Positions 1 to 64,000 of a stretch of DNA of 64,000 nt are shown one piece after another. The notes below the pieces were generated by a model. The model saw only the letters and a list, made by a program, of their open reading frames with translations. It had not been told where the DNA came from and ran no database searches. The stretch lies in assembly GCA_038831005.1 (NCBI GenBank), contig JAWBKZ010000005.1:1-64000 (forward strand), read 5' to 3'. Source of the stretch: Ignisphaera sp. Lineage in GTDB: Archaea > Thermoproteota > Thermoprotei_A > Sulfolobales > Ignisphaeraceae. How positions within the stretch are numbered: position 1 is the stretch's first letter; each line of letters opens with the position of its first letter. The translations under genes were made by a program, and so were the position numbers.

Positions 1-70
1 ATCTCCCCACTAAACTATAGAGATCTTGTTATCAATAATCTCGTGCTCACTGTTTACCAACAATTCTATA

Positions 71-349
71 CTATAAAAATTTTAATTTTTCCTCTAATTC
101 TCTACACACCTCTATTGTGGTAGAAAATACATGAAATAAATTCCTACTTCTATAAGCATCAAACATTACTGAAGATCCTAGGTAATAAACTGGTAAATCT
201 ATGAAATGTATCTCTCTATCCATTATAAAGTCAGAAACCTGATTCAAATAAGAGAATATCGATATATCCACAGAGAAATCTGGTATATCTAGGGAAACGA
301 AAAGAGCATCTCTATGGAATATGCAGTAATTGTAAATAGATGGATTAAT
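71..349 (-). pseudogene. fragment of an unidentified protein, probably decayed
   Basis: An open frame runs on the minus strand from about 349 to 71. Its first in-frame GTG gives a 66-residue product, but coding-like sequence continues upstream of that codon to a TGA near 355, so an N-terminus has probably been lost. The visible part is hydrophobic and aromatic-rich and ends in a short charged helix (motif ELEEKLKFL). I do not recognise the family. It lies in a decayed island with a broken MNT nucleotidyltransferase next to it, and could be the tail of a similar gene, but that is only a guess. Confidence 0.25.
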
Positions 350-653
350 GTATCAGTACTCAGTATACAGATATACCATTATTTGTTATCTATATTTGTG
401 TATCGATTTTAATTCCTATACACCTACATAGAGTTTAACTAGGTAGAATTAAGACCAGTATTTTTATGGTGATAGAGCTATTGGGGTTGCTTAACTTACC
501 ATACCGATTTGGGTTTTTATTTATGTCATTCCGGCGTAGGTTAAAGATCAAAAGAATGCGAAGGATATGGCAATCTTTGTAGCATTATTAGTAATACTCT
601 GTTAGTTTTCTACTGCTAAAAGTAGTTTGCGAGCTGATGATTGTTGTTAGACT
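350..653. other. intergenic stretch without recognisable gene
   Basis: About 300 bases of AT-rich sequence with stops in all frames. I see no RNA gene, repeat or convincing remnant here. It separates two broken genes of the accessory island. Confidence 0.5.
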
Positions 654-1003
654 CTATGTTATCTCTATGAGCTCTTCTGGTTTAATGAACTTCACGCAGC
701 ATTTCTTGAAGGTTTGTCTATCAACTATGTGTAGCTCTATTGGGTATCCTCTATACCTACTCTTAATATATATCTTTAAAGTGTCTACATCTATATTATG
801 GAGGTTTTCGAGAACTGTTGGTATATCTATATCGCTTAAATATGTATATCTACCTCTGGCTACTGAGCTAAAGAGATAGATCTTAGCCCTTGGCACAATT
901 TTCTCAATATCTTTTTAACAGATAATAAGATGTTTTGTGGGTTCTTAAATAAATCTTTTATCTCTTTAGCATACCTAATATAGATTTCAAACTCCTTCGA
1001 CAA
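654..1003 (-). pseudogene. MNT-type minimal nucleotidyltransferase, frameshifted
   Basis: The 80-codon open part carries the nucleotidyltransferase core (SSVARGRYTYLSDIDI at residues 10-25), normally GS-x10-DxD. The first Gly of the GS motif is Ser here. Upstream, in a different frame and starting at a TTG at 1003, lies a matching N-terminus (KEFEIYIRYAKEIKDLF, then NILLSVKK). It joins the downstream part (DIEKIVPRAKIYLF) across a run of five A at about 920, where one base would restore a single gene of about 115 codons. Archaeal MNT proteins usually pair with HEPN proteins as toxin-antitoxin modules; no HEPN partner is visible. The frameshift and GS-to-SS change indicate an inactive copy. 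Confidence 0.6.
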
Positions 1004-1540
1004 TCTTCTGAAACACCTCTACCATAAATTTATAGAGTGTTCGAACCTCTACTTATACAACAATAACAGCAGTACTCCAACTAATTATCATAATGTAAAT
1101 ACCAATATCATAATTCTTGCTAAAACAAATGACGTGATACCCAGTACACCTTTAAGATACTTACGGTGATCTAATAACACAATCAGATTCGCTCTTGAAG
1201 TCAAGTAACCACGTTATTAAGGTTATTGATGGTTTTTGGTAGCTATAAATATTTTTAATACTTTTCTCCTTGGGAATACGGATTCCGCCAAAACATGTAT
1301 TACATCTGTAGAACAATACAATGCATAGTTGTGAACCGTATATAGTAAGCTGGTAAGAAAAACTCTGTACAGGTTCAAGTCCAGCTCCTGGGGAGCCGCT
1401 ACTTATAAGCATTAGCGGTATTGCAGGATCAAAGTATCTTTCTTATAATGTGTATAGCATCTGTTTTTCGTGTCTATAGTTGTTAATGTTCTAGTGCGAG
1501 ATGGGTATAGCTATGGCTAGAGTTATTTGAGTTCGTTATG
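1004..1540. other. non-coding or fully decayed stretch
   Basis: No open frame here looks like a protein. Around 1370-1400 the string GGTTCAAGTCC resembles a tRNA T-loop, but the flanking bases do not form a T stem and no other tRNA arm is visible. I see nothing else. Confidence 0.45.
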
Positions 1541-1836
1541 ATGAGAGGTTCTTAAGTCTTTAGATGGCTGAGACCAGAGGAGAGAGAAAACGCTGCTGAG
1601 GTAATTAAGGAATATGCTAGAGTATTGTGGAAACCGGTGCTGAGGAGTTAAAAAGCTTGGGGAAGAGGCTTGGATCCTGTAGCTGGTATTTTCATTGTTA
1701 CACAGTATATGTCTAGAACATTGTTTATAGATAGAGTTAGGAGTTATTGAGATACTGCTAAGATATACCATGGCATAAAGTATTTTCACAAGGGTATGTG
1801 TTTAGATGATGCAAAGACCTTTGATCAGTTATCTTA
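1541..1836 (+). pseudogene. coding remnant with three in-frame stops
   Basis: A single plus-strand frame reads protein-like sequence for about 98 codons but is interrupted by TAA near 1553, TAA at 1649-1651 and TGA near 1751. The segments include a charged helix (RWLRPEERENAAEVIKEY) and a more hydrophobic part (AGIFIVTQYMSRTLFI). The frame runs into the 3' end of the vapC gene on the other strand. I do not recognise the family. The stop pattern fits an eroded gene; stop-codon recoding is very unlikely given three stops of two kinds. Confidence 0.3.
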
Positions 1837-2232
1837 CTCTATGAACACAACCTTAACACCATTTCTTAAAGCTACATCCATCTGCTTTCTATCACTTGTT
1901 ATAAGCTCTATCTTAAGCTCTTTTGCTGCTACAATGAATAGCGCATCATATACAGTTATCTTTTCGTTAACCGCTAGAGCAAAAGCTTGGGCAATAAATT
2001 TTTCTTGGTTTATAATAGGTATAGCTTTTTCTTCGGTAAGATCTTTAATTATTGTTTGCGCAATACCATAGCTCATCTCATTTTTTAGAACCTTTTTCCA
2101 TAGAGTATTGACCACTTCTTTAATACCTAGATCAAGTATAACAACACCCTCTATCATCAGCTCCTTAACCTTATCCCACCCCTCTTCACGTGAAAAGAAC
2201 TTAGCTAAAGATGATGAGTCAATGACTCTCAC
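1834..2232 (-). CDS. vapC: VapC-type PIN-domain ribonuclease toxin
   Basis: 132 residues, the usual size of a VapC toxin. The PIN fold shows the first acidic residue in MRVIDSSSLAKFF (D5), a conserved Glu near residue 38 (KEVVNTLW), Asp in TVYDALFIVAA near residue 96 and a final Asp in ITSDRKQMDVA near residue 113, so the Mg-binding acidic set is complete. VapC toxins cleave tRNA or rRNA and are inhibited by a cognate VapB. The GTG start at 2232 has an upstream GGGAGG and overlaps the vapB gene by 14 bases, typical of a translationally coupled toxin-antitoxin operon. It is the only intact operon in the decayed 5' island. Confidence 0.85.
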   Translation of the reverse strand: MRVIDSSSLAKFFSREEGWDKVKELMIEGVVILDLGIKEVVNTLWKKVLKNEMSYGIAQTIIKDLTEEKAIPIINQEKFIAQAFALAVNEKITVYDALFIVAAKELKIELITSDRKQMDVALRNGVKVVFIE

Positions 2233-2443
2233 GATCCTCCCTCACAGATCTAGCTGCGAATCCTTTCTCACTAGGGGTAGTATCTTCTAAAAGCTTAACC
2301 CACTTCTCTACATATCTCTTAATCCTTATCTTAAGAACTAGCTCCTCTAGAAATCTCCTAACCTCTTCACCTATATCAATACCCTCCTCCTCTAGAAATC
2401 TCTTAACATCCTCTCTTACACGAACACTAACAACACTAGACAT
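2219..2443 (-). CDS. vapB: VapB-type antitoxin
   Basis: Small basic/acidic protein beginning MSSVVSVRVREDVKRFLEEE, the typical ribbon-helix-helix N-terminus of archaeal VapB antitoxins that binds operator DNA. The C-terminal part (residues about 40-74) would wrap the toxin. I chose the ATG at 2443; an in-frame ATG at 2464 would add MSLRGGF, which does not belong to the family N-terminus. It overlaps vapC by 14 bases. VapBC pairs are commonly autoregulated by antitoxin binding upstream; the AT-rich 100 bases upstream (2444-2542) would hold that operator. Confidence 0.75.
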   Translation of the reverse strand: MSSVVSVRVREDVKRFLEEEGIDIGEEVRRFLEELVLKIRIKRYVEKWVKLLEDTTPSEKGFAARSVREDRESH

Positions 2444-2542
2444 AAACCCACCACGTAGACTCAAACATATACAAACATATAAACATTTCTAATATACAAA
2501 AAGATAGACCTATAGTAAGCAAACTTATATAGTCTACTAATC

Positions 2543-3226
2543 TTGAGCTACGATATAAAGTCTTTAGCACCTAGCTACTCTCCTGGTGTAGGGTTCATCA
2601 AGGTTGATCTGAGGTACCTGCAGAGTTTGAAGATTACCTATGAGGAGAAGAAAGCTACTGCTCAATCAATTGGTAAGAAGAAGCTATTCGAGAAGTACGC
2701 TAAACGAGAGAGAAACAGGGAGAGGGACTACATAAACAAGCTCGTTAAGCAGATAACCACCTTACTCCCCAACGCTGCCCACGTTGTTGAAGACCTCAAG
2801 AAGGAAGACTTGGTTGCCAAGGGGAGAACCAGTAAAGAGAGGAGGAAGAGAAACGCTAGAACACCATGGGAAACAATACACAGAAAACTCTCAGAGAAAG
2901 CACTAATGGTTAAGATTTCTCCACACAACACCTCTCGAACCTGCCCACGATGCGGGTACGTGGTAAAGACCCGAGTGGGCAGGGTATTCAAATGCCCGAG
3001 GTGTGGTCTCGAACTGAATAGGCAGAAGCTCGCATCCGTAAACATCTACCTCAAGTACACCAAGATGTGGGGGTTTCCCCACAGCAATGAACCAGAGCTA
3101 GATGAAGGTGAGCTGTGGGTAGGGGTTATCCTGAACGGGTGGAGACCAATGACATGGGCACCGATGAAAGGTGCCCCAAGGACAATGAAGCCAAGGGTTG
3201 ATATCAAATCACATCAACCAGCATGA
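2543..3226 (+). pseudogene. tnpB: truncated TnpB (IS605/IS607 OrfB) RNA-guided nuclease remnant
   Basis: 227 residues matching the C-terminal half of TnpB. It begins at TTG 2543 inside the family's middle region (VDLRYLQSLKITYE). The RuvC-II glutamate is present (HVVEDLKKEDL) and so is the zinc ribbon, CPRCGYVV then CPRCGLEL. The wedge/REC part and the RuvC-I aspartate are missing, and the RuvC-III aspartate after the ribbon is Asn (GLELNRQKLASVNIY, normally DRxxxAS). It should therefore be catalytically dead. No TnpA, inverted repeat or recognisable omega-RNA end was found. The long C-terminal tail after the RuvC-III region (about 50 residues, Trp/Pro-rich) resembles that of other archaeal TnpBs. 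Confidence 0.7.
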
Positions 3227-3239
3227 AACCCAAACCTCT

Positions 3240-3700
3240 CTTTGCGAGAGTCTTTCTCAAGGTGTTTGCCTCTAGTTGCTGGTCTGGTAGTTTTGTTCTG
3301 AGCTTTTCTTCAGTGTATCTCTGATTTCTTTATTTCTTTGAATGCTGCTTTTATGTTTGGTAGGATTTTCCCTGTTATGTAGTTTATTGCTTCTTCTCTA
3401 CTGATGCTATTCGTAACTTCGTTGATCAGTTTTTTTTTTGAATACAATCACGTATAACTCTGTATTGTCTTCTTTGGTCTTCTTCATTGTCACAGCCTCA
3501 ATATAACTAGTTGCTGTTGCTCTCTATATGTCTTGATGGTTGATATCCTGCTAACCATAGACATACTGAACTAGTGTTTGGTCTCGGTAGATTTGGGCTG
3601 TTTGGCATACTTCTATGCGAAGTTTAACTCCGTCGTCTAGTATCTACGCCAGCTTTCTCTTGTGAGGTGAGAAAGTTGATGTTATTAGTATTCTCTTGAT
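3240..3700 (-). pseudogene. eroded coding sequence, family unknown
   Basis: Reading the minus strand gives protein-like stretches in shifting frames: a segment with IKRILITSTFSPHKRKLA, then DDGVKLRIEVCQTAQIYRDQ, then TKEDNTELYVIVFKKK and finally INEVTNSISREEAINYITG. They are separated by stops and one frameshift at a ten-T run (3430-3439). This looks like one gene decayed beyond use. I could not name the family. It lies between a dead TnpB and a broken epimerase. Confidence 0.3.
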
Positions 3701-3711
3701 CTCTGGGTAAC

Positions 3712-4305
3712 CTAGAGCTGGGATTCAGGGGTACTGTATGTTTTTAGCTGGCTTATGGTCTTCTTAAGTCCTTCTTCGATTGGTGTTGGCTTGAATTGAG
3801 TAAGCCTCGATATCTTACTGATATCGGCTATGCTGTGTGTTATGTCTCTAGGTCTTGGTGGTATGTGCACTATCGGTAGCTCTTTACCCAGTAGCTTCAT
3901 GATGGTTCTAGCGAGTTCCTTGATTGTGGTAGGCTTCTCTGAGCCAACGTTGTAGACATCGTTGTTGAAAACCTCCTCTCTAACTATTACTTCAGCTACA
4001 CCTCAGCATACACAAAGTCCCCTGTCTGAGTTCCGTCGCCATAGATTACTAGTGGCTCATCCCTTGAGGCCTTCTCTAAGAAGACCGTTACGACATTGGC
4101 GTATGAAGAGTTTCTGGCGAGGTCCGTACGTGTTGAATAGCCTTAGGGTTATATACTTTAAGCTGTACGTAGATGTGAAGACCTTTAGTACTTCTTCTCC
4201 CTGGAGCTTGCTCAACCTGTAGAACAATAGAGGTTTTGTTGAGTGGCTTTCATCTATGGGTAGCTTCAGCGGTTCTCTGTAGATTGTTGCTGAGCTTAGG
4301 TATAC
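3712..4305 (-). pseudogene. NAD-dependent sugar epimerase/dehydratase (GalE-like), broken
   Basis: Pieces of an extended short-chain dehydrogenase follow one another on the minus strand in different frames. They are SSATIYREPLKLPIDESH (about 4255-4305), the catalytic Tyr-x3-Lys (FYRLSKLQGEEVLKVF, about 4185-4235), TLRLFNTYGPRQ, a substrate-loop segment (EPLVIYGDGTQTGDFVYAEV) and DVYNVGSEKPTTIKELARTI. The C-terminal 62 codons (3712-3900, ending in the IEEGLKKTI helix) are still open. At least two frameshifts and two stops separate the pieces, and the N-terminal Rossmann motif cannot be found upstream. In life it would have converted nucleotide sugars such as UDP-glucose for glycan synthesis. 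Confidence 0.65.
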
Positions 4306-4585
4306 TAGGCTTTATGTTTCTCTTTCCACACATATACCAGCTTTGGCAGTACCCAAGATGTTGTTCTCTCGAGGTGCTTAATATGCTCTCTAATGGATTC
4401 CTCAATATTTGCGTAAGCTGTAGTGCGAATCTTATGTCAATGTTGTTGCAATCGTCATGTTATTTCACATCAGTTCTTATGATAGATATCCCAGGTTCAT
4501 TGAGTCTTCTCCTAGCCGAATCAGCAGGAAACACTCGAAAGAGAGTAGAAAGTGAGGAAGTTAAAATATTCAGTTATGCTTTAAT

Positions 4586-5340
4586 CTATTGTGTTGAAAT
4601 CTCTAGTCTCAACAGTAGTTTATAGAGTGTTTCTACATCATTTTCCAGCTCTTTAGGCACCAAGCCACTGGATTCTTTACTATAATTAAACTCTACTATG
4701 TGTTTAGCAACAATAAACATTGTCTTAACAATTTTCTCTACATTCTTTGCATGAACAGGGTGAGAGGGGTGATAAGCATAGTCTTATATTCTACTGGTAT
4801 AGCCGTTAATACTGTTTTCCAAGATTCGGAACATAGATTCTCCATCTCTAACTTTCATCTAGAATCCATATAACAAGGATCATAACGTTTAGCTTCAAAC
4901 TCTGTATTCAATAGATCTAGGTTAATACTAGCTTTCTATCTACATTGAGTTTATCTAGCAGAGGTTCTAATTCTTCCTCTCTTTAAAGATCGTTCATCAT
5001 TACGATGAAATAAATCCTACAAATACGGCTCTCTAGAATGAGATGGAGACATACCCCATGGTTTAGGACCATATATAATTACGATATACATATGGATCCA
5101 TTAGCCTTATAGTAATATAATAGAAATCGTTATTAGCAATAACATTACCATTTTTGCACATCATTTTCAGCTTTACCTGAAAACTTTTTGCATTCTCCAA
5201 AGATTTAGATCAATACTTGCTAATCCTATCGATGCTATACTGGTTTCAAGAGTTGATACGGTATCAACCTCTCTATCATAGGGAACAATAATTATTTTTC
5301 TATGAACTTGCCTTAAGTCAATTAGACGCAACAAGCTTTA
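4586..5340 (-). pseudogene. decayed gene of unknown family
   Basis: Minus-strand sequence shows several protein-like segments broken by stops and frameshifts. The last is a 90-codon piece from 4858 to 4586 with a single in-frame TAA; after that stop it reads DYAYHPSHPVHAKNVEKIVK, and it ends in the helix LENDVETLYKLLLRLEI. Upstream pieces include REEELEPLLDKLNVDRKL, DLLNTEFEAKRYDPCYM and, near 5230-5330, LRQVHRKIIIVPYDREVDT. The family is not recognised. From 5341 to 5635 I see no further coding sequence. Confidence 0.35.
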
Positions 5341-5635
5341 GAAACTAGCCAGACATAAGATTAGATGATTTTATCAGCTCTTATATAGAAAGTTATTTGA
5401 ATCATCCAAGCTTATGCTATGGATATGTAGATAACTCTATAAGTATATGGTGAAGTATTAGGTGTTTAATAGTCCAAAGACTTAATCGAGCTTATTAACG
5501 AATATATAGGGTGGGTATAGAGCTAGTCATAATTTAAATTTAGTATCTCTTCTTAATGTGTAGAGGTGGTTATACACGAATCTACAGACACATGACATTA
5601 GCGAACTAGCCTATTTTTGGGAAAATTTAGGTGTA

Positions 5636-6103
5636 TTGTATGGTAGTATAGATTCTCCTTGGGTACCTACTCCAAAAGAAGTAGTGGACTACGTTATGGA
5701 TATAGCTTCGGTGAGTTATGGCGATATTGTCTATGATCTTGGCTGTGGTGATGGTAGAATAGTAATAGAGGCTGCTAGACGTGGAGCTAATGCTGTATGT
5801 GTAGAAATAGATACTAAGCTTATTGAAATTGCTAAAAGGAATACTGTTGAGATGGGTGTTAGCAATAGAATAGAGTTCATTAACGATGATATAATTAATG
5901 TTGATCTGTCTCGAGCATCAGTAATATACCTATATCTAACATCTAAATCAATTGAAAGAATAAAGCATAAAATGTTAAATGAAGCTAAACCAGGGACAAT
6001 GATAATAGCTCTAGATTACGGTATAGAATATTTGAACTCTACAGCCATTCTAGCTATTGACGTAAATAACAAAACCTATAGAGTTTACATATACATAGTT
6101 TAG
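5636..6103 (+). CDS. class I SAM methyltransferase, aKMT-like protein lysine methyltransferase
   Basis: 155 residues with the SAM-binding motif I DIVYDLGCGDGRIVIEAA (residues 30-47), an acidic motif II (VCVEID) and motif NDDIINVDL. The N-terminus, PWVPTPKEVVDYVMDIASVS, and the small size match the crenarchaeal aKMT family, broad-specificity protein lysine methyltransferases that act on many proteins including chromatin proteins. I used the TTG at 5636; the open frame extends upstream to 5564 without an ATG or GTG. Known from the family: lysine methylation. Inferred here: the same role. It stands alone, after the decayed island and 280 bases before nth. Confidence 0.7.
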   Translation: MYGSIDSPWVPTPKEVVDYVMDIASVSYGDIVYDLGCGDGRIVIEAARRGANAVCVEIDTKLIEIAKRNTVEMGVSNRIEFINDDIINVDLSRASVIYLYLTSKSIERIKHKMLNEAKPGTMIIALDYGIEYLNSTAILAIDVNNKTYRVYIYIV

Positions 6104-6381
6104 ATAGAGCTAAACATTAAAATAAGCTTTAGACTAAAACACTAGAGACCATAAGCATTGATTAACTACAATAAAGATTCTAACTAGGTAACAATGCATC
6201 AGCTTAGTAAGAGATCTAAAACCTATCTGGAGATAAATGAGACAATATGTAGATTACTATATTAAGGATCTAAAAACTATATGTGTTAGTAATGTTATTA
6301 AGTAGTTCTAGGATGAAGAGTTAGCTGAGCGCTGAATAGATGATGTACCCGGTATAACTGATTAAACAATGTAGCTATAAA
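6104..6381. other. intergenic, possible faint coding remnant
   Basis: No intact gene. A plus-strand frame near 6240-6370 reads RQYVDYYIKDLKTICVSNVI and then DEELAER and IDDVPGITD between stops, which may be the trace of a lost gene. It is too short and broken to name. Confidence 0.25.
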
Positions 6382-7095
6382 TCATTGTATTATTTTACAA
6401 CATAATTTTGATACTACACATAATGAACATTTAGGATTTCTCGATGTGCATACCCGTCTTCCATGCATAATTAACAACATATGTAATTTTGATAAACTAT
6501 CAACATCACCTTCTAGGAACTTAACTACCTTTAATCTGATATCCTCGTATCCATCTCCAGGATTCGCTATACCTAGTCTTCTCACGATTCTATTTATATG
6601 TGTGTCTATTGGAAATGTAGGCTTCTTTAATACCAAGAGCAGAAACACGTCTGCTGTTTTAAAGCCTATGCCAGGTAATTCCAGAAGCATCTTTCTCGCC
6701 TCCTCAACATCAAGGGGAGCAATCTCTCTAAAAAATTCAGGTTTAGAACTTATGACATAAGCTAACTTTTTTAGGATATCGCTTTTCCTATTAGCTAAAC
6801 CTGCTACCCTTATAGCGTTTTTTAGACTCCCATCATCTATTGCAAGTATATTTTTAGGTGTTACTTCTTTAACCATATTCTTTAAAGCATTAAATGCTCT
6901 TATAGCATTTCTATCACTCGTGTTTTGACTTAGTACTATTGTCACTAATATTTCAAAGTAGTTCAATTCTGTATTTTGATTAGACTTTATAGCAATATTT
7001 ACAACAAATTCATTAAGATCCATAGCATAGATGTTAGATAGATTGAATATGAGTTTTTTCACCATATCTTTATTCCATAGACATTCTCTAGCCAC
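6382..7095 (-). CDS. nth: endonuclease III (HhH-GPD DNA glycosylase/AP lyase)
   Basis: About 237 residues. It removes oxidised pyrimidines from DNA and nicks the abasic site in base excision repair. The helix-hairpin-helix LPGIGFKTAD carries the catalytic lysine, and FPIDTHINRIVRRLG carries the catalytic aspartate. The C-terminal cysteine motif (CTSRNPKCSLCVVSKLC, spacing C-x6-C-x2-C-x5-C) binds the [4Fe-4S] cluster. I chose the GTG at 7095, which follows AGGTGA by a proper distance; the GTG at 7104 lies inside that site. The N-terminus is about 25 residues longer than in E. coli Nth. Single gene, convergent with the upstream methyltransferase. Confidence 0.9.
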   Translation of the reverse strand: MARECLWNKDMVKKLIFNLSNIYAMDLNEFVVNIAIKSNQNTELNYFEILVTIVLSQNTSDRNAIRAFNALKNMVKEVTPKNILAIDDGSLKNAIRVAGLANRKSDILKKLAYVISSKPEFFREIAPLDVEEARKMLLELPGIGFKTADVFLLLVLKKPTFPIDTHINRIVRRLGIANPGDGYEDIRLKVVKFLEGDVDSLSKLHMLLIMHGRRVCTSRNPKCSLCVVSKLCCKIIQ

Positions 7096-7313
7096 ATGCT
7101 TCACCTAAAACATGCTAGATAAAACATATCTCAAAGTCCATAGGATATACTGTCTAGTGTTTTTATGCAGATACACATAAATATTCTTAATAATTAATAT
7201 CGCTCTAGAAATATCTAATATACAATAACTTAATTTTAGAAAAACATATACATATTTCTAGTGGTTAGCTAGATATTGATGTAAATAACTCATGCTAGAT
7301 GGTGAACTAGGCA

Positions 7314-8387
7314 ATGTCGTTATCAATAGTCATACCAACATTCAATGAAAGAGAAAACATAGATATACTTGTGAGAGAGATAAGGGAAAAAGTAGTATTG
7401 ACACACTACGATATGGTTATGGTTGATGACAATAGTCCTGATGGTACTTGGGCTATAGCGCTAGAAAATCTAAAGAATAATGATGTAGTCATTAGAAGAA
7501 TTAATATGAAAGGCTTATCTTCTGCTGTTATTGACGGTATTATTTTCTCGCTGACAGAGTATGTAGTTGTTATGGATGCAGATCTACAGCATCCTCCCGA
7601 AGTTATAAATGATATCATCAGAAAGTTGAAGGAGGGACACTATGATCTTATTGCAGCATCTAGATATATACCTGGAGGAGGTGTTAAAGGATGGTCTAAG
7701 TCAAGGTTAGTGATATCGAAAGGCGCGACCTTAATAGCTAAACTACTGCTTCCAAATGTTCGAACCTTATCAGATCCTATGTCGGGGTTCTTCATGGTTA
7801 AAAGAGATATTGTTGATAGAAACAGAGATAAGCTAAACCCCATGGGCTTCAAGATACTTCTGGAAATTGTTGAGAGATGCTATCCTAAAAAGGTTGCTGA
7901 AGTACCTTATACCTTTAGGGCTCGTGTCTATGGAAAAAGTAAATTGGGTATGAAGACTATAGCTAATTTTCTTATACATGTGCTAAGGTTATCTAACTGG
8001 AGACCAGTTAAATTTGGTCTTGTTGGTCTTAGTGGTACCTTTATAAACCTAGTTACCCTATGGCTCTTGGGTTTGGTTTCTCATGTAGTTGTTGAACAAC
8101 TATTTGTATTAGGAAGTATTATAGCTATAGAGGTGAGTACTTTATGGAATTTCTTTCTACATGAGATATGGACGTTTAGGGATAGAAGAACAGGCTCAAT
8201 GATGAAAAGGATTTCATTGTTTCACGTAGCAGTATTGCCTGGAGTAGCTGCACAATATATATCAGCTATATCGATTAAATACGGACTTGCTCTAAACCCC
8301 ATAATTTCTCAAACAATAGGTATCGTTATAGGATTTCCAGTTAACTACATATTTAGCGAGTTAGGTATATGGAAAAGCTATAGATAG
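7314..8387 (+). CDS. dolichol-phosphate mannosyltransferase with GtrA membrane domain
   Basis: 357 residues. The N-terminal GT2 domain (1-230) starts MSLSIVIPTFNERENIDILV and has the nucleotide-sugar motifs VDDNSPDGTW and VMDADLQHPPEV. The C-terminal 120 residues (from WRPVKFGLVGLSGTFINLVT) form a four-helix GtrA-like membrane domain, as in Pyrococcus DPMS. It transfers mannose (or glucose) from GDP/UDP-sugar to dolichol phosphate at the cytoplasmic face of the membrane for protein N-glycosylation or lipid glycosylation. A sugar nucleotidyltransferase lies 400 bases downstream and could supply the donor, though the two genes are separated by an oppositely oriented one. Confidence 0.85.
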   Translation: MSLSIVIPTFNERENIDILVREIREKVVLTHYDMVMVDDNSPDGTWAIALENLKNNDVVIRRINMKGLSSAVIDGIIFSLTEYVVVMDADLQHPPEVINDIIRKLKEGHYDLIAASRYIPGGGVKGWSKSRLVISKGATLIAKLLLPNVRTLSDPMSGFFMVKRDIVDRNRDKLNPMGFKILLEIVERCYPKKVAEVPYTFRARVYGKSKLGMKTIANFLIHVLRLSNWRPVKFGLVGLSGTFINLVTLWLLGLVSHVVVEQLFVLGSIIAIEVSTLWNFFLHEIWTFRDRRTGSMMKRISLFHVAVLPGVAAQYISAISIKYGLALNPIISQTIGIVIGFPVNYIFSELGIWKSYR

Positions 8388-8413
8388 TTCTATAATCTAC
8401 ATATCTTCTTCAC

Positions 8414-8692
8414 TTATTTAGACAAAAGTTCTACATACGCTTTCAATCTACTTAAAATATCCGTTTTTTGATTCTCATCTAATGTAGATAGGTATGTTGT
8501 TGCTATAACATCGAACCAGTCTAGTGCTGCCAGCATAGCATCATAAGGACATAGGTGGCTTTCTTCTGAATCTAACAGAGATTCATCTCTTGCACATGAT
8601 TTATGCATAGAGGCTCCACATACAGAACATTTAATGGCTTCTTCATCTGAAACATGTTTACCACAAATGACACACACGCTCTTTGACTCCAT
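8414..8692 (-). CDS. small RING/treble-clef-like zinc-finger protein
   Basis: 92 residues. The first half is a cysteine-rich domain: CVICG (C7, C10), CSVCG (C22, C25), then H30 and C33 (ASMHKSCARDE) and a last Cys in HLCPYD near residue 48. The C-x2-C-x11-C-x2-C-x4-H-x2-C spacing is that of a cross-brace (RING/PHD-like) zinc-binding module. The second half (49-92) is a soluble helical pair. ATG 8692 follows GGTGACC at a good distance. The substrate is unknown; archaeal RING-like proteins are proposed to act in ubiquitin-like modification, but nothing nearby supports that role. Confidence 0.6.
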   Translation of the reverse strand: MESKSVCVICGKHVSDEEAIKCSVCGASMHKSCARDESLLDSEESHLCPYDAMLAALDWFDVIATTYLSTLDENQKTDILSRLKAYVELLSK

Positions 8693-8755
8693 TACTGGTC
8701 ACCTGGTCCGTGAATTCATCATTTATCAGTTAACCCAGCGTTAGCTCATCTATGA

Positions 8756-8765
8756 ATATTTAAAT
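8756..8765 (+). promoter_or_regulatory. TATA box of the sugar nucleotidyltransferase gene
   Basis: ATATTTAAAT is centred about 26 bases before position 8787. This places transcription start just before the GGTGAG at 8790, giving a short leader ahead of the ATG at 8800. Confidence 0.5.
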
Positions 8766-8799
8766 AGTTGCCATATAATAGGCTTATATGGTGAGTTTA

Positions 8800-9528
8800 A
8801 TGAAAGCGGTAATTCTTGCTGGTGGTTTCGGCAAGAGATTGAGACCTTTAACTGACGATAGACCCAAATCCATGGTGGAAATATGTGGAAGACCGTTGGC
8901 TGAGTGGCAGATTCTGTGGCTAAAGAGATATGGTATTACTGAGTATGTGTTTCTCCTAGGATATGCAAAAGAGAAGGTGATAGAGTATTTTGGGAGTGGT
9001 AAAAAATTCGATGTTAGTATAAGTTATGTAGTTGAGGACGAACCCTTGGGTACTGGTGGTGCTATTAAGAATGCTGAACCAATTCTCAAAAACGAAGAGG
9101 TTTTCATCATAATTAATGGTGATGTAATAACAGATCTAAATCCTCTTGAAATGTCTAAAAAACTTGAAGATAATTCTTTAGCCGTTATTGCATTAGTTTA
9201 TATGAGGAGTCCTTATGGTATAGTTAAGGTTGAGGAAGATTATGTAGTAGAATTCGTAGAAAAACCTGTAATAGAACACACGATAAATGCTGGTATATAC
9301 ATCATGAAATCACAAATACTAGATTATTTACCGGTAAAAGGAGATATCGAAAGAACTACATTTCCATTACTTGCAAGTAAGAAACTTCTAAAAGGCTACA
9401 TATATAGAGATGCGTTTTGGAAATCCATAGATACTGTTAAGGATCTAGAGGAAGTCACACAGATTCTCAAGAATATGTACCCGGATATCTGTCTAGATGA
9501 TAGATCTAATAGAGCTCGAGCCATGTAG
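8800..9528 (+). CDS. sugar-1-phosphate nucleotidyltransferase
   Basis: 242 residues with the NTP-transferase signature AVILAGGFGKRLRPLTDDRPKS, where G-x-G-x-R-x-R-PLT ... PK holds the nucleoside triphosphate and Lys. The metal-binding Asp is in INGDVITDL, and the sugar-binding segment is VEFVEKPVI. It makes an NDP-sugar from NTP and sugar-1-phosphate; family members use GTP/mannose, UTP/glucose or dTTP/glucose and the sequence does not decide which. The acyltransferase (left-handed helix) domain of longer homologues is absent. ATG 8800 is preceded by GGTGAG; the in-frame ATG at 8788 is an alternative that would be nearly leaderless. Confidence 0.75.
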   Translation: MKAVILAGGFGKRLRPLTDDRPKSMVEICGRPLAEWQILWLKRYGITEYVFLLGYAKEKVIEYFGSGKKFDVSISYVVEDEPLGTGGAIKNAEPILKNEEVFIIINGDVITDLNPLEMSKKLEDNSLAVIALVYMRSPYGIVKVEEDYVVEFVEKPVIEHTINAGIYIMKSQILDYLPVKGDIERTTFPLLASKKLLKGYIYRDAFWKSIDTVKDLEEVTQILKNMYPDICLDDRSNRARAM

Positions 9529-9538
9529 CAGTCACATT

Positions 9539-10222
9539 TTATTTAAGTTCACTTAAAATACCATCGTACAGTATGTACTTTCGTGTAGCAAAATCGAGTA
9601 CTCTTGGATCATGTGATACAATTACTATAGATGTTTCAAAATCTTTGCTTATTCTATTCATTAATTCGAGAACTCTCTTAGCATTATCCCAATCAAGATT
9701 AGCAGTAGGTTCGTCAGCCAAAAGGAGAGAAGGAGTAACTGTTAGAGCTCTAGCTATTGCCACTCTTTGTTTTTCCCCGCCACTAAGAAGCTTAACTTTA
9801 GTGTTTTCTTTTCCCTTTAAACCCATGTACTCTAGCAAGCTCAATATTCTGGACTGTCTCTCGTATTCGCTCAAGCCCGCTATCGCTAATGGGATCTCCA
9901 TATTTTCGTACACGTTAAACTCATCTATAAGACCATAGTCTTGAGGAATATAGCTAATTACATTAGATCTAAGGGCCGCTAAACCATCTTCGTCTAACAT
10001 AGATAGATTATAGCCGTCTACTATTACTTCTCCTTGATCCGGTTTCTCTAAACCGGCAAGAATTTTGAGGAGCGTAGTTTTACCGGCACCACTAGGTCCA
10101 TGTATACAGACTATTTCCCCTCTATAAACATAGAGGTTGATGTTTCTCAGTACAGCAATATTTTTACCTTCAATTGTATAGTACTTCCATACATTTTTTG
10201 CAATAACAACAATACGCTTCAT
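9539..10222 (-). CDS. ABC transporter ATPase (LolD/MacB type)
   Basis: 227 residues. Walker A is GPSGAGKTT (near residue 40), the Q-loop is IPQDYGLIDEF, the ABC signature is LSGGEKQRVAIARAL, Walker B is LLLADEPTANLDW and the switch His is in VSHDP. This is the compact ATPase type that pairs with FtsX/MacB-like permeases. It overlaps the preceding 135-residue membrane gene by four bases (ATGA), so it is the last gene of a four-gene operon. Energy provider of the membrane complex encoded upstream; the transported substrate is unknown. Confidence 0.85.
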   Translation of the reverse strand: MKRIVVIAKNVWKYYTIEGKNIAVLRNINLYVYRGEIVCIHGPSGAGKTTLLKILAGLEKPDQGEVIVDGYNLSMLDEDGLAALRSNVISYIPQDYGLIDEFNVYENMEIPLAIAGLSEYERQSRILSLLEYMGLKGKENTKVKLLSGGEKQRVAIARALTVTPSLLLADEPTANLDWDNAKRVLELMNRISKDFETSIVIVSHDPRVLDFATRKYILYDGILSELK

Positions 10223-10626
10223 CTTCTAATCACCTTGTATATGACTTCGGCTACTAAGATTGTATTTACTAGATGTACCAAAACCATAACTATATATGTA
10301 AGAGTGAAACTGGTTATAAATAGAGAATATGAAACCGAAATAATAATTATACGAACTAATAGATAAACAAATAGACAGAAGATTACAGCAATCCTCTTTG
10401 CACCCGATAGAATTAATGTAATTACGAACTGTTTAACAATCTTTTTATCAGCTAGATAAGAGGCTAAAATCATTATTATGGATAATACGACCATTGATGT
10501 AAATATCTCAGGAGCTCTGTAAACAAAAAGATACATTAATGATGCAATACTGAAGAACATAGTATAAATGCTTCCCCGCCCCATTAGCGAGAGTTTTATT
10601 GATTTAAAAGCTATCTCTCTATACAA
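10219..10626 (-). CDS. small polytopic membrane protein of the ABC operon
   Basis: 135 residues, with about four hydrophobic helices (roughly 20-36, 39-56, 66-98 and 104-128) and a basic end (VIYKVIRR). I do not recognise a named family. It overlaps the upstream permease gene by 16 bases and the downstream ATPase gene by 4, so all three are surely co-translated. It could be a second membrane subunit beside the MacB-like permease. Nothing in the sequence shows a catalytic role. Confidence 0.6.
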   Translation of the reverse strand: MYREIAFKSIKLSLMGRGSIYTMFFSIASLMYLFVYRAPEIFTSMVVLSIIMILASYLADKKIVKQFVITLILSGAKRIAVIFCLFVYLLVRIIIISVSYSLFITSFTLTYIVMVLVHLVNTILVAEVIYKVIRR

Positions 10627-12164
10627 CTAATAACACCACCCACAGCCTTAGAGAGTGCTAAACGTTGGATTGACGATAAGGTTCTGGTGGTGAGATCCTC
10701 AATGCTCCATACATCGACAATAGTTGTATACTTTACTCCGTGGTCTATTCTCTCAACATATATCTCTACTGATGATACTGTAGTTAGAGCTCTTCTATAT
10801 ATAAGCTCTATCCTGATCATGTAGTAGTTCTCTTCAACTACGCTTTCTATTTCATCTATATTAAAGAAATCATCGTCAATCAAGAAAGATTTAAGGCACT
10901 CTACCAGTACATCATTTGGCACATATTTATCAACAATATAGCTAAAGGTGCTAGAAATACTTTGTGGTTTGTATTTTCCTATTCTACTAGATAGTTGTGA
11001 TGTTATAATGTAGGTGGATGCTATAGATGAGATAAGGTAGGTAACTATAGCCAAACTCTTTAGTATTCCTAAAGAAGATACTACTAGTATGGGGAAGATC
11101 ATCGATGTTACTGTCAACAATATACCTAGAGTTGCTATGGCTATGAAGAGCTCTTTTGTGATTCCCTCAATAAAAAGGGTGTGACCCATATCGATTAATT
11201 TCTCTACTAAACCTCCGCTAACAGCATATACCATTATTACTGATATCATGAAAGATATAACTAGGCTTATAATTGACTTAACTGTTGGAACATAAGTTCT
11301 ACTGTAAACCTTAACTCCAAACTGAGTAGGCTCTTTAAGAACTACATAGTTAAATTCTGTGACAAGGTCATCAAAAATGTCTCTATAGAGGTTGTAGTCA
11401 TCAAAACCTATTATAATGGTTTTCAAACTACAGTATCTTGGACATATGTTTTCGATAACACTCCTCGTAAAAGGCATTATTATAAGTTTTTCTGGATCTT
11501 CAATCTTAAGGCTTAAACCACCTATAGTTCCTATGCTGTGAACTACGTATACACCTGGTATAAGCTCTATGTCGGTCAAAGGAGTCATGCTAGCCTTAGC
11601 AATAGTGATATTATATCTACCTAGAAGTTTAATAATAGATTTCTCTGACACTTCAGAGTTTCTATCAATTAATACTGTACCTTCATTTACACAATACTCT
11701 AAAAGTATTGTGAGGAGTTCATTATTTGGATAGTAATCAATGTCACATCTAGTTAGAAGTGAATAAAAATCTTTTCCATCAATTTGAAGTGGTGTAAAAA
11801 CTTGGACTACAGCTACATACTTATGTCCGATTTTGTCGAGAATATCTGAAGGTACTATTGTATCAGATACAGTTAATAGACTAAAATTGGGTTCTATATT
11901 TAGTGAATATGAAGAGAAACTGAAGGTTGTAGCATATGATGAATTGAATGCTGAAACATATAGCGTCAAGAATATCAATAGCATCTCGATTGAGATAAAA
12001 GACTTTTTAACAATATTTTTAACAAGTTTCAATGTTGGAGAAACTAGTCTTATTTCTCCTAAGTGATCTTCTTCAACAAAACCTTGATACTTCTTTGCAA
12101 TAATAAATAAAGATATAGCAAAAAGGGTCAAAGGAGGTAAGAGCACTAATAGGCTTTGATTCAT
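10611..12164 (-). CDS. MacB/FtsX-like ABC permease with large extracytoplasmic domain
   Basis: 517 residues. Membrane helices lie near 3-24 and 57-75. A soluble, presumably external, domain runs from about 80 to 290, and three more helices follow (about 292-315, 340-365, 370-395). A cytoplasmic C-terminal domain of about 110 residues ends the protein. The split of helices around one large external domain and the LolD-type ATPase in the same operon fit the MacB/FtsX permease class, though similarity is weak. Two Cys pairs in the external domain could form disulfides. It begins 5 bases after the OPT-like gene ends. Confidence 0.6.
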   Translation of the reverse strand: MNQSLLVLLPPLTLFAISLFIIAKKYQGFVEEDHLGEIRLVSPTLKLVKNIVKKSFISIEMLLIFLTLYVSAFNSSYATTFSFSSYSLNIEPNFSLLTVSDTIVPSDILDKIGHKYVAVVQVFTPLQIDGKDFYSLLTRCDIDYYPNNELLTILLEYCVNEGTVLIDRNSEVSEKSIIKLLGRYNITIAKASMTPLTDIELIPGVYVVHSIGTIGGLSLKIEDPEKLIIMPFTRSVIENICPRYCSLKTIIIGFDDYNLYRDIFDDLVTEFNYVVLKEPTQFGVKVYSRTYVPTVKSIISLVISFMISVIMVYAVSGGLVEKLIDMGHTLFIEGITKELFIAIATLGILLTVTSMIFPILVVSSLGILKSLAIVTYLISSIASTYIITSQLSSRIGKYKPQSISSTFSYIVDKYVPNDVLVECLKSFLIDDDFFNIDEIESVVEENYYMIRIELIYRRALTTVSSVEIYVERIDHGVKYTTIVDVWSIEDLTTRTLSSIQRLALSKAVGGVISCIER

Positions 12165-12168
12165 ATCT

Positions 12169-13887
12169 TTACCCTACACCGACTACTAGATACAAAATAG
12201 TGTTGAAAATTACAGCTATTCCGCATCCTAATAGGAACAGTATAGCGAATATTATCATTTTTTCATGAACCTCTACACCCAGCCTCACCATCAACATCTT
12301 TATTGCATAAACAACTAGTGAAAGCACCCCGATATCTGGAGGCATAGTCATACCCACAACAAACCCAAAGGGAGAAAGAACCTTCCTAAGTCCCGCAATA
12401 ACAATCAGTAAACCTATAAAAGCACCTAGGACAATTACAGATATGGAGGTTGATCCTAGTTTTCCGCTATATATAGATGCCATCCATATTACACAAGGTA
12501 TCCATCTTGTCAAAGGCATATAATCTGATTCAAATCCATATACATGTGTCATTATATTGCCGTAGATATATGTCGTGAAACTTCCTACAAATATACCTAT
12601 ACCAAAATATAGCAAAGCCTTCACAACACTATACTTAAAGAGTCTAGCAAGTCTTAGAAGATTCAATGAGGCACCACCAATTACTTGAGGCATAGGTATA
12701 CCTGTATACGGATCTAGAGTAGCGTATATCTTAATATCTCTAAAACCAAAGAAATACATATAGAAAGTTACAAGAGGTAAAAGTGCTTGAGATCCAGTAC
12801 CTGTTTCACCTACAACCCGAAGATTAGCTAAAGTTAAAAGAATATGGATGAAGATCAGAGGAAGTGTATGTATAAGAATGGTAGAGATACCACCAATTAC
12901 TAGAGCGAGGTATAACATCAGCAAAATCATTGCGACACCTAGGATGAAGGCTGTTCCTTCCATTCTCATTTTCAAGATCATGTTCAGGCTCATGTAGAGA
13001 GTCGTACTGTAAATGATGAGGTAAAATAATGTGACTATTAGCACCACACCTATATTCAATCCTATAGATATTGGTGAATAATTGTAGAGAGCTTCTTCAT
13101 AGCTTATGGCAGGCGCTGTTTTTACACTAAATAAAGCAATAGATAAAGGAATTAAAAGTAAATACGTAGAAACAGAGCCCATAGAAATACTCTTTAACGG
13201 ATATAAGGGAATTAAGACTAGAAGACCGATAAGTATGGGCCAAAATGATAATGCTAAAACAGCACCGGGAGCCACTGTTGAGACTATAGGTGTAAGATCC
13301 AATACTAGGTTCATCCTCATGGCTATAAACTGTAATGAAAAACCTAGGATAATGAGAGTAACAACAATTTTAATGGATATTGAACTCTTCTGCAGAAGTT
13401 TAATCAAGATTGCCGAAGCCAATCCAATCGGGTACTTAAGTCTTTCTTTTTCTATGAAATGATTCCTGAATGCAAAAGCTATTAATGCTCCACCAAATGA
13501 TATGAGAGCCAAAGCTATATATGTAGGTAGTGCTACGAGATCCGGAAAAGAGCCACTAAATATATATTCTGGTATGGCTATATCCATTCCATAAGCGTTC
13601 AATCTATTCGATACATGTCTTAGAAAACCAAACGTTATATACATTCCAGATGATAGTGTGGTTGTCATACAGATACCAAAAGCCAGAGCTATAGCTGTGA
13701 TAAGATCGTAGCTACTATACCTAACGTCAATAATCTTAAATATAGCCATTACGAGAAAAGGCACAATAATTAAAGATATTTCTGATGTCGTATAGCCCGA
13801 AATAGCATATGTATAACTATCAATGAATCCTAGCAAAAGTCCTATAAAGAGTCCAACCAAGATGCCTTTCTTCATATTAATCGCCAT
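12169..13887 (-). CDS. OPT-family-like transporter, 12 or more membrane helices
   Basis: 572 residues, almost entirely hydrophobic helices. The segment LKYPIGLASAILIKLL near residue 160 resembles the FPxGxAxAE-type motif of oligopeptide/metallophore (OPT) transporters, and the length fits that family. OPT proteins import peptides or iron chelates with protons. It is the first gene of an operon with a MacB-like permease, a small membrane protein and an ABC ATPase, an unusual combination. A TATA-like TTTATATT lies about 35 bases upstream of the ATG at 13887. Possible start five codons later. Substrate unknown. Confidence 0.55.
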   Translation of the reverse strand: MAINMKKGILVGLFIGLLLGFIDSYTYAISGYTTSEISLIIVPFLVMAIFKIIDVRYSSYDLITAIALAFGICMTTTLSSGMYITFGFLRHVSNRLNAYGMDIAIPEYIFSGSFPDLVALPTYIALALISFGGALIAFAFRNHFIEKERLKYPIGLASAILIKLLQKSSISIKIVVTLIILGFSLQFIAMRMNLVLDLTPIVSTVAPGAVLALSFWPILIGLLVLIPLYPLKSISMGSVSTYLLLIPLSIALFSVKTAPAISYEEALYNYSPISIGLNIGVVLIVTLFYLIIYSTTLYMSLNMILKMRMEGTAFILGVAMILLMLYLALVIGGISTILIHTLPLIFIHILLTLANLRVVGETGTGSQALLPLVTFYMYFFGFRDIKIYATLDPYTGIPMPQVIGGASLNLLRLARLFKYSVVKALLYFGIGIFVGSFTTYIYGNIMTHVYGFESDYMPLTRWIPCVIWMASIYSGKLGSTSISVIVLGAFIGLLIVIAGLRKVLSPFGFVVGMTMPPDIGVLSLVVYAIKMLMVRLGVEVHEKMIIFAILFLLGCGIAVIFNTILYLVVGVG

Positions 13888-14028
13888 AATCTTTCTGAAG
13901 ACAAACCCAAATTACTAGAATATAAATGTACTTCACGACCTTATTAATTGGTGTTAATGTGACCATAAAATTATGTATTCTATTATCAACTTAATCAAAG
14001 TCTGCTACTTAGTATGTAGAATGTATGT

Positions 14029-14439
14029 TTATTGTTCTTCACGCTTCTCTTCTGTTTCTCTCTTACGTTGTTCTGGTACCTGCTTAAGCATTTGTTTAAT
14101 TCTTTCAATTCTTTCAATTGCTTCGAGCCACATAACAATATCGCGAGCCTCATCATATGAGGCTTCATCTTCACTAATCTTCTTAACACGATTAATTAAT
14201 AGATTTGATATTTTCTTCTCTAATTCAGTTAAAACACCTATTACACTAGCTTCTGCTACTTCTTCCTCGGTTTTAACTACCATAACTCTTCCATGTATAG
14301 GACACATTATTTCACCACTACGAAGTTTAAACAAAGGCGACCTACATAGGGGACATACTTCAGCTAATAGTATAGCACCACTACGCATTAATTCTACTGA
14401 ACGTTTCACTACAGTATCTCTATCAATATCGCTCACCAT
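14029..14439 (-). CDS. Sjogren syndrome/scleroderma autoantigen 1 (p27) family protein
   Basis: 136 residues. An N-terminal helix (SVELMRSGAILLAE) is followed by a zinc ribbon, CPLCRSPLFKLRSGEIMCPIHG, and then a helical, highly charged C-terminus. This arrangement is the archaeal autoantigen p27 (UPF0148) family, common in Thermoproteota. No biochemical function is established; the ribbon suggests nucleic-acid or protein binding. It is transcribed away from the fae gene. Confidence 0.75.
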   Translation of the reverse strand: MVSDIDRDTVVKRSVELMRSGAILLAEVCPLCRSPLFKLRSGEIMCPIHGRVMVVKTEEEVAEASVIGVLTELEKKISNLLINRVKKISEDEASYDEARDIVMWLEAIERIERIKQMLKQVPEQRKRETEEKREEQ

Positions 14440-14536
14440 TCTTCATACCCATGGCGAGTGATTCAACAATTTGTACTTCCCGTTAATTAGAATATAAAGA
14501 CATCTGCTGCATTAACCCTAGAATAATGACACAAAG

Positions 14537-14545
14537 AAATATATA
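14537..14545 (+). promoter_or_regulatory. TATA box upstream of fae
   Basis: AAATATATA is 37 bases before the fae ATG. A start site near 14568 would leave a short leader containing the strong ribosome site GGGGGT (14570-14575). Confidence 0.6.
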
Positions 14546-14581
14546 CCGAGAACATAACCTATAGTATATGGGGGTAGACAT

Positions 14582-15091
14582 ATGGGTAAAATAGGTATAA
14601 GGTTTGGTGAGGCACTAGTAGGTGAAGGTAATGAGGTAGCTCACATCGATTTAATAATTGGTGATAAAGATGGACCTGCAGGTATAGGATTATCATTTGG
14701 CTTGGCCCATCAAACCTATGGTCATACGAAACTCTTTGCAGTCTTAACACCAAATCTGCTTGTGAAGCCAGTTACACTACTAGTTCCTAAGGTAACCATA
14801 AGAAATATGTTTCAAGCAGAACTAATATTTGGTCCAGCACAATATGCTGTAGCTAAAGCTGTAGCAGATAGTGTGGCTGAAGGAATTATACCTAAAGACA
14901 TCGTAGATGATGTTGTTATAATCTGTGGGGTCTTCATACATCCTGCGGCTAAAGATAAGGATAAAGTGTATAGATATAATTATGAGGCAACAAAGATAGC
15001 TATAAAGAGAGCAATGTTAGGAGAGCCAAAGATAGACGAAATACTTGATAAAAAGGATAAAGTTGAACACCCATTCTATAGACCTAGATAA
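14582..15091 (+). CDS. fae: formaldehyde-activating enzyme
   Basis: 169 residues, the usual Fae length. It condenses formaldehyde with tetrahydromethanopterin to methylene-H4MPT. The family N-terminus is clear: [20 protein letters not shown], including the conserved His (H21) that acts as acid in the bacterial enzyme, then the DGPAG and [14 protein letters not shown] motifs. It stands alone behind its own TATA box and a strong ribosome site. In this genome it links free formaldehyde to the H4MPT pathway encoded at 44-51 kb, either for detoxification or for C1 feeding; no hexulose-phosphate synthase is fused or adjacent. Confidence 0.92.
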
Positions 15092-15109
15092 TTACTTCAA
15101 TAAATAGAA

Positions 15110-15754
15110 CTACATCGTTATATTCATCTTTTTAAGTACTTCCTCAATATCTTTCACAACAATTTCTGCATCACGTGAAGCATCAATTTCTATCAACAAG
15201 TTTTTACGACGATAGTAATCTATTACAGGTTCAAAAGTTTGTTTATATACTTGGTATCTAGTTCTAACTACTTCTGGTTCATCATCCTTTCTCTTTATTA
15301 ATTGGTGTCCACAAACATCACATATTCCAGGAACTTTAGGAGGTTTCCATTTAACGTTATAGATAGCACCACAATTAGGGCATATAAGTCTTCCCGATAC
15401 CCTTTCTACAATAATCTCTACTGGCGCTTCAAATAGAAATACAGCATCTATTGATACTATTTTATCTAGTTCTTCTGCTTGTTTAATTGTTCTAGGAAAT
15501 CCATCAAGTATAAATCCATTTCTACATTCAGGACCTTGAAGAACTTTTTTAATAACTTCTATCACAATTTCATCGGGAACCAGTAATCCTTTTTCAACAT
15601 ACTGCTTAATCTTTAAACCTAGATCTGTTGCTTTGGCTATCTCTTCTCGAAAGATATCTCCAGTTGATATATGTGGAATTCCGTATTTCTGTCTCAGCAT
15701 CTTAGCGTATGTACCTTTACCTATACCTGGAGGACCTATGAAAACTAGTTTCAA
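15110..15754 (-). CDS. adk: adenylate kinase
   Basis: 214 residues. It interconverts AMP + ATP and 2 ADP. P-loop GPPGIGKGT (residues 7-15), AMP-binding segment STGDIFREE, and GFPRTIKQAEELD are present. The LID domain (126-160) carries four cysteines (CPNCGAIYN and CDVCGHQLI) that bind zinc, as in bacterial-type and some archaeal Adks. The start is TTG, six bases after AGGTGAAA; an overlapping ATG is out of frame. AMP recycling suits the neighbouring ADP-forming acetyl-CoA synthetase and many ligases. Confidence 0.92.
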   Translation of the reverse strand: MKLVFIGPPGIGKGTYAKMLRQKYGIPHISTGDIFREEIAKATDLGLKIKQYVEKGLLVPDEIVIEVIKKVLQGPECRNGFILDGFPRTIKQAEELDKIVSIDAVFLFEAPVEIIVERVSGRLICPNCGAIYNVKWKPPKVPGICDVCGHQLIKRKDDEPEVVRTRYQVYKQTFEPVIDYYRRKNLLIEIDASRDAEIVVKDIEEVLKKMNITM

Positions 15755-15879
15755 TCATTTTCACCTAACCGATATATAGTATCACGTTTGTATATTATAA
15801 TTCTTATTCACAATCATGCACATTAACTACAAATATTTTTAAACTTTTTTCGAGAAATGACGTTAAGGGTTTAAGCAAT

Positions 15880-17991
15880 ATGGACAAGAGTTTAGAGTAT
15901 TTATTTAAGCCTAAATCAGTAGCAATAATTGGTGCCTCGAGAGAGCCTGGAAAAGTTGGACATGCTATACTGAAAAATATAATTGAGAGCGGATATAAGG
16001 GAAAAATATATCCAGTAAATCCAAAAGCAGACAAAATACTTGGTCTGGATGTATATAAATCTGTCTCAGAAATTCCAGGCGATATAGATCTAGCAGTAGT
16101 AGTAGTACCAGCTCATGTGGCATTAAGTACCTTAGAGGAATGTGGCAAGAAGGGTGTTAAGCACGCTGTCATTATTACAGCTGGATTTAAAGAAGTAGGA
16201 GGTGAGGGTATTGAAAGAGAGAAAAAGTTAGTAGAAATAGCTAAAAAGTATGGCGTGAGAATTGTCGGCCCTAACTGTCTAGGCATTATGGATCTCTATA
16301 CCCCCATTAATGCTTCATTTGGACCTACTCCTTTAAGAAGAGGAGGAATAGCATTTATATCGCAAAGCGGTGCACTACTTTCAGCAATACTTGATTGGTC
16401 TTTGAAAACCGGTATAGGATTTTCAAAAATAGTTAGCTTAGGCAATAAAGCAGATCTAAACGAATCTGATTTCATAGAGTACTTAGGTGAAGACCCTGAG
16501 ACCAAGGTCATTCTGCTGTATCTTGAATCCATAACTGATGGCAGGAGATTCGTAAGCATAGGTGCTAGTGTATCTAGAAAGAAACCGGTAATTCTCCTTA
16601 AAGGAGGTACAACAGAAGCTGGTGCAAAAGCTGCTTTAAGTCACACAGGCTCTATGGCTGGAGGAATAACAGCATTAAAAGTAGCATTAAAGAAAGCAGG
16701 CATAATACATGTTACAACAGTTTCAGAATTATTCGATATGGCTATAGCATTCAGTACCCAACCGATACCCAATGGAGATAGAATAGGTATTGTGACAAAT
16801 GCTGGTGGTGGTGGGGTAGTTACATCAGATATCCTAACATCGAAAGGATTAAAGTTGGCTTCTTTATCCAAACAAACTATAGACTATCTACGTAACAGTC
16901 TACCACCTATGGCATCTGTATACAATCCTGTTGATGTGCTCGGTGATGCACAAGCTGATAGGTATAGACTTGCTATAGAAGCTCTTCTTAAGGATCATAA
17001 TGTAGATGGATTAATAACAATATTGACGCCACAGGTAGTTACAGAACCTGAGGAAACAGCTAAGGTGATTATAGAGCTAAGTAAGTTGTATCCTTCTAAG
17101 CCAGTAGTAGCGGTATTTATTGGTGGTGATAAAGTCGAAAAAGCATCCAAGATGCTTATCGAGAATAACATACCTGTGTATGATATGCCTGAAAAAGGCG
17201 TTATAGCAATTTATGGTCTGAGCATGTATAGAGAGTTAAGAGAATATATATTAAAGACATTAGAGCATGTGAACATATATGACGTAGATAGAAAGAAGGT
17301 ACTTTCAATAATAGAAAGCATTAGAAATCAGAATAGAAAAGTGTTATTAGAGTCAGAAGCAAAAGAAGTAGTTAAATGTTATGGTATGCCTGTTGCTCCA
17401 ACAATGTTAGCTACCTCCGAAGATGAAGCTGTAGAAATAGCCAACATTATGGGATATCCCGTGGTACTCAAGATAGCTTCCCCGGATATAACCCATAAAT
17501 CTGATATTGGTGGTGTTGTAATGAATGTAAGATCTGACAATGATGTTAGAGAAGCATTCAGATCTATTATATTCAACGTACGAAGATTTTCACCACAATC
17601 ATCAATATACGGTGTTGTTGTACAAAAGATGGTTCCAAAAGGCAAAGAGGTTATAATAGGTTCTACAAAAGACCCGGTGTTTGGCCAAATAGTTATGTTT
17701 GGTCTCGGTGGAATATATACAGAACTATTCAAGGATGTATCATTTAGATTAGCACCATTATCTCTCTACGAAGCTAAAGAGATGATTATGGAAACCAAGG
17801 CTTATACTCTTCTAAAAGGATTTAGAGGAGAACAGGCCGCAGACATAGCATCTGTGATAAATATACTGTTGAGAGTAAGCAAGCTTGTTACAGATGTACC
17901 AGAGATAGTAGAAATGGATATTAATCCCCTATTCGTATATGAAGAAGGAGCTGGAAGTATGGCTATAGATGTTAAGATGGTTATAGAATAG
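15880..17991 (+). CDS. acd: acetyl-CoA synthetase (ADP-forming), fused alpha-beta chain
   Basis: 703 residues. It converts acyl-CoA + ADP + Pi to acid + ATP + CoA, the usual archaeal route from acetyl-CoA to acetate. The N-terminal CoA-binding domain begins FKPKSVAIIGASREPGKVG; a ligase domain follows with the phospho-histidine region ALSHTGSMAGG near residue 250. The C-terminal ATP-grasp domain (about 470-703) includes VVLKIASPDITHKSDIGGV. Alpha and beta parts are in one chain, in alpha-beta order. A DRTGG-domain gene begins right after its stop codon. It can give ATP from the acetyl-CoA made by the Cdh complex. Confidence 0.9.
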   Translation: MDKSLEYLFKPKSVAIIGASREPGKVGHAILKNIIESGYKGKIYPVNPKADKILGLDVYKSVSEIPGDIDLAVVVVPAHVALSTLEECGKKGVKHAVIITAGFKEVGGEGIEREKKLVEIAKKYGVRIVGPNCLGIMDLYTPINASFGPTPLRRGGIAFISQSGALLSAILDWSLKTGIGFSKIVSLGNKADLNESDFIEYLGEDPETKVILLYLESITDGRRFVSIGASVSRKKPVILLKGGTTEAGAKAALSHTGSMAGGITALKVALKKAGIIHVTTVSELFDMAIAFSTQPIPNGDRIGIVTNAGGGGVVTSDILTSKGLKLASLSKQTIDYLRNSLPPMASVYNPVDVLGDAQADRYRLAIEALLKDHNVDGLITILTPQVVTEPEETAKVIIELSKLYPSKPVVAVFIGGDKVEKASKMLIENNIPVYDMPEKGVIAIYGLSMYRELREYILKTLEHVNIYDVDRKKVLSIIESIRNQNRKVLLESEAKEVVKCYGMPVAPTMLATSEDEAVEIANIMGYPVVLKIASPDITHKSDIGGVVMNVRSDNDVREAFRSIIFNVRRFSPQSSIYGVVVQKMVPKGKEVIIGSTKDPVFGQIVMFGLGGIYTELFKDVSFRLAPLSLYEAKEMIMETKAYTLLKGFRGEQAADIASVINILLRVSKLVTDVPEIVEMDINPLFVYEEGAGSMAIDVKMVIE

Positions 17992-19065
17992 GTGATGGAT
18001 ACGGCTAAATCTATACTAATCTTGGGCGAAAGAGGTAAAACAGTAGTTATATATGGACTTTTAAAGAGATTTTCTCAAGAGGGATTAAAGGTTGGATACT
18101 TTAAGCCTATCGCTAGAGCTCGGTATAGACTTCCATCAATGAAATACATTGATCCAGACGTCTTAGCAATTAAAGAAGCTCTCGGTCTTAAAGATCCAGT
18201 AGAATGCATGAGCCCTCTAACAATATCGCGTGGTATCATAGAATTAAAAAAGGATATAGATAACTTAAAGAGACTAATCATAGATTGTTTCAATAAGGTA
18301 AGTGAAGGAAAGGATGTTGTAGTTATAGAAAGTTATCCTGTAACGGAGACCATGTCTAGTATAGGATTACCTTTACCAGAAATAGCCAAACTGCTGAATG
18401 TAAAATCCGTATATGTGGCTGTAGCTAAGGATAGAGATATTATTGATGAAGTTGTAGACAGGGTATATCTCTACAAATGTTTCTTTGAACGATATGGTGT
18501 AGCTTTAGATGGCGTTATATTCAATAATGTTCCGGTATACCATGTAGAAAGAGTGAATGATTTATTGGTACCAGTAGTCGAGAATCTAGGTATGAAGGTA
18601 TACGGAGTTATATCGGAGAAACCTAGACTCTTAGCACCAACAGTTAGAGATGTAGCTGAAGCACTGAATGCCGAAGTGCTTGAAAATGAGGATAGACTTA
18701 ACAATATCGTTGAAGACATTATTGTTGGAGCCATGGCTCCCACAGCAGCTTTAAGATGGTTCAGAAGAGCCATAAATGCAGCAATAATTACTGGAGGAGA
18801 TAGAACAGATCTAATTATAGCAGCTTTAGAGACAAGACCTAGTGTTGTAATACTCACAGGTAATTTGTACCCTGATGTCGGAGTGTTGATTAAGGCCAAG
18901 GAGGTTAATGTACCTTTACTGCTTGTTCCTTATGATACTTATACAACAATTGAAAAATTGCGTGAAGTTCAGTCGATAGTTACAGCTGATTCACTAAAAG
19001 CTAAAGAGAATGATATAGTATCGACAATAGATAAAGAGGTTGATTGGAAAAAACTTTTAGAGTAA
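17992..19065 (+). CDS. BioD-like/DRTGG domain protein (N-terminal Pta-like regulatory protein)
   Basis: 357 residues. The first 210 look like the dethiobiotin-synthetase-type P-loop domain found at the N-terminus of long phosphotransacetylases. The central part from about 230 is a DRTGG domain (GAMAPTAALRWFRRAINAAI then ITGGDRTDLIIAALE). The nucleotide loop is LGERGKTVVIYGL, shorter than the usual Gly-rich loop but with GKT retained. The phosphotransacetylase catalytic domain is absent. It directly abuts acd (TAG then GTG; an ATG follows at 17995). Inference: regulator or partner of acyl-CoA metabolism; no reaction is known for stand-alone versions. Confidence 0.7.
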   Translation: MMDTAKSILILGERGKTVVIYGLLKRFSQEGLKVGYFKPIARARYRLPSMKYIDPDVLAIKEALGLKDPVECMSPLTISRGIIELKKDIDNLKRLIIDCFNKVSEGKDVVVIESYPVTETMSSIGLPLPEIAKLLNVKSVYVAVAKDRDIIDEVVDRVYLYKCFFERYGVALDGVIFNNVPVYHVERVNDLLVPVVENLGMKVYGVISEKPRLLAPTVRDVAEALNAEVLENEDRLNNIVEDIIVGAMAPTAALRWFRRAINAAIITGGDRTDLIIAALETRPSVVILTGNLYPDVGVLIKAKEVNVPLLLVPYDTYTTIEKLREVQSIVTADSLKAKENDIVSTIDKEVDWKKLLE

Positions 19066-19122
19066 TGTATTAGACCTAGAGCATTGAACACATAATCTAG
19101 TTTATTTCATTTAACCTATTTT

Positions 19123-19896
19123 TCACTTTCTGAGCCTACTTAATTGTTTTAGAAGCTCTAAATCACCTTGATAATCACCTGCACATGTAGCTATTAAACC
19201 CTCGACTAGTCCTTCAAGTTTTTCAGCAAATGTTAAAGCATTTTCAAGAGATGTTGTGGGGGTCCACCCTATTCGTGCAAGAATTTCAGCATTACGTGGA
19301 GTCTTTATCAAGAAGTATGTGTATAAAGGTACATTGAGTTTCTTTATCTCAAATGAAATTTGTTCAAGCAATGGTAGCGTAGTGTCGTCTAATCTCATGA
19401 AGAATGCAAAATCCCATCCAGTTTTAACTCTATTAATCATGTCATCAACACCAAATTGCTTTACTCCATATCTATCTCTCCAAGGTTTTGGAGACAACAG
19501 GCAACCAAGCTTAACGCGTTTCAGCTTTATTTCTTTTTTCAAGAAATCTCGACAGTCTTCTGAATTTTTCCAGTATCTAGCTGCTAAAGGTTCTCCATAT
19601 TTGGGTTCGTCACCAAATGTAAGCACAAGACCGTCGAGTCCAACAGCATCAGCAGCAAGAGCTAAAGCACCAATTTCAACAGGACCTTTGTAATTTAATA
19701 TGAAGATAGGTATCACTATTTTCTCTGGGTATTTAACCTTTAACACACATCCAACAGCTGTTCCACTAGGTGCAGGTATACCAGCAGCACTATCAGTTAT
19801 ATTCCATCCATCAACTAGGTCCTTAGTCTCTTCAGCCATTTGTAAAAATTTTCTTGTAGGAACAAACTCGTGCAATATTTTCAACTTTACCACCAT
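19123..19896 (-). CDS. MetF-like methylene-tetrahydropterin reductase
   Basis: 257 residues, a TIM-barrel protein of the methylenetetrahydrofolate reductase class. Recognisable features are the FVPTRKFLQMAEE start, a DSAAGIPAPSGT segment, LDGLVLTFGDEP and the C-terminal PLYTYFLIKTPRNAE region. Bacterial MetF reduces methylene-H4F to methyl-H4F with NADH/FAD. Here, last in the Cdh-associated run and in a genome that uses H4MPT, it may reduce methylene-H4MPT to methyl-H4MPT in place of F420-dependent Mer; that is inference from context. It is shorter than bacterial MetF, and no MetV-like zinc protein is next to it. Confidence 0.65.
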   Translation of the reverse strand: MVVKLKILHEFVPTRKFLQMAEETKDLVDGWNITDSAAGIPAPSGTAVGCVLKVKYPEKIVIPIFILNYKGPVEIGALALAADAVGLDGLVLTFGDEPKYGEPLAARYWKNSEDCRDFLKKEIKLKRVKLGCLLSPKPWRDRYGVKQFGVDDMINRVKTGWDFAFFMRLDDTTLPLLEQISFEIKKLNVPLYTYFLIKTPRNAEILARIGWTPTTSLENALTFAEKLEGLVEGLIATCAGDYQGDLELLKQLSRLRK

Positions 19897-20005
19897 TTAC
19901 ATATTCAAAAGAATTGCTATATAAATTTTACTAATGTTTTGTTTAATGTATATTAATACTGCATTAGAATATTAAAATATTATTACTAGAATTTTGATGA
20001 GAGGT

Positions 20006-20782
20006 TTAATCTATGAGACCTATGTTTTTAGCGATAATTCTTGTGGCCTGGATAGCTTTGGTATTCTGAGGAAGCGTCAATAGAGATTTCCCCTCTAGGT
20101 TATAAGTGTATATGACATCATCATTAGGTATTGTTCCTGCATATTCATAACCCAACTGAGAGGCATACCTTGCTACCTCACGGACCGTATTTTCGGACAT
20201 TCTATTACCAACAAGAAAGAGTTTTTCAGGCTTTATGTTTACCTCTTTTGCTATCGTTATAATTCTTTCAGCAGTTTTTATACTCATAATGGAAGGATCT
20301 ACAACAACTATGAGGGTATTAACATATCTATCAACTCTTCTACTTAGATGTTCTAAACCAGCTTCCATATCCATTAAGACAACACTATAATTCTTCATTA
20401 ACTCTACAAGGATTCTTGTAAGAATTGAATTAACATAACAATAACAGCCTTCTCCTTCACCTCTACCCATAGCTATTAAGTCAAAGTGGGGTGTTTCAGT
20501 TAGTGAATCTCTAAGTATCCAATATTGGAGTAGAGATGATTTTTCGAAACCCAAATCAGATATGTTATTGCTTTTCTTTCTAAATTCTTCAACAATATCA
20601 CCAATAGTTTTGTTGATATTAACGCCAAGAACCTCGGGCAAGTTTGTAGCAGGATCTGCATCTACTACGAGTATTGTGTCGTCTGTAGCGTTATCTATTA
20701 ACACCTTAAGTAGAAGTGCTGTTAGAGTAGTTTTTCCAGTTCCTCCTTTACCTGAGATTGATGCTATGAAGGGTCTACGCAT
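20006..20782 (-). CDS. cooC: CooC-like nickel-insertion ATPase (second copy)
   Basis: 258 residues of the SIMIBI/MinD P-loop class. The deviant Walker A is SGKGGTGKTTLTALLL (residues 9-24), followed by VVDADPATNLPEVLG. The Cys pair used for metal-dependent dimerisation in CooC is present as CYCYVN near residue 110, preceded by GRGEGEG. CooC proteins load nickel into CODH (or ACS). A second CooC (30188-30982) lies at the other end of the cdh operon, and this one sits between RACo and MetF, so it may serve acetyl-CoA synthase or corrinoid activation instead. Confidence 0.85.
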   Translation of the reverse strand: MRRPFIASISGKGGTGKTTLTALLLKVLIDNATDDTILVVDADPATNLPEVLGVNINKTIGDIVEEFRKKSNNISDLGFEKSSLLQYWILRDSLTETPHFDLIAMGRGEGEGCYCYVNSILTRILVELMKNYSVVLMDMEAGLEHLSRRVDRYVNTLIVVVDPSIMSIKTAERIITIAKEVNIKPEKLFLVGNRMSENTVREVARYASQLGYEYAGTIPNDDVIYTYNLEGKSLLTLPQNTKAIQATRIIAKNIGLID

Positions 20783-20824
20783 CGTATCACACTTAGTTAA
20801 TCACTATACTAATGTTTTAGTTTA

Positions 20825-22672
20825 TTATTTCTCTAGTTTCCAAGGTTTTATTCCTAAACTCTTTTTCCACCATGTTGGAAAAAGTTCTTGTTTTCCAGGA
20901 AGTATGAATCCTGATTCATATTCTTCCATAAAGTTGGGATCAAGCATGAGCTCTATCGTAGCAATATTTTTTGCTACTTTTTCAACATAATTAATGTACT
21001 CTCTAGATACAGTTGTCATTATTGCTCCACCTAGAGATCCATTACCTATATAGATTACTTCTGCTTTAAGAAATTCAGGTATCATGCCTATGGCTACAGC
21101 ACTATCAATATTGAGGTATCTTCCAAAAGCGCCACATATGAAGACACGGGTAATCTTATATACATCTAGGTACATTCTTTTCAACAATATTGCTATAGCT
21201 GCGCATACAGAGGATTTTGCATCTATAATATTGTATATATCTTTCTCCGTAATGACTATATCTCTTCCGGTAGCAGATTCATCACCACTAACCACAATGT
21301 ATTCATAACCATCACTACCCTTTCTGATATACGGTGATTCTATATCTTTATAGAACTTACCTTGTCGATCTATAACGCCATGTATGAAAAGTTGTGCAAC
21401 TAGATCTATATATCCTGAACCACATATACCTATAGGTTTCACGTTTCCTATGACTGAGTATCTTGCTTTTAATGTTTGTGGATCTATTTGTACACTCTCG
21501 ATAGCTCCCTGAATTGCTCTAACACCGCATTTCAATCCCCATCCTTCAAATGCAGGTCCAGCTGGTGCTGTTGTTGCTAAGAACCAGTTCTTACACCCTA
21601 TAACAACCTCAGTATTAGTCCCAATATCAATTAAAAGTGCTGGTTCATCAATTAGATGAAGACCTGCAGTAACAATATCACCGATAACATCTCCTCCTAA
21701 GAATCTACCGCTACATGGTAGAACATAAACAATAGCATCTCTATTGGTATTCAGCTCGAGATCTGAGGCCTTTAATATATATGGTTTAGGGTCTATTTTA
21801 ACTGGGGTTTTAAAAGAGCGTATTAATGGGTATGGATCTAAACCCACAAAAAGGTAGGTCATGACAGTATTTCCTGCTACTGAAATGTGGTAGAGTTCTC
21901 TATTATCTATCTTGTGTTTCTTGCATAAACTATCTATTAGTCCGTTTATAGTCTCTATAACGGTTGTTTTGAGTTCTCTCAAACCCTCCTTATCAATAGC
22001 ATACGATATTCGTGATACAAGGTCTTCTCCATACATAATCTGTTTATTGAATTCTGATTCTACGTCGATAACCTTTCCCTGAGCTATATCTATTAGCGCT
22101 ACAACAACTTTTGTTGTACCTATATCTACAGCTATACCGTAAATATGGTCTTCTGTTTTAACATCTATAACAACATTATGTATGGGGTTGATGATGACAA
22201 TGGCCTTGCCATTGATGTCTAGTAATGATTCTGCTTTCTTTCTTAGTTCTTCGTCAAATTTGTAAAATGTTGCAAGTTTAACGATATCTGTATATTCAGA
22301 TATGATTGATCTAGATATGATGGGGTTCACGATTAGTTTAGGTAACAATACAGATGAAAGAAGCTTAGCTTTTCTAAACTGACTTTCAGGAGGCACAAAT
22401 ACTTCTACATCTTCTATGATTTTAGCTAAACAAGCTAAGACGTATCCCTTGGCCTGCTCTTCTTCAGAAATCAATGTTTTGTCGGTTAGCCTGTGATCTA
22501 CTTTTCCCTTTATAAGAACCTTGCATTTACCGCAAAATCCTTTACCACCGCAAACACTTCTGATGCCTATACCCAATTTTTGGGCTATCTCTAATATCGT
22601 TATTCCTTTAGTTACAGTTGCAGCTACATTGTATTGTGGAAATATTACTTTAGCATAATTCTCTTTAGTTAT
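20825..22672 (-). CDS. RACo-type reductive activator of corrinoid proteins
   Basis: About 615 residues. A plant-type [2Fe-2S] domain (C-x5-C-x2-C in SVCGGKGFCGKCKV, fourth Cys in VLACLAK) leads into an actin-like ATPase (DUF4445) with YGIAVDIGTTKVVVALIDIA. RACo proteins use ATP to lift Co(II) corrinoid back to Co(I). It would serve the CdhDE corrinoid protein just upstream and perhaps the methyltransferase corrinoid protein at 42.5 kb. The first standard in-frame start is TTG 22576, but the ferredoxin N-terminus continues for 32 codons up to an ATA at 22672, placed six bases after GGGTGA. I annotate from that ATA. Confidence 0.8.
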   Translation of the reverse strand: MTKENYAKVIFPQYNVAATVTKGITILEIAQKLGIGIRSVCGGKGFCGKCKVLIKGKVDHRLTDKTLISEEEQAKGYVLACLAKIIEDVEVFVPPESQFRKAKLLSSVLLPKLIVNPIISRSIISEYTDIVKLATFYKFDEELRKKAESLLDINGKAIVIINPIHNVVIDVKTEDHIYGIAVDIGTTKVVVALIDIAQGKVIDVESEFNKQIMYGEDLVSRISYAIDKEGLRELKTTVIETINGLIDSLCKKHKIDNRELYHISVAGNTVMTYLFVGLDPYPLIRSFKTPVKIDPKPYILKASDLELNTNRDAIVYVLPCSGRFLGGDVIGDIVTAGLHLIDEPALLIDIGTNTEVVIGCKNWFLATTAPAGPAFEGWGLKCGVRAIQGAIESVQIDPQTLKARYSVIGNVKPIGICGSGYIDLVAQLFIHGVIDRQGKFYKDIESPYIRKGSDGYEYIVVSGDESATGRDIVITEKDIYNIIDAKSSVCAAIAILLKRMYLDVYKITRVFICGAFGRYLNIDSAVAIGMIPEFLKAEVIYIGNGSLGGAIMTTVSREYINYVEKVAKNIATIELMLDPNFMEEYESGFILPGKQELFPTWWKKSLGIKPWKLEK

Positions 22673-22744
22673 CGAACTTCACCCAATTTTCAGAAGAACA
22701 ACCATGAGATAGATAAATCATTATAAACATTTGTAAACATTTTA

Positions 22745-24184
22745 TTAAGTTGAAAGCTCCTGTATTTTGCTTTCTGTGAATTCTTTTTCAATAAACTTGC
22801 CTAGCTCACTAGAATCCATGGGTCCTACAATTACTCGCCATCCAGTTGAATCTTCTATGTCTCCAGAAACTCTAGCAGCTTTACCAGGTATAATTAGTAT
22901 CTTGTGTTTAATCTTTTTATCGAGATTAGAGGCTCTTATCACTTCAGCTACTTTTTCACCTGTGAATTTTCTACCTGCTACAGCTACATCAACGGCAAGC
23001 CCTTCAGTATCTATAACAACAAGCCAAGCATTAATCTTAGCCTTTTCTAAATCACTCAGAACAATACTGTAGGTAAGAGCGTAATTTGATGTAACGATAA
23101 CAGGAGAGAATTCATTAGGCTTACCTACTTCTCTAACACCTGATGGAACAGCTACAGGCTTTCTTGGATCTGTATATAGTTGGAATCTCCATATAACTAA
23201 TGGTAATAGTACCCAACCTTCTATTGAATGCATAATCAAAAGATCTGCATATCTAGTCATCAACATAGTTCCTAGTATTGCTTCCCACCACATCTTATCC
23301 ATAATATCGCCTTCATCTAAGCTCCAAACAGATATAGGTGTACTTATGAGTGGATATCCAGCATACTTCCATAGATCTTGTACTGCTTTATATCTTAGCC
23401 ATGTATATGCTTTAATTGTATACGATAATCCTCCCACTCCTATGAATGTTCCAGGATCTAGAGCTAGATCGTTTACACCAAGTTCTTCACTAAGTGTTTT
23501 AGCTATGGAGACTAGCATTTCTAGATCTCCAGGACTCGATACAGCAAGAGGTACATCGAATCTTCTCGCAATTTCTGCCATTTCTCTCCAGTTATCTTTT
23601 GTTGCAGCGTATATCAATGGCCTATGTTCTTGAGGCAATACATTTAGTCCTGCCTCTATAATAGATGGATTAACAGAACATAGAATTAATGGATATGTGG
23701 TATTTTCAGCAACTAATTGAACTGTCTTCGCATACTGTTTATAGTCATTTGATACAGATCTTATTGCTATAAGATCAAGACGAAGTCTCTGTCCAACATA
23801 TTCGTACTCGAACTTCTCAATTTTTTCAATTCTTTGAAGTATAATATCTCTATCCATAGAATCATCTACATCTATAGCTATAGCGGTGGGATTTATATAC
23901 CTTAGCTCATGCCTATGAAGAACATATTCACCACCTATCTTTACAGTCTTCTTAGGACTTTTTAACACAATCTCCTTAACTGGTGGAGAAAGCATCATCC
24001 TCAGCTTCTGAAGATCCTCTTTATATCTACTGTCCTCAAATAAAGGTGGACATTGCTCTAGTAGTGTTTCGAAGTTAACAAGTTTAACAGCAAAAGCCAT
24101 ACAATTCAGCTCTCCACACTTTCCACAGTTCGTTTTAGGCAACAACTGATAGATCTGAATAGGTGTTGGTGGTTGCCAAGGCAT
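22745..24184 (-). CDS. cdhE: CODH/ACS complex gamma subunit (corrinoid Fe-S protein, large)
   Basis: About 479 residues. It carries the methyl group between H4MPT and acetyl-CoA synthase. The N-terminal [4Fe-4S] motif is LLPKTNCGKCGELNCMAFA (C-x2-C-x4-C, with a fourth Cys in EQCPPLF), followed by a TIM barrel binding methyl-H4MPT and a C-terminal corrinoid domain. I chose ATG 24184: GGTGGT lies just upstream and it follows the cdhD stop by four bases. A longer frame from 24271 would overlap cdhD by 83 bases and adds residues foreign to the family. Confidence 0.92.
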   Translation of the reverse strand: MPWQPPTPIQIYQLLPKTNCGKCGELNCMAFAVKLVNFETLLEQCPPLFEDSRYKEDLQKLRMMLSPPVKEIVLKSPKKTVKIGGEYVLHRHELRYINPTAIAIDVDDSMDRDIILQRIEKIEKFEYEYVGQRLRLDLIAIRSVSNDYKQYAKTVQLVAENTTYPLILCSVNPSIIEAGLNVLPQEHRPLIYAATKDNWREMAEIARRFDVPLAVSSPGDLEMLVSIAKTLSEELGVNDLALDPGTFIGVGGLSYTIKAYTWLRYKAVQDLWKYAGYPLISTPISVWSLDEGDIMDKMWWEAILGTMLMTRYADLLIMHSIEGWVLLPLVIWRFQLYTDPRKPVAVPSGVREVGKPNEFSPVIVTSNYALTYSIVLSDLEKAKINAWLVVIDTEGLAVDVAVAGRKFTGEKVAEVIRASNLDKKIKHKILIIPGKAARVSGDIEDSTGWRVIVGPMDSSELGKFIEKEFTESKIQELST

Positions 24185-24188
24185 ATTT

Positions 24189-25514
24189 CTATACCACCGG
24201 TATCTTGGCTGATAACCAATTAAGTGTTTTTTCAGGATCCCTGGGCTTTGGTTCTGAGAATAAGTATTCACGAATTGATTTCAAGACTCTCATAGTAAGT
24301 GGATGTAGTATCATAAAGTAATCGGCTCCTGCTAATAGGCATATAATACACGTTAACGTCTCCCATAAAGGCCCTCTAATTTCTTTAGGTCCCCAGTAAG
24401 GATCCATGCTTATCCATGCCTCTCTAGCCCCCCAAGCATTAGCTGCACCAACATTGAATGGATGTTGCAGAAGTTCGTTACCTATAAGTGCAGCTAGGCG
24501 AGCCCTTTCCATTGTTGTAAATCCATACTCTGTGCCATAACCTATACCACCTATATTAAGATCAAGAATGATTCTGTTTCTTGGGATCCATGTATAAACT
24601 TTTCTGTTTATTTCTTCAGCTTTTTCGACACTCATCGGTGAGAAATTTATCACTACAGCATTTGTTTTGGCTATATTTGGACATACTTTCTCTAGATCCA
24701 TGTCTAGATTTAGACTATTTAAAACCAAGCCCTCATTAGGAAATATTTCAACTATTTTATTGAAAACAATGATGTCTTTTTCAGGATTGCCACTTCCACC
24801 AGCAACAATAGGCACCTTAACTGTTTGAAGAATCTCTTCTAAAATCTTTGCACTAACCTCTGGAGATACATCCTTTACTGTAGGATCTGTACTAATTAAG
24901 TGTACATCTATTGCTTCAGCACCAAATTTCTTTACCCATATCCTAGCCCATTCCATAGGATTGTCAAGAGCGTCACCAAATACTTGCTTAACAGCTTTAG
25001 GTAAACTTATCCTCATATCAAATATGTCTCCACCAAAAGCTGGCATATGTGGAGGTTTATATCCTTGTAGATAGAAGTAAGGAGGCACTTCATGACCACC
25101 TAGAACTATAACATTATCTCTAGTACCTCCATCACTTTTTGTGGCACCTATCTTCACTTCTAAAACTTTTCCACTGAATTTTGGTTTAGGCTCTTCAAAA
25201 GGAATACGTACTATCTCAAGAATTTTTCTACCAATGGTTTCAGTAATCTTAGCTACAGCAACAGCACCTTGTACCTCTGGTTTGGGTGATTCTAGTACCT
25301 TCTGAGGTATAAGTGCTATAGGTATTGGGAGTGTCTCTAGTGATGTTTCTGGTACTTGAAGTGTAATTTCATCAAATTGTAGCTCAATGTTGTAGAGCTC
25401 CACAATTCCTTTCTCAAGTGCTTCTACAATTTTTGTTAATAAACCTATGATTTCTGCCTGATTCTTAACTTTATCATTATCCTCGTTCTTAGATATCTTT
25501 ATATTGTTACTCAT
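24189..25514 (-). CDS. cdhD: CODH/ACS complex delta subunit (corrinoid Fe-S protein, small)
   Basis: 441 residues, the TIM-barrel partner of CdhE in the corrinoid iron-sulfur protein. Diagnostic segments are VIVLGGHEVPPYFYLQGYKP, NPMEWARIWVKKFGAEAIDV and IILDLNIGGIGYGTEYGF. The N-terminal 120 residues are a family extension (LQFDEITLQVPE). Stop and start overlap those of cdhC by four bases (ATGA at 25511-25514). It acts with CdhE to pass the methyl group to the A cluster. Confidence 0.92.
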   Translation of the reverse strand: MSNNIKISKNEDNDKVKNQAEIIGLLTKIVEALEKGIVELYNIELQFDEITLQVPETSLETLPIPIALIPQKVLESPKPEVQGAVAVAKITETIGRKILEIVRIPFEEPKPKFSGKVLEVKIGATKSDGGTRDNVIVLGGHEVPPYFYLQGYKPPHMPAFGGDIFDMRISLPKAVKQVFGDALDNPMEWARIWVKKFGAEAIDVHLISTDPTVKDVSPEVSAKILEEILQTVKVPIVAGGSGNPEKDIIVFNKIVEIFPNEGLVLNSLNLDMDLEKVCPNIAKTNAVVINFSPMSVEKAEEINRKVYTWIPRNRIILDLNIGGIGYGTEYGFTTMERARLAALIGNELLQHPFNVGAANAWGAREAWISMDPYWGPKEIRGPLWETLTCIICLLAGADYFMILHPLTMRVLKSIREYLFSEPKPRDPEKTLNWLSAKIPVV

Positions 25515-27121
25515 TTGTGTTCCACTCCCTCTCTCTTTATAACAACTTTTTCAATTCTAATTCGTACACCCTTAAGGTTAACGACTATCTTTGGTCCTTT
25601 GGATTCTACCGAAGGCATAGGTATGGTGACTGAAACCGTTATACCTCCTGGTGCAGGTACTGTTATTGTCTGTACTGTCGATGTAGCTGGAGCCACTACC
25701 TGAGGTTGGGGTAAAGCAACCGGTGTAACACCATGTTCTGCTACCTTTGTTTCTACTTTTTCCTCAATCTTTTTAGGAACTTCTTCAATTTTCTTTTCTT
25801 CAGTTTTAATTATCTTCTTCATTATTGGATGAGCTTTTTCCAGTAAGAATTTCTTTAATTCATCAATGCTATTAGCATCTTTTTCTGTTGCAATCTTATC
25901 TCTGAGCTCTATGGGTATAGCATCTAAAACTTTTTCTTTTAGATCTAGAGGCATCCAAACTATTCTTGTCCATCCACCATCAGCTTGAAACAGCTTCTTA
26001 CTCTTTAGATAGAGCATGCCTATGCCTTGGAAACCAGGTACCTGCTTACCACCACCAACAGCATCAGCTATCTGGCTGAACCTTAAACCAATAGGTGTTG
26101 TACCATTAAAACCTCTATGTACAAGCCCCACCGCATCTAGTTCTGGAATATAGAATGTAGCTATTTCGAAACATCCACAGATTGTAGGTGGCGCCTCAAA
26201 TAGAGAGTAGAGTCGGATTCTTTGTATGGTGCCATTTGATAACTTCTTTATAGCTTCATTTACACCTTCATACTCACCAGCGATAGGATCTAGTAACTTA
26301 CCTTTGGCAACAGGTTGAATAGGTCCTTTAGGATCTATTTGAGCGGCAACTCTAGCATCTAGCCATGAGATAGCTCCACAAGCTGATGGTCTTTCAGGTG
26401 TAATTATGCATGCATGTGTTGGTGCAAAAGATTGACATAATTTACAGGCATAAAACGTATCTACATCTTCATCTTTTAGTCCAAGAGCTCTTCTATCTCT
26501 CTCTTCATATACTTTAAGCGCTTGTGGATGAAGTAATTCAACAACCTTGGCATCAGTTACAAATATTAACCTCATTTTATCTATTATAGGGAATGCTGAT
26601 TTAAATAATCTATAGAGAGCCGTACCTATGTATCTAAAAGAGTTCAATCCTTTTTGGTAAGATTTCTTGCTAACCCTAAGCCAAATATCATATCTTTGAT
26701 TTAAGTGCATGTATCCCTGTATATAATTGCTAAATTCATGTATACGTCTCTCTAGAACTCCTTCCCCCTCTGGCTCAAGTCCTTTACCCGATGCCTCTAT
26801 TATAACAGCATAAGGATACCTTCCTCCTTCAACCATTTCGTTTAGATCAGGACCCACAATGACTATTTCTCCATCATTTATTTCATCAATCTTTCTAACA
26901 AGAAATAACTCAAACTTATGTGGAACTTTAGGACCTCCAAGTTCTACGTACATATCATTTGCCCTAACTCTCTGACCCTCATACTGAGGACCTACATCGA
27001 CAGGAATGTCTGTGAATACACCTTTTGGTGGCGGTGGAGGAACTCTATATAACTTTATTGGTACATCTTTTGGCAATTCTATTCTATCAATAATTTTTAA
27101 TTCACGAATTTCAATACTCAT
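25511..27121 (-). CDS. cdhC: CODH/ACS complex beta subunit (acetyl-CoA synthase)
   Basis: 536 residues. It joins methyl, CO and CoA at the Ni-Ni-[4Fe-4S] A cluster. Cluster cysteines are visible in FYACKLCQSFAPTHACIITP and in PPTICGCFEIA. As in archaea generally, the bacterial N-terminal CODH-contact domain is absent. The C-terminus has a Lys/Glu-rich helix (about 430-455), then a Pro/Val/Thr linker and a small beta domain ending in KGVRIRIEKVVIKREG. It follows cdhB by 30 bases and overlaps cdhD. Confidence 0.93.
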   Translation of the reverse strand: MSIEIRELKIIDRIELPKDVPIKLYRVPPPPPKGVFTDIPVDVGPQYEGQRVRANDMYVELGGPKVPHKFELFLVRKIDEINDGEIVIVGPDLNEMVEGGRYPYAVIIEASGKGLEPEGEGVLERRIHEFSNYIQGYMHLNQRYDIWLRVSKKSYQKGLNSFRYIGTALYRLFKSAFPIIDKMRLIFVTDAKVVELLHPQALKVYEERDRRALGLKDEDVDTFYACKLCQSFAPTHACIITPERPSACGAISWLDARVAAQIDPKGPIQPVAKGKLLDPIAGEYEGVNEAIKKLSNGTIQRIRLYSLFEAPPTICGCFEIATFYIPELDAVGLVHRGFNGTTPIGLRFSQIADAVGGGKQVPGFQGIGMLYLKSKKLFQADGGWTRIVWMPLDLKEKVLDAIPIELRDKIATEKDANSIDELKKFLLEKAHPIMKKIIKTEEKKIEEVPKKIEEKVETKVAEHGVTPVALPQPQVVAPATSTVQTITVPAPGGITVSVTIPMPSVESKGPKIVVNLKGVRIRIEKVVIKREGVEHK

Positions 27122-27151
27122 TGTTGTTACCTACATATAGTTATGTAAAAT

Positions 27152-27688
27152 CTACGTTGTTGAAGATTTAAGTATTTCTATCATCTGTAACAAGTTCTTA
27201 AACCATAGTTGAAGCGGTAATGATGGCAGGGTCCATGTAGCATTTGGTTGAGCATATGGATCAATGGATAGTGTTTGTATATCTGCTCTATAATGTTTCA
27301 GATGGTTGAGTAATAACCATCCATATGTGTATCTAGTTCCAATCAATACAACTAATTGATAATTAAATTCTCTTCGAGACAACTTTTGTACTAATTCTAG
27401 AGGAAACGCTATTTTATAGTTAGTAAAACCTGCTTCATCAAGTCTACGGACAACTAAGGCATCTGATGTTATTATTGGAATACCAATAATTTTTGATATT
27501 TCTGTTATTATTTTAACGATATCTGCATTAAGTATTTTCTCAATGGTTCTTATATTTGATCCAATAAACATAACTGCAGAATGTCTAGACCTCTTAATAA
27601 TATCGACAACCTTGCCGATGTCTGTAAGAACAGTAGCTCTTATGGGTCCTGGAGGTATATCTCCTTTCAACCAATACTCAAGAGCCAT
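27152..27688 (-). CDS. cdhB: CODH/ACS complex epsilon subunit
   Basis: About 178 residues. CdhB binds CdhA in the alpha2-epsilon2 CODH component and has a Rossmann-like fold resembling DHS-type FAD domains; it is thought to aid electron transfer. The core matches the family (AVMFIGSNIRTIEKILN, then QLVVLIGTRYTYGWLLLNHLK). I chose ATG 27688, preceded by GGTGGGG; a GTG immediately after the cdhA stop (27697) is the alternative. It belongs to the cdhABCDE operon. Confidence 0.9.
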   Translation of the reverse strand: MALEYWLKGDIPPGPIRATVLTDIGKVVDIIKRSRHSAVMFIGSNIRTIEKILNADIVKIITEISKIIGIPIITSDALVVRRLDEAGFTNYKIAFPLELVQKLSRREFNYQLVVLIGTRYTYGWLLLNHLKHYRADIQTLSIDPYAQPNATWTLPSLPLQLWFKNLLQMIEILKSSTT

Positions 27689-27697
27689 AAGCCCCAC

Positions 27698-30076
27698 CTA
27701 TAGTTTTGCGCCTTCCTTTCTTAATCTATACTTCTCTATAACATCTTCAACAAGTGTCGGATTTGCAGTAACAGGTTTTTCTTTCCAACCAACTTCTTTA
27801 AGATATGTCAATACTTCATCTCTATAGGTTATAGGTATATCGGCCTCTGTTCTTATGAACATGTGTATGTCTTTTGGTAGCTTATTAACTCCATAGAATT
27901 GTTTGTATAGAGATATATAGTTAGTCAACTTTATAGCCCTACCTTGTGGAGTGTCGGCAGGCCTTATGCATAGTTTAGGTGCCATTATCATGGCTTCCTC
28001 AAATGTTTCAGCTGCATAGAATAGATGTTGTGGTGCTGGTCCTCCATAGACTTTCTCACCAGTGATAGCATCATAGACATACCAACTATCTTCATTATCA
28101 TCACCTAAAAGCATTCTTCGGTATTTTAATCCATGAGGTCCCACAATTACGGGTACACCTAGACGCCAAAATCCTGCCGCTATAGCAGCCGCTTTTTGGC
28201 TCATAGCACCCCATGCAATACCCACTGCACCAACTCTATTCAGTATATAGTCAGCTATTTCAATATAGTTTGCTCGTAAGGGCAATTTCGCAAATATGTT
28301 GGCAATCTTTATGACCGCTCCAGCTATGTGGGAATTTGCTACACATGAACCAACATTAACAATACCTCCAGCCTCAAAAACACCTGAAAATTCTTCATAT
28401 GGTGTTCTACCTTCATCGTTTTTATACATAGCTATAGCCATTGCTGAACAACCAGAGGCAACAACAATGTATCTTCTAGATGCGAATTCTCTAGCCATTA
28501 GTGCAACATCTTGAGCACCTTCAGACCAATTGGCACATCCAACAAAAGCTACAACACCTGGTATTGTACCTAAAACAATGTCTCTACCAACAGCTCTTAT
28601 TTCTGTATCTTGTATAGGTCCTCTACCAATTCTACATCTATATCTTTCATTTGCAATCTCTTTTGTTGATGCCAGAATAAGTGACAGAATAGGTATTTCT
28701 CTGGGACACTCATATTCACATCTCCTACAAGCAAGACATAGAGTGTATAGAGATGATAATTTTGTTATATCTCCCTTGGATGCTAATACCATAGCTGATG
28801 ATATTTGAAGGTTCTGTGGACAGTTTCTTTCACAATTTCTACACATAGAACATTTCTTAGCATATTCAACAATCTCTTTTTCATTCAATAAACTCCATTT
28901 ATACTTAGCTCTCATAGGAGCTATCTTCAAGGCAGTCTTAACCGCTATTTGAGCTACCTTCTCTTCATCAAGGATTACAGCACCAGGAATTTTTCCATTT
29001 ACAAGTTCATCAACAACAGAGTCAGGATCAGCATAAGTTCTATCAGGAAGACCTCTCATAGCTTTATCTGTTGTAGCTATTAGGATGGCACCTATCTTTT
29101 TGATCTCTTCAAGAATATTCGTGTATATACACTGTTCATCAATTACAACAACATCTGGTATCCCTGTTCTAATAAACCTCAGTTGCCATGATATAGGGCC
29201 TACAATTTTTGCACGTCTCTTTTCATATCTAGTTATGTCATGAGCTGTACAACATAATCCACACACCTCTACTTTATCTCTTATACCCATAGCCTCTAAG
29301 TAGTCAACTATAGCTGCTGAAGGTAGAACATTATGTCCTATAACCAAAATTACAGGCTTCGTTATATCTATTGAGCCTATACCTAAATCAACAAGAGGAG
29401 CATTAGGATCAGCTTTAGGCATACCCAACGAAATTATCTGAATAACATCAGCAACTTCTAAAGCAACATGATCTAGCATTCCTAAATGAAGTACTTTAGA
29501 TTCATAATCAATCCAACTCCCTTCTTGACCAGTATGAACACTTGCTAATGTTTGCACTATCTGTCTCTCAATATAATCTAAGACTATTTCGAGATCTTTA
29601 ATAGTTCTAGGCCTAACACCTGTTACTAACCTAGTTATAGGCATTTCAACATAAACTTCACCACCTAAGTCAATAGGCATGTTATCACCGTATTTAGATT
29701 TAATTTTCTCAAGAAGCTCTCTAGCATGACTTGCATGTGTTGAAGCACCAATAGCACATACAAGTGTTACTAATCTCGACTGTTGTTCAGATAAATTTAA
29801 TCCACAAGATCCCCTCTTATCTCTAGATAGATCACATCTTCCATAAGTACAGAGGCAACACAAATCACAATATGGAAGATAGAGAGGTTTATATCTATTT
29901 AATAGTTTATGATCCCAAGATCTTAAGGTCGCTATTGAAGGAAAGGGTGTAGGTCCGGGTGGTTCTTCCCATTCTTCAATAATATATCCTATACTGATAT
30001 CAAGCCCCTTTATATTTCCTGCGGGTGTTGTAATTTCATCAATCTTTAACCGAAAATTTCTATAAGGAATACTCAT
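27698..30076 (-). CDS. cdhA: CODH/ACS complex alpha subunit (Ni-Fe carbon monoxide dehydrogenase)
   Basis: 792 residues. It interconverts CO2 and CO at the Ni-Fe-S C cluster. N-terminal cysteines for the D/B clusters are at residues 70-91 (CDLCCLCTYGRC and GSCGLN). Two extra ferredoxin-type clusters, typical of the archaeal form, are CSMCRNCERNCPQN and CLACRRCEYECPRE near residues 405-455. C-cluster regions such as VEVCGLCCTAHDITRYEKR, VFEAGGIVNVGSCVANSH and IVVASGCSAMAIAMY are intact. First subunit gene of cdhABCDE; cooC and cooT precede it. Confidence 0.95.
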   Translation of the reverse strand: MSIPYRNFRLKIDEITTPAGNIKGLDISIGYIIEEWEEPPGPTPFPSIATLRSWDHKLLNRYKPLYLPYCDLCCLCTYGRCDLSRDKRGSCGLNLSEQQSRLVTLVCAIGASTHASHARELLEKIKSKYGDNMPIDLGGEVYVEMPITRLVTGVRPRTIKDLEIVLDYIERQIVQTLASVHTGQEGSWIDYESKVLHLGMLDHVALEVADVIQIISLGMPKADPNAPLVDLGIGSIDITKPVILVIGHNVLPSAAIVDYLEAMGIRDKVEVCGLCCTAHDITRYEKRRAKIVGPISWQLRFIRTGIPDVVVIDEQCIYTNILEEIKKIGAILIATTDKAMRGLPDRTYADPDSVVDELVNGKIPGAVILDEEKVAQIAVKTALKIAPMRAKYKWSLLNEKEIVEYAKKCSMCRNCERNCPQNLQISSAMVLASKGDITKLSSLYTLCLACRRCEYECPREIPILSLILASTKEIANERYRCRIGRGPIQDTEIRAVGRDIVLGTIPGVVAFVGCANWSEGAQDVALMAREFASRRYIVVASGCSAMAIAMYKNDEGRTPYEEFSGVFEAGGIVNVGSCVANSHIAGAVIKIANIFAKLPLRANYIEIADYILNRVGAVGIAWGAMSQKAAAIAAGFWRLGVPVIVGPHGLKYRRMLLGDDNEDSWYVYDAITGEKVYGGPAPQHLFYAAETFEEAMIMAPKLCIRPADTPQGRAIKLTNYISLYKQFYGVNKLPKDIHMFIRTEADIPITYRDEVLTYLKEVGWKEKPVTANPTLVEDVIEKYRLRKEGAKL

Positions 30077-30187
30077 ACTTTATCACGTAATCAATCTTAC
30101 CTTAATTATGCAGTATATGTCTTAACAAGTTAATATAGTTAAATATACGCAATGCACACAAAGTAGATATTAGGTTTGCAATTTTAT

Positions 30188-30982
30188 TCAAGTTACATCT
30201 CTATATAGATTTTTGCCAAGATACATTAGTATTTTTTTCTTTAACTGTTCTAATGCTCTAACAGCAGGTGATGATGGCTTAAAATCTATTAAGGAGATCC
30301 CGTAGGTGTCAGCTTCAATCACAGATTCGTCATATGGTATATAGTGGAACAACTTCTTTTGTAAGTTCTTCTCAATGTTTATAATATCTTCCTCTTTCTT
30401 AATTTTGTTTGCAACAATCTCAATTTTTTTAATACCTATTTCATTAGCAAATTTTTCCATTTTTAGAGCAACATCAATAGCTTTTATGGAAGGCTCTACA
30501 ACACATAACATCAAGTCTATGTTCTTTATAGTTCCTCTACTCAAGGGTTCTAATCCTGCAACCATATCGAGAATAACTACGTCTTTTCTACCTAAAATTA
30601 GATGGGATAGAAGAGCTCTTAAGAATGCGTATTCAGGGCAGAGGCATCTAGATCCTGCTTTCCTAACTTCACCAAATTTTATTACGGTTACATTATCTGG
30701 ACCTTTGATACCAAATTTCTCTACTACGTCATCAACTTTTGGATTCATTATATAGATATTATTAGATAGAATTGTTCGAGAACGTATGAATTCTTCTTCA
30801 TTAAATAGTATAGGTGCTTTTTCGGCTATATCATGTGGAATACCTACAGATACGGCTAGGTTTAGACTTGGATCTGCATCAATAGCTATAACATTGTAAC
30901 CTTCTCTACCTATAAATCTTGCAAGACCTGCAACTATTGTTGTTTTTCCTACACCACCTTTTCCTACAACAGCTATTTTCAT
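30188..30982 (-). CDS. cooC: CooC-like nickel-insertion ATPase for CODH
   Basis: 264 residues, MinD-like. Walker A is GKGGVGKTTIVAGLARF with the extra deviant Lys, followed by IAIDADPSLNLAVSVG. The paired cysteines for nickel and dimer contact are in SRCLCPEYAFL near residue 113. It sits 110 bases upstream of cdhA and 27 bases after cooT in the same direction, the standard place for a CODH maturase. It differs from the copy at 20.0 kb in length and in its cysteine context, so the two are old paralogues and not a recent duplication. Confidence 0.9.
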   Translation of the reverse strand: MKIAVVGKGGVGKTTIVAGLARFIGREGYNVIAIDADPSLNLAVSVGIPHDIAEKAPILFNEEEFIRSRTILSNNIYIMNPKVDDVVEKFGIKGPDNVTVIKFGEVRKAGSRCLCPEYAFLRALLSHLILGRKDVVILDMVAGLEPLSRGTIKNIDLMLCVVEPSIKAIDVALKMEKFANEIGIKKIEIVANKIKKEEDIINIEKNLQKKLFHYIPYDESVIEADTYGISLIDFKPSSPAVRALEQLKKKILMYLGKNLYRDVT

Positions 30983-31009
30983 CTGCTGTAAACCTGGATA
31001 GCAGTATCA

Positions 31010-31204
31010 TTATTTATTCTTCTTTAGAATAACTTTATGGTTCAAGAAGTCAATGTAATCTATAGAAACATTATCTAGTTCATACCTCTTGCCCGATATA
31101 TCAATGACTATGAAGCCCCCTTCCTTAGGCGTAAGGGATACAGCATTCTCTACAATGAGTTCATAATATTCACCTTCTCTCATATAAATCTTAGATTCAC
31201 ACAT
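31010..31204 (-). CDS. cooT: CooT-like small nickel-binding maturation protein
   Basis: About 64 residues starting MCESKIYMREGEYYELIVEN. The Met-Cys-Glu start and the all-beta composition match CooT, a small homodimeric protein that binds nickel through the Cys next to Met and helps CODH maturation. I chose the ATG at 31204, with GGTGCT upstream; the in-frame ATG at 31213 would bury the N-terminal Cys. First gene of the cooT-cooC-cdh run, behind a TATA box at 31231-31240. Confidence 0.75.
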   Translation of the reverse strand: MCESKIYMREGEYYELIVENAVSLTPKEGGFIVIDISGKRYELDNVSIDYIDFLNHKVILKKNK

Positions 31205-31230
31205 ATCTAGCACCAGCTCATTCTCTATAG

Positions 31231-31240
31231 ATATTAAATA
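31231..31240 (-). promoter_or_regulatory. TATA box for the cooT-cooC-cdh operon
   Basis: TATTTAATAT on the minus strand lies about 27-36 bases upstream of the cooT ATG, so transcription should start just before the ribosome site. It lies in the short divergent region shared with mfnD. Confidence 0.5.
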
Positions 31241-31303
31241 AGCTAATAAAGTTTAAGAAGAATATATGAGTTAAGCATTATTGAAACCATTTAGTGAGTA
31301 GTT

Positions 31304-32494
31304 ATGGTCAAGATACTTCTTACGGAATATGTTGTAAGTACATACGGTCTGAATAACTATTCCTATATCTCTCTTCTTGCTGAAGCCTATGCCATGACTA
31401 GATCGCTTGTCAAGGTATTAAAACATGCTGGTGTTGATGTAATAATTACGCTTTCTAATCAAATCCATAATATGCTTGGTAGGGATATTAAGGTAGATGA
31501 CGTGGTTATTATAGAAGGTAACTACATCAATGTTTTAGAAGAACTCAGAGAAGATGTAGATTATGCTATAGCAATAGCGCCTCCACATGAGATGATAACT
31601 ATAGTAGAGATTCTTAGAGATAAATTTTTGGGTCCTTCTTACGACTTAACGAAAATTTTATCTGATAAATATGAGGCTACATTAATGTTACGTAAATGTG
31701 GTTTGAAAACACCTCTAACACTTTCCGCATATAGCTCTTCTGAGAAAATAAGTATTGACGAAGTTTCCTTTCCTGTTGTTGTAAAGCCTTCAATGTCAGC
31801 TGGTGCAGAATGTGTATATATTGCTAGAGATAAAGATAGTTTTGTTGAGTCTATTCGTAAGATTACTAAGTGTGATCCTAAAGGATATGTAGTTATTCAA
31901 GAGTATGTTGAAGGTTTTCACGGAAGTATTTCGATGGTGGTGTATAATAGTGAAATCTATCTTTATAGCCTTAATCTTCAGCTTATTTCTATATTAAATA
32001 ATAGAATTGTATATAATGGTAATGTATTACCTTTAAGAAATAAAGATTATGTTCAAGTAGCAAGAAGTGTTGTAGAGAAAATAGTGAAATGCTTGAGTGG
32101 ATTGAAAGGGTACATAGGGATTGATGTCGTATGGAATGATGAGGACATGTATGTTATTGAGGTTAATCCAAGATTTACAACAGCTGGAGTAGCGATATCT
32201 GAACTTTATCCAGATTTAGGGAAGATACTTATAGGGTACAGGTTACCCGGTAAAGAACGATATCTTGGTAATTTGGTTCAAGGTTATGCATACATCATTA
32301 AAAACGTAGATCATATTGAGAGAAACTGTTTGGATTCAAGTTCCCCAAATTTTGATCTATGTTTAGATAAACTAATAACTATAGGGAGGGTAGCGGAATT
32401 TAAAGATGTATTAAATATTTTACTTAAACAGTATGGAGATTTGGTGAAAAACCTAGCATACAACATAACGATAGTGAGTAACGAAATTAATTAA
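31304..32494 (+). CDS. mfnD: ATP-grasp ligase, probable tyramine-glutamate ligase MfnD
   Basis: 396 residues. The ATP-grasp core shows FPVVVKPSMSAGAECVYIA, the hinge YVVIQEYVEGFHGS and the metal-binding end IDVVWNDEDMYVIEVNPRFT. This architecture and its place beside mfnB, mfnE and mfnF point to MfnD, which joins glutamate to tyramine in methanofuran synthesis. Substrate identity is inference; other C1-cofactor ATP-grasp ligases are similar. Divergent from the cooT-cdh operon. Its stop overlaps the stop of the convergent CofE-like gene by eight bases. Confidence 0.75.
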   Translation: MVKILLTEYVVSTYGLNNYSYISLLAEAYAMTRSLVKVLKHAGVDVIITLSNQIHNMLGRDIKVDDVVIIEGNYINVLEELREDVDYAIAIAPPHEMITIVEILRDKFLGPSYDLTKILSDKYEATLMLRKCGLKTPLTLSAYSSSEKISIDEVSFPVVVKPSMSAGAECVYIARDKDSFVESIRKITKCDPKGYVVIQEYVEGFHGSISMVVYNSEIYLYSLNLQLISILNNRIVYNGNVLPLRNKDYVQVARSVVEKIVKCLSGLKGYIGIDVVWNDEDMYVIEVNPRFTTAGVAISELYPDLGKILIGYRLPGKERYLGNLVQGYAYIIKNVDHIERNCLDSSSPNFDLCLDKLITIGRVAEFKDVLNILLKQYGDLVKNLAYNITIVSNEIN

Positions 32495-33383
32495 AAGATT
32501 TATGAATAATCTTCAACTTTACCAGAATTACTGGATAATGCTTAACCTTATTCATATCGATCCATTTAATATCTTTAAAGTCTCTCTTATTGAGATTCAT
32601 GAGCATCTCTACAGCAGTTCTACCAAGTCCATGGCCCATAAATTTTTCGACAAATTTAGCTATATAGAGAATTAAATGTAGACTAAGTCTAATTCCTTTA
32701 TATGCTATAGGTGTAGGGTAAGCAACAAACAGATTTCTAAATTTCTTACCAAGAATGTAGCTAACGAAGCCTAAATCTATGACACCTTTTATGGTAGAGA
32801 ATCTAGTTGCAAAGACAACATTCTTTAAATATTTCATTCGATATGTTTTATCTGTATCTATAACGAGGATATTCACATATTTCTTTAGATTTCTGTATAT
32901 TTCAATCTGTATCTTATTAAGAACATGATCTATATTCAGTAATGGCAACGACACATAACTGTAAGGCAAATTAGTAGTATCTATACCAGCTTCAGATACT
33001 GGTTTCAAGAAATGCTTAAGACCTCCGTAACGTAGCGCCAACTTTTTATGAGCTCCAAGCACTTTTATTGATGTGTTATCGAGAATCGATAATATATCTT
33101 GAGATTTAAGAAGAGATCTTAATAACTTTGTCCAGAGGATTTTTACAGTCATAAACGTGAATAGTTTGGTAATTATGTCTACATGTATTATCTCTTCATC
33201 ATATATATTGCCTAGAGCAATAGACAACGCTTTTTCAGATATGACAAGGATATCTCCATTTTCTATATGATTTCCGTATCTATCAATTATTTCGTTAATA
33301 AAATTAGCTCCAGGATACCAATACTTAAATGGTCTTCTAAGTATTCTTAGAATAATTCTATACTTAGTCACTGTGGAAACCAT
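32487..33383 (-). CDS. CofE-like gamma-glutamyl ligase family protein
   Basis: 298 residues. The segment KYWYPGANFINEIIDRYGNH then IENGDILVISEKALSIALGN resembles the N-terminal half of coenzyme F420-0:glutamate ligases and their archaeal relatives. The usual CofE C-terminal FMN-reductase-like domain is absent. It lies between an ATP-grasp MfnD and a RimK-type MptN, so the substrate is probably a C1 cofactor (F420, H4MPT or methanofuran). I cannot decide which; no other F420 gene is in the window. Confidence 0.55.
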   Translation of the reverse strand: MVSTVTKYRIILRILRRPFKYWYPGANFINEIIDRYGNHIENGDILVISEKALSIALGNIYDEEIIHVDIITKLFTFMTVKILWTKLLRSLLKSQDILSILDNTSIKVLGAHKKLALRYGGLKHFLKPVSEAGIDTTNLPYSYVSLPLLNIDHVLNKIQIEIYRNLKKYVNILVIDTDKTYRMKYLKNVVFATRFSTIKGVIDLGFVSYILGKKFRNLFVAYPTPIAYKGIRLSLHLILYIAKFVEKFMGHGLGRTAVEMLMNLNKRDFKDIKWIDMNKVKHYPVILVKLKIIHKSFN

Positions 33384-33483
33384 CTATCAAATTCTGTCGT
33401 CATTAAAATTCCCTACAAATCAATAAGTTTCATAGCGAAACCTTGATTTATTTCGTTATTAAATTTATATAGAGTAAACTACA

Positions 33484-34386
33484 TTATTTTCTTACTTTGT
33501 TGATTATGTACTTCGCAATTTCTTCAGCTATGTTAAGCTCTGAATGAACTTCTTGTAGTCCTTTCCAACCTGGTTGGCTATTGACCTCTAGTATGTATAT
33601 AGAATCTCGTAATGAAACTACATCTACTCCAGCTATATCACACTCTAGAATCTTTGCAGCTTTTAAAACTACATCCTCTATGTATGGATCAAGTCTATCT
33701 ATTTTCAATGGCTTTCCTCCTCTAGCAATATTTGTTTTCCATTGCCCAGGATAGGCATATCTATACATAGCAGCTAAAACTCTATCGCCTAATACAAAAG
33801 CTCTTATATCAACTCCTTTATGAGGTATAAACTCTTGAATATATGCTGTACGCCTTACAAAGGTCATCGATCGTACTACTTCCCACAGAATATCACGATC
33901 TCTAATACAGATCTTAGTACTTCCATGACCTCTAGAACCAAACATAGGTTTTACAACAACATCACTACTACTCAACATGTATAGAGATCTTAAGGCAAGA
34001 GAGGATCTCTCTGTAACTATAGTCCGAGGTACTGGCAAGCCGTTCATTTTTAATATATACAGAGATCTGAACTTATCAACACATTTCTCTATAGCTGAAG
34101 GCTTATTAAATACCGGTATTCCATTATCTTGTATAGAGTACAGAAGATCTATTCTAAATATAGCTTGATCAAGACTCACACGACCAAAGGGTCTAACAAC
34201 TATAGCTGAAAAGGTCTTTAGTATATCTTCATCATTAACTATAAGCTTCAATTTATCTGAATCTATAAATGCAATAATATCGTTAAATCTAAACGTTGTA
34301 ACACTATGTCCAAGTGTATGAAATGCTTTTATCAATTGTGATGAACTCCAACTTGAGGGGTTTCTAGTGATTATACCTATATTCAT
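33484..34386 (-). CDS. mptN: RimK-family ligase, probable H4MPT:alpha-glutamate ligase MptN
   Basis: 300 residues. The pre-ATP domain starts MNIGIITRNPSSWSSSQLI. The ATP-grasp part has DVVVKPMFGSRGHGSTKI, the AYIQEFIPHKG hinge, and the acceptor and metal region DIAGVDVVSLRDSIYILEVN. RimK-type ligases add glutamate to a carboxylate; the closest functional relatives are MptN (glutamylation of H4MPT) and CofF (F420). Neighbouring H4MPT and methanofuran genes favour MptN. Confidence 0.7.
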   Translation of the reverse strand: MNIGIITRNPSSWSSSQLIKAFHTLGHSVTTFRFNDIIAFIDSDKLKLIVNDEDILKTFSAIVVRPFGRVSLDQAIFRIDLLYSIQDNGIPVFNKPSAIEKCVDKFRSLYILKMNGLPVPRTIVTERSSLALRSLYMLSSSDVVVKPMFGSRGHGSTKICIRDRDILWEVVRSMTFVRRTAYIQEFIPHKGVDIRAFVLGDRVLAAMYRYAYPGQWKTNIARGGKPLKIDRLDPYIEDVVLKAAKILECDIAGVDVVSLRDSIYILEVNSQPGWKGLQEVHSELNIAEEIAKYIINKVRK

Positions 34387-34478
34387 ACATATTGTCCCAG
34401 ACTCTGGAAATAATTCAGCTCACAATTTTATAAACTAGTTTATGAAGTACCGTAATGTTCTATTCAAAGACCTGATCC

Positions 34479-35624
34479 TTGATTAATACAGATAAAGTTT
34501 TAATCGTGAAATACGATAATGAGATGTATGTGAGACTCTTGGAAAGAGGATTTAGAGATAGAGACTTCATAGAAACTATTGAAGGAATGATATTCTGTGT
34601 TATAGGTAATGTTCATCCTAAGAATAGTGTTGTAGCCTACCTTAAGTATGTACCTTATGCAGAATCTAGTATAAGAGTTAAATGGTCTAGAGATGGTGTT
34701 ATGTATGGTCGTGTACTACCTTTCTATAGTGCTATTGGTGTACAGAGTGTTATTGAGTATCTGAAGCGAAATTATCCACATTATGTTGTTTATGATGAAT
34801 ATAGAAACATAGAACTTATAGAAGTTGAAAAAAGATGGATAAAAAAACACTATAGACCTGAAGAGAGACTAAATGAGATTCTTAATGAGCCTAAGGATTC
34901 TTTGGAGCAAATGGCGAAAGAGCTCGTTACGAAGCTATCTGAGGAATCTGGAGTATCTTTAAAATACTTTGGTATAACAGGCTCTATTCTGCTGAATATT
35001 CATAATCCATCGATATCCGATATAGATATTGTTGTTTATGGTAAAGAGAACTCATATAGGGTTAAGGAGGCTTTACTTAGACTTTATGCAAATGCGGTGT
35101 CTTCTAACTTTTCTTTACCACAAGGCGATATCTTGATGGAGTGGGCAAGAGATATCATCAAAATACATCCACTAAATCTTGATGAAGCATTACTTCTGTA
35201 TGGTAAGTTTAAATGGAATAGAGCTCTATACATGGGACGACAGTTTTCTATTCATCCTGTTAAACTTGAGAATGAAGTAAATGAAGAATGGGAACAGAAG
35301 AGGTATAGGCCTATGGGTATTGCTACAATAAAAGCAAAGGTTGTAGACTCTAGTGATTCAATATTCATGCCAGCAATATACAATGTAGATGATGTTGAGG
35401 TAATTGAAGGTAATGAAGAAGCTATTAAGGTATCTAAGGTCGTAAGTTATGAAGGTTTGTACATAGATTTAGCAACACCAGGTGAAGATGTGATTGTTAG
35501 AGGTAAACTTGAAGAGGTTATAGATCTAAAGACTAGTGAAAAGCATTATCAGATTACTGTAGGAACTTACGAAGCTGGTGGAAAAGACTATATAAAACCA
35601 GTTAAATGGTTTAAACATAAATAA
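34479..35624 (+). CDS. archaeal nucleotidyltransferase-domain protein (COG1665-like)
   Basis: 381 residues. The N-terminal 110 residues form an unrecognised domain. A Pol-beta-type nucleotidyltransferase core follows near residue 165 (FGITGSILLNIHNPSISDID), where the GS and D-x-D residues are intact. A C-terminal beta-rich domain follows (about 265-381). Members are conserved in archaea but without a proven substrate. It starts at TTG 34479 and is followed by mfnB after five bases, so the two are co-transcribed. A link to cofactor synthesis is possible only by context. Confidence 0.6.
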   Translation: MINTDKVLIVKYDNEMYVRLLERGFRDRDFIETIEGMIFCVIGNVHPKNSVVAYLKYVPYAESSIRVKWSRDGVMYGRVLPFYSAIGVQSVIEYLKRNYPHYVVYDEYRNIELIEVEKRWIKKHYRPEERLNEILNEPKDSLEQMAKELVTKLSEESGVSLKYFGITGSILLNIHNPSISDIDIVVYGKENSYRVKEALLRLYANAVSSNFSLPQGDILMEWARDIIKIHPLNLDEALLLYGKFKWNRALYMGRQFSIHPVKLENEVNEEWEQKRYRPMGIATIKAKVVDSSDSIFMPAIYNVDDVEVIEGNEEAIKVSKVVSYEGLYIDLATPGEDVIVRGKLEEVIDLKTSEKHYQITVGTYEAGGKDYIKPVKWFKHK

Positions 35625-35638
35625 CTTGAGTGAAAAAA

Positions 35639-36385
35639 ATGAGGTTACTGGTATCAATAAAAGATGCTAACGAAGTTGAAGATGCCATTTTAGGTGGAGC
35701 AGATATTATAGATGTTAAAGATCCTTCTACTGGTAGTCTTGGGCTTCCCGAATTTGCTGTACTTAAAGATGTTGTGAATATCGTGAAAAGTTATTCTAGT
35801 AAAGAGGTGAGTATGGCTTTAGGCGATATAAGTGGATACTGCAAGAAGCTTAGTTATGTAGCGTTTTCCGCCTCGATGTTGAATGTAGATTATCTAAAGC
35901 TGGGCATAGCGCTAAAGGATGTAGATGAAATTAAACGCATTATAATGAGTGTCTCAGAGGCTATTGATTCATTATCTAGACCAAAACTTGTAGTTGTAGG
36001 TTATGCAGACTTTCGTTATGAAGGTTTTATCGAACCTACTGTATTGATAGATATAGCTATTGCAACAAAGGTTCAGGGTGTTATGATAGATACGTTTAGA
36101 AAGAATGGTATTAATACATTCAATTTACTTACTATTGATTACCTTAGGAACTTCGTTACATTTGCTCATAATCAAGGTCTTTTAGCCGCCATAGCTGGTG
36201 GAATAAATATGGAGCATCTTCCGCTCTGTGCTAAACTAGGATTTGATGTTGTTGGTGTAAGAGGAGCAGTATGTGTGGGAAAGAGAACTGATAGAATATC
36301 TAGAGAACGGGTTAAACTATTTAAGGAACTCCTTAAAAGTTTAGAAATAAGTAAGGAGAAGAGTATCTCTACATCCAGTACGTAA
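35639..36385 (+). CDS. mfnB: (5-formylfuran-3-yl)methyl phosphate synthase
   Basis: About 248 residues. MfnB condenses two glyceraldehyde-3-phosphate molecules to the furan ring of methanofuran. The family N-terminus is clear, MRLLVSIKDANEVEDAILGG then ADIIDVKDPSTGSLG, with the Schiff-base Lys in VDYLKLGIAL and the metal/phosphate end AAIAGGINMEHLPLC. ATG 35639 follows GAGTGA; a GTG at 35630 is the alternative. Together with mfnD, mfnE and mfnF it makes this a methanofuran island. Confidence 0.9.
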   Translation: MRLLVSIKDANEVEDAILGGADIIDVKDPSTGSLGLPEFAVLKDVVNIVKSYSSKEVSMALGDISGYCKKLSYVAFSASMLNVDYLKLGIALKDVDEIKRIIMSVSEAIDSLSRPKLVVVGYADFRYEGFIEPTVLIDIAIATKVQGVMIDTFRKNGINTFNLLTIDYLRNFVTFAHNQGLLAAIAGGINMEHLPLCAKLGFDVVGVRGAVCVGKRTDRISRERVKLFKELLKSLEISKEKSISTSST

Positions 36386-36402
36386 CGTAGAGTATTTCAT
36401 AG

Positions 36403-37050
36403 TTAAGGCATCACTATCGTGTATGTATCTTCCTCCATACTCACAATTTTATAAAGTAGTTCTGGTCTTAATACATTGAATATGATTAAAGGTATTTTAT
36501 ACATTTTAACCAAATTTATTGTGTAGCTATCGAAAACATTTTGTCGTTTTATATCATCTGACTTAATTATCTTCATTATCTCTCCTTTTTCATTAGTTAT
36601 ACCATTAACCATCTTTCCCAAGAGCACCATATTTGCTCTTAAGAGTTTAGCTATAAATATAGATATGGAATCGCTCGTAATGTCCCATGTGTGAGGAAGT
36701 TCATCATTTGTTTTAAGTATTTGGTATGGCATAACTATCGGTATAAGTCTTAAGCTTAAAGCTTTATAAACATCGTCTATGGTATAAGCTTCTACACAAT
36801 TTGTATTAAAGTGTTTTAGGTATAGTCCGTATATCTCCATAGACTTTATGGCCATCCAATGAGCTGTATCATCATCTATTTCTGTATTATCTTGAATCTC
36901 CTTAACTAAGTCAGAGAATATACTTCCCCCAGGAACAATAGCTATACGAGTTCTTTCACTATTCAGTTTTGCTACAACATTCATTAAATCTTTAACTTTA
37001 TTGGGAAGGTTGATAAGATGCCCGCTTACCTTAAGCACCACTAAATCCAT
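36403..37050 (-). CDS. mfnE: MfnE-like kinase (amino-acid-kinase fold)
   Basis: 215 residues of the aspartate/uridylate kinase fold: VVLKVSGHLINLP, IAIVPGGSIFSDLVKEI and DITSDSISIFIAKLL. MfnE phosphorylates the aminomethyl-furan phosphate to a diphosphate, the leaving group for coupling to tyramine-glutamate. The assignment rests on fold, size and context; other small kinases of this fold would look alike. Its start overlaps the MfnF gene by 20 bases. Confidence 0.75.
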   Translation of the reverse strand: MDLVVLKVSGHLINLPNKVKDLMNVVAKLNSERTRIAIVPGGSIFSDLVKEIQDNTEIDDDTAHWMAIKSMEIYGLYLKHFNTNCVEAYTIDDVYKALSLRLIPIVMPYQILKTNDELPHTWDITSDSISIFIAKLLRANMVLLGKMVNGITNEKGEIMKIIKSDDIKRQNVFDSYTINLVKMYKIPLIIFNVLRPELLYKIVSMEEDTYTIVMP

Positions 37051-38122
37051 TTTTCTTTACAGCCTCTATCACCATTAAGGCTGCGCCATAGGCTGGTATA
37101 ACTGAGGCTAAAGGTTTTCCAAGAATATTGTCGATATCTATTATTTTCTTGAAACCTGCTCTTCTTGAAGCTTCGGTAGCGATATGCTTACCTATTCCAG
37201 CAACAATAGCTACAAAGTTCTCCAGATCTATACCTATAGAGGCCAGCCAAGACCTTATCTGAATGATTGCATTAAATACTTTATTTACTTGTACTTCATA
37301 TACATATCTAGCTATCTCCTTAATTTCATACTGATTAAGCATATCTATATCACTACATACAATGCGTGACATTCTAGCCAAGGCTTCATCTAGAGTTTTT
37401 CCACGTCCATCAGCTGTCTCTGTAGTATAGTCTGAACTCTCTATATATCCTAAAATAAGCTGAACATCTCCAGCTAAAGCAAATTTTTCTCTACATATAC
37501 TTATGTAAAAGCCTTTGAAAGGTACCTTATCTACTATTGATGATACATCTGTTCTAAGTGTACCTATGTACACAAGCTCACCATAGAGAAGTTTTTCAGG
37601 ATCTGTCTTACCTCTAACCAAGGTCTTTCCATTAACCAGAGGAATTATGGTAGTAGTTGTACTACCTATATCAATAAAGAAAGCGTTTGTATAGCCTTGT
37701 ACAGCGATTAACTTCTCTAATAGCCATGCGCTAGCAGCCCAGTTAGCAGCAGCTACAGATAAAGGATTACTATACAGTTTACTGAGATCTACTAGATTCA
37801 TATCATAAGTTACATAGAATCTTCTAATAGCATCACTAAAAACATCCTCAACTACATTAACAACACTTTTAACACCAATATCTTTGGTTGGAAATATATC
37901 GCTTAGCTCAGCAGTCATACATGTACCAACAAAATAGTTCAAGCAATTACTACAAATTCTATCCTTAATCTCTCTGAGTTTCTTCCTAAGCCCATCAATA
38001 CCCTTAATCCATATCGGAAAGTACTCTCTAACAATATGTACAACATGTGTATCTCCTAAATGATAGCTAACCTTAACAGCCTTGATATTTGCGCCACCAA
38101 TATCAAGACCTATTACATCCAT
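37031..38122 (-). CDS. mfnF: MfnF-like methanofuran precursor synthase (hydantoinase/oxoprolinase-like)
   Basis: About 363 residues with an actin/hydantoinase-like ATPase N-terminus, MDVIGLDIGGANIKAVKVSY, a central AFFIDIGSTTTTIIPLVNG and a C-terminal FVAIVAGIGKHIATEA. This is the H4MPT-linked C1-transfer family whose studied member MfnF couples the furan diphosphate to tyramine-glutamate. I chose ATG 38122, eight bases after GGGGTAT; the ATG at 38137 adds five residues. It overlaps mfnE by 20 bases, and the two are certainly co-transcribed. Confidence 0.8.
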   Translation of the reverse strand: MDVIGLDIGGANIKAVKVSYHLGDTHVVHIVREYFPIWIKGIDGLRKKLREIKDRICSNCLNYFVGTCMTAELSDIFPTKDIGVKSVVNVVEDVFSDAIRRFYVTYDMNLVDLSKLYSNPLSVAAANWAASAWLLEKLIAVQGYTNAFFIDIGSTTTTIIPLVNGKTLVRGKTDPEKLLYGELVYIGTLRTDVSSIVDKVPFKGFYISICREKFALAGDVQLILGYIESSDYTTETADGRGKTLDEALARMSRIVCSDIDMLNQYEIKEIARYVYEVQVNKVFNAIIQIRSWLASIGIDLENFVAIVAGIGKHIATEASRRAGFKKIIDIDNILGKPLASVIPAYGAALMVIEAVKKNGFSGA

Positions 38123-38162
38123 TGTGTTATACCCCATATTTTAGTAAAGAGAATTATCTGAA

Positions 38163-38855
38163 TTAGTATTCACATCGATCAATGACGCCCTTATGTATTG
38201 CTGTAGCCACTAGAGCATAATTCACACCAAATTTCTTTAAAAGCAACAGCTCTTCTGCATTTCTTAAACCTCCACCTACTGCTACATCTATATTGTTGCA
38301 AGTTTTCTTAACCATGTTGACCACCTCTAAATTGATACCTTTTGATGTACCCACACGATCAAGAAATAGAATCAGGATCATTTTAGCACCTTTATCGCAA
38401 ACTAATTTAGCAGCATGAACTACATCTAGTTTAGTGTTTTGAAACAATACATAGTTTTGTTTGATATCAAGACTAACAAATTTATTCTTTAGGAGATAGA
38501 GATCATCAGGATACACCAAATACTCAGTACCAATTATATACCTTATATCGTCACTATCAGTTTTCGTAAGACCTTCTCTTCCAATATCGGTCCATACTTT
38601 AAGCCCTAACGATAAAGCTATCTCTATAACATAATCATTCTTACCCTTGCCTACTATAGCATCTATATCGGCTATATATACTGTATCACATCCCAGATTC
38701 TTGAATCCTCTCAAAACATCTCTAGGATCAGGAGAACGAGATACAATACTGTAGATTAGTGGTCCATATTTATCTCTCTCACCTGCTATTGCTTGAACAA
38801 CATAACCATTCATTATATCTAGAACAGGTATTACTTTTATAATATCTATCACCAT
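38163..38855 (-). CDS. HisA-like TIM-barrel protein (COG1411)
   Basis: 230 residues. It begins IKVIPVLDIMNGYVVQAIAG and has the phosphate-binding ends VAVGGGLRNAEELLLLKKFG. It resembles HisA but belongs to the COG1411 group that travels with H4MPT/methanofuran genes in archaea and methylotrophic bacteria. Reaction unproven; a role in methanofuran or H4MPT assembly fits its place 40 bases upstream of mfnF in the same direction. A histidine-pathway role is unlikely, as no other his gene is nearby. Confidence 0.7.
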   Translation of the reverse strand: MVIDIIKVIPVLDIMNGYVVQAIAGERDKYGPLIYSIVSRSPDPRDVLRGFKNLGCDTVYIADIDAIVGKGKNDYVIEIALSLGLKVWTDIGREGLTKTDSDDIRYIIGTEYLVYPDDLYLLKNKFVSLDIKQNYVLFQNTKLDVVHAAKLVCDKGAKMILILFLDRVGTSKGINLEVVNMVKKTCNNIDVAVGGGLRNAEELLLLKKFGVNYALVATAIHKGVIDRCEY

Positions 38856-38886
38856 ATTTAGGTATCTATCGAAACTATATTAACGA

Positions 38887-39084
38887 TTAAGGTAATAAAC
38901 TCAATATCTTTACTATATCTTTACTATGAGTTCTGGTACAGTAGATTCTTCCTATATCATAGAATTCAGCAATAAAAAGAGGGTTCAGATTTATTGTAGA
39001 TAATGTTTTGGTATCATATATTCTACTTCTATGTTTATTGAATTTAAGGCCTTGCTCCATTAGAGCTGACATCATTAGTTTCAT
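38887..39084 (-). CDS. possible small hypothetical protein
   Basis: A 65-codon frame upstream of the HisA-like gene, in the same direction. It contains DIGRIYCTRTHSKDIVKILS and no membrane segment or metal motif. I do not recognise it, and the start has no clear ribosome site. It could be a real small gene or a chance frame in AT-rich DNA. Confidence 0.25.
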   Translation of the reverse strand: MKLMMSALMEQGLKFNKHRSRIYDTKTLSTINLNPLFIAEFYDIGRIYCTRTHSKDIVKILSLLP

Positions 39085-39220
39085 TCATTTCATTAAAAAC
39101 AACATACATCTATAGTCTTAATTAATGGATTTCTTAAGTTCATGGCTGTTGGGGGAACAGTATTCTGTGAACTTGAGGTAGATGTTTAGTAATTCAAACA
39201 CATGTGTATTTAACTCAAAA

Positions 39221-39250
39221 CTATATTTCATATATCTATATTTCATATAT
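39221..39250. repeat. perfect 15-bp tandem duplication
   Basis: The unit CTATATTTCATATAT occurs twice without a gap and is followed by the first three bases of a third unit. It lies in the 300-base non-coding stretch between the cofactor island and the MFS gene. It may be a regulator-binding site or slippage; nothing else was seen in 39085-39382. Confidence 0.6.
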
Positions 39251-39382
39251 CTAAACATTTTATGCATCTCGATCTCTACAAAATACCAACATTTGTGATA
39301 CGCATTACATAGAATAAGGATAATAAAAATAATTGAAGTAGGATCAGTCTATGTAACACTTTTATAATAATATTTACATACT

Positions 39383-40555
39383 CTATATCTTAGGTAATCC
39401 AAACATCAGGAGACCTCCTATGAGTTCGATTGTAGCTGCTACAAGTATTGTTCCTTCAAGCCCTATTGATGCTAATAGCGTTCCTGATAAAAATCCTCCT
39501 ATTATTGATGCGATAGAGATAGATATAAATATGGTCGTTATTGCTACAGAGACTAGTTCTGGTTTAACGCTTCTTGAAGCTACATAACTTGTTCCAGGTG
39601 CACCTACAACTCCGAAAAGCGTCACTAACCAGAATAATATTATGTAAGCCCACATACTTCCTAAAGCAGGATACATTACAAATGTGATAATAGCTGAAGC
39701 GATTATAGCTATTATAAGTGTTTTCTTACCTCCTAATCTATCTATCACTGGTCCCCATACGTATGTACCTATACCAAGCATTATTGATGCTACACCCATA
39801 CCTATAGATGCAATCTCAGGCGGTGCTTTATATATAACATTAAGTACTAATGATAATGATGGATACATTAAGTTCCATCCTATTAGATAGATACATATAG
39901 CTATACATGTCCAATAAACTCCTCTCATTTTTAAAGCTGTAGCAATATCTGAACCTTTCATAGCTGGAAGCTGAACCCTGGGAGCTTTGACAGGCAATAG
40001 TAAGAGTAATGCTATAGTTGTTAATCCTGCTGCAAGGAAGTATATAGGTTGATATCCTCCTAATGCTGTAGCAAGGGCTCCTGCAAATATTTGGGAGACT
40101 CCCATACCGAGCATCATAGATCCTCCTAGAATACCTAGAACTGTACCTCGTATTTTTTCTGGTGCTGTAAGAGCACCTAAAGCCATATATAACGATGTGA
40201 ATGAGAATACAATACCGCTTATAGTTCTGTATATAGCCAGCTCAATCCAACTTCTAGCCACACCAAGTAACGCATTAAATACTATACCAAGTACAAGACC
40301 TACAGCTATGATTTCCTTCCTTCTTCCTGTCCTATCAGCTGTTATACCTATAGGCAATAATAGGAATACAGCTAATATTGATGGAAGGGCCATAACCATA
40401 GCTGTTGCCCATGCTTCTGGAGCTCCCCACTCCAATGCATGGACTACCAATAGTGGTGCATATATTCCAAAACCTGCACCTGCAAGCAAAGCTGATAGTG
40501 CTAGAAATACTACTGGCAGTAAAGAGGATTTTTGTTGTTGAGATGTATTGGGCAT
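39383..40555 (-). CDS. major facilitator superfamily transporter
   Basis: 390 residues with 12 predicted membrane helices. The MFS loop signature between helices 2 and 3 is ITADRTGRRKEI, and a second copy in the C-terminal half is PVIDRLGGKKTL. It begins at ATG 40555 after AGGTGT and has its own TATA box near 40601-40610. Substrate unknown. Its place upstream of nothing else but next to a substrate-specific methyltransferase pair suggests import of a methylated organic compound or export of the demethylated product; this is inference only. Confidence 0.8.
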   Translation of the reverse strand: MPNTSQQQKSSLLPVVFLALSALLAGAGFGIYAPLLVVHALEWGAPEAWATAMVMALPSILAVFLLLPIGITADRTGRRKEIIAVGLVLGIVFNALLGVARSWIELAIYRTISGIVFSFTSLYMALGALTAPEKIRGTVLGILGGSMMLGMGVSQIFAGALATALGGYQPIYFLAAGLTTIALLLLLPVKAPRVQLPAMKGSDIATALKMRGVYWTCIAICIYLIGWNLMYPSLSLVLNVIYKAPPEIASIGMGVASIMLGIGTYVWGPVIDRLGGKKTLIIAIIASAIITFVMYPALGSMWAYIILFWLVTLFGVVGAPGTSYVASRSVKPELVSVAITTIFISISIASIIGGFLSGTLLASIGLEGTILVAATIELIGGLLMFGLPKI

Positions 40556-40600
40556 CTATTACACCTAATTATACTTCACCCAAACTATATGTGAATACAT

Positions 40601-40610
40601 TTATTTAAAT
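40601..40610 (-). promoter_or_regulatory. TATA box for the MFS gene
   Basis: ATTTAAATAA on the minus strand, about 46 bases before the MFS start codon, leaving room for a short leader containing AGGTGT. Confidence 0.4.
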
Positions 40611-40662
40611 ATTCATGAAAATTAACATAAAGATATAAAGATTAGATAATACTTTATTTTAA

Positions 40663-40767
40663 ATGAGGGAAAGAGAAAACATACTACGTAAAACTATTAA
40701 TGGATTTTGTAACTATTTAGTATTTGTAACAATCTTATCTATTCTTAATTATTTATTCAACATTTAA
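40663..40767 (+). CDS. possible 34-residue single-span membrane peptide
   Basis: In the 320-base gap between the MFS and methyltransferase genes a plus-strand frame begins MRERENILRKTINGF and continues as one hydrophobic helix (YLVFVTILSILNYLFNI) to a TAA. A basic start followed by one membrane span is a plausible small-protein layout. There is no clear ribosome site, and chance cannot be excluded. The rest of the gap (40556-40882) is very AT-rich and otherwise empty. Confidence 0.2.
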   Translation: MRERENILRKTINGFCNYLVFVTILSILNYLFNI

Positions 40768-40882
40768 ATATAGTGGACTGAAACAAATATGTTTTTAACA
40801 AGTATGAGCAAGATTTTAAGATATTACATAACTCTTTAATAGTATGCATCTTAAAAAATAATATTAAAAACTATTATAAGAT

Positions 40883-42160
40883 TTAGTATACTCCATACTT
40901 GAGAACAGCATTAATATATGCTCTCACATTAGCTACAGGTGTACCTTTAGGTAATTCATTTACTCCAGGTGATATTATGAAACCTCCTTCAGGTTTTATT
41001 TTATTCAATAGATCCTTTATATATTCGTCAATTTTCTCTGGAGTTCCACCAACAAGAAGTGATGTGGGCACTCCTCCCATTACTGTGGTATGTCCCTTAA
41101 GTTTTTCCCAAACCTTAATAAAGTCTCTAGGTCTTTCAAACCATGCTATACCCCAGCCCTTAGGAAGCTCTAGTATAGTATCAACATGAGGTAAATGATC
41201 CCCTTCAAAGAATACAAATCCCTTGTATCCCTTACCAACTAGAGTTTCAATAACTTTCTTTAAATAAGGCCAATAGAATTCATTGTATAGTTTTGGTGGC
41301 AACATTTCGTTAAGATGGAGAGGTATGAAGAATGTTGTTAGTGGAGGTATTGGTGGAATAGCTGTAGCAATCTTGAGTATAGGCTCTACTAGCACCTCGC
41401 ACGCCATCTTGAATTCTTCTGGATATCTCCTCATATCTAACATGGCTCCTGTAGGATGTCTAAGGAAATCACCTATGATATCAGCAGGTGTATATGCGTT
41501 AGTTAATGGAAATCCTATATTACCTCTTTTTCCTAATTCTGCAAAGAGTTGTGCTTGGAATGATGATATTCTCTGCATCGTCATACCTATTCTTATCCAT
41601 GCTCCATTCCATTGAGGAGTTCCTGGAGTTCCTAACCCGGGACATACTCTTGGTAATATGGTGTTATGAATGAACTCTATTGGATTCTCTATAAGCTTTT
41701 TATATTCATTAGGATGCATGAATTCTCCTCCACGAAATTGTGGATGCATATCTTCCTTAATTTCCCTACCTGGCCATTGGCTCCACTTATCTTTCAGAAT
41801 ATCATGTATGGGGCCTGTTAAAAATCTGATTGTGTTTGAGAAATCAGGGAAATCAGCAAAAGCTAATCCCAAGATGAATCCTTCAAGCATCATTGGTGCA
41901 AACACTATGCCCCAATCACTTGGAAAGTCATGAACAAATTTGAAGACTGCAGAAGGGATTTTTTCTAATTCATATGATAGTTCATACCATGTGAGTCCTG
42001 TGTATTGGCATAGGAAATCTCCACCAATACCTGCTACAGGTACTCTATCAGGAACTTTAAGTTCCACGGCTTTCAGAAATCTATCGAATTTCTCTTTTGC
42101 AACGACATCAGATTCTTTTTCATGTCTTTCTATCCAGAGATCAATAGGCTCTTTTGTCAT
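40883..42160 (-). CDS. UroD-superfamily corrinoid-dependent methyltransferase
   Basis: About 425 residues of the uroporphyrinogen-decarboxylase fold (start region FDRFLKAVELKVPDRVPVAG; end SPGVNELPKGTPVANVRAYI). Heme synthesis is unlikely: the chain is longer and its only partner is a corrinoid protein whose stop precedes this start by two bases. In MtaA/MtbA, zinc is held by H-x-C and a later Cys; here those places read FFEGDHLPH and SPGVNE, so the thiol-type zinc site is missing. That favours a substrate:corrinoid methyltransferase of the demethylase type over a CoM methyltransferase. I chose ATG 42160 after GGTGTG; ATG 42193 would overlap the corrinoid gene. Confidence 0.7.
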   Translation of the reverse strand: MTKEPIDLWIERHEKESDVVAKEKFDRFLKAVELKVPDRVPVAGIGGDFLCQYTGLTWYELSYELEKIPSAVFKFVHDFPSDWGIVFAPMMLEGFILGLAFADFPDFSNTIRFLTGPIHDILKDKWSQWPGREIKEDMHPQFRGGEFMHPNEYKKLIENPIEFIHNTILPRVCPGLGTPGTPQWNGAWIRIGMTMQRISSFQAQLFAELGKRGNIGFPLTNAYTPADIIGDFLRHPTGAMLDMRRYPEEFKMACEVLVEPILKIATAIPPIPPLTTFFIPLHLNEMLPPKLYNEFYWPYLKKVIETLVGKGYKGFVFFEGDHLPHVDTILELPKGWGIAWFERPRDFIKVWEKLKGHTTVMGGVPTSLLVGGTPEKIDEYIKDLLNKIKPEGGFIISPGVNELPKGTPVANVRAYINAVLKYGVY

Positions 42161-42162
42161 AG

Positions 42163-42813
42163 TTACACACCTTTCTTCTTTTCTTCTATCCATTTAAGCA
42201 TTATTTTTACTCCTGTTGCAGCATCATTTGTCCAAGCATCTGCTTCTACATACTGACATGCGTATTGATCTACCCTTCCTCCTCCTATTATTATTTTCAC
42301 CTTATCTCTTAATCCTGCTTGCTTTATTGCCTCTATAGTTTTTTTCATCGATTCTATCCCTACAGTTATTAGACAAGACATCCCCACAATATCTGGATTG
42401 TACTGTCTAATGGCATCTACAAATCTTTGTGGCGATACATCAACACCTAAATCAATTACTTCAAATCCTGCAGCTTCAGCCATAGTTATAACAATGTTTT
42501 TGCCAATATCATGGATATCTCCTTCAACAGTACCTATAACGAATTTTCCCAATGTCTCTCTGTTTTTCCCAAGTTCTCTTAGTTTTTCTCTCGCCATATC
42601 TGAAATTGTTTTAAGAATTTCTCCAGCCATAACTAAATCGGCTACAAAATATTCTCCTCTTTCATATTTTTCTCCAACAACTTCGGCAGCCTTCTTTAAA
42701 TCATTTAATATATTAACAGGATCTTCAACACTAAGCCTCTTTTTTGCTAGATCAAGAGCTTTACTTTCATTTAGTTCAACAATAGCAGTGATAAACTCTT
42801 CTGACAAAGACAT
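42163..42813 (-). CDS. methyltransferase corrinoid protein (MtaC/MtbC type)
   Basis: About 216 residues. The N-terminal four-helix cap domain is followed by the cobalamin domain with the base-off motif EGDIHDIGKNIV (D-x-H-x-x-G; His is the lower cobalt ligand), the SCLITVGIESMKKTIEAI helix and IIIGGGRVDQYACQYVEADA. It carries methyl groups from a substrate-specific methyltransferase, here surely the UroD-type protein encoded just downstream. ATG 42813 is preceded by AGGTAA and a TATA box at 42845-42856; a frame from 42846 would start inside the promoter. Probable acceptor is H4MPT or the Cdh corrinoid protein (inference). Confidence 0.88.
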   Translation of the reverse strand: MSLSEEFITAIVELNESKALDLAKKRLSVEDPVNILNDLKKAAEVVGEKYERGEYFVADLVMAGEILKTISDMAREKLRELGKNRETLGKFVIGTVEGDIHDIGKNIVITMAEAAGFEVIDLGVDVSPQRFVDAIRQYNPDIVGMSCLITVGIESMKKTIEAIKQAGLRDKVKIIIGGGRVDQYACQYVEADAWTNDAATGVKIMLKWIEEKKKGV

Positions 42814-42844
42814 ACTATTACCTATAGCTACAATTAATTTGTAC

Positions 42845-42856
42845 AAATATATAAAA
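42845..42856 (-). promoter_or_regulatory. strong TATA box for the corrinoid methyltransferase operon
   Basis: TTTTATATATTT on the minus strand is 32-43 bases upstream of the ATG at 42813. Transcription would start near 42820-42825, giving a short leader with AGGTAA. Confidence 0.65.
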
Positions 42857-43000
42857 CTTTTACATAGATATGGTTAGTCTAGCCACATTGTATATGTTCT
42901 CTGATGCTTATGTATATAAAATTTATAGCTAAAAACTTATACTTGCTTAGCTACTTAATAGCGGTTGGTTGAAATCAGTAATCTCGAGTGATCCTAAATT

Positions 43001-43711
43001 ATGGTACATGAGGTCTCTGTCAATGTTGATGTTAAGCGTATAGATCTAGATAAGAATATAGTAGTTGATATTATTGACGAAATTGCTAACGAAGTTATTG
43101 TCAACATATATATCCAAGGCAGACTTGCAGTCTCTATTCCAACATCTCCTTATATGTTTTTAGAACTTGGTCTAGGTTACGCATTAACTCATGGCTTATA
43201 TGTGGATGAGACTAGGATTATTGTTAAAAATTTAGATATAATGTTAAATGGTGTTTTGAAAAAGGTTATGATCTGTAAAGACAATAAAAATGTGAATAAG
43301 ATAGACGCACAGAGCGTATATAGATTATTCAAGGAAGTAATGAATAAAGCTAATTTATTTAAAAGAACGGGATGTTTTCATGTTGCAGCTATAGCGTCAT
43401 TGGATGGATATATTTTAGATCTAGTTGAAGATATATCAAGACATTGCGCATTATATAAAGTTGTTGGTAAGGTATTCCAAAGAGGCATAGACTTTAGCAA
43501 ATCTATAGTCATAATGTCTTCGAGAGCAGCTTCAAAACTTATTGAAGGTATAGCCAATATATGTATACCTATAGCGGTCTTTCGTGGAGCACCTACAGAG
43601 AGAGCTATAGAAATAGCTAAAAGAAATGGGATTACATTAATAGCTCATGTTAGAGAGAATAAGATGAACGTATACACAGGATTTGAAAGAATATTACTTG
43701 AAAAAACATAG
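43001..43711 (+). CDS. fdhD: FdhD-family sulfurtransferase for Mo/W enzymes
   Basis: 236 residues. FdhD carries sulfur from a cysteine desulfurase to the Mo/W-bis-pterin cofactor of formate dehydrogenases. Family features are KRTGCFHVAAIASLDGYILD, the ISRHCALYKVVGKVF segment (normally RHNAxDK), SSRAASKLIEGIAN and RGAPTERAIEIAKRNGITLI. ATG follows GAGTGAT. No formate dehydrogenase gene is in the window, but the FwdB domain at 47.4-49.2 kb has the same Cys-His metal site as FDH, and it is the likely client. In the family motif Asn and Asp are replaced (RHCALYK), worth noting. Confidence 0.8.
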   Translation: MVHEVSVNVDVKRIDLDKNIVVDIIDEIANEVIVNIYIQGRLAVSIPTSPYMFLELGLGYALTHGLYVDETRIIVKNLDIMLNGVLKKVMICKDNKNVNKIDAQSVYRLFKEVMNKANLFKRTGCFHVAAIASLDGYILDLVEDISRHCALYKVVGKVFQRGIDFSKSIVIMSSRAASKLIEGIANICIPIAVFRGAPTERAIEIAKRNGITLIAHVRENKMNVYTGFERILLEKT

Positions 43712-43871
43712 GAACGTATGCTCAAAACTAACTTAATGATGATAGGGGTACAGCGCGATAATCATTAGTCAGATGATTGGAAGGTAAAGTTCTATAGTGA
43801 TTTTGTAACGTATTATTTGTGTTACCACAATATGATTATGATTCAGTATGTATCATACTAGTGAATAGAAA
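43712..43871. other. short intergenic region between fdhD and mch
   Basis: About 160 bases between convergent genes. No terminator hairpin or gene was recognised. Confidence 0.4.
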
Positions 43872-44834
43872 TTATGGAATAAGCATTCTTTTAAGCATAT
43901 TAATATTTATGAAACCTGCACTATAAGTAGTACCGGTTTTAATATTGTTTACAGTTACTACGGCTGGTGCGAATACTGATGGATCAACTTTGTATAGAAA
44001 TTCCCATCCATACATCTTTACAAGCTCTGTAAATGATTTACCATAATCTTTTGAGGCACTGCTTGGAATCTTTTCAACTATTTCCTTTAGTTTTACATCA
44101 TCTTCGTGTTCGACAAGATAGAACGTTGATCCACCATAAAGAAGCATATCATTGGTTCTACCAGTCATAATTAAAGGATCTGGATGAAGTGGTGATATAG
44201 GACATACACCAAATCCGTAGCGAATAGTCTTTATATTGTATCCAATTGTGTACATTTTGAATATCCCTGTCTCAACTACCCTTGCACTTACTTGAATAGA
44301 GCCAGCAATACTCGAGGGAGAGACTAGGACTAAGTATATGTTCTCTGGCTCTACCTTAACCTCTCTAGCCACATAATTTACCACTTCTTCAGATGGGTAC
44401 TGATTGGTCTCTAAAACAAGTACAGCCTCATTAGAGTATTCCACATATTCTATGAACTCAAATATCTTCTTCGGTTTTCTTGCTAAAGCTCTTGCAGGTC
44501 CACTACCATTAGCAAAGAATTCCCCGACTTGTATTCTCCAACCAGCTAATTGCGAAGCTATACACGCTTCTATAGGATAGTCCGTAGATACAGAGACTGC
44601 TGGTAACATAATTTCTCCAATAGATAAATTGGTCAACGTTACATTGGCTAGCCCACCAAGGCATACTCTTGAAACTATAACCCCTGCCTCAAAGCTTCCT
44701 TGAGTTTTAACACCCATATCGATAACATTTGCTTTCCCTATCTTAGATACTGATATTCTAAGTTCTTTCTCTCTATCGATAGCATCTTTAAGAATGTTTA
44801 GTGCAAGTTCATTCATAGGTTTAACCAAGTTCAT
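43872..44834 (-). CDS. mch: methenyl-H4MPT cyclohydrolase
   Basis: 320 residues. It interconverts formyl-H4MPT and methenyl-H4MPT in the cytoplasm. Family segments include GSFEAGVIVSRVCLGGLANV, IEACIASQLAGWRIQV, FFANGSGPARALARKPKKI and RYGFGVCPISPLHPDPLIM (pterin site), with full length. It starts at an ATGA overlap with the fwdC stop, after GGAGG, and is the last gene of the mtdB-ftr-fwdDB-fwdA-fwdC-mch operon. Confidence 0.95.
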   Translation of the reverse strand: MNLVKPMNELALNILKDAIDREKELRISVSKIGKANVIDMGVKTQGSFEAGVIVSRVCLGGLANVTLTNLSIGEIMLPAVSVSTDYPIEACIASQLAGWRIQVGEFFANGSGPARALARKPKKIFEFIEYVEYSNEAVLVLETNQYPSEEVVNYVAREVKVEPENIYLVLVSPSSIAGSIQVSARVVETGIFKMYTIGYNIKTIRYGFGVCPISPLHPDPLIMTGRTNDMLLYGGSTFYLVEHEDDVKLKEIVEKIPSSASKDYGKSFTELVKMYGWEFLYKVDPSVFAPAVVTVNNIKTGTTYSAGFININMLKRMLIP

Positions 44835-45679
44835 ATTGTTTCCTCCACCAATTGTTTATAGGTATCCACAATATGTTTATTATCTTCATACGATATTTGC
44901 AGAAATCCTCTACCGCCAACAAGGACATCACCTATAAATGTAGCAAAAGGTTTGAAGAAAACAACTCCTTTAACCTTTAATGAAGAAACTAGAGAATCTA
45001 TATAGAAACTAGGCAATATGGATGGAATGTGGCCGCCTATAACGATTCGTCCACCAATCATTCTTAACCCAGGATAAACACCGGAACTACCTTTGATGAT
45101 TACTGTTCCTCCCAACATATCGGTCCCTACAAGATTTCCACTACTTCCATCAACAACTATTGTTCCTCCTTTCATACCCCAACCTATTTCTGCTCCAGCA
45201 TTTCCATGTATATGTATTGTTCCTCCTTTCATACCCTTTCCAGGTCTCTCTCCATGTAGTTTACTTCCAACTCTATGCATAACATTTCCATATACCTCTA
45301 TATTACCATTAACCATTTTGGCTCCTAGATAATTTCTAACATTACCGTATATAGTTATATTTCCTCCCTTCATTTTATAGCCTATGAAGTGTCCTACATC
45401 GCCTCTTATAATTATTCTTCCGTTACTCATTTTATAACCTATGAAGCAAAGTTTATCATTACTGTTGTTTATGGTTATCTCCATGTTTTTTGTTTCTTGA
45501 GGAGCTACTGAAGGACCATCTATGTCAAATAATGTGTCTAATGTTATTGGTAAACCTCCTTCAATTATTTTCAAGTTCCTAATTTCATCTAACTTCTTGT
45601 TAACGAATTTATCTGGGGATATGTTTCTAGCATCAGTAAGAACATTAGGCTTAGATCTTAGTTTAAGTATGTAACTCAT
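44831..45679 (-). CDS. fwdC: formylmethanofuran dehydrogenase subunit C
   Basis: About 282 residues. A right-handed beta-helix built from repeats such as MKGGTIHIHGNAG, MKGGTIVVDGSSG and MLGGTVIIKGSSG, the same fold as the glutamate-synthase C-terminal domain. FwdC is the scaffold on which FwdA and FwdB sit. I chose ATG 45679, after GGGGTGAAGG; the ATG at 45700 lies inside the end of fwdA and adds seven foreign residues. The chain is close to archaeal length. Confidence 0.93.
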   Translation of the reverse strand: MSYILKLRSKPNVLTDARNISPDKFVNKKLDEIRNLKIIEGGLPITLDTLFDIDGPSVAPQETKNMEITINNSNDKLCFIGYKMSNGRIIIRGDVGHFIGYKMKGGNITIYGNVRNYLGAKMVNGNIEVYGNVMHRVGSKLHGERPGKGMKGGTIHIHGNAGAEIGWGMKGGTIVVDGSSGNLVGTDMLGGTVIIKGSSGVYPGLRMIGGRIVIGGHIPSILPSFYIDSLVSSLKVKGVVFFKPFATFIGDVLVGGRGFLQISYEDNKHIVDTYKQLVEETI

Positions 45680-45689
45680 ACCTTCACCC

Positions 45690-47411
45690 CTATTGAACAT
45701 TCACTTGCGTAGATATTTTCACAGGATTTCTGACTTCATGGTCCTTTATAATGAAGTTATCTAAAGTAACTGTATAGTATTGCTTAAACCTAGGTTCAAT
45801 GTACTTAATGAGATCTTTTTCAAGATCTTCTGGCATCTTTGGATTAATGTAGAAGGTCTTTCCATGAATTGTTTTGACTATTTCTCCATCCTTTACAACT
45901 ATTTCTCCATCTTTTATAACAATCCATGCACGGCTAAAAGCTTTGATAAGTGCTTCATAGTTCTTGGATATATCTACCTCGTGTGGATTAATATCGTATA
46001 TAGCGATATCAGCATCAGCACCTATACCTAAGTGACCCTTTATTTTATCAAGACCAAGTAGTTTAGCAGGTGAGGCTCGGGTCATTACAGCTATATCGTA
46101 TAGATTATATTCTCTATCTATTGATGGAAGTATAGATTTTCTAAGAGCTCTCTGATTTACCTCTTTCATTGTATCTTCTCTAGCCTTTTTACTCACAAGC
46201 CACGCAAATATTTTTGGATAGTCGAAGAATGTGCCCGCATTTGGATGATCTGTTGTTATGAATATTCTCCAAGGATCTCTAGCTAATAAAGCGATTTCTA
46301 GACCTATAACCCATTGAACTGTATTGACGTAGCTTTTCTTTTTGTATCTATAAGGAACAATACCAGCAGCTGCATCAACTTCCGTATCCATGCTCGCCCA
46401 TTTCCATCGCGTAAGATGATATAGCACATACTCAAAGGGTGCATCTGCAGTCATAGTCGTTGCAGGTCTATCGAGAATTACTTGTCCTAAGTCTAACGTT
46501 ATATAGGGATTTCTATTGAGTTCTTTTGCTATATCCTCTCCTCCACTTTCAAGAGTACTCCAAGAATCACCTTTATATCCCGCAAACTGGGTGTGAGTGA
46601 TATGCATTACAGGTCCATCACTTAATTTTGTTAATTCATCAGTAAGAGACATAGTCTTTAATGTTGTTTCATAGTTACCTGGATAACCAAGTCTATTACA
46701 ATGTACATGGACTTTATGCGGTATATTCAAGTATTGTGCAGCTTCAGCAACACTCTTAATAATGTCTCTTGGTGTTAGACCGTATTCTGGTATCTCTTCA
46801 TCTATATCTACTCCCCTACCTTTTAGAACCCATGAAATGTCTGAACCAGGATCAACAAGCTTAAGGGCATAGGTTTTTGTAGCAGACAAAAGCCATGCAA
46901 GGTACGCCACTATCTGATCTTTTGATCCTTCCTTGATCAGATCTAGAGCAAGCCAGTTAGAGTCTACTAGAACGTAAGTAGCTTTATCTATTATGGGTAT
47001 GGCATCTAGTTCATGATGCGTATGTCTAGTTTTTATAGGAGGTGTAGCAGGTTCAACTACAAATGTATATCCTAGACGTGCGTATCCATATCCTATCTTA
47101 AAAACATTTGGAACTGTAAGTCCTGTTTCAGCTCTTCTATATGGTAGCTTATGTGGTCTATTCGTTAGATAATGATCTTCAGGTCTTATAAGCCTTCCGA
47201 TATTAACCTTCGGTCCAGCTATATGGCTATGGATATCTATACCTCCAGCCATAACTACTTTATTTTTAGCATCTATTACGATTGTCTTACTAGCCTCTAC
47301 CTCACTAGCTTCAACTATCTTTCCATCTTTAATAGCGATATCCATAGGCTCTCCATTAACACCGTTTAGCGGATCATAAACGATTCCATTTTTGATCAAT
47401 ATCTGAACCAT
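45690..47411 (-). CDS. fwdA: formylmethanofuran dehydrogenase subunit A (amidohydrolase)
   Basis: 573 residues. FwdA condenses formate with methanofuran (or hydrolyses formyl-methanofuran) at a binuclear zinc site. Ligands are visible: H61 and H63 in GGIDIHSHIAGPKVN, the carboxylated Lys in YALKLVDPGSD, His in HVHCNRLGYPGN, MHITHTQFAGYKGD and the Asp of ITTDHPNAGTFFDYP. The set is complete, so the enzyme should be active. Two bases separate it from the fwdDB stop. Confidence 0.95.
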   Translation of the reverse strand: MVQILIKNGIVYDPLNGVNGEPMDIAIKDGKIVEASEVEASKTIVIDAKNKVVMAGGIDIHSHIAGPKVNIGRLIRPEDHYLTNRPHKLPYRRAETGLTVPNVFKIGYGYARLGYTFVVEPATPPIKTRHTHHELDAIPIIDKATYVLVDSNWLALDLIKEGSKDQIVAYLAWLLSATKTYALKLVDPGSDISWVLKGRGVDIDEEIPEYGLTPRDIIKSVAEAAQYLNIPHKVHVHCNRLGYPGNYETTLKTMSLTDELTKLSDGPVMHITHTQFAGYKGDSWSTLESGGEDIAKELNRNPYITLDLGQVILDRPATTMTADAPFEYVLYHLTRWKWASMDTEVDAAAGIVPYRYKKKSYVNTVQWVIGLEIALLARDPWRIFITTDHPNAGTFFDYPKIFAWLVSKKAREDTMKEVNQRALRKSILPSIDREYNLYDIAVMTRASPAKLLGLDKIKGHLGIGADADIAIYDINPHEVDISKNYEALIKAFSRAWIVIKDGEIVVKDGEIVKTIHGKTFYINPKMPEDLEKDLIKYIEPRFKQYYTVTLDNFIIKDHEVRNPVKISTQVNVQ

Positions 47412-47413
47412 TA

Positions 47414-49150
47414 TTACACCTTCTTCAACTCTTTAACTTTATTTAGAAGTAATTCCAAAAGGTCTTTATCACATAACACATTAGGTGGAGGATCAACAAG
47501 CTTCTTCATGTATATGGGTACGCCATCCATTCTGTAAGCTGTACCCTCACACTCTATACCTACCAAGCCTGCGGGAAGTATCACATCTGCAAAAGCTGTT
47601 GTGAGAGACCATTTAGCGTCTATGACGATTACAGGAATTTTGGAAAGATGCTCGACAGCTTTTCTTGGAAGATGTGCAGCTGGATCACTAGCTACTATTA
47701 ATGCAGCATCAACATCACCATATGTTAATAGATCTGGTGCAGAAGTGACTCCAACAATCATTCGCGGAAATCCTCTAGCAAAATCAACTGCAAATGGGTA
47801 ACCAGTATTCCACAGCAAAACATGATTTGCACCAGTAACATTGTAGTGTCCACGCATGGGAAGTAATACAAATTTAGTCCATTCATTAAGGTCTTGGATA
47901 AGCCTTATAGCTTCTTCTATATTCTTATATCTAGCTTCATTCTGTGTTAAACCCATGCCAAAGAATATAACTCCGTATCTAGCACTTCTCATTATATCTG
48001 CAAGCTCTAGCACCTTCTCTCTAGGAACGCCTGCGATAACAGGATTCTCTATCTCTAGATCTCTTACAGCCATCCGTAAAGCCGTTATAAGCTCTAGATC
48101 TTTTCCAGGTTCAATCTGTATGAATATGTCAGCAAGATCTGCGGTTAAAGTTTTTCTGACATCTATTACAACAATTTTTCTCTGTCTGCGTCCTTCAGAA
48201 AACCTTCCCTTAGCCATCACCAGTCTTGTTATGTGATTCATATGTGCTTCTCTTGGGTTACATCCCCAGAACACAACTAAATCGGATAGATGGAGTATTG
48301 GAGCAAAGGTTGAAGTTACAACACCAACCTCTTGTTCTGCTAGAACAGTAGGGCCATGACAAACCACAGATGTGTTATCTATAACCCCATGAAGTATCTC
48401 TGCAAGCTCTACAGCCTTCTCTATAGCCTCTACACATGTATTTGAGAGACCAAATATTAGTGGGTATTTCGATGAAATTAGTATTTCCGCAGCTCTTTCT
48501 ATAGCCTTCTCTACATCAGTTTCTATCAACTCATTATCAATTCTTATATAGGGTTTAATTATTCGATGTTTGTGATAATTCAAAAATTTTGATATTGATA
48601 TTGCACATCCACCGATATTTCTAACTATTTTATTACCCTCAATCTCGATTTTGAGATAGTCGCAAAGATCTCCACAGAATGGACATACAACATTTTCTTC
48701 TACACGTTTATCTCCAATCCTTATCTCTTTGTCCGCTAGAGGCACCTTTATTATTTTTGCATTTAGAGATCTGAGAAGATCATTTAGGGTTGTTACAGGC
48801 TCTTCTGTGGGCTCTATTACGACTCTTGTACTCTTTAGATATGGAATGCCAGTACCATCGGTATCTGGATTAACTATGAAGTTTGCCCAGGGACCCATAG
48901 GTATAAAGATGGAGCCTCTACGAATTCTATCGCTTATTCTTACTGGAAGGACTATAGAACCATATTCACTCGATATCTTTACTCTATTGGTGATGCCTAA
49001 GAACTTCGCATCATCAGGATTCATCTCGACATATGCAATAGATTTTATATATTGCTCAGACCACTTACCTTCACTTTCCATTGAAACTCCTTGCATAATA
49101 GACCTGCCAATATTTAAAACAAATAGAGATGGTGAAACACTTTGTTGCAT
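47414..49150 (-). CDS. fwdB: FwdD-FwdB fusion, formate-dehydrogenase-like subunit of formylmethanofuran dehydrogenase
   Basis: 578 residues in two parts. Residues 1-125 are the molybdopterin-dinucleotide-binding FwdD domain (SIMQGVSMESEGKWSEQYIK, YVEMNPDDAKFLGITNRVKI). From about 150 on lies FwdB: a [4Fe-4S] site at C156, C159, C163 and C182 (VVCPFCGDLCDYL, GGCAIS), and the Mo/W ligand with its catalytic partner at C264-H265 (VVCHGPTVLAEQE), as in formate dehydrogenases. It reduces CO2 to formate for transfer to methanofuran by FwdA, or the reverse. FwdD and FwdB are more often separate genes. No FwdE, F, G or H gene accompanies it. GGTGATAA precedes the ATG. Confidence 0.9.
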   Translation of the reverse strand: MQQSVSPSLFVLNIGRSIMQGVSMESEGKWSEQYIKSIAYVEMNPDDAKFLGITNRVKISSEYGSIVLPVRISDRIRRGSIFIPMGPWANFIVNPDTDGTGIPYLKSTRVVIEPTEEPVTTLNDLLRSLNAKIIKVPLADKEIRIGDKRVEENVVCPFCGDLCDYLKIEIEGNKIVRNIGGCAISISKFLNYHKHRIIKPYIRIDNELIETDVEKAIERAAEILISSKYPLIFGLSNTCVEAIEKAVELAEILHGVIDNTSVVCHGPTVLAEQEVGVVTSTFAPILHLSDLVVFWGCNPREAHMNHITRLVMAKGRFSEGRRQRKIVVIDVRKTLTADLADIFIQIEPGKDLELITALRMAVRDLEIENPVIAGVPREKVLELADIMRSARYGVIFFGMGLTQNEARYKNIEEAIRLIQDLNEWTKFVLLPMRGHYNVTGANHVLLWNTGYPFAVDFARGFPRMIVGVTSAPDLLTYGDVDAALIVASDPAAHLPRKAVEHLSKIPVIVIDAKWSLTTAFADVILPAGLVGIECEGTAYRMDGVPIYMKKLVDPPPNVLCDKDLLELLLNKVKELKKV

Positions 49151-49164
49151 AATTTATCACCAAC

Positions 49165-50106
49165 TTACACACGGATGTCTATATTCTTTACTATTTCTAG
49201 AGCATCTCTCAGATACAGATGGTAAGGTCCCAGTTTACCCCCATAGTTACCAGCATCAATCTTTACGACACCAGGAACCGAGGCTGCAGCCTTTATCGCT
49301 ATACCCATCGCTTTAAGTACGTACTCCTTCCTAAGTCCGTTTATGACTATTTCAAAAACGCTGTTAACTTCTTGAGGAATTTTTGTATCCTTAACCATTT
49401 CTTTTAATGTAGGACAGTAAAGATGATTCGTGGTAGCTCTTAATTTAGGGTATTTAAGAGATCCTACCTTTGAACCTGATCTAACGATGCCTCCCGGAAA
49501 TGGTGTTATAATGCCTCTTGCGTACTTTCTAATAGCTTTTACAGATTTTTCGGCTGCTTTGAGACCGGATTCAAGATCTTTAGCTAATATTAGTATATTA
49601 CCACCAGCTACAGCTTTAATAACACCAAAACTATCCTCAATAATGAATTCTCCCTCCATAACAGGTATTCTCCATACTTTTCTTCCATACATTGTATCTT
49701 CTTTTTCAAAACCATCACCAAATTTCGCTAAAGCTTTACCTATACTGATTCTTCTCTTCATTTTTGGTAATCCATCGAATGCTGCTGTCGTTGGTGCGGT
49801 AAGAATGCATTGCCCTACTCGTGTAAGTGTAACTATCTTCAGATTAGCTGGATCAGTATGGTATATCTGTATTGCTACTCCAGGTCTTGAATCAGGTGTT
49901 ATCTTAGGTGAAAGTAGCGTCTCTATACCGCATTCTCCCGGAGAAGCAATAACTGAGGTGCCGAATCCTGTCGCAACTTTAGCTGCTATAAGTGCCCATT
50001 TATGGTTTATAGCTGTAACGATTATTCGTGTAGCATACATAGGAAATGCTTCTGCAAATGTGTCTTCAACTACTACTGAGCCAAGTTTAAGTGTCAATAC
50101 ATACAC
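49165..50106 (-). CDS. ftr: formylmethanofuran:H4MPT formyltransferase
   Basis: 313 residues. It moves the formyl group between methanofuran and H4MPT. Typical segments are VEDTFAEAFPMYATRIIVTA, SPGECGIETLLSPKITPDSR, RPGVAIQIYH and the C-terminal AMGIAIKAAASVPGVVKIDA. Full length and no missing region. It follows mtdB by 13 bases and precedes fwdDB by 14 in one operon, the same functional block (Ftr with FwdA/B/C-like subunits) found in the bacterial formyltransferase/hydrolase complex. Confidence 0.95.
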   Translation of the reverse strand: MYVLTLKLGSVVVEDTFAEAFPMYATRIIVTAINHKWALIAAKVATGFGTSVIASPGECGIETLLSPKITPDSRPGVAIQIYHTDPANLKIVTLTRVGQCILTAPTTAAFDGLPKMKRRISIGKALAKFGDGFEKEDTMYGRKVWRIPVMEGEFIIEDSFGVIKAVAGGNILILAKDLESGLKAAEKSVKAIRKYARGIITPFPGGIVRSGSKVGSLKYPKLRATTNHLYCPTLKEMVKDTKIPQEVNSVFEIVINGLRKEYVLKAMGIAIKAAASVPGVVKIDAGNYGGKLGPYHLYLRDALEIVKNIDIRV

Positions 50107-50119
50107 CGAATTTATTTAA

Positions 50120-51034
50120 TTACTTGCTTACGAGCTGTTTTGCTATTTCCCATGCAATTCTATAATCAAATATACCTTTAGGTACTTCAGCAACACGTTT
50201 AAATAGTTCAGCAAGGATCTTGTTCTTTAAGGAGCCTATCCTTAAAGCTCCAACACCATAAACTCCCGGAAGGATCTCTTTATCTTCATCATTTGGTTCT
50301 AGTCCTTCTATACCAGTTGGTGGTACAGCATTAACATCTGCAACTATTTTAACCTTTTTACCGCATTTCTTAAGTGTTTCTAGACTCAGTAATCGGATAC
50401 CAGCAGCACCTGAAGCAAGTATTAGGTCAGCTTCTTCAATACCTTTACATATCTCTTCTTGAGTATGAGCCTTAATACCTTCAACGACATTAAGACCTAC
50501 CTCTTTATTTACTCTATCCGCAATAGCTTTTGCTTTTTCAATGCTACGTGAAGTCACGTATACACTTGCACCTTCGAGACCAAACATAACAGCTGCAGCA
50601 AAACCTACAGGACCTGTTCCAGCAAGTATTACAACTTTATTGTTTTTGAAGTCGCTAAAGCCGTGTTTTATAGATAGCTGGTACATCTTGGCTACAGCTG
50701 CAGCAGCAGTAGTGTTTGAACCACGTGGATCAACTATTACTGCAAATTCAAAAGGTGGAAACATAGTTTTTTTAACTATTTCAACTATTTTTTCAACTTT
50801 TTCAACATCATAACCCCCTATAAACATCTTTGTGTATTTAATGCCCTTAGATCCTCTTGGAAACATGGCATCCTGTACTATTCTTTGAACATCTTCCGGC
50901 TCAACATTACTGTACAAGAGTATATGAGCTTCAGGAAACAGATCTATAACCATCAATGGTTCAAATGGACTCACGTGCTTATCTGTATCTAGAAACAGTA
51001 TGGCTAATTTTGGCTGGTTAAATGAACTAGACAT
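50120..51034 (-). CDS. mtdB: NAD(P)-dependent methylene-H4MPT dehydrogenase (MtdA/MtdB family)
   Basis: 304 residues. It interconverts methylene- and methenyl-H4MPT with NAD(P) as hydride carrier, unlike the F420-dependent Mtd of methanogens. The catalytic N-domain has LAILFLDTDKHVSPFEPLMV and DPRGSNTTAAAAVAKMY; the Rossmann loop is VVILAGTGPVGFAAAVMF, followed by VTSRS, whose Ser-Arg suggests NADP. DVNAVPPTGIEGL near residue 225 is an MtdB hallmark, while the GSNTTAAA and AGTGPVG motifs are closer to MtdA, so I call only the family. ATG follows AAGGTG. First gene of the C1 operon. Confidence 0.9.
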   Translation of the reverse strand: MSSSFNQPKLAILFLDTDKHVSPFEPLMVIDLFPEAHILLYSNVEPEDVQRIVQDAMFPRGSKGIKYTKMFIGGYDVEKVEKIVEIVKKTMFPPFEFAVIVDPRGSNTTAAAAVAKMYQLSIKHGFSDFKNNKVVILAGTGPVGFAAAVMFGLEGASVYVTSRSIEKAKAIADRVNKEVGLNVVEGIKAHTQEEICKGIEEADLILASGAAGIRLLSLETLKKCGKKVKIVADVNAVPPTGIEGLEPNDEDKEILPGVYGVGALRIGSLKNKILAELFKRVAEVPKGIFDYRIAWEIAKQLVSK

Positions 51035-51181
51035 ATGTACACCTTGGAATTATTATGTAAAATCTATTTAAAAATTTTTTACATGTATAAGCAATCCTAT
51101 ATGGAGATAATATTTAAATAACTAAATATATAATCAACTGATATAATACCGTTATTATGAGTTTTTGCAATAGGCTTAGAA

Positions 51182-51715
51182 TTAATCTGAATAGTGGAAC
51201 TGCTTTTCACTAAGCTTAAACGCTCCAACCAATCTATAGAGTGTTCTTTCTCGTGATCTCTTTACAATTTCATCGGGGTTTCCCCATATGATTGCATTAG
51301 TTGGGCATGTAGCAATACATCCCGGTTCCAGATCTTCAGATCGTAGTTTAGAGCATAGATCGCACTTAATTACGTATCCTATAGGAGTTAGTTCTGGTAT
51401 ACCAAATGGACATGCAATTATACATGAAGTACAACCTATACATCTAGTAGTTCTATCAATTACTGCACCACTTTTATCAAATATTAGTGCATTGGTTGGA
51501 CATACTGTTACGCATGGTGCTTTAACGCAATGGAAACACGATATAGGTTTACTTAAACCACTTTCAATTTCATACAATTTTATAAATGCATATTCACTAT
51601 TTAGGAATTTACACACTTCTTCACAGGTATAACAGCCTATACACTTATCATATAGTATGAACCTTCTAACTCTAATTTCTAATCCTGGAGCAGTTCCTTT
51701 ATCTGGGTTAGACAT
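51182..51715 (-). CDS. HycB/CooF-like ferredoxin with four [4Fe-4S] clusters
   Basis: About 177 residues carrying 16 cysteines in four sets: CIGCYTCEEVC, CFHCVKAPCVTVC, CIGCTSCIIAC, and CDLC followed eleven residues later by CIATC. This is the electron-wire type found as HycB, CooF or DMSO-reductase B subunits. ATG 51715 is preceded by AAGGTAA; an ATG at 51730 is the alternative. It is the last gene of the hydrogenase run, right after a GltD-like flavoprotein gene and 148 bases before mtdB. It could pass electrons between the flavoprotein, the hydrogenase and the Fwd enzyme. Confidence 0.85.
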   Translation of the reverse strand: MSNPDKGTAPGLEIRVRRFILYDKCIGCYTCEEVCKFLNSEYAFIKLYEIESGLSKPISCFHCVKAPCVTVCPTNALIFDKSGAVIDRTTRCIGCTSCIIACPFGIPELTPIGYVIKCDLCSKLRSEDLEPGCIATCPTNAIIWGNPDEIVKRSRERTLYRLVGAFKLSEKQFHYSD

Positions 51716-51737
51716 ACTAATTACCTTCATTAGATAT

Positions 51738-52811
51738 CTACATTTTTCTGTAGGTTAAAAAACTATCTAGATATTTAGCTGCTCTAAGTCCCGAGCTGAA
51801 AGCTCTACCTATGAAGCTAGGACCTATTACTACGTCTCCAGCCGCAAATACTTTATCTAGGTTTGTTTGATAGAATTTGTTTACAATTATTCTTCGAGAT
51901 CTATCTAACGAGATACTTGAGAACTTGTCTATGAATGGTGGTGTAGGTATTTCGCCTACAGCAAGAATAATAAGATCGGCATTTATTTCGAACTCTGAAC
52001 CTGGTACGGGAATAGGCTTAGGTCTACCAGTTTCATCAGGTTCACCAAGTCTCATCTTAGTGAGTACGATTCCTGTGGCAATATTGTTAGAGGTTATTAT
52101 TTTAGATGGTTGGACAAGCTCTATGAAATGTGCCCCTTCCCTAATTAGGCTATTTATTGTATATATACCTGCAGGGGCTTCTGCTATAGTTCTTCTATAG
52201 GCTATATAGACTTCAGCTCCTTCTTCTAATGCTTTTTCAGCTGCATCAATAGCTGAAAGACCTGCGCCAATAACTACTACCTTGTCTCCTTTAATTGGCT
52301 TCTCTTGTATTAGACCTTCTTCATAGAGTCTCCAATGATATAGATATTCAAGTGCTGTTAAAACATTCTTACTGTCTTCACCTTCAATGCCAAGTTTCCT
52401 TGAGCTCCATGTGCCTGTAGCAATGAGAACTGTGTCATATTTTTCCACAAGCTCTTCAAGAGCTGTGGTATTTTCAACAAATTCGTCTCCTTCATCATGT
52501 CTTGATTGACCTTTCGTAAAGACTTTAGTCTTTAGGTAAAACTTAACAGACATCCTATCTCGAAGATCTTCAACACCTTCTATAACATTATCGGGATATA
52601 TTCTATAGCTAGGTATGGCAAACATCATTAAGCCTCCAGCATAAGGGAGTTTATCATAAACATCAACGTCGTAACCCATGCATGATAAATAGCCTGTAGC
52701 TGCTAATCCAGCTGGACCTCCACCAATTATGGCTATAGAACCTCTCTTACCTCCTCTATTTTTACATAGAAATGCGTAACGCATATCTATCCCTATATCA
52801 TTACTATACAT
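51738..52811 (-). CDS. GltD-like FAD/NAD(P)H oxidoreductase
   Basis: 357 residues of the glutamate-synthase small-chain type. The FAD site is SIAIIGGGPAGLAATGYLSC, the second dinucleotide site GDKVVVIGAGLSAIDAAEKA, and the C-terminal FAD contact VFAAGDVVIGPSFIGRAFSS. The N-terminal Fe-S domain of true GltD is absent, and the four-cluster ferredoxin gene next to it may replace that domain. No glutamate synthase large subunit is near. Expected to move electrons between NAD(P)H and the ferredoxin. An alternative ATG is ten codons in (52784). Confidence 0.8.
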   Translation of the reverse strand: MYSNDIGIDMRYAFLCKNRGGKRGSIAIIGGGPAGLAATGYLSCMGYDVDVYDKLPYAGGLMMFAIPSYRIYPDNVIEGVEDLRDRMSVKFYLKTKVFTKGQSRHDEGDEFVENTTALEELVEKYDTVLIATGTWSSRKLGIEGEDSKNVLTALEYLYHWRLYEEGLIQEKPIKGDKVVVIGAGLSAIDAAEKALEEGAEVYIAYRRTIAEAPAGIYTINSLIREGAHFIELVQPSKIITSNNIATGIVLTKMRLGEPDETGRPKPIPVPGSEFEINADLIILAVGEIPTPPFIDKFSSISLDRSRRIIVNKFYQTNLDKVFAAGDVVIGPSFIGRAFSSGLRAAKYLDSFLTYRKM

Positions 52812-52817
52812 ACAGAT

Positions 52818-53078
52818 TCAATATTCTACTATAAAAATTTTTACATACTCATTTTCAGCTAGGCTTACCCCTATAATTTCTAAGGCTTTTGCTGGATCAT
52901 CTATAATGCTATAACCTCTATTCTTTAGCATTTCTATAACGTCCTTTGGTAGCTTATTAACGTCAACTTCTTTAAGGTGCTTACATAACGCTATAGGAGC
53001 TACGATATGTCTTGGTAGTAGTGTTGGAATAGATGATTGTCCAATTACTCTACATAAAACTGATTTTAGACGCATCAA
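52818..53078 (-). CDS. small conserved-looking protein of the hydrogenase operon
   Basis: 86 residues, soluble, with two cysteines near the start and a C-terminal beta strand pair (EYVKIFIVEY). I do not recognise it. Its ATG overlaps the stop of the small-subunit gene (ATGA), so it is translated with the hydrogenase. The position corresponds to that of maturation or linker proteins in other group 4 operons, but no similarity to HycH or HycI is visible. Confidence 0.6.
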   Translation of the reverse strand: MMRLKSVLCRVIGQSSIPTLLPRHIVAPIALCKHLKEVDVNKLPKDVIEMLKNRGYSIIDDPAKALEIIGVSLAENEYVKIFIVEY

Positions 53079-53590
53079 GCTTCAACTCTTTTATAGTGTT
53101 TTTTTGGTTTCAATAAACCTAAGAGTATTGCTGCACCATATATTATCGCTTCAGGTCTAGCTGGACATCCAGGAACATAGACTACTTTGTCTATCACTAC
53201 ATCTATCTCGTGCAGTTTGTCGAGAATTTTATAGAAGCCTCCTATCGTTGAATATGATTCAAACCATATATTTCCACCTACAGCACAAGATCCTATAGCC
53301 ATAACTAGCCGGGGTCTAGGTACAGCTCTTAATGCTTTGATAACTTTTGATAAAGTCTTTACAGTTATGGGGCCTGTGAGAAGAACTAGATCGGCATGTC
53401 TGGGGCTGGCCACAAGTCTTATGCCAAATCTTTCTACATCAAACCAAGGAGTTAGCACATCAAGAATCTCTATATCACAGCCATTACAGCTTCCAGTATT
53501 AAGATGGTATACCCATATGCTTCTCTTTAATTTCGATAAAGCCTTCTCTAGATCCTTTTCACTAAAATTAGTTATTGTATCAATCTTCAT
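53075..53590 (-). CDS. group 4 [NiFe] hydrogenase small subunit (MbhJ/HycG/NuoB-like)
   Basis: 171 residues. It holds the proximal [4Fe-4S] cluster: C-x2-C in HLNTGSCNGCDIEIL, Cys in MAIGSCAVGGNIWF and Cys in VYVPGCPARPEAI. The short NuoB-like form without signal peptide is typical for membrane-bound, cytoplasm-facing group 4 hydrogenases. It lies seven bases after the HycF/MbhN-like gene. Confidence 0.92.
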   Translation of the reverse strand: MKIDTITNFSEKDLEKALSKLKRSIWVYHLNTGSCNGCDIEILDVLTPWFDVERFGIRLVASPRHADLVLLTGPITVKTLSKVIKALRAVPRPRLVMAIGSCAVGGNIWFESYSTIGGFYKILDKLHEIDVVIDKVVYVPGCPARPEAIIYGAAILLGLLKPKKHYKRVEA

Positions 53591-53597
53591 AGGCGTT

Positions 53598-54095
53598 TCA
53601 TCTCGTGGTTGTCGTTCTTAATAATGATTCAATTCTTCTACAATTTGGACACAACTCCAACAGTTCTTCTGGAAGTTCTTTAACAAGGTTCTTTACTTTA
53701 TTCATTAATTTTCTTGTAACAAATTTTTTGCCACATTTTCTACATATGCTAAGGCTGTGTTGTACATCGCTATAAAGTTCGTAGATCTGATCTGAAGCTA
53801 GTTCAAATTCTTTTGTAATCTTTATAGCTTTCTCAGGACATGTATCGGCACACATACCACAGAAGATACATCTTCCCACAAAATATCTCAGTATTAATGT
53901 CTCTCCTTCTTGAATAAAGCTTAATGCTTTAGGTGGACATATTCGTGTACATGCACCACACCCTATACATTTATCTGGATCAACCTCTATAGCGCCTCTG
54001 AATGACTCTGTAACTAGAGGTCTATCATAGGGATACATTACTGTAACTGTACCTATTTTAGCTGAAATAGGTAGTATCTTAAGGAATTGAACCAT
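53598..54095 (-). CDS. hydrogenase ferredoxin subunit (MbhN/HyfH/NuoI-like)
   Basis: About 165 residues. Two [4Fe-4S] motifs, CIGCGACTRICPPKAL and CIFCGMCADTCPEKAI, conduct electrons to the small subunit. The C-terminal part has a further pair of C-x2-C motifs (CRKCGKKFVTR and LCPNCRRIE) as in HycF/HyfH, likely a zinc site. I chose ATG 54095 with GGTGA directly upstream; a GTG at 54104 sits in that site. It follows the large-subunit gene. Confidence 0.9.
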   Translation of the reverse strand: MVQFLKILPISAKIGTVTVMYPYDRPLVTESFRGAIEVDPDKCIGCGACTRICPPKALSFIQEGETLILRYFVGRCIFCGMCADTCPEKAIKITKEFELASDQIYELYSDVQHSLSICRKCGKKFVTRKLMNKVKNLVKELPEELLELCPNCRRIESLLRTTTTR

Positions 54096-54100
54096 ATTCT

Positions 54101-55813
54101 TCACCTAACAGCTTCTAACTTTTTTCTAGACAAAACATACAGAGGTACACCCTCTATCTTGCCCGTCTTAATGTTTATAATTAGTGCTCGATCAGTACAT
54201 GAAAAACAAGGATCAATACTAGCTATGGTAATAGGAGCATCAGCTAGTTCTATTTCTCTAAGCATTATTGGTACTGCAGGAAGATTTTGATATGTGGGAG
54301 CACGTACCCTCCATCTATATGGAGAGTAAATACCTGTTATAACCATATGTATAACCTCTCCTCGTGGAGCTTCAACAGATCCTATACCTATCCTATGTGG
54401 CTCGGGATCCCAACTTTCTACAGCTATAGCGCCTTTTGGAAGCTTATCTAGAAGTTGTCTCAATATGTCTATACTTTCAAAGATTTCATCAATACGTACT
54501 AATGCTCGAGCCATATTATCACATTCATCTTGAACAGCTACATCGAAGTGTATGTACCTATATGCAGCATAAGGATAATCCTTCCTTATATCTCGAGGTA
54601 TACCAGAACCCCTAACAGTTGGACCTACTAGTGAAAGTGCGTGTGCTTCTGATTTAGGCAGAATACCTGTTCCCTTAAGTCGTGCTTTAACCTGTGGAAC
54701 AGATACAGCTATATCGATAAATGTCTTGAATTCCTTCTCAACATTCTTCAGTACTTCTAGAGATTTCCTAATTTTGTCTTCATCAATATCTCTTCTGACT
54801 CCTCCAACAATATTGATTCCATAAGTCTTCCTACTACCTGTTAAAAGTTCTGCTAAAATCATTACCTGTTCCCTGATTCTCCACGAGTGCATGAAACCTG
54901 TATCATAACCTAGGAGGTGGAAGGCTACACCAAGCCATAACAAATGGCTATGTAGCCTCTCTAGCTCAAGTACTATAGATCGTATGTATTGCGCTCTTTC
55001 AGGTACATCAATTTGAAGAGCCTGTTCAACTGCTTGACAATAAGATGTAGAATGTACGAAACCACATATACCACAGATCCTTTCAGCTAGAAAAGGTACT
55101 TGATTGTACTTCATTGATTCTCCAAGTTTCTCTATACCTCTATGCACCATGAATCCTACGTACCTAACATCAACAATTTTTTCACCTCTTACGTATAGTT
55201 CAAAATACTCAGGCTCATGTAATGCTGGATGATAAGGACCTATAGGGATAATTGTTACTGCTTCAGCTTCAACTTCTTTAGCACGCTCAATAACTTTTGG
55301 TGTATAGAGTTTCATTAGATCTTGAATAGCGTAATCCTTTCTTAAGGGATATACATCAGTAGGCCAATCATCTGGTAATACAAATCTATACTGATTCCTT
55401 CCAGCAAATTTTATGCCCATGAGATCATGGGCCTCTCTTTCGTACCAATCAACTGCTTTAACTAAATTAACTAGTGTGGGCACAATAAGATCGTTTTCTG
55501 TTAGTGGAACTTCAATAATAACACTCTTGCTTAATGTATCTATTCCAAAAACGTAATAAAGCTTAAAGAAACCGTTAATGGTCCTTTCATCAGATGAAAC
55601 CATAGTCCTCAGATAAACATCCTTAATCTTCAGTAACTTCTCAATAACATTGTAGAGATTATTCTTCAGTGTTACAACTCTTAGAAAATCCGTCCCTCTT
55701 TCCTCAATTCTTGCCATGCCCTGTATACTTTGTATAAATTCGTTTAAGTAAACCTCATTGAACTTACTGTTAGCATCAACGTTATAGAGTTTGCTCAAAT
55801 ATGTATACACCAA
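54101..55813 (-). CDS. group 4 [NiFe] hydrogenase large subunit, NuoC-NuoD fusion (HycE/HyfG-like)
   Basis: 570 residues. The N-terminal third is a NuoC-like 30-kDa domain (VDWYEREAHDLMGIKFAGR then RFVLPDDWP). The rest is the catalytic chain with NiFe ligands C247 and C250 in RICGICGFVH, and C536 and C539 in DPCFSCTDRALI. All four cysteines are present, so it is a true hydrogenase and not a complex I subunit. The NuoC-NuoD fusion is the HycE layout; in Pyrococcus Mbh these are two proteins. It starts at GTG 55813, overlapping the NuoH-like gene by 32 bases; a TTG at 55801 is possible. Confidence 0.92.
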   Translation of the reverse strand: MVYTYLSKLYNVDANSKFNEVYLNEFIQSIQGMARIEERGTDFLRVVTLKNNLYNVIEKLLKIKDVYLRTMVSSDERTINGFFKLYYVFGIDTLSKSVIIEVPLTENDLIVPTLVNLVKAVDWYEREAHDLMGIKFAGRNQYRFVLPDDWPTDVYPLRKDYAIQDLMKLYTPKVIERAKEVEAEAVTIIPIGPYHPALHEPEYFELYVRGEKIVDVRYVGFMVHRGIEKLGESMKYNQVPFLAERICGICGFVHSTSYCQAVEQALQIDVPERAQYIRSIVLELERLHSHLLWLGVAFHLLGYDTGFMHSWRIREQVMILAELLTGSRKTYGINIVGGVRRDIDEDKIRKSLEVLKNVEKEFKTFIDIAVSVPQVKARLKGTGILPKSEAHALSLVGPTVRGSGIPRDIRKDYPYAAYRYIHFDVAVQDECDNMARALVRIDEIFESIDILRQLLDKLPKGAIAVESWDPEPHRIGIGSVEAPRGEVIHMVITGIYSPYRWRVRAPTYQNLPAVPIMLREIELADAPITIASIDPCFSCTDRALIINIKTGKIEGVPLYVLSRKKLEAVR

Positions 55814-56690
55814 TCCAGATAATTATGGCTAGTGAGTATATTAGTATTAAGGTTTTGAAAGCTAAATCAATTCTCGATCTTCCGAGAATTGTACTAACTA
55901 TAGAGAAAACCATATAGATTATTGCTGCAAATATGTGAAGAAGAAGCAGATGTAAACTCTGGTTACCTACGTTCAATCCAAACATTAACATAATTAAAGC
56001 TACAGGTATAGAGATAAGTAAATATTTTTCAAGAAGATGGTTATATATGTATAATCCCAATATAGGACCTGATAGCTCTATTATTGAACCTGAAGCTAGT
56101 TCAGGTTCAGCTTCATGTAAATCATATGGAAGTCTCCTACTAGATACATACACAGCTATCAATAGAGGTATAAAGGATAGTATAAAAAGGGATAGACTAG
56201 CTGAGCTATTAACATAACGTGACACCATAGTTAATACCAAGAAGGCTGCAAAGCCAACTTCATTAGCCACATCTATAGAGATAATCCTAAATGTGCCTAT
56301 GATTGAGAAAGGATTTGCTGAAGATATGTATAGTAGTAGATGTAGTGCATGTATAGATATCACAATCACAAGAAATAAGGCAGCATAGGGATAAAATGAT
56401 AATAGAGATGTGGTAGATACTATAGAAAGTGATATGACTATGGCTAGAAATAGTGTTAAGGTTAACGATATAGATAGAGGTAGAATTAGATATCTAACTT
56501 TTGTAGACATAATTAATTCCTTAGACATTAATTTAAGTATATCATACCATGTCTGAAAAATTGTTGGAGGACCATACCTAGTCTGTATATTGGCCTTAAT
56601 CTTACGCTCTATACCATCAAGTATAGGTGGTATAAATATATACAAACATACAGACAGAAATGTGGTTAAGATCGTTATTAGCTCCACCAA
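55782..56690 (-). CDS. hydrogenase membrane anchor (MbhM/HycD/NuoH-like)
   Basis: 302 residues, about eight membrane helices. Family motifs are the N-terminal ILDGIERKIKANIQTRYGPP and the loop SSRRLPYDLHEAEPELASGS, with the acidic residues that line the quinone-site-like cavity at the membrane/peripheral arm boundary. It links the hydrogenase arm to the ion-pumping arm. GTG start overlaps the preceding small gene by 13 bases. Confidence 0.9.
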   Translation of the reverse strand: MVELITILTTFLSVCLYIFIPPILDGIERKIKANIQTRYGPPTIFQTWYDILKLMSKELIMSTKVRYLILPLSISLTLTLFLAIVISLSIVSTTSLLSFYPYAALFLVIVISIHALHLLLYISSANPFSIIGTFRIISIDVANEVGFAAFLVLTMVSRYVNSSASLSLFILSFIPLLIAVYVSSRRLPYDLHEAEPELASGSIIELSGPILGLYIYNHLLEKYLLISIPVALIMLMFGLNVGNQSLHLLLLHIFAAIIYMVFSIVSTILGRSRIDLAFKTLILIYSLAIIIWIGVYIFEQTL

Positions 56691-56995
56691 GCGACCACCA
56701 ATACTGTGACTATGGCGAGTACGGAAAGTAGTTCTAAGAATAGAGATTGAGTTGAAAGAGAATCTTCTAGAGAGCCTTGGATTTTTTGAAGTGTTATAGC
56801 TATAGCTTTAGCTATATCAATGACCTTGTCCTCTTTTGATAATGCCTTATGTACATATACGAAGATGTTTACTAGTTTACTGAATTTCGTTTTACTATCA
56901 GCTATTATCTTACTTCCTTTACGTTTCAATGTTTCAGTAATTCTCTCTATTATAGATGCGACTGTATAATTCAAGGTAGTTCTCCTCCAAGCCAT
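56678..56995 (-). CDS. small helical protein with C-terminal membrane anchor
   Basis: 105 residues. A charged helical region (1-80) is followed by one membrane helix at the end ([20 protein letters not shown]). It overlaps the antiporter-like gene upstream by 25 bases and the NuoH-like gene downstream by 13, so it is surely expressed. By position between antiporter and NuoH-like subunits it corresponds to MbhI of Pyrococcus, the linker of the two arms, but I see no sequence similarity. An alternative TTG start at 56974 would overlap only the stop codon. Confidence 0.6.
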
Positions 56996-58488
56996 ATAGT
57001 ATCGTGAGTTATGTGCTTAACTCGTGAGTATACATACATTGTTACTATAGTGAATAACGTTAATGCTAATATTAACGAAATAATTACATCCATAGTTATG
57101 GGTATGTTAAGAATCAGAGGCATCAAAGGTGATAGTACTAAACTTAATATAGCTGGTATATATTCCCATTTCACTAACTGTTCTTCAGATACATGGACAA
57201 CGTCTATTTTCTTTGTTTTCCAAGATCCCCAGTAAACCGTCAAATACTTTATGCTGTATATTATTGCTAGAGACAAAGCCATTACTATAGAAACAAGTAG
57301 AAATATCCCCCATAGAGTATTAAATGTTATGAACTCTATCAACAATACGAACAATAAAAGTTTAGCTATAAATCCAAGTGTAGGCGGTATACCCATTAGC
57401 GATAGAGCTGAAATTAATGCTGATGTAGATGCTTTTGGAGCTATTTTCACTAAAAAACCTAACCTATCTATATCTCTTGTATGAGCAATTACTTCAACTG
57501 TTCCTGCATTGAGAAATAATGCAGATTTAAATAATGAATGAGCTAATGCTAGAGATATTGACGTGCTATATGCTAGTACACTATTTGTCAATTTGTAGAT
57601 CATAAGAGAGATCATCATTAGTCCTGTATTTTCTATTGTGCTATATGCTAAGATCCTCTTTATATCTATTTGAACTAAAGCCATAAATCCTCCATATATA
57701 GCTGAAAGGATCCCCAAACCAGTAAGAATCGCTGGTGTAATCTGGGTATCGATTATAGGTAGGGTTCTCATTACACCATATATCCCCATCTTAACCATCA
57801 CACCTGAAAGAAGAGCTGATGCAGGTGCTGGCGCAAGTGAATGTGCATCAGGTAGCCAAAAGTGTAAAGGAATTATAGCTGCTTTAGCTGAAAAACCTAA
57901 TATAGTTATTAAAGATATATGTAGAGGCATTATATTTGTCACCAATGGAATATCAGTTAAATACGTAGATAATGCATTTAGGAATCCTCTATTTAAGGAT
58001 AAATAGGCTAAAAAACTCATTAAAGCTAGATCTGCTGGTACCATTGATACTACTAAATATCTTAAACCTGCTCTAAATGTCTCAGTTCTTATTTCGTACA
58101 CTATTGTGAAAAAACCTATGATTTCGGAGAGAAACCAGAAGATGATGAATAAAGCAATAGTGGGTGCTAGAAAAGTCAAGTAGATTGATAGAGCAAAGAG
58201 ATCTATAAGTATATGTAAGTCTGAGGATCTGTATTTCTTTAATTCATATGTATCACTATACATTGATGCAGAAAAGCCTATAGCTAATGCTAGGCATGAG
58301 AATACTAATGAAGGTGTATCTATGAAATCTTGGCCATATGTTACTAGAGTCATGAGAACTAATCCTACATATCCTATGAATCTCAATTTTCTAATCTTTT
58401 TGAAGCTTCCAACAATAACTATAAAGATTAGTGTCACTATAATAAGTATGAAATAAATGGTTTTGAAAGATTCTTCAACAACTATCAA
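56971..58488 (-). CDS. antiporter-like subunit (NuoN/MrpD/HyfB family), second copy
   Basis: 505 residues and about 14 helices. The Proton_antipo_M core is recognised by [39 protein letters not shown] and the broken helix [15 protein letters not shown] with its Lys/His residues. It starts at TTG 58488 after GGGTGATAA, and that TTG overlaps the previous stop. Two antiporter-like subunits in one hydrogenase operon allow more than one ion channel per complex, an arrangement like the Mrp-linked formate/CO hydrogenases of Thermococcales. Confidence 0.88.
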
Positions 58489-60131
58489 GGTTTATCACCC
58501 AATATTCTGGCAATATCTTCAACTATTTTTATATACTGCTTAACACCATCTATTGAAGAGACATGAATATTGTTGCTGTATAGAAATGTGTAAGGTTCTC
58601 CCTGAATAGATATCATTCCCAGAATCATTAATCCTATTGCCATGATCATGCACACTATTGTTGCTATGGTTACGTCAACTCTTTTCTTGTTCTCTTTTGG
58701 TTTCTGAAGGAAAAGAGCATATATAAGTTTAAAATAACCTATAGCAGTAATACCTGATATTACTATTAATGCTATTGCATAATAAATGAAATTTGCACTT
58801 ATTAGTGCAAGAAAAAGTATATATTTGCTGAAGAAGCCTGCTAAAGGGGCAATACCTAGAAGACTCAATAAACCAATAACTATAGCTATAGACAAGTATG
58901 GATACATTGTTCCATAACCATATATATCGTTAATTTTTCTACTGTTTGCTATACTAGCTAGAGTTCCTAATCCCATAAAAACCATTGATTCTCCTAGAGC
59001 ATGTGTAATGCTGTGAAAGATTATTCCTGTTAAGGTTAACGCTATAGTTACTTCGGTTTGACTTGATGTTAAACCAGCCATAGCCATGAACATAAGCCCT
59101 ATATGACTTATTGTACTATAGGATAAAAGTCTCTTAATATCTTTTTGAATGGTCATTATGAGAGCTCCAAGAAGTCCTGTTATAAAACCAAGTACACTTA
59201 GAACATATAGTATAAAGTCTCTAAAAGATACTCCCCATAACCTAAACATCAGAGTTGAGCCGTAAGGTGTAAATATTGTTAAAAATAGCCTCAAAATACC
59301 ATAGATTCCAACCTTATCAACTATGCCTGCAAAGATTGCTGAAGCTGGTGTAGGTGCTTCAGTATATGCGCTTGGAAGCCAGTAATTATTAGGAAAGAGA
59401 CCTGCTTCGAAAGTTAGTGCCCAGATCATGAATGCTGTAGCTGTGGCTGAAGCTAACACAATGTTTCCTATACAGATATTATCAGTACAGTTTCCACTCC
59501 AGTGACTCATTATCGAATTATAGTTGTGAGCTTTAGCTGAGAGATCGGCAATATTTAGTGTTCCAAAAGATAGGTATAGAAAGCTTACGCCAAAGAGAAA
59601 GAATGTCGTTGCTAAAGAACCTATAAATGCATAACTTGCTGAAGCTTCTATAGCCCACTTCCTTTTCTTAAAGAATGAAACAAGAGCGTATGAAGATAGT
59701 GCTAGGACTTCGAGCATAACGAAGAAATTGAATATATCACCAGTATAGATGCAACCTGTTATACCTGTAACTAAGAGTAAAAACAGAAGTGTATGCCATA
59801 CATAATCTCTAATTACTTTATAGTACCAGAAAGTATATAGTGAGACTAGGAAAAATATTGTACATGCAAGTAATCCGTATACAGCATTAATGAAATCAGC
59901 TACATAAACTATGCCCATAGGTGGAGGCCAGCCACCAAACGCATAGACAATAGCTCCGTTTTGCAAAACATTCTTTAGAACAATCAATGACAATATAAGC
60001 ATCATGATTGCAGCAGAAAGCTGTAGAAACGAATAAATATATCTGTTTCTTGTAACTAAAGCAAGAAGGGGTATAATGAGAGCTATAATAGTTGGTACTA
60101 ATGGTATTAATGCAAGTTCATGATTAAACAA
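58485..60131 (-). CDS. mrpD: MrpD-like antiporter subunit (MbhH type)
   Basis: 548 residues, about 14 helices. Core motifs are the helix-7/8 region [40 protein letters not shown] and the broken helix [15 protein letters not shown]. It follows the MrpE gene in the order usual for MrpCDE-like blocks. TTG start after GTGATG. It is expected to carry the Na+ or H+ path coupled to hydrogenase turnover. Confidence 0.88.
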
Positions 60132-60141
60132 TTTTCATCAC

Positions 60142-60648
60142 TTAATCAAATATCTTTTTGGCATAGCTATCGAAAACTTGCGCAATATTCTTGTAACATT
60201 CTAAAGGATCAGTAGTTGTAACATTTATCCAATTAACATACGCTAAACCCTTCTCTTTATCTACATCTACAACAACTGTTCCAGGAGTATTAGTAATTGA
60301 TATAGACACAAGGGTCCAAGCATAATCACTTTTAGAACCTATTGGAACTCTAACTATCCCAGGCCTTATAGACATTCTAGGCGAGAGACCTAATTTAATT
60401 ACATGTATATGGGCCTTCATCTCATCTATTAAGAAGTAACGTAAGATGTATACAATTAGATATAGAAATCTCTTAATATCCAAGCTTTTTCTCCAGTCCT
60501 CTACTAACATTGGAGATAGTATTGAACCAATCACTATGGCTACAACTGCACCACTCACAAGATCATATACCTTTAGAGAACCTGTATATATTATGTATAT
60601 GGTAAAGGCGATAATAGTTGGCGCTATAGCTTTAAGCACTCTCTTCAA
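60142..60648 (-). CDS. mrpE: MrpE-like subunit
   Basis: 168 residues. Two or three N-terminal membrane helices, then the conserved soluble part with LVSISITNTPGTVVVDVD, diagnostic for the MrpE/MnhE family (SITLTPGT-type motif). TTG start with GGTGATGATAG upstream, overlapping the end of mrpC. Structural subunit of the Mrp antiporter module of the hydrogenase. Confidence 0.85.
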   Translation of the reverse strand: MKRVLKAIAPTIIAFTIYIIYTGSLKVYDLVSGAVVAIVIGSILSPMLVEDWRKSLDIKRFLYLIVYILRYFLIDEMKAHIHVIKLGLSPRMSIRPGIVRVPIGSKSDYAWTLVSISITNTPGTVVVDVDKEKGLAYVNWINVTTTDPLECYKNIAQVFDSYAKKIFD

Positions 60649-61057
60649 CTATCATCACCTTTTTCATACTACCTATTTCATCTACGTCAATTGTAGAGAA
60701 ATGCCTATAGAGATGAATTATCATTATAGCTAAAAATGTGTTAACAGCTAAACCTATGACTATAGCTGTTAGAACTAGCGCTTGAGGTAATGGATCTACA
60801 GATCTCATCAGGAACTGCTTCAGATCTTCATCTGTAGGTGACCAATTGAGTAATACTGGAGGTTGTAATAATAATCCTGGTCTCCATAATCTATATCCAC
60901 CAAGTATTAGAAAGACATTTATAGAGTCTTGAAGAATAGTTAAAGCTATGAATTTCTTAATTAGGTTAGGTTTAGATATAACTCCATAGATACATAATGC
61001 TATATTCACATAAAGCGAAGCTATGGTGGCTATGTACATAGCAACCCTAATATCCAT
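60632..61057 (-). CDS. mrpC: MrpC-like subunit
   Basis: About 141 residues, three helices of the NuoK/MrpC type. The family segment PLPQALVLTAIVIGLAVNTF, with the conserved LTAIVI helix, is clear. ATG 61057 is preceded directly by GGTGA; a GTG at 61066 is the alternative. The loop before the last helix is longer than in bacterial MrpC. Confidence 0.85.
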   Translation of the reverse strand: MDIRVAMYIATIASLYVNIALCIYGVISKPNLIKKFIALTILQDSINVFLILGGYRLWRPGLLLQPPVLLNWSPTDEDLKQFLMRSVDPLPQALVLTAIVIGLAVNTFLAIMIIHLYRHFSTIDVDEIGSMKKVMIVEESA

Positions 61058-61856
61058 ATTCTTCACCTAGGATAACCTCTTTGGATACTTCTTCGCTATA
61101 GAGAATTATATTGAAAGCTAGATAGAATGCCATAAAGACTGCTAATCCCTCAAATAGGTTTAAAAACCATAGAGAACCACCCATAGGTACATCGAATATG
61201 TATGTGGGATATGAGAAGTTTGTGGAACGTTTATACTGGTTTTGGAATATAAAAGCATTACCAAAACCTAGAATTATTGGTATTAATGCTGTTAATGCTA
61301 TACCTAATATAGCTAGATTTCTGAAAGTTACAACTTTACTGTACGATAATCTAGAGGTATCGACTAAAAGTCTTGAGAAGACTATTATTACAATAACTGG
61401 CGCTACAGCCATTATAGCACCTCCTTGGAATCCTCCACCAGGAGTTAGCATTCCGTGAAGGACTGTAGAAGCGCCAACTACCAAGATTCCTAGAAGCGAT
61501 ATAGCTGTAACCCTTTTTACAACAATACTTAATCCTTCACCTTTCGAAATATCACGCTTACCTAGTATCTCTCTATACAGGATTAGACAACTTACTATAG
61601 CTGTATAGAAAACTATCGTTTCATAGAATGTATCCAAACCTCTATAGTCCCACACAATAGCTGCAACGGCTTCAGGTGATGCTGTCCATAGATCTTTGAT
61701 GTAGATATTGAATGTTGAGTTGAGATAAGCTTTAGCCAAGGGTCTTATATCTCCATGAGGTATAGGTCCAATGCCTCCTAGTAGTGTTGGTATTAATATT
61801 ACCAACATGATTACTATCAAAAGTGTAATAAATATCATCTCTCTATGTTTTTTCAT
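61047..61856 (-). CDS. mrpB: MbhE-MbhF (MrpA C-terminus + MrpB) fusion subunit
   Basis: 269 residues. The first part (1-105) resembles MbhE, the last piece of MrpA (WDYRGLDTFYETIVFYTAI). The second part is MrpB with the motif VLHGMLTPGGGFQGGAIMAV. In Pyrococcus Mbh these are two genes. It overlaps the DUF4040 gene by 14 bases and mrpC by 10. ATG is preceded by GGTGGGAAG. Part of the proton/sodium channel module. Confidence 0.82.
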   Translation of the reverse strand: MKKHREMIFITLLIVIMLVILIPTLLGGIGPIPHGDIRPLAKAYLNSTFNIYIKDLWTASPEAVAAIVWDYRGLDTFYETIVFYTAIVSCLILYREILGKRDISKGEGLSIVVKRVTAISLLGILVVGASTVLHGMLTPGGGFQGGAIMAVAPVIVIIVFSRLLVDTSRLSYSKVVTFRNLAILGIALTALIPIILGFGNAFIFQNQYKRSTNFSYPTYIFDVPMGGSLWFLNLFEGLAVFMAFYLAFNIILYSEEVSKEVILGEEYGY

Positions 61857-62100
61857 ATCTTCCCACCTTTTTAATCAGTACAATAGATATTAATGGTAGA
61901 AGTCCTACAGATATAGCTATGTAGACAAGTACTATATCTGGTGCCATTAAGAGAAAGAGAAGAAAAGCGTAGAGAGTACTCTGTACTGCTGAAAACATTA
62001 TAGCTTTTAGAAGATCCTTCGAAACTATTGCTAAAGCTACAAACAAAACAGAGATCATCGAGATGAGCCCTATGATTATGAATATTGTCTCCTCTAACAT
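61843..62100 (-). CDS. MbhD-like subunit (DUF4040, part of MrpA)
   Basis: 85 residues in three helices with the SKDLLKAIMFSAVQSTLYAF segment typical of the DUF4040 domain of MrpA and MbhD. The NuoL-like N-terminal part of MrpA is absent, as in Mbh hydrogenases. AGGTGAG precedes the ATG; it overlaps mrpG by seven bases. Confidence 0.8.
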   Translation of the reverse strand: MLEETIFIIIGLISMISVLFVALAIVSKDLLKAIMFSAVQSTLYAFLLFLLMAPDIVLVYIAISVGLLPLISIVLIKKVGRYEKT

Positions 62101-62477
62101 GTTTTCTCACCTTTATCTTCAGCTAGATGATCTACGTAACAAGGATCAAGAACAACTGTCTTAGATCTATGAGCCGCTCTAGAGATGGCATGAGTACCAG
62201 CTCCACCAAGGATAAATGTAAAGAATGCTGCAACAAATGCTCCTCCAGCTAAATACCATCTGTGGTCACCTAGAAAGGGAGAGCCTAATGCTATCAGTCC
62301 AGCACCTATCATTGGTACAACAGCTCCACCAATGCTTCCAATAGTTAATGCATGCAATCTTACATAGAAATTGGGGAATCTTATCATAAGAATTGCTGCT
62401 ATAATATCACATAAAAGACCTATAGCCACCATTATTTGCCCAATTATGACTAATATTAGGTTGAGCGTCTCTTGCAT
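62094..62477 (-). CDS. mrpG: MrpG-like subunit
   Basis: 127 residues, three helices. MrpG features are IRFPNFYVRLHALTIGSIGG followed by two hydrophobic segments and the FILGGAGTHAISRAAHRS tail (conserved His). Small membrane subunit of the Mrp module; sits directly after mrpF. Confidence 0.85.
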   Translation of the reverse strand: MQETLNLILVIIGQIMVAIGLLCDIIAAILMIRFPNFYVRLHALTIGSIGGAVVPMIGAGLIALGSPFLGDHRWYLAGGAFVAAFFTFILGGAGTHAISRAAHRSKTVVLDPCYVDHLAEDKGEKTC

Positions 62478-62480
62478 AAT

Positions 62481-62771
62481 TCAGTCGCCTAGCTCTTTAT
62501 GTTCTAGATACTTAGCCACATATATATCGAGAGCATAAATCCATAGAGTTAAAACAATAGCACATATGATTAGAATAGGGGATCTAAAGAGCACGCTTAA
62601 TACAATGAAGAAGGCGGCAAGATCGTAACCCAAGGCATCAATAGCTATTACCATATCTGGTAATGTTGGTCCTTTAATTATTCTAACTAAGTATAGTGAA
62701 AACGAAGTTATGTATATAGTTATAGAAAACATAAGAAATGAAGAAATCCAGGACTCTATATCGATAACCAT
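62481..62771 (-). CDS. mrpF: MrpF-like subunit
   Basis: 96 residues, three helices with IIKGPTLPDMVIAIDALGYD, the conserved G-P-x2-x-D-R/V-x2-A-x-D motif of MrpF/MnhF. First gene of the 16-gene hydrogenase run. A TATA-like GTTAAATAGT lies 30-39 bases upstream (62801-62810). Confidence 0.85.
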   Translation of the reverse strand: MVIDIESWISSFLMFSITIYITSFSLYLVRIIKGPTLPDMVIAIDALGYDLAAFFIVLSVLFRSPILIICAIVLTLWIYALDIYVAKYLEHKELGD

Positions 62772-62800
62772 TTTACATCATCTATACTGAGACAGATAGA

Positions 62801-62810
62801 ACTATTTAAC
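62801..62810 (-). promoter_or_regulatory. TATA-like box of the Mrp-hydrogenase operon
   Basis: GTTAAATAGT on the minus strand, 30-39 bases before the mrpF start. It is the only good candidate in the short gap to the NBP35 gene, and no second promoter is obvious until 51.1 kb. Confidence 0.35.
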
Positions 62811-62878
62811 TTTAACTCTTAATGGCTCTATTTTATTCTAATACATCGAAGACATAGAGGCAAACAATAATAGTATTT

Positions 62879-63673
62879 CTATGTGTTGTGTTCCAATCTT
62901 CCCAAAATATTATAACATAAGTTTATGAATACTGTTAAAAGATCTTTATCTTGTTTCTGTAAATATTCGAGAAGCTTTCCTTCATTTAAAGCGTGAGATA
63001 ATTCCGGTTTTATAGGTAGTTCAGCCAGAATTGGTGTCTCACTAAGATTGATTTCGCCATAAATCTTGTGAGTAGATCCACATACAGGACATCTGAAGTA
63101 GGACATATTTAGGATAGCTCCCAGAAGATCTACGTTAGTATTTTTCAGGAACAATCTAACTTTGTTAACTATATGTGCCACAAGGTTTCCTGGTGTTAAA
63201 ACAAGAAGAGCTCCTCTAACTATAGATCTAAGCGTATGAATTATTGTTAGATGTTCATCTCCTGTACCTGGAGGCATATCGACTACCATAAAGTCTCTAT
63301 TTCCCCACATAGTTTTTGTTACAAGCTCAATTATTGCCCGTGTCTTAAGGGGGCCTCTCCAGGCAATGGGGTTATATTTTTGACTCAAGAGAAGTTCAAA
63401 AGATGCAACAGCTATACCATCAACTTCTTGTGGAACAAGGTTACCCTCAATAGATGCTCCCATGAGGCTATTTTCAATTCCTAAAATCCATGGAACGCTA
63501 GGTCCATGAATATCAGCATCAAGAATAGCTACACTATATCCAAGATTTTTTAAGGCTATTGCTAGAGATGTAGCTACAAAAGATTTTCCTACACCACCTT
63601 TCCCACTCATAACGATTATAGCATTCCTAACATTTTTTAGATTAAGAGTCTCTATAACTGATGTTACTGACAT
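62879..63673 (-). CDS. NBP35/ApbC-family Fe-S carrier ATPase
   Basis: 264 residues. Deviant Walker A MSGKGGVGKSFVATSLAIAL, switch I region AILDADIHGPSVPWILG, MVVDMPPGTGDEH and the C-terminal CPVC motif (YFRCPVCGSTHK) that bridges a [4Fe-4S] cluster between two monomers. These proteins assemble and pass Fe-S clusters to apo-enzymes. Same direction as and just upstream of the Fe-S-rich hydrogenase operon, but with a gap of about 107 bases and a possible separate promoter in between. Confidence 0.88.
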   Translation of the reverse strand: MSVTSVIETLNLKNVRNAIIVMSGKGGVGKSFVATSLAIALKNLGYSVAILDADIHGPSVPWILGIENSLMGASIEGNLVPQEVDGIAVASFELLLSQKYNPIAWRGPLKTRAIIELVTKTMWGNRDFMVVDMPPGTGDEHLTIIHTLRSIVRGALLVLTPGNLVAHIVNKVRLFLKNTNVDLLGAILNMSYFRCPVCGSTHKIYGEINLSETPILAELPIKPELSHALNEGKLLEYLQKQDKDLLTVFINLCYNILGRLEHNT

Positions 63674-63862
63674 CTATCATCATCGAGTTGTTACCTTTAG
63701 TTGGAATATAACTGTTATGGTGACATAGAGAATTAATAAAACTTTGTATTATTTTTAGATAGTAATAGCACATAACAAACTGATGATCGTCCAACACAAA
63801 TGGACTAAGTCATTGATCCAATAAGTTTAGTAAGATAAAGTCATTGAAAATGAATGAAGCAA

Positions 63863-63872
63863 AAAATATATA
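63863..63872 (+). promoter_or_regulatory. TATA box of tRNA-Tyr
   Basis: AAAATATATA, 35-44 bases before the mature tRNA 5' end, the usual distance for archaeal tRNA genes. Confidence 0.55.
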
Positions 63873-63906
63873 GCTTCACACCACTAGGTAGTGTACAGAA
63901 TAAAAT

Positions 63907-63992
63907 CCCGCCGTAGCTCAGCGGCAGAGCGCCCGGCTGTAGTGAGGCGGGTAGATACCGGGTGGTCGGGGGTTCAAGTCCCCCCGGCGGGA
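63907..63992 (+). tRNA. tRNA-Tyr (GTA) with 14-base intron
   Basis: Full cloverleaf. The acceptor stem is CCCGCCG (63907-63913) with CGGCGGG (63985-63991) and discriminator A at 63992. The C1-G72 pair is the archaeal Tyr identity. The D stem is GCTC/GAGC, the anticodon stem CCCGG/CCGGG, and the T arm GGGGG TTCAAGT CCCCC. The anticodon GTA is at 63939-63941. Fourteen extra bases (63943-63956) lie between positions 37 and 38, the canonical archaeal intron site, leaving a seven-base loop after splicing. No CCA is encoded directly after the discriminator. Confidence 0.95.
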
Positions 63993-64000
63993 TTAACCAT

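Follow-up and report, generated by a model that had tools for sequence, protein, structure and literature searches.

The gene run at positions 43872-62771 of the 64,000-nucleotide stretch of DNA from the heat-loving archaeon Ignisphaera sp. analysed here (the window) is likely to comprise two units standing side by side: an NADP(H)-linked, ion-moving hydrogenase and an H4MPT operon with its own promoter, which would meet only through the NADP(H) pool. The hydrogenase is probably not wired directly into the C1 genes. All genes of the run lie on the minus strand and are read from 62771 to 43872, in the order 14-gene Mrp-linked group 4 [NiFe] hydrogenase, GltD-like flavoprotein, four-cluster HycB and mtdB-ftr-fwdDB-fwdA-fwdC-mch. 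The genes and order given in an initial annotation of this DNA were recovered with strong family matches (Pfam and others), and its count of 16 hydrogenase genes holds only if GltD and HycB are included, 14 preceding GltD. Two of the genes are fusions: fwdD and fwdB form one gene, and the 30+49 kDa hydrogenase large subunit is likewise a single fused protein. The window's genome (G000) measures 1.70 Mb and is 99.5% complete; the best named relatives of its FwdDB are found in Desulfurococcaceae/Ignisphaera assemblies. The same run through Fwd is present in genome G074 ('Bin S23'; locus L022), with 68-82% protein identity for most genes, and because the run recurs there, the gene order is not due to chance.

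The run opens with an Mrp-type antiporter module (58485..62771). Pfam matches identified MbhD (61843-62100; MbhD), MnhB (61047-61856; MnhB), MnhC (60632-61066; Oxidored_q2), MnhE (60142-60648; MNHE) and an MnhD/MbhH-like subunit (58485-60131; Proton_antipo_M); MnhF (62481-62771) and MnhG (62094-62477) were identified solely from where they lie and how long they are, and tblastn places orthologues of both at the equivalent spot in relatives. A second Proton_antipo_M membrane subunit (MbhH1-like; 56971..58488; PF00361), a small protein without a Pfam match (orf105; 56678..56995), whose tblastn matches occupy the equivalent position in G034, G044 and G061, and a NuoH-like membrane anchor subunit (55782..56690; NADHdh) lead to the [NiFe] large subunit HydL (54101..55813). 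HydL is HycE-like, carries both CxxC Ni-binding motifs (RICGIC...DPCFSC) and has E. coli HycE as its best solved match (441 bits); the [NiFe] ligand motifs were intact in every complete large subunit checked. It is followed by a NuoI/HycF-like two-cluster ferredoxin subunit (HydFe; 53598..54104; Fer4), by the MbhJ/HycG-like small subunit HydS (53075..53590; Oxidored_q6; 148 bits to MbhJ and 129 bits to HycG) and, between HydS and GltD, by orf86 (52818..53078), a conserved protein without a Pfam match. Orthologues of orf86 with conserved Cys and RH residues occur in seven other hydrogenase loci, some of them in genomes where FwdDB has no match; judged by its sequence distribution, orf86 belongs with the hydrogenase and not with Fwd. 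On contig C3 the same genome encodes a separate hydrogenase of the Mbh type, in which both Ni-ligand motifs are present (L122, G000:C3:27150).

Next in the run stand a GltD/SudA-like FAD flavoprotein without an N-terminal Fe-S domain (51738..52811), which has GGGPAG and YRRT (NADPH-type) motifs, and a HycB-like 4x[4Fe-4S] protein with 16 Cys (51182..51730). The best solved matches of GltD include NfnA- and NfnI-type bifurcating subunits, and those of HycB are HDCR HycB3 and E. coli HycB. Across relatives, YRRT in GltD and the 16 Cys of HycB are conserved; the GltD fragment of G061 has no visible motif. The HycB/HycE-type matches bear out the initial annotation's view of HycB as the Fe-S electron-input protein of an FHL-type hydrogenase, and homology together with the YRRT motif agrees with its view of GltD as the likely site of NAD(P)H entry. 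As an electron-input pair, GltD and HycB most likely handle NADPH.

The distribution of the pair was followed in 197 genomes of the order, with counts that depend on the cut-offs used (E <= 1e-75 for GltD and E <= 1e-140 for HydL). GltD was detected in 77 genomes, HydL in 68, both in 59 and FwdDB in 16; co-occurrence of GltD with HydL (59 of the 77 GltD genomes) gave a Fisher p of about 2e-24, kinship ignored. GltD lies within 8 kb of HydL in 43 of the 197 genomes, and 33 of these 43 have no FwdDB match. A lack of matches counts for little when the assembly is incomplete, as some of the 33 are; G041, G065, G077 and G089, however, are single contigs listed at 99-100% completeness. According to the gene maps, GltD-HycB sits between antiporter and hydrogenase genes in G013, G024, G052, G097 and G023, upstream of the hydrogenase genes in G003, G124, G149, G153, G134 and G041, and at the operon end in G034, G061, G012, G115, G067, G043, G085 and G159. 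In the last six of these the hydrogenase-GltD-HycB run stops at HycB and unrelated genes come next, for example an inositol-phosphatase-like gene, a secretion ATPase or an HD-domain gene. GltD and HycB also occur joined in a single reading frame, about 535-550 aa long (G034:C4:2577-4148, G044:C3, G024:C84 and G124:C2). The hydrogenase unit is thus conserved without the H4MPT unit, and the comparison supports GltD and HycB as hydrogenase parts. The earlier proposal that HycB wires FwdDB to the hydrogenase is not supported: in 33 genomes that gave no FwdDB match the pair goes with the hydrogenase, and it often lies inside the hydrogenase operon.

The junction between the two operons points the same way. 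Neighbouring genes of the run overlap or lie no more than 14 bp apart, with the hycB-mtdB gap of 147 bp (51035..51181) as the sole exception; in G074 this gap is about 64 bp. A TATA-like element, TTTTTAAA, lies 40 bp before the mtdB start, and TTTTTAA occurs 40-50 bp before mtdB in G000, G074, G034 and G013, in the last two of which no hydrogenase precedes mtdB; since the motif was picked after the sequences were in view, its shuffle frequencies are only indicative. We infer that the H4MPT operon has its own promoter.

Among the 10 genomes that have both the GltD-linked hydrogenase and FwdDB, the two are adjacent only in G000 and G074. Of the conserved order that the initial annotation proposed to look for, the hydrogenase-GltD-HycB part proved widespread, and the full run through Fwd was seen only in G000 and G074. 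In G034, the closest hydrogenase relative with Fwd, the two operons are on different contigs. In trees of HydL, FwdDB and CdhA the genomes G000, G074 and G034 group closely, and G013 joins G034 in the FwdDB and CdhA trees; support for the branching order is only moderate. The common ancestor of this group may already have had the adjacency, which would then have been lost in G034 and G013. An interpretation of the adjacency as a selected functional union was weakened by the C1 operon standing without the hydrogenase in G034 and G013. Order-wide, HydL is found in 14 of 16 genomes with FwdDB versus 54 of 181 without, a correlation that close kinship can explain. A second one-carbon association is seen in G044 and G061, where the hydrogenase-HycB unit is followed by CODH/ACS about 2-3 kb on. 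Taken together, genome comparison suggests that the Fwd link is a neighbourhood effect. Upstream of the hydrogenase, the window has an ApbC/Mrp-type ATPase gene (62879-63673), whose counterpart in G013 (L089:10755-11519) is directly upstream of mtdB, as if the hydrogenase block had been inserted or lost between the ATPase gene and mtdB.

Complexes of this kind have been described. A 2010 paper reported Desulfurococcaceae complexes in which a SudA/GltD homologue replaces FdhA and read them as NADPH-linked, the GltD/HycB pair forming an NADPH dehydrogenase module, with sudA in place of fdhA in operons of T. aggregans (Tagg_0050-0059), D. kamchatkensis and S. marinus (PMC3035292). S. marinus has no COG0243 molybdo-oxidoreductases at all (PMC2678158), an independent indication that this type of complex can do without an FDH or Fwd partner. 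The window operon, with hydrogenase, GltD and HycB and without fdhA, is of the same SudA/GltD-linked FHL type. It shares with the 'Dehydrogenase-linked MBX complex' (PMC3035292) an FHL-like core, SudA/GltD for fdhA, an FdhB/HycB-like small subunit and, as in S. marinus, Mrp genes, but differs from it in that the H4MPT/Fwd operon comes immediately after it in the window and G074. HycE-, HycG-, HycF- and HycB-like subunits are common to formate hydrogenlyase (E. coli FHL-1; Thermococcus litoralis fdh-mhy, PMC2432063), whereas the window has GltD instead of fdhA/fdhF, no FdhA or FdhF being encoded with its hydrogenase cluster, and FwdDB, apparently encoded in an operon of its own, is the sole adjacent FDH-like protein. 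Pyrococcus furiosus Mbh has a similar Mrp-type module and its MbhJ is closest to the window small subunit; in contrast to Mbh, the window large subunit is a fused HycE-type protein and the input is GltD-HycB. From homology and the YRRT motif we infer that the window hydrogenase is probably NADPH-dependent, a reading already published for related operons; a direct Fwd-hydrogenase lyase is not supported by the related genomes.

We propose that in this FHL-type, Mrp-linked group 4 [NiFe] hydrogenase the formate dehydrogenase has been replaced by the GltD/SudA-like flavoprotein. The electron route would run, in either direction, from NADP(H) via the GltD-bound FAD, the four [4Fe-4S] clusters in HycB and the clusters of HydFe and HydS to the [NiFe] site, and the flow would be coupled to ion movement through the Mrp module. 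When H2 donates electrons, the hydrogenase would provide MtdB with NADPH; when H2 is scarce, it could get rid of NADPH by evolving H2. MtdB, Ftr, FwdDB-A-C and Mch would interconvert CO2 and methylene-H4MPT inside an archaeal Wood-Ljungdahl island with CODH/ACS, and FwdDB would swap electrons with soluble ferredoxin. The hydrogenase and the H4MPT operon would meet only through the NADP(H) pool common to MtdB and GltD. Of the couplings initially suggested, only the indirect one, from MtdB to hydrogen via NADP(H) and GltD, stays plausible. Given the adjacency in G000 and G074, perhaps inherited from a common ancestor, the two units may nevertheless be functionally linked by more than the NADP pool.

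The C1 operon begins with an MtdB-type NAD(P)-dependent methylene-H4MPT dehydrogenase (50120..51034; Mpt_N), whose best solved match is the M. extorquens-type NADP-dependent MtdA. It continues with the formylmethanofuran:H4MPT formyltransferase Ftr (49165..50106), the FwdD-FwdB fusion (47414..49150; TIGR03129), which is the Mo/W formate dehydrogenase-like subunit of formylmethanofuran dehydrogenase, the amidohydrolase subunit FwdA (45690..47411; TIGR03121), the GXGXG subunit FwdC (44831..45700) and the methenyl-H4MPT cyclohydrolase Mch (43872..44834), with Ftr, FwdC and Mch assigned by family matches. The alignment with M. wolfei FwdB spans the 4Fe-4S cysteines (CPFCGDLC) and the Cys-His pair (VCHGP), in agreement with the earlier claim of an intact Cys-His metal site, and that of FwdA with solved FwdA spans the HxH, Lys, His and Asp metal-site positions; we take the aligned residues to be the catalytic ligands of the M. 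wolfei structure. Active-site residues of the hydrogenase, FwdA and FwdB all look intact. The operon resembles Fwd/Fmd in its A, B, C and D parts and conserved active-site residues, and differs in the fusion of fwdD to fwdB and in that no FwdF/G polyferredoxin gene was found in G000. It also resembles the bacterial Fhc/MtdB pathway of methylotrophs, with an MtdB-Mch-Ftr-Fwd-like set and NADP for F420. FhcB is a B subunit without the Mo/W-ligand Cys and the Fe-S cysteines, whereas the window FwdDB retains CPFCGDLC and VCHGP.

The polyferredoxin search was aimed at FwdF and FwdG. No frame of G000 outside the hydrogenase/HycB cluster had more than one Fer4_7 match, several such matches being confined to the hydrogenase ferredoxin and HycB frames; the genome encodes small free ferredoxins. 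The initial annotation had named a complete fwdE/F/G/H set elsewhere in the genome as evidence against its reading; no FwdF/G set turned up. At most FwdDB-fusion loci of non-methanogens (Thermofilaceae, Hecatellales, Bathyarchaeota and others) there is no Fe-S ORF and no HycB nearby, and the two methanogen loci examined (L031, L038) encode an eight-motif polyferredoxin and an 80-aa two-motif protein. FwdF/G are thus generally missing from such non-methanogen loci, and their absence alone does not call for HycB as a substitute; the idea that HycB stands in for FwdF/G was rejected because FwdDB loci in other genomes have neither. The initial claim that FwdB is the sole FDH-like catalytic chain is true within the cluster and not genome-wide: contig C1 encodes a second FwdDB, 42% identical, together with FwdC (G000:C1:28959-31464; L085:6960-9465), with no FwdA and no Fe-S gene at the locus, and a 653-aa molybdopterin oxidoreductase (L086:7474-9432), possibly a formate dehydrogenase-like enzyme, near a 405-aa radical-SAM-like protein. 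The FwdDB locus of G002 has only such a FwdDB-FwdC pair.

These data bear on the formylmethanofuran-hydrogen lyase that the initial annotation had put forward, in which FwdDB would dock on HycB like FdhF and formylmethanofuran oxidation or synthesis would be wired directly to the hydrogenase and ion pump. The adjoining operons of G000 and G074, the FDH-like nature of FwdB, the resemblance of HycB to its FHL and HDCR counterparts and the missing FwdF/G are in line with such a lyase. We nevertheless consider it very unlikely: the GltD-HycB pair accompanies the hydrogenase in 33 genomes that gave no FwdDB match, the two operons of G034 stand on different contigs, neither FwdF/G nor a nearby HycB is seen at the FwdDB-fusion loci of Thermofilaceae, Hecatellales and Bathyarchaeota, a separate promoter-like element precedes mtdB, and the input to HycB is already given by GltD. 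It is just as improbable that in the G000/G074 lineage FwdDB has secondarily docked on HycB, so that formylmethanofuran, NADP(H) and H2 would all be coupled to the ion gradient in a single three-way complex.

Two further readings concern the hydrogenase itself. It might confurcate electrons, with GltD, an NfnL relative, and HycB merging those of NADPH and reduced ferredoxin into H2 and Fwd supplying the ferredoxin; the NfnA-/NfnI-type bifurcating subunits among the best solved matches of GltD and the ferredoxin-like HydFe of the operon fit this idea. Such a mechanism appears unlikely, since GltD lacks the N-terminal Fe-S domain of NfnL, the operon has no small NfnS-like partner and the Mrp module offers an alternative energy input. 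Alternatively, the complex could oxidise NADPH with sulfur or polysulfide as acceptor in place of producing H2, an option raised for T. aggregans (PMC3035292). The intact [NiFe] ligand motifs of complete large subunits favour H2 chemistry, although they are compatible with sulfur too, and we hold sulfur reduction to be highly doubtful.

The window also contains a complete CODH/ACS operon on the minus strand (20006..30982), with a CooC-type ATPase (30188-30982), CdhA, CdhB, CdhC, CdhD, CdhE, an RACo activator and a second CooC-type ATPase (20006-20782); orthologous operons are present in G034, G013, G074 and G044. Genes at 31304..38855, namely an ATP-grasp protein (31304-32494, plus strand), F420-ligase-like, RimK-like, amino-acid kinase, Hydantoinase_A and His_biosynth genes and MfnB (4-HFC-P synthase; 35630-36385, plus strand), probably make methanofuran/H4MPT cofactors. 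FdhD/NarQ (43001..43711, plus strand) is a maturation factor expected for Mo/W formate dehydrogenase-type enzymes. A corrinoid protein (42163-42846) and a URO-D-type methyltransferase (40883-42193), both on the minus strand and assigned by family matches, possibly form a methyl donor route into CODH/ACS.

Archaeal Wood-Ljungdahl genes in G000 thus include CODH/ACS, MtdB, Mch, Ftr and Fwd. F420-Mer (TIGR03555) had no match in this genome, and MetF was rejected as the methylene-H4MPT reductase, PF02219 being present in 0 of 20 genomes. F420-Mer was found only in G044, G061, G149 and G157, all with an F420-type Mtd in the Fwd operon; the Mtd of G149 is Pfam-confirmed, and those of G044, G061 and G157 share 71-93% identity with it. 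Across 10 relatives in which the operon has either MtdB or Mtd, kinship ignored, all six MtdB operons went without a Mer match and all four Mtd operons with Mer. CdhC was detected in 13 of 20 relatives tested and in neither G124 nor G153, which have MtdB-Fwd genes. In the part of the open-access literature covered, no report of a Wood-Ljungdahl pathway in the Ignisphaera-like group surfaced; a published survey took Ignisphaera bin S23, which has a contig matching G074, to be a fermentative heterotroph, and its pathway screen used CODH/ACS and the folate enzyme Fhs (PMC8579995). The island would represent an Ignisphaera-like Desulfurococcales Wood-Ljungdahl set in which NADP-type MtdB replaces F420-Mtd, without Mer. 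It offers a testable model, in which an NADPH-linked energy-converting hydrogenase partners an H4MPT pathway freed from F420 at the methylene step. In G061 (L099:8726-10349), genes for HycB and an FrhB-type F420 protein adjoin Ftr, and gene size and order indicate the same HycB-FrhB-Ftr arrangement in G044 (L100).

Follow-up and report, generated by a model that had tools for sequence, protein, structure and literature searches.

The mtdB-like gene of an Ignisphaera sp. genome was assigned, with a probability of roughly 0.8, to an NAD(P)-dependent methylene-H4MPT dehydrogenase that would act in a complete F420-free archaeal Wood-Ljungdahl pathway, as part of a genus-level replacement of the F420 module. 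The gene lies in a window of 64,000 nucleotides (the whole stretch of DNA that was analysed), which is part of contig 5 of a 1.70-Mb genome that is 99.5% complete. In the methyl branch of archaea, hydride is usually taken to be carried by F420. In the proposed pathway, formyl-methanofuran from Fwd would be processed by Ftr and Mch, MtdB would transfer hydride from NAD(P)H to methenyl-H4MPT or back, and a MetF-like barrel protein would yield methyl-H4MPT. The methyl group would then be handed by CdhDE to CdhC, which would form acetyl-CoA with CO from CdhAB, and a CoA ligase could yield acetate and ATP. In the genus, the MtdB-type redox module would take the place of an F420 module (Mtd, Mer, CofD, FrhB), with the backbone otherwise shared.

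The mtdB-like open reading frame was confirmed, and the motifs GSNTTAAAAVA, AGTGPVG, and DVNAVPPTGIEGL were all found in it as claimed in the initial annotation. Pfam searches gave a match to Mpt_N (PF09176; 74.4 bits, cut-off 27) and a Rossmann match, phmmer against PDB aligned M. extorquens MtdA to residues 12-301 of the window protein (E 2e-47), and no NCBIfam model scored over its cut-off. The Mpt_N domain and the whole-length similarity to MtdA place the protein in the MtdA/MtdB family, and this homology backs the earlier proposal of an NAD(P)-type dehydrogenase in an archaeal host; its Rossmann motif, together with a TSR motif widely found in the archaeal rows, suggests that the cofactor may be NADP. 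The MtdA and MtdB proteins of methylotrophic bacteria (PDB 1LU9, 6TLK, 6TGE) share with it whole-length homology, Mpt_N, the Rossmann GTGPVG, and DxNAxPP, but the window protein differs from them in belonging to a separate archaeal clade, in sharing an operon with the genes for Fwd, Ftr, and Mch, and in the CODH/ACS cluster of the window. The mixture of MtdA and MtdB features previously ascribed to it dissolves on inspection, since the motifs in question are simply common to both.

The gene is the first in a run on one strand in the order mtdB-ftr-fwdDB-fwdA-fwdC-mch (Table 1), in which fwdD and fwdB form a single gene with the FwdD part N-terminal. A hydrogenase cluster lies upstream of mtdB on the same strand, so that the description of a C1 operon led by the dehydrogenase would be right only with a separate promoter at mtdB. 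Immediately upstream of mtdB are 147 gene-free bases, with a TATA-like TTTAAATA at 31-38 bases upstream of the gene, a kind of word that the window holds no more often than expected at random. An mtdB clustered with homologues of fwdDB-like, fwdA, ftr, fwdC, and mch genes was also seen in a bacterium, Halanaerobium polyolivorans (L093).

Table 1. Features of the window, with coordinates, strand, and the evidence for each assignment
Feature	Coordinates	Strand	Evidence
ADP-forming acyl/acetate-CoA ligase	15880..17991	+	TIGR02717 614 bits, over cut-off
Candidate methylene-H4MPT reductase (MetF-like protein, 257 aa), closing the cdh cluster	19123..19896	-	TIM barrel (predicted); exclusive with Mer
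RACo/AcsV-like corrinoid reactivator	20825..22576	-	Pfam/NCBIfam scans
cdhE	22745..24271	-	NF003195 544 bits
cdhD	24189..25514	-	TIGR00381 332 bits
cdhC	25511..27121	-	TIGR00316 609 bits
cdhB	27152..27697	-	PF02552
cdhA	27698..30076	-	TIGR00314 1135 bits
Methanofuran synthesis, mfnB (+), mfnE (-), mfnF-like (-)	35630..38137	mixed	PF04476, NF040622, TIGR03123
Possible entry point for methyl groups: corrinoid protein with URO-D-type methyltransferase	40883..42846	-	
mch, methenyl-H4MPT cyclohydrolase	43872..44834	-	TIGR03120 377 bits
fwdC	44831..45700	-	TIGR03122 210 bits
fwdA	45690..47411	-	TIGR03121 746 bits
fwdD-fwdB fusion, formylmethanofuran dehydrogenase	47414..49150	-	TIGR03129 498 bits, residues 153-572; FwdD model, residues 10-129
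ftr, formylmethanofuran:H4MPT formyltransferase	49165..50106	-	PF01913/PF02741; TIGR03119 401 bits, over cut-off
mtdB-like, NAD(P)-dependent methylene-H4MPT dehydrogenase (predicted), 304 aa	50120..51034	-	Pfam, phmmer, tree
16-Cys Fe-S protein	51182..51730	-	
GltD-like NAD(P)H flavoprotein	51738..52811	-	NF009409 445 bits, over cut-off
[NiFe] hydrogenase of group-4 type, including Mrp-like antiporter subunits	53075..62477	-	large subunit keeps RICGIC and DPCFSC

The gene set of the archaeal H4MPT Wood-Ljungdahl pathway was recovered from the window, with Fwd, Ftr, Mch, and CdhA, C, D, and E all over their curated cut-offs; taken as a whole, the pathway steps other than that of MtdB are all encoded there, most of them over curated cut-offs. 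Within the region 15880-30982 lie the five cdh genes, cdhA to cdhE, together with the CoA ligase, the MetF-like gene, and the corrinoid reactivator, and the mfn genes sit between this cdh cluster and the mtdB operon. The complete CODH/ACS cluster went unmentioned in the initial annotation. The hydrogenase was assigned to group 4 on the basis of both Cys pairs of the NiFe site and of NuoB/CD/H-like and Mrp-like subunits. Together with the GltD-like flavoprotein and the Fe-S protein it probably couples H2, ferredoxin, NAD(P)H, and an ion gradient. The order hydrogenase-GltD-FeS-mtdB-ftr-fwd-mch recurs in a contig of Desulfurococcaceae Bin S23 (L059). The idea that the electron-input subunit of the hydrogenase was swapped along with the cofactor was considered and found unsupported, as the GltD-like gene occurs in the F420-type genome G421 too; it is missing beside the hydrogenase of G329, which is also F420-type.

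A search of the window genome for F420-dependent mtd and mer, as suggested in the initial annotation, returned neither: no match was found to F420-Mtd (PF01993; controls M. jannaschii and M. acetivorans positive), to Mer or the luciferase superfamily (TIGR03555; PF00296; controls positive), or to CofD (controls positive). These absences support the suggested F420-independent H4MPT pathway with a MetF-like reductase. The window does encode a CofE-like protein (32487-33383) with a weak PF01996 match; this protein is probably not the F420 ligase, because the F420-type G329 carries a homologue (51%) alongside a true CofE encoded by another gene (PF01996, 243 bits). The CofE-like protein is retained in F420-type and F420-free relatives alike, and could perhaps be a glutamate ligase for methanofuran or H4MPT.

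The second redox step was assigned to the 257-aa MetF-like protein on the basis of its fold, two residues, gene order, and distribution, and these make it the best candidate for the missing methylene-H4MPT reductase. No significant link to MTHFR or Mer was found at the level of sequence: Pfam and NCBIfam gave no match, the Pfam MTHFR model (PF02219) searched at E values up to 5 against 19 family members gave a best E of 0.064, and nothing significant was returned by hmmsearch against PDB sequences or by hhalign of the family profile against E. coli MetF and against the Mer of G329. The weak, non-significant hhalign alignment with E. coli MetF sets D96 opposite the RGD aspartate. The AlphaFold2 model (pLDDT 91.6) is an eight-strand TIM barrel, for which Foldseek placed MTHFRs at the top (E 1e-8) and VIA gave Z 19.2 with human MTHFR (rmsd 3.2, 235 aligned) and Z 18.7 with Mer (rmsd 3.4, 230 aligned). 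The score for Mer tied with those of other luciferase-like barrels, and therefore the function is not fixed by fold alone. Two residues are invariant across all 19 MetF-like proteins compared: E10, within HEFVPTR where strand 1 ends, and D96, within GDxPxYGE following strand 4. MTHFR, Mfr, and Mer have a catalytic Glu and a pterin-binding Asp according to the available part of PMC11094777, and E10 and D96 match these in place, the positions having been assigned by secondary structure rather than superposition. The predicted fold thus combines the barrel, the strand-1 Glu, and the strand-4 Asp of a methylene-tetrahydropterin reductase. An invariant Arg168 falls, at an approximate alignment position, near the end of strand 6, where the reductases carry a carboxamide residue.

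MetF-like protein and Mer were both searched for in 47 genomes, comprising 34 with Mtd or MtdB and 13 others, and in none of the 47 were they found together. Among the 34, MetF-like protein was present in 21 (E 1e-80 or better), Mer over cut-off in 8, and neither in 5, two of which (G248 and G368) have sub-cut-off Mer matches; Fisher's test gave p 7e-5 for the mutual exclusion, a value that ignores relatedness. Sub-cut-off luciferase-family matches occurred in 11 of the 34, nine of these being genomes with the MetF-like gene or with none, and were read as paralogues. The other 13 genomes gave strong MetF-like matches in two, weak matches in three, and Mer in none. In G294 (34 bases apart) and G143 the next gene after the MetF-like one is mtdB; in G266 (92 bases apart) it is F420-mtd. 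The MetF-like gene is also present in the type strain of Ignisphaera aggregans (G161; L203), which has no MtdB or CdhA, and so the protein would serve elsewhere too; there it adjoins mtrH (convergent, 381 bases), and in G329 it is Mer that adjoins mtrH (divergent, 115 bases). Remoter relatives (L221, L222, and L223; 27-35% identity) occur in genomes that have neither Mtd nor MtdB.

Across 147 genomes of the order, CdhA was found over cut-off in 10, MtdB in 9, and F420-Mtd in 2, and no genome had both MtdB and F420-Mtd. Seven of the ten CdhA genomes (G000, G208, G294, G310, G415, G428, and G143) have MtdB and MetF-like protein with neither Mtd nor Mer; two (G329 and G421), both in the window's genus, have F420-Mtd and Mer with neither substitute; and in one (G437, 81% complete) all four are missing. 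CofD, among the genomes of the order tested, was present in G329 and absent from G000, G208, G294, G310, and G143. Of the other two genomes with MtdB, G361 has no CdhA and G463 matches CdhA in part (535 bits). In the phylum sample an MtdB-like gene was found in 55 of 398 genomes, unfused in 42 (including fragments or split genes in G313, G367, and G396), and these 42 yielded F420-Mtd in none and CofD in 23. Of 36 plasmid hits, 6 were retrieved. The initial annotation had held that membership in a broad, already described archaeal clade with F420 use would speak against its reading. This objection holds to some extent: such a clade was indeed noted for Bathyarchaeia in the accessible portion of PMC7886697, and 23 of the 42 genomes have CofD, but F420-Mtd is absent from all 42.

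The MtdB tree was built from matches of at least 190 bits and at least 240 aa, with rows of at least 88% identity collapsed (145 to 97 rows) and the fragments from G313, G396, and G367 left out. In this unrooted tree the window protein is nested in a bacteria-free archaeal clade of 34 rows (99/81), which also holds the bathyarchaeial MtdBs, and more narrowly in a Desulfurococcales subclade (100/100); this nesting speaks against the position near the base of the family that had been suggested for it. The genus has two MtdB lineages, one comprising the window, G208, G310, and G428, and the other G294 and G415; the second includes G143, G463, and a Vulcanisaeta MAG, and lies near Bathyarchaeia. 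MtdB was therefore gained at least twice or transferred among lineages. A single Thermoprotei MtdB clade was disfavoured (p-AU 0.023, for a group picked after the first tree had been seen).

The backbone is common to both types in the genus and the redox enzymes are exchanged, as seen from the CdhA and Ftr of both types, which fall in one clade. The CdhA tree unites all ten genomes (100/100) to the exclusion of 27 rows from elsewhere in the phylum, and G329 and G421 pair up within its poorly resolved interior; in the Ftr tree the F420-type pair groups with six MtdB-type rows (85/83). The order in G329, ftr-mtd-fwdDB-fwdA-fwdC-mch, agrees with the window operon save for an F420-mtd located after ftr and before fwdDB, and genes for CofE and FrhB adjoin it; G421 has ftr-mtd followed by a fwdDB-like frame. 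Either module may be the older of the two. It is rather probable that the 257-aa protein belongs to a further class of methylene-H4MPT reductases, distinct from MTHFR, Mfr, and Mer, that has spread widely among Bathyarchaeia and Desulfurococcales, has so far been missed by curated models, and together with MtdB would make the archaeal Wood-Ljungdahl pathway fully F420-free, both F420 steps having been exchanged as a unit within Ignisphaera.

The direction of flux is where the preferred reading meets its strongest competitor, a mainly oxidative use in which methyl groups from methylated compounds or acetyl-CoA would be converted to CO2, with MtdB yielding NAD(P)H and the hydrogenase freeing H2. 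The corrinoid protein and URO-D methyltransferase genes downstream of mch favor such a use, as does G361 with its MtdB and MetF-like gene and no CdhA, and we regard it as plausible though less likely than not. Against it, CdhA scores over cut-off in seven of the order's nine genomes with MtdB, and the MetF-like gene in the cdh cluster suits acetyl-CoA synthesis or cleavage at least equally. A C1 route that only assimilates or detoxifies (methionine, serine, formaldehyde) and serves no energy pathway would agree with the MetF-like gene beside mtrH in G161, which fits biosynthetic methyl transfer; it appears improbable given that full cdh and fwd-ftr-mch sets share a 64-kb window with a CoA ligase and an energy-converting hydrogenase.

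That the reductase is some unseen enzyme instead of the MetF-like protein is rather unlikely. The lack of a sequence-level tie to MTHFR or Mer speaks for an unseen enzyme, and so do the five dehydrogenase carriers with neither MetF-like protein nor Mer over cut-off; the mutual exclusion with Mer, the position of the gene in the cdh cluster here and beside MtdB or Mtd in other genomes, and the fold and residues of the protein all speak for the MetF-like candidate. Acquisition of MtdB from bacterial methylotrophs is very improbable. Family members with PDB entries are bacterial, and to our knowledge the biochemically known MtdA/B members all are; against such a source, the archaeal clade that includes the window is free of bacteria, the bacterial rows are split among clades flanked on either side by archaea, and monophyly of all bacterial rows was rejected (p-AU 0.023). 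This pattern fits transfers from archaea to bacteria, as far as an unrooted tree with some long branches may be read in this way, and transfers of the MtdB family in that direction were reportedly proposed by Adam et al. in 2019.

For the F420-free pathway preferred here, the closest known systems differ in part. The F420-type H4MPT Wood-Ljungdahl pathway of methanogens and Archaeoglobus is alike in Fwd, Ftr, Mch, and CdhABCDE and differs in both F420 steps. Archaeal MtdB is already known from Bathyarchaeia (2021): the Mtd of Bathy-6 was described as closer to the NADH-dependent bacterial enzyme in the available text of Loh et al. 2021 (PMC7886697), and this NADH-type Mtd belongs to the same archaeal clade and the same pathway as the window MtdB. 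The same text reports F420 synthesis in Bathyarchaeia genomes, in contrast to the window genome, which has no CofD, F420-Mtd, or Mer. The replacement of F420-Mer by a TIM-barrel MetF in ANME-1, as given in the part of PMC9012536 at hand, is the same idea as that proposed for the window protein; the ANME MetF adjoins MetV, whereas scanned proteins neighboring the window MetF-like protein gave no match to a MetV model, and the window family is not matched by the Pfam MTHFR model. In hot-spring Bathyarchaeia, mer was not recovered from two families and an alternative unknown complex may serve, according to the available section of PMC8407382; the MetF-like protein is a candidate for this missing Mer.

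Some Ignisphaera were noted to have H4MPT functions in the part of Chistoserdova 2016 (PMC5020050) available to us, which says nothing on the kind of dehydrogenase; the two MtdB lineages and the F420 type in the genus point to exchange and transfer rather than to loss alone. Bins S23 and S33 of Ignisphaera were called fermentative, with the autotrophic label on just two other sediment MAGs, in the accessible passages of PMC8579995, and the presence of CdhA over cut-off in both (taken to be G428 and G415, respectively) suggests that these supposed fermentative heterotrophs carry an unrecognised carbon-fixation pathway. Within the open literature, as far as its texts were accessible, no description was found of MtdB, an F420-free Wood-Ljungdahl pathway, or CODH/ACS in Ignisphaera, the scope being sources outside subscription. 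The within-genus exchange pattern looks new, and both it and the unrecognised MetF-like reductase candidate deserve follow-up: a genus with F420 and F420-free versions on one backbone offers a natural experiment on cofactor choice, and the reductase candidate is testable because a homologue is present in the cultured type strain I. aggregans.

In 13 of the 55 genomes with an MtdB-like gene, MtdB is fused to an extra N-terminal part of ~250 aa, for which a fold search gave no clear match; fused proteins are those of L032-L043, L045-L047, L090, L091, L096, and L098 (L034 excepted). F420-Mtd is present in all 13 of these genomes and lies within 500 bases of the fusion gene in 11 of them, and the two enzymes could possibly provide for F420/NAD(P) exchange through H4MPT.
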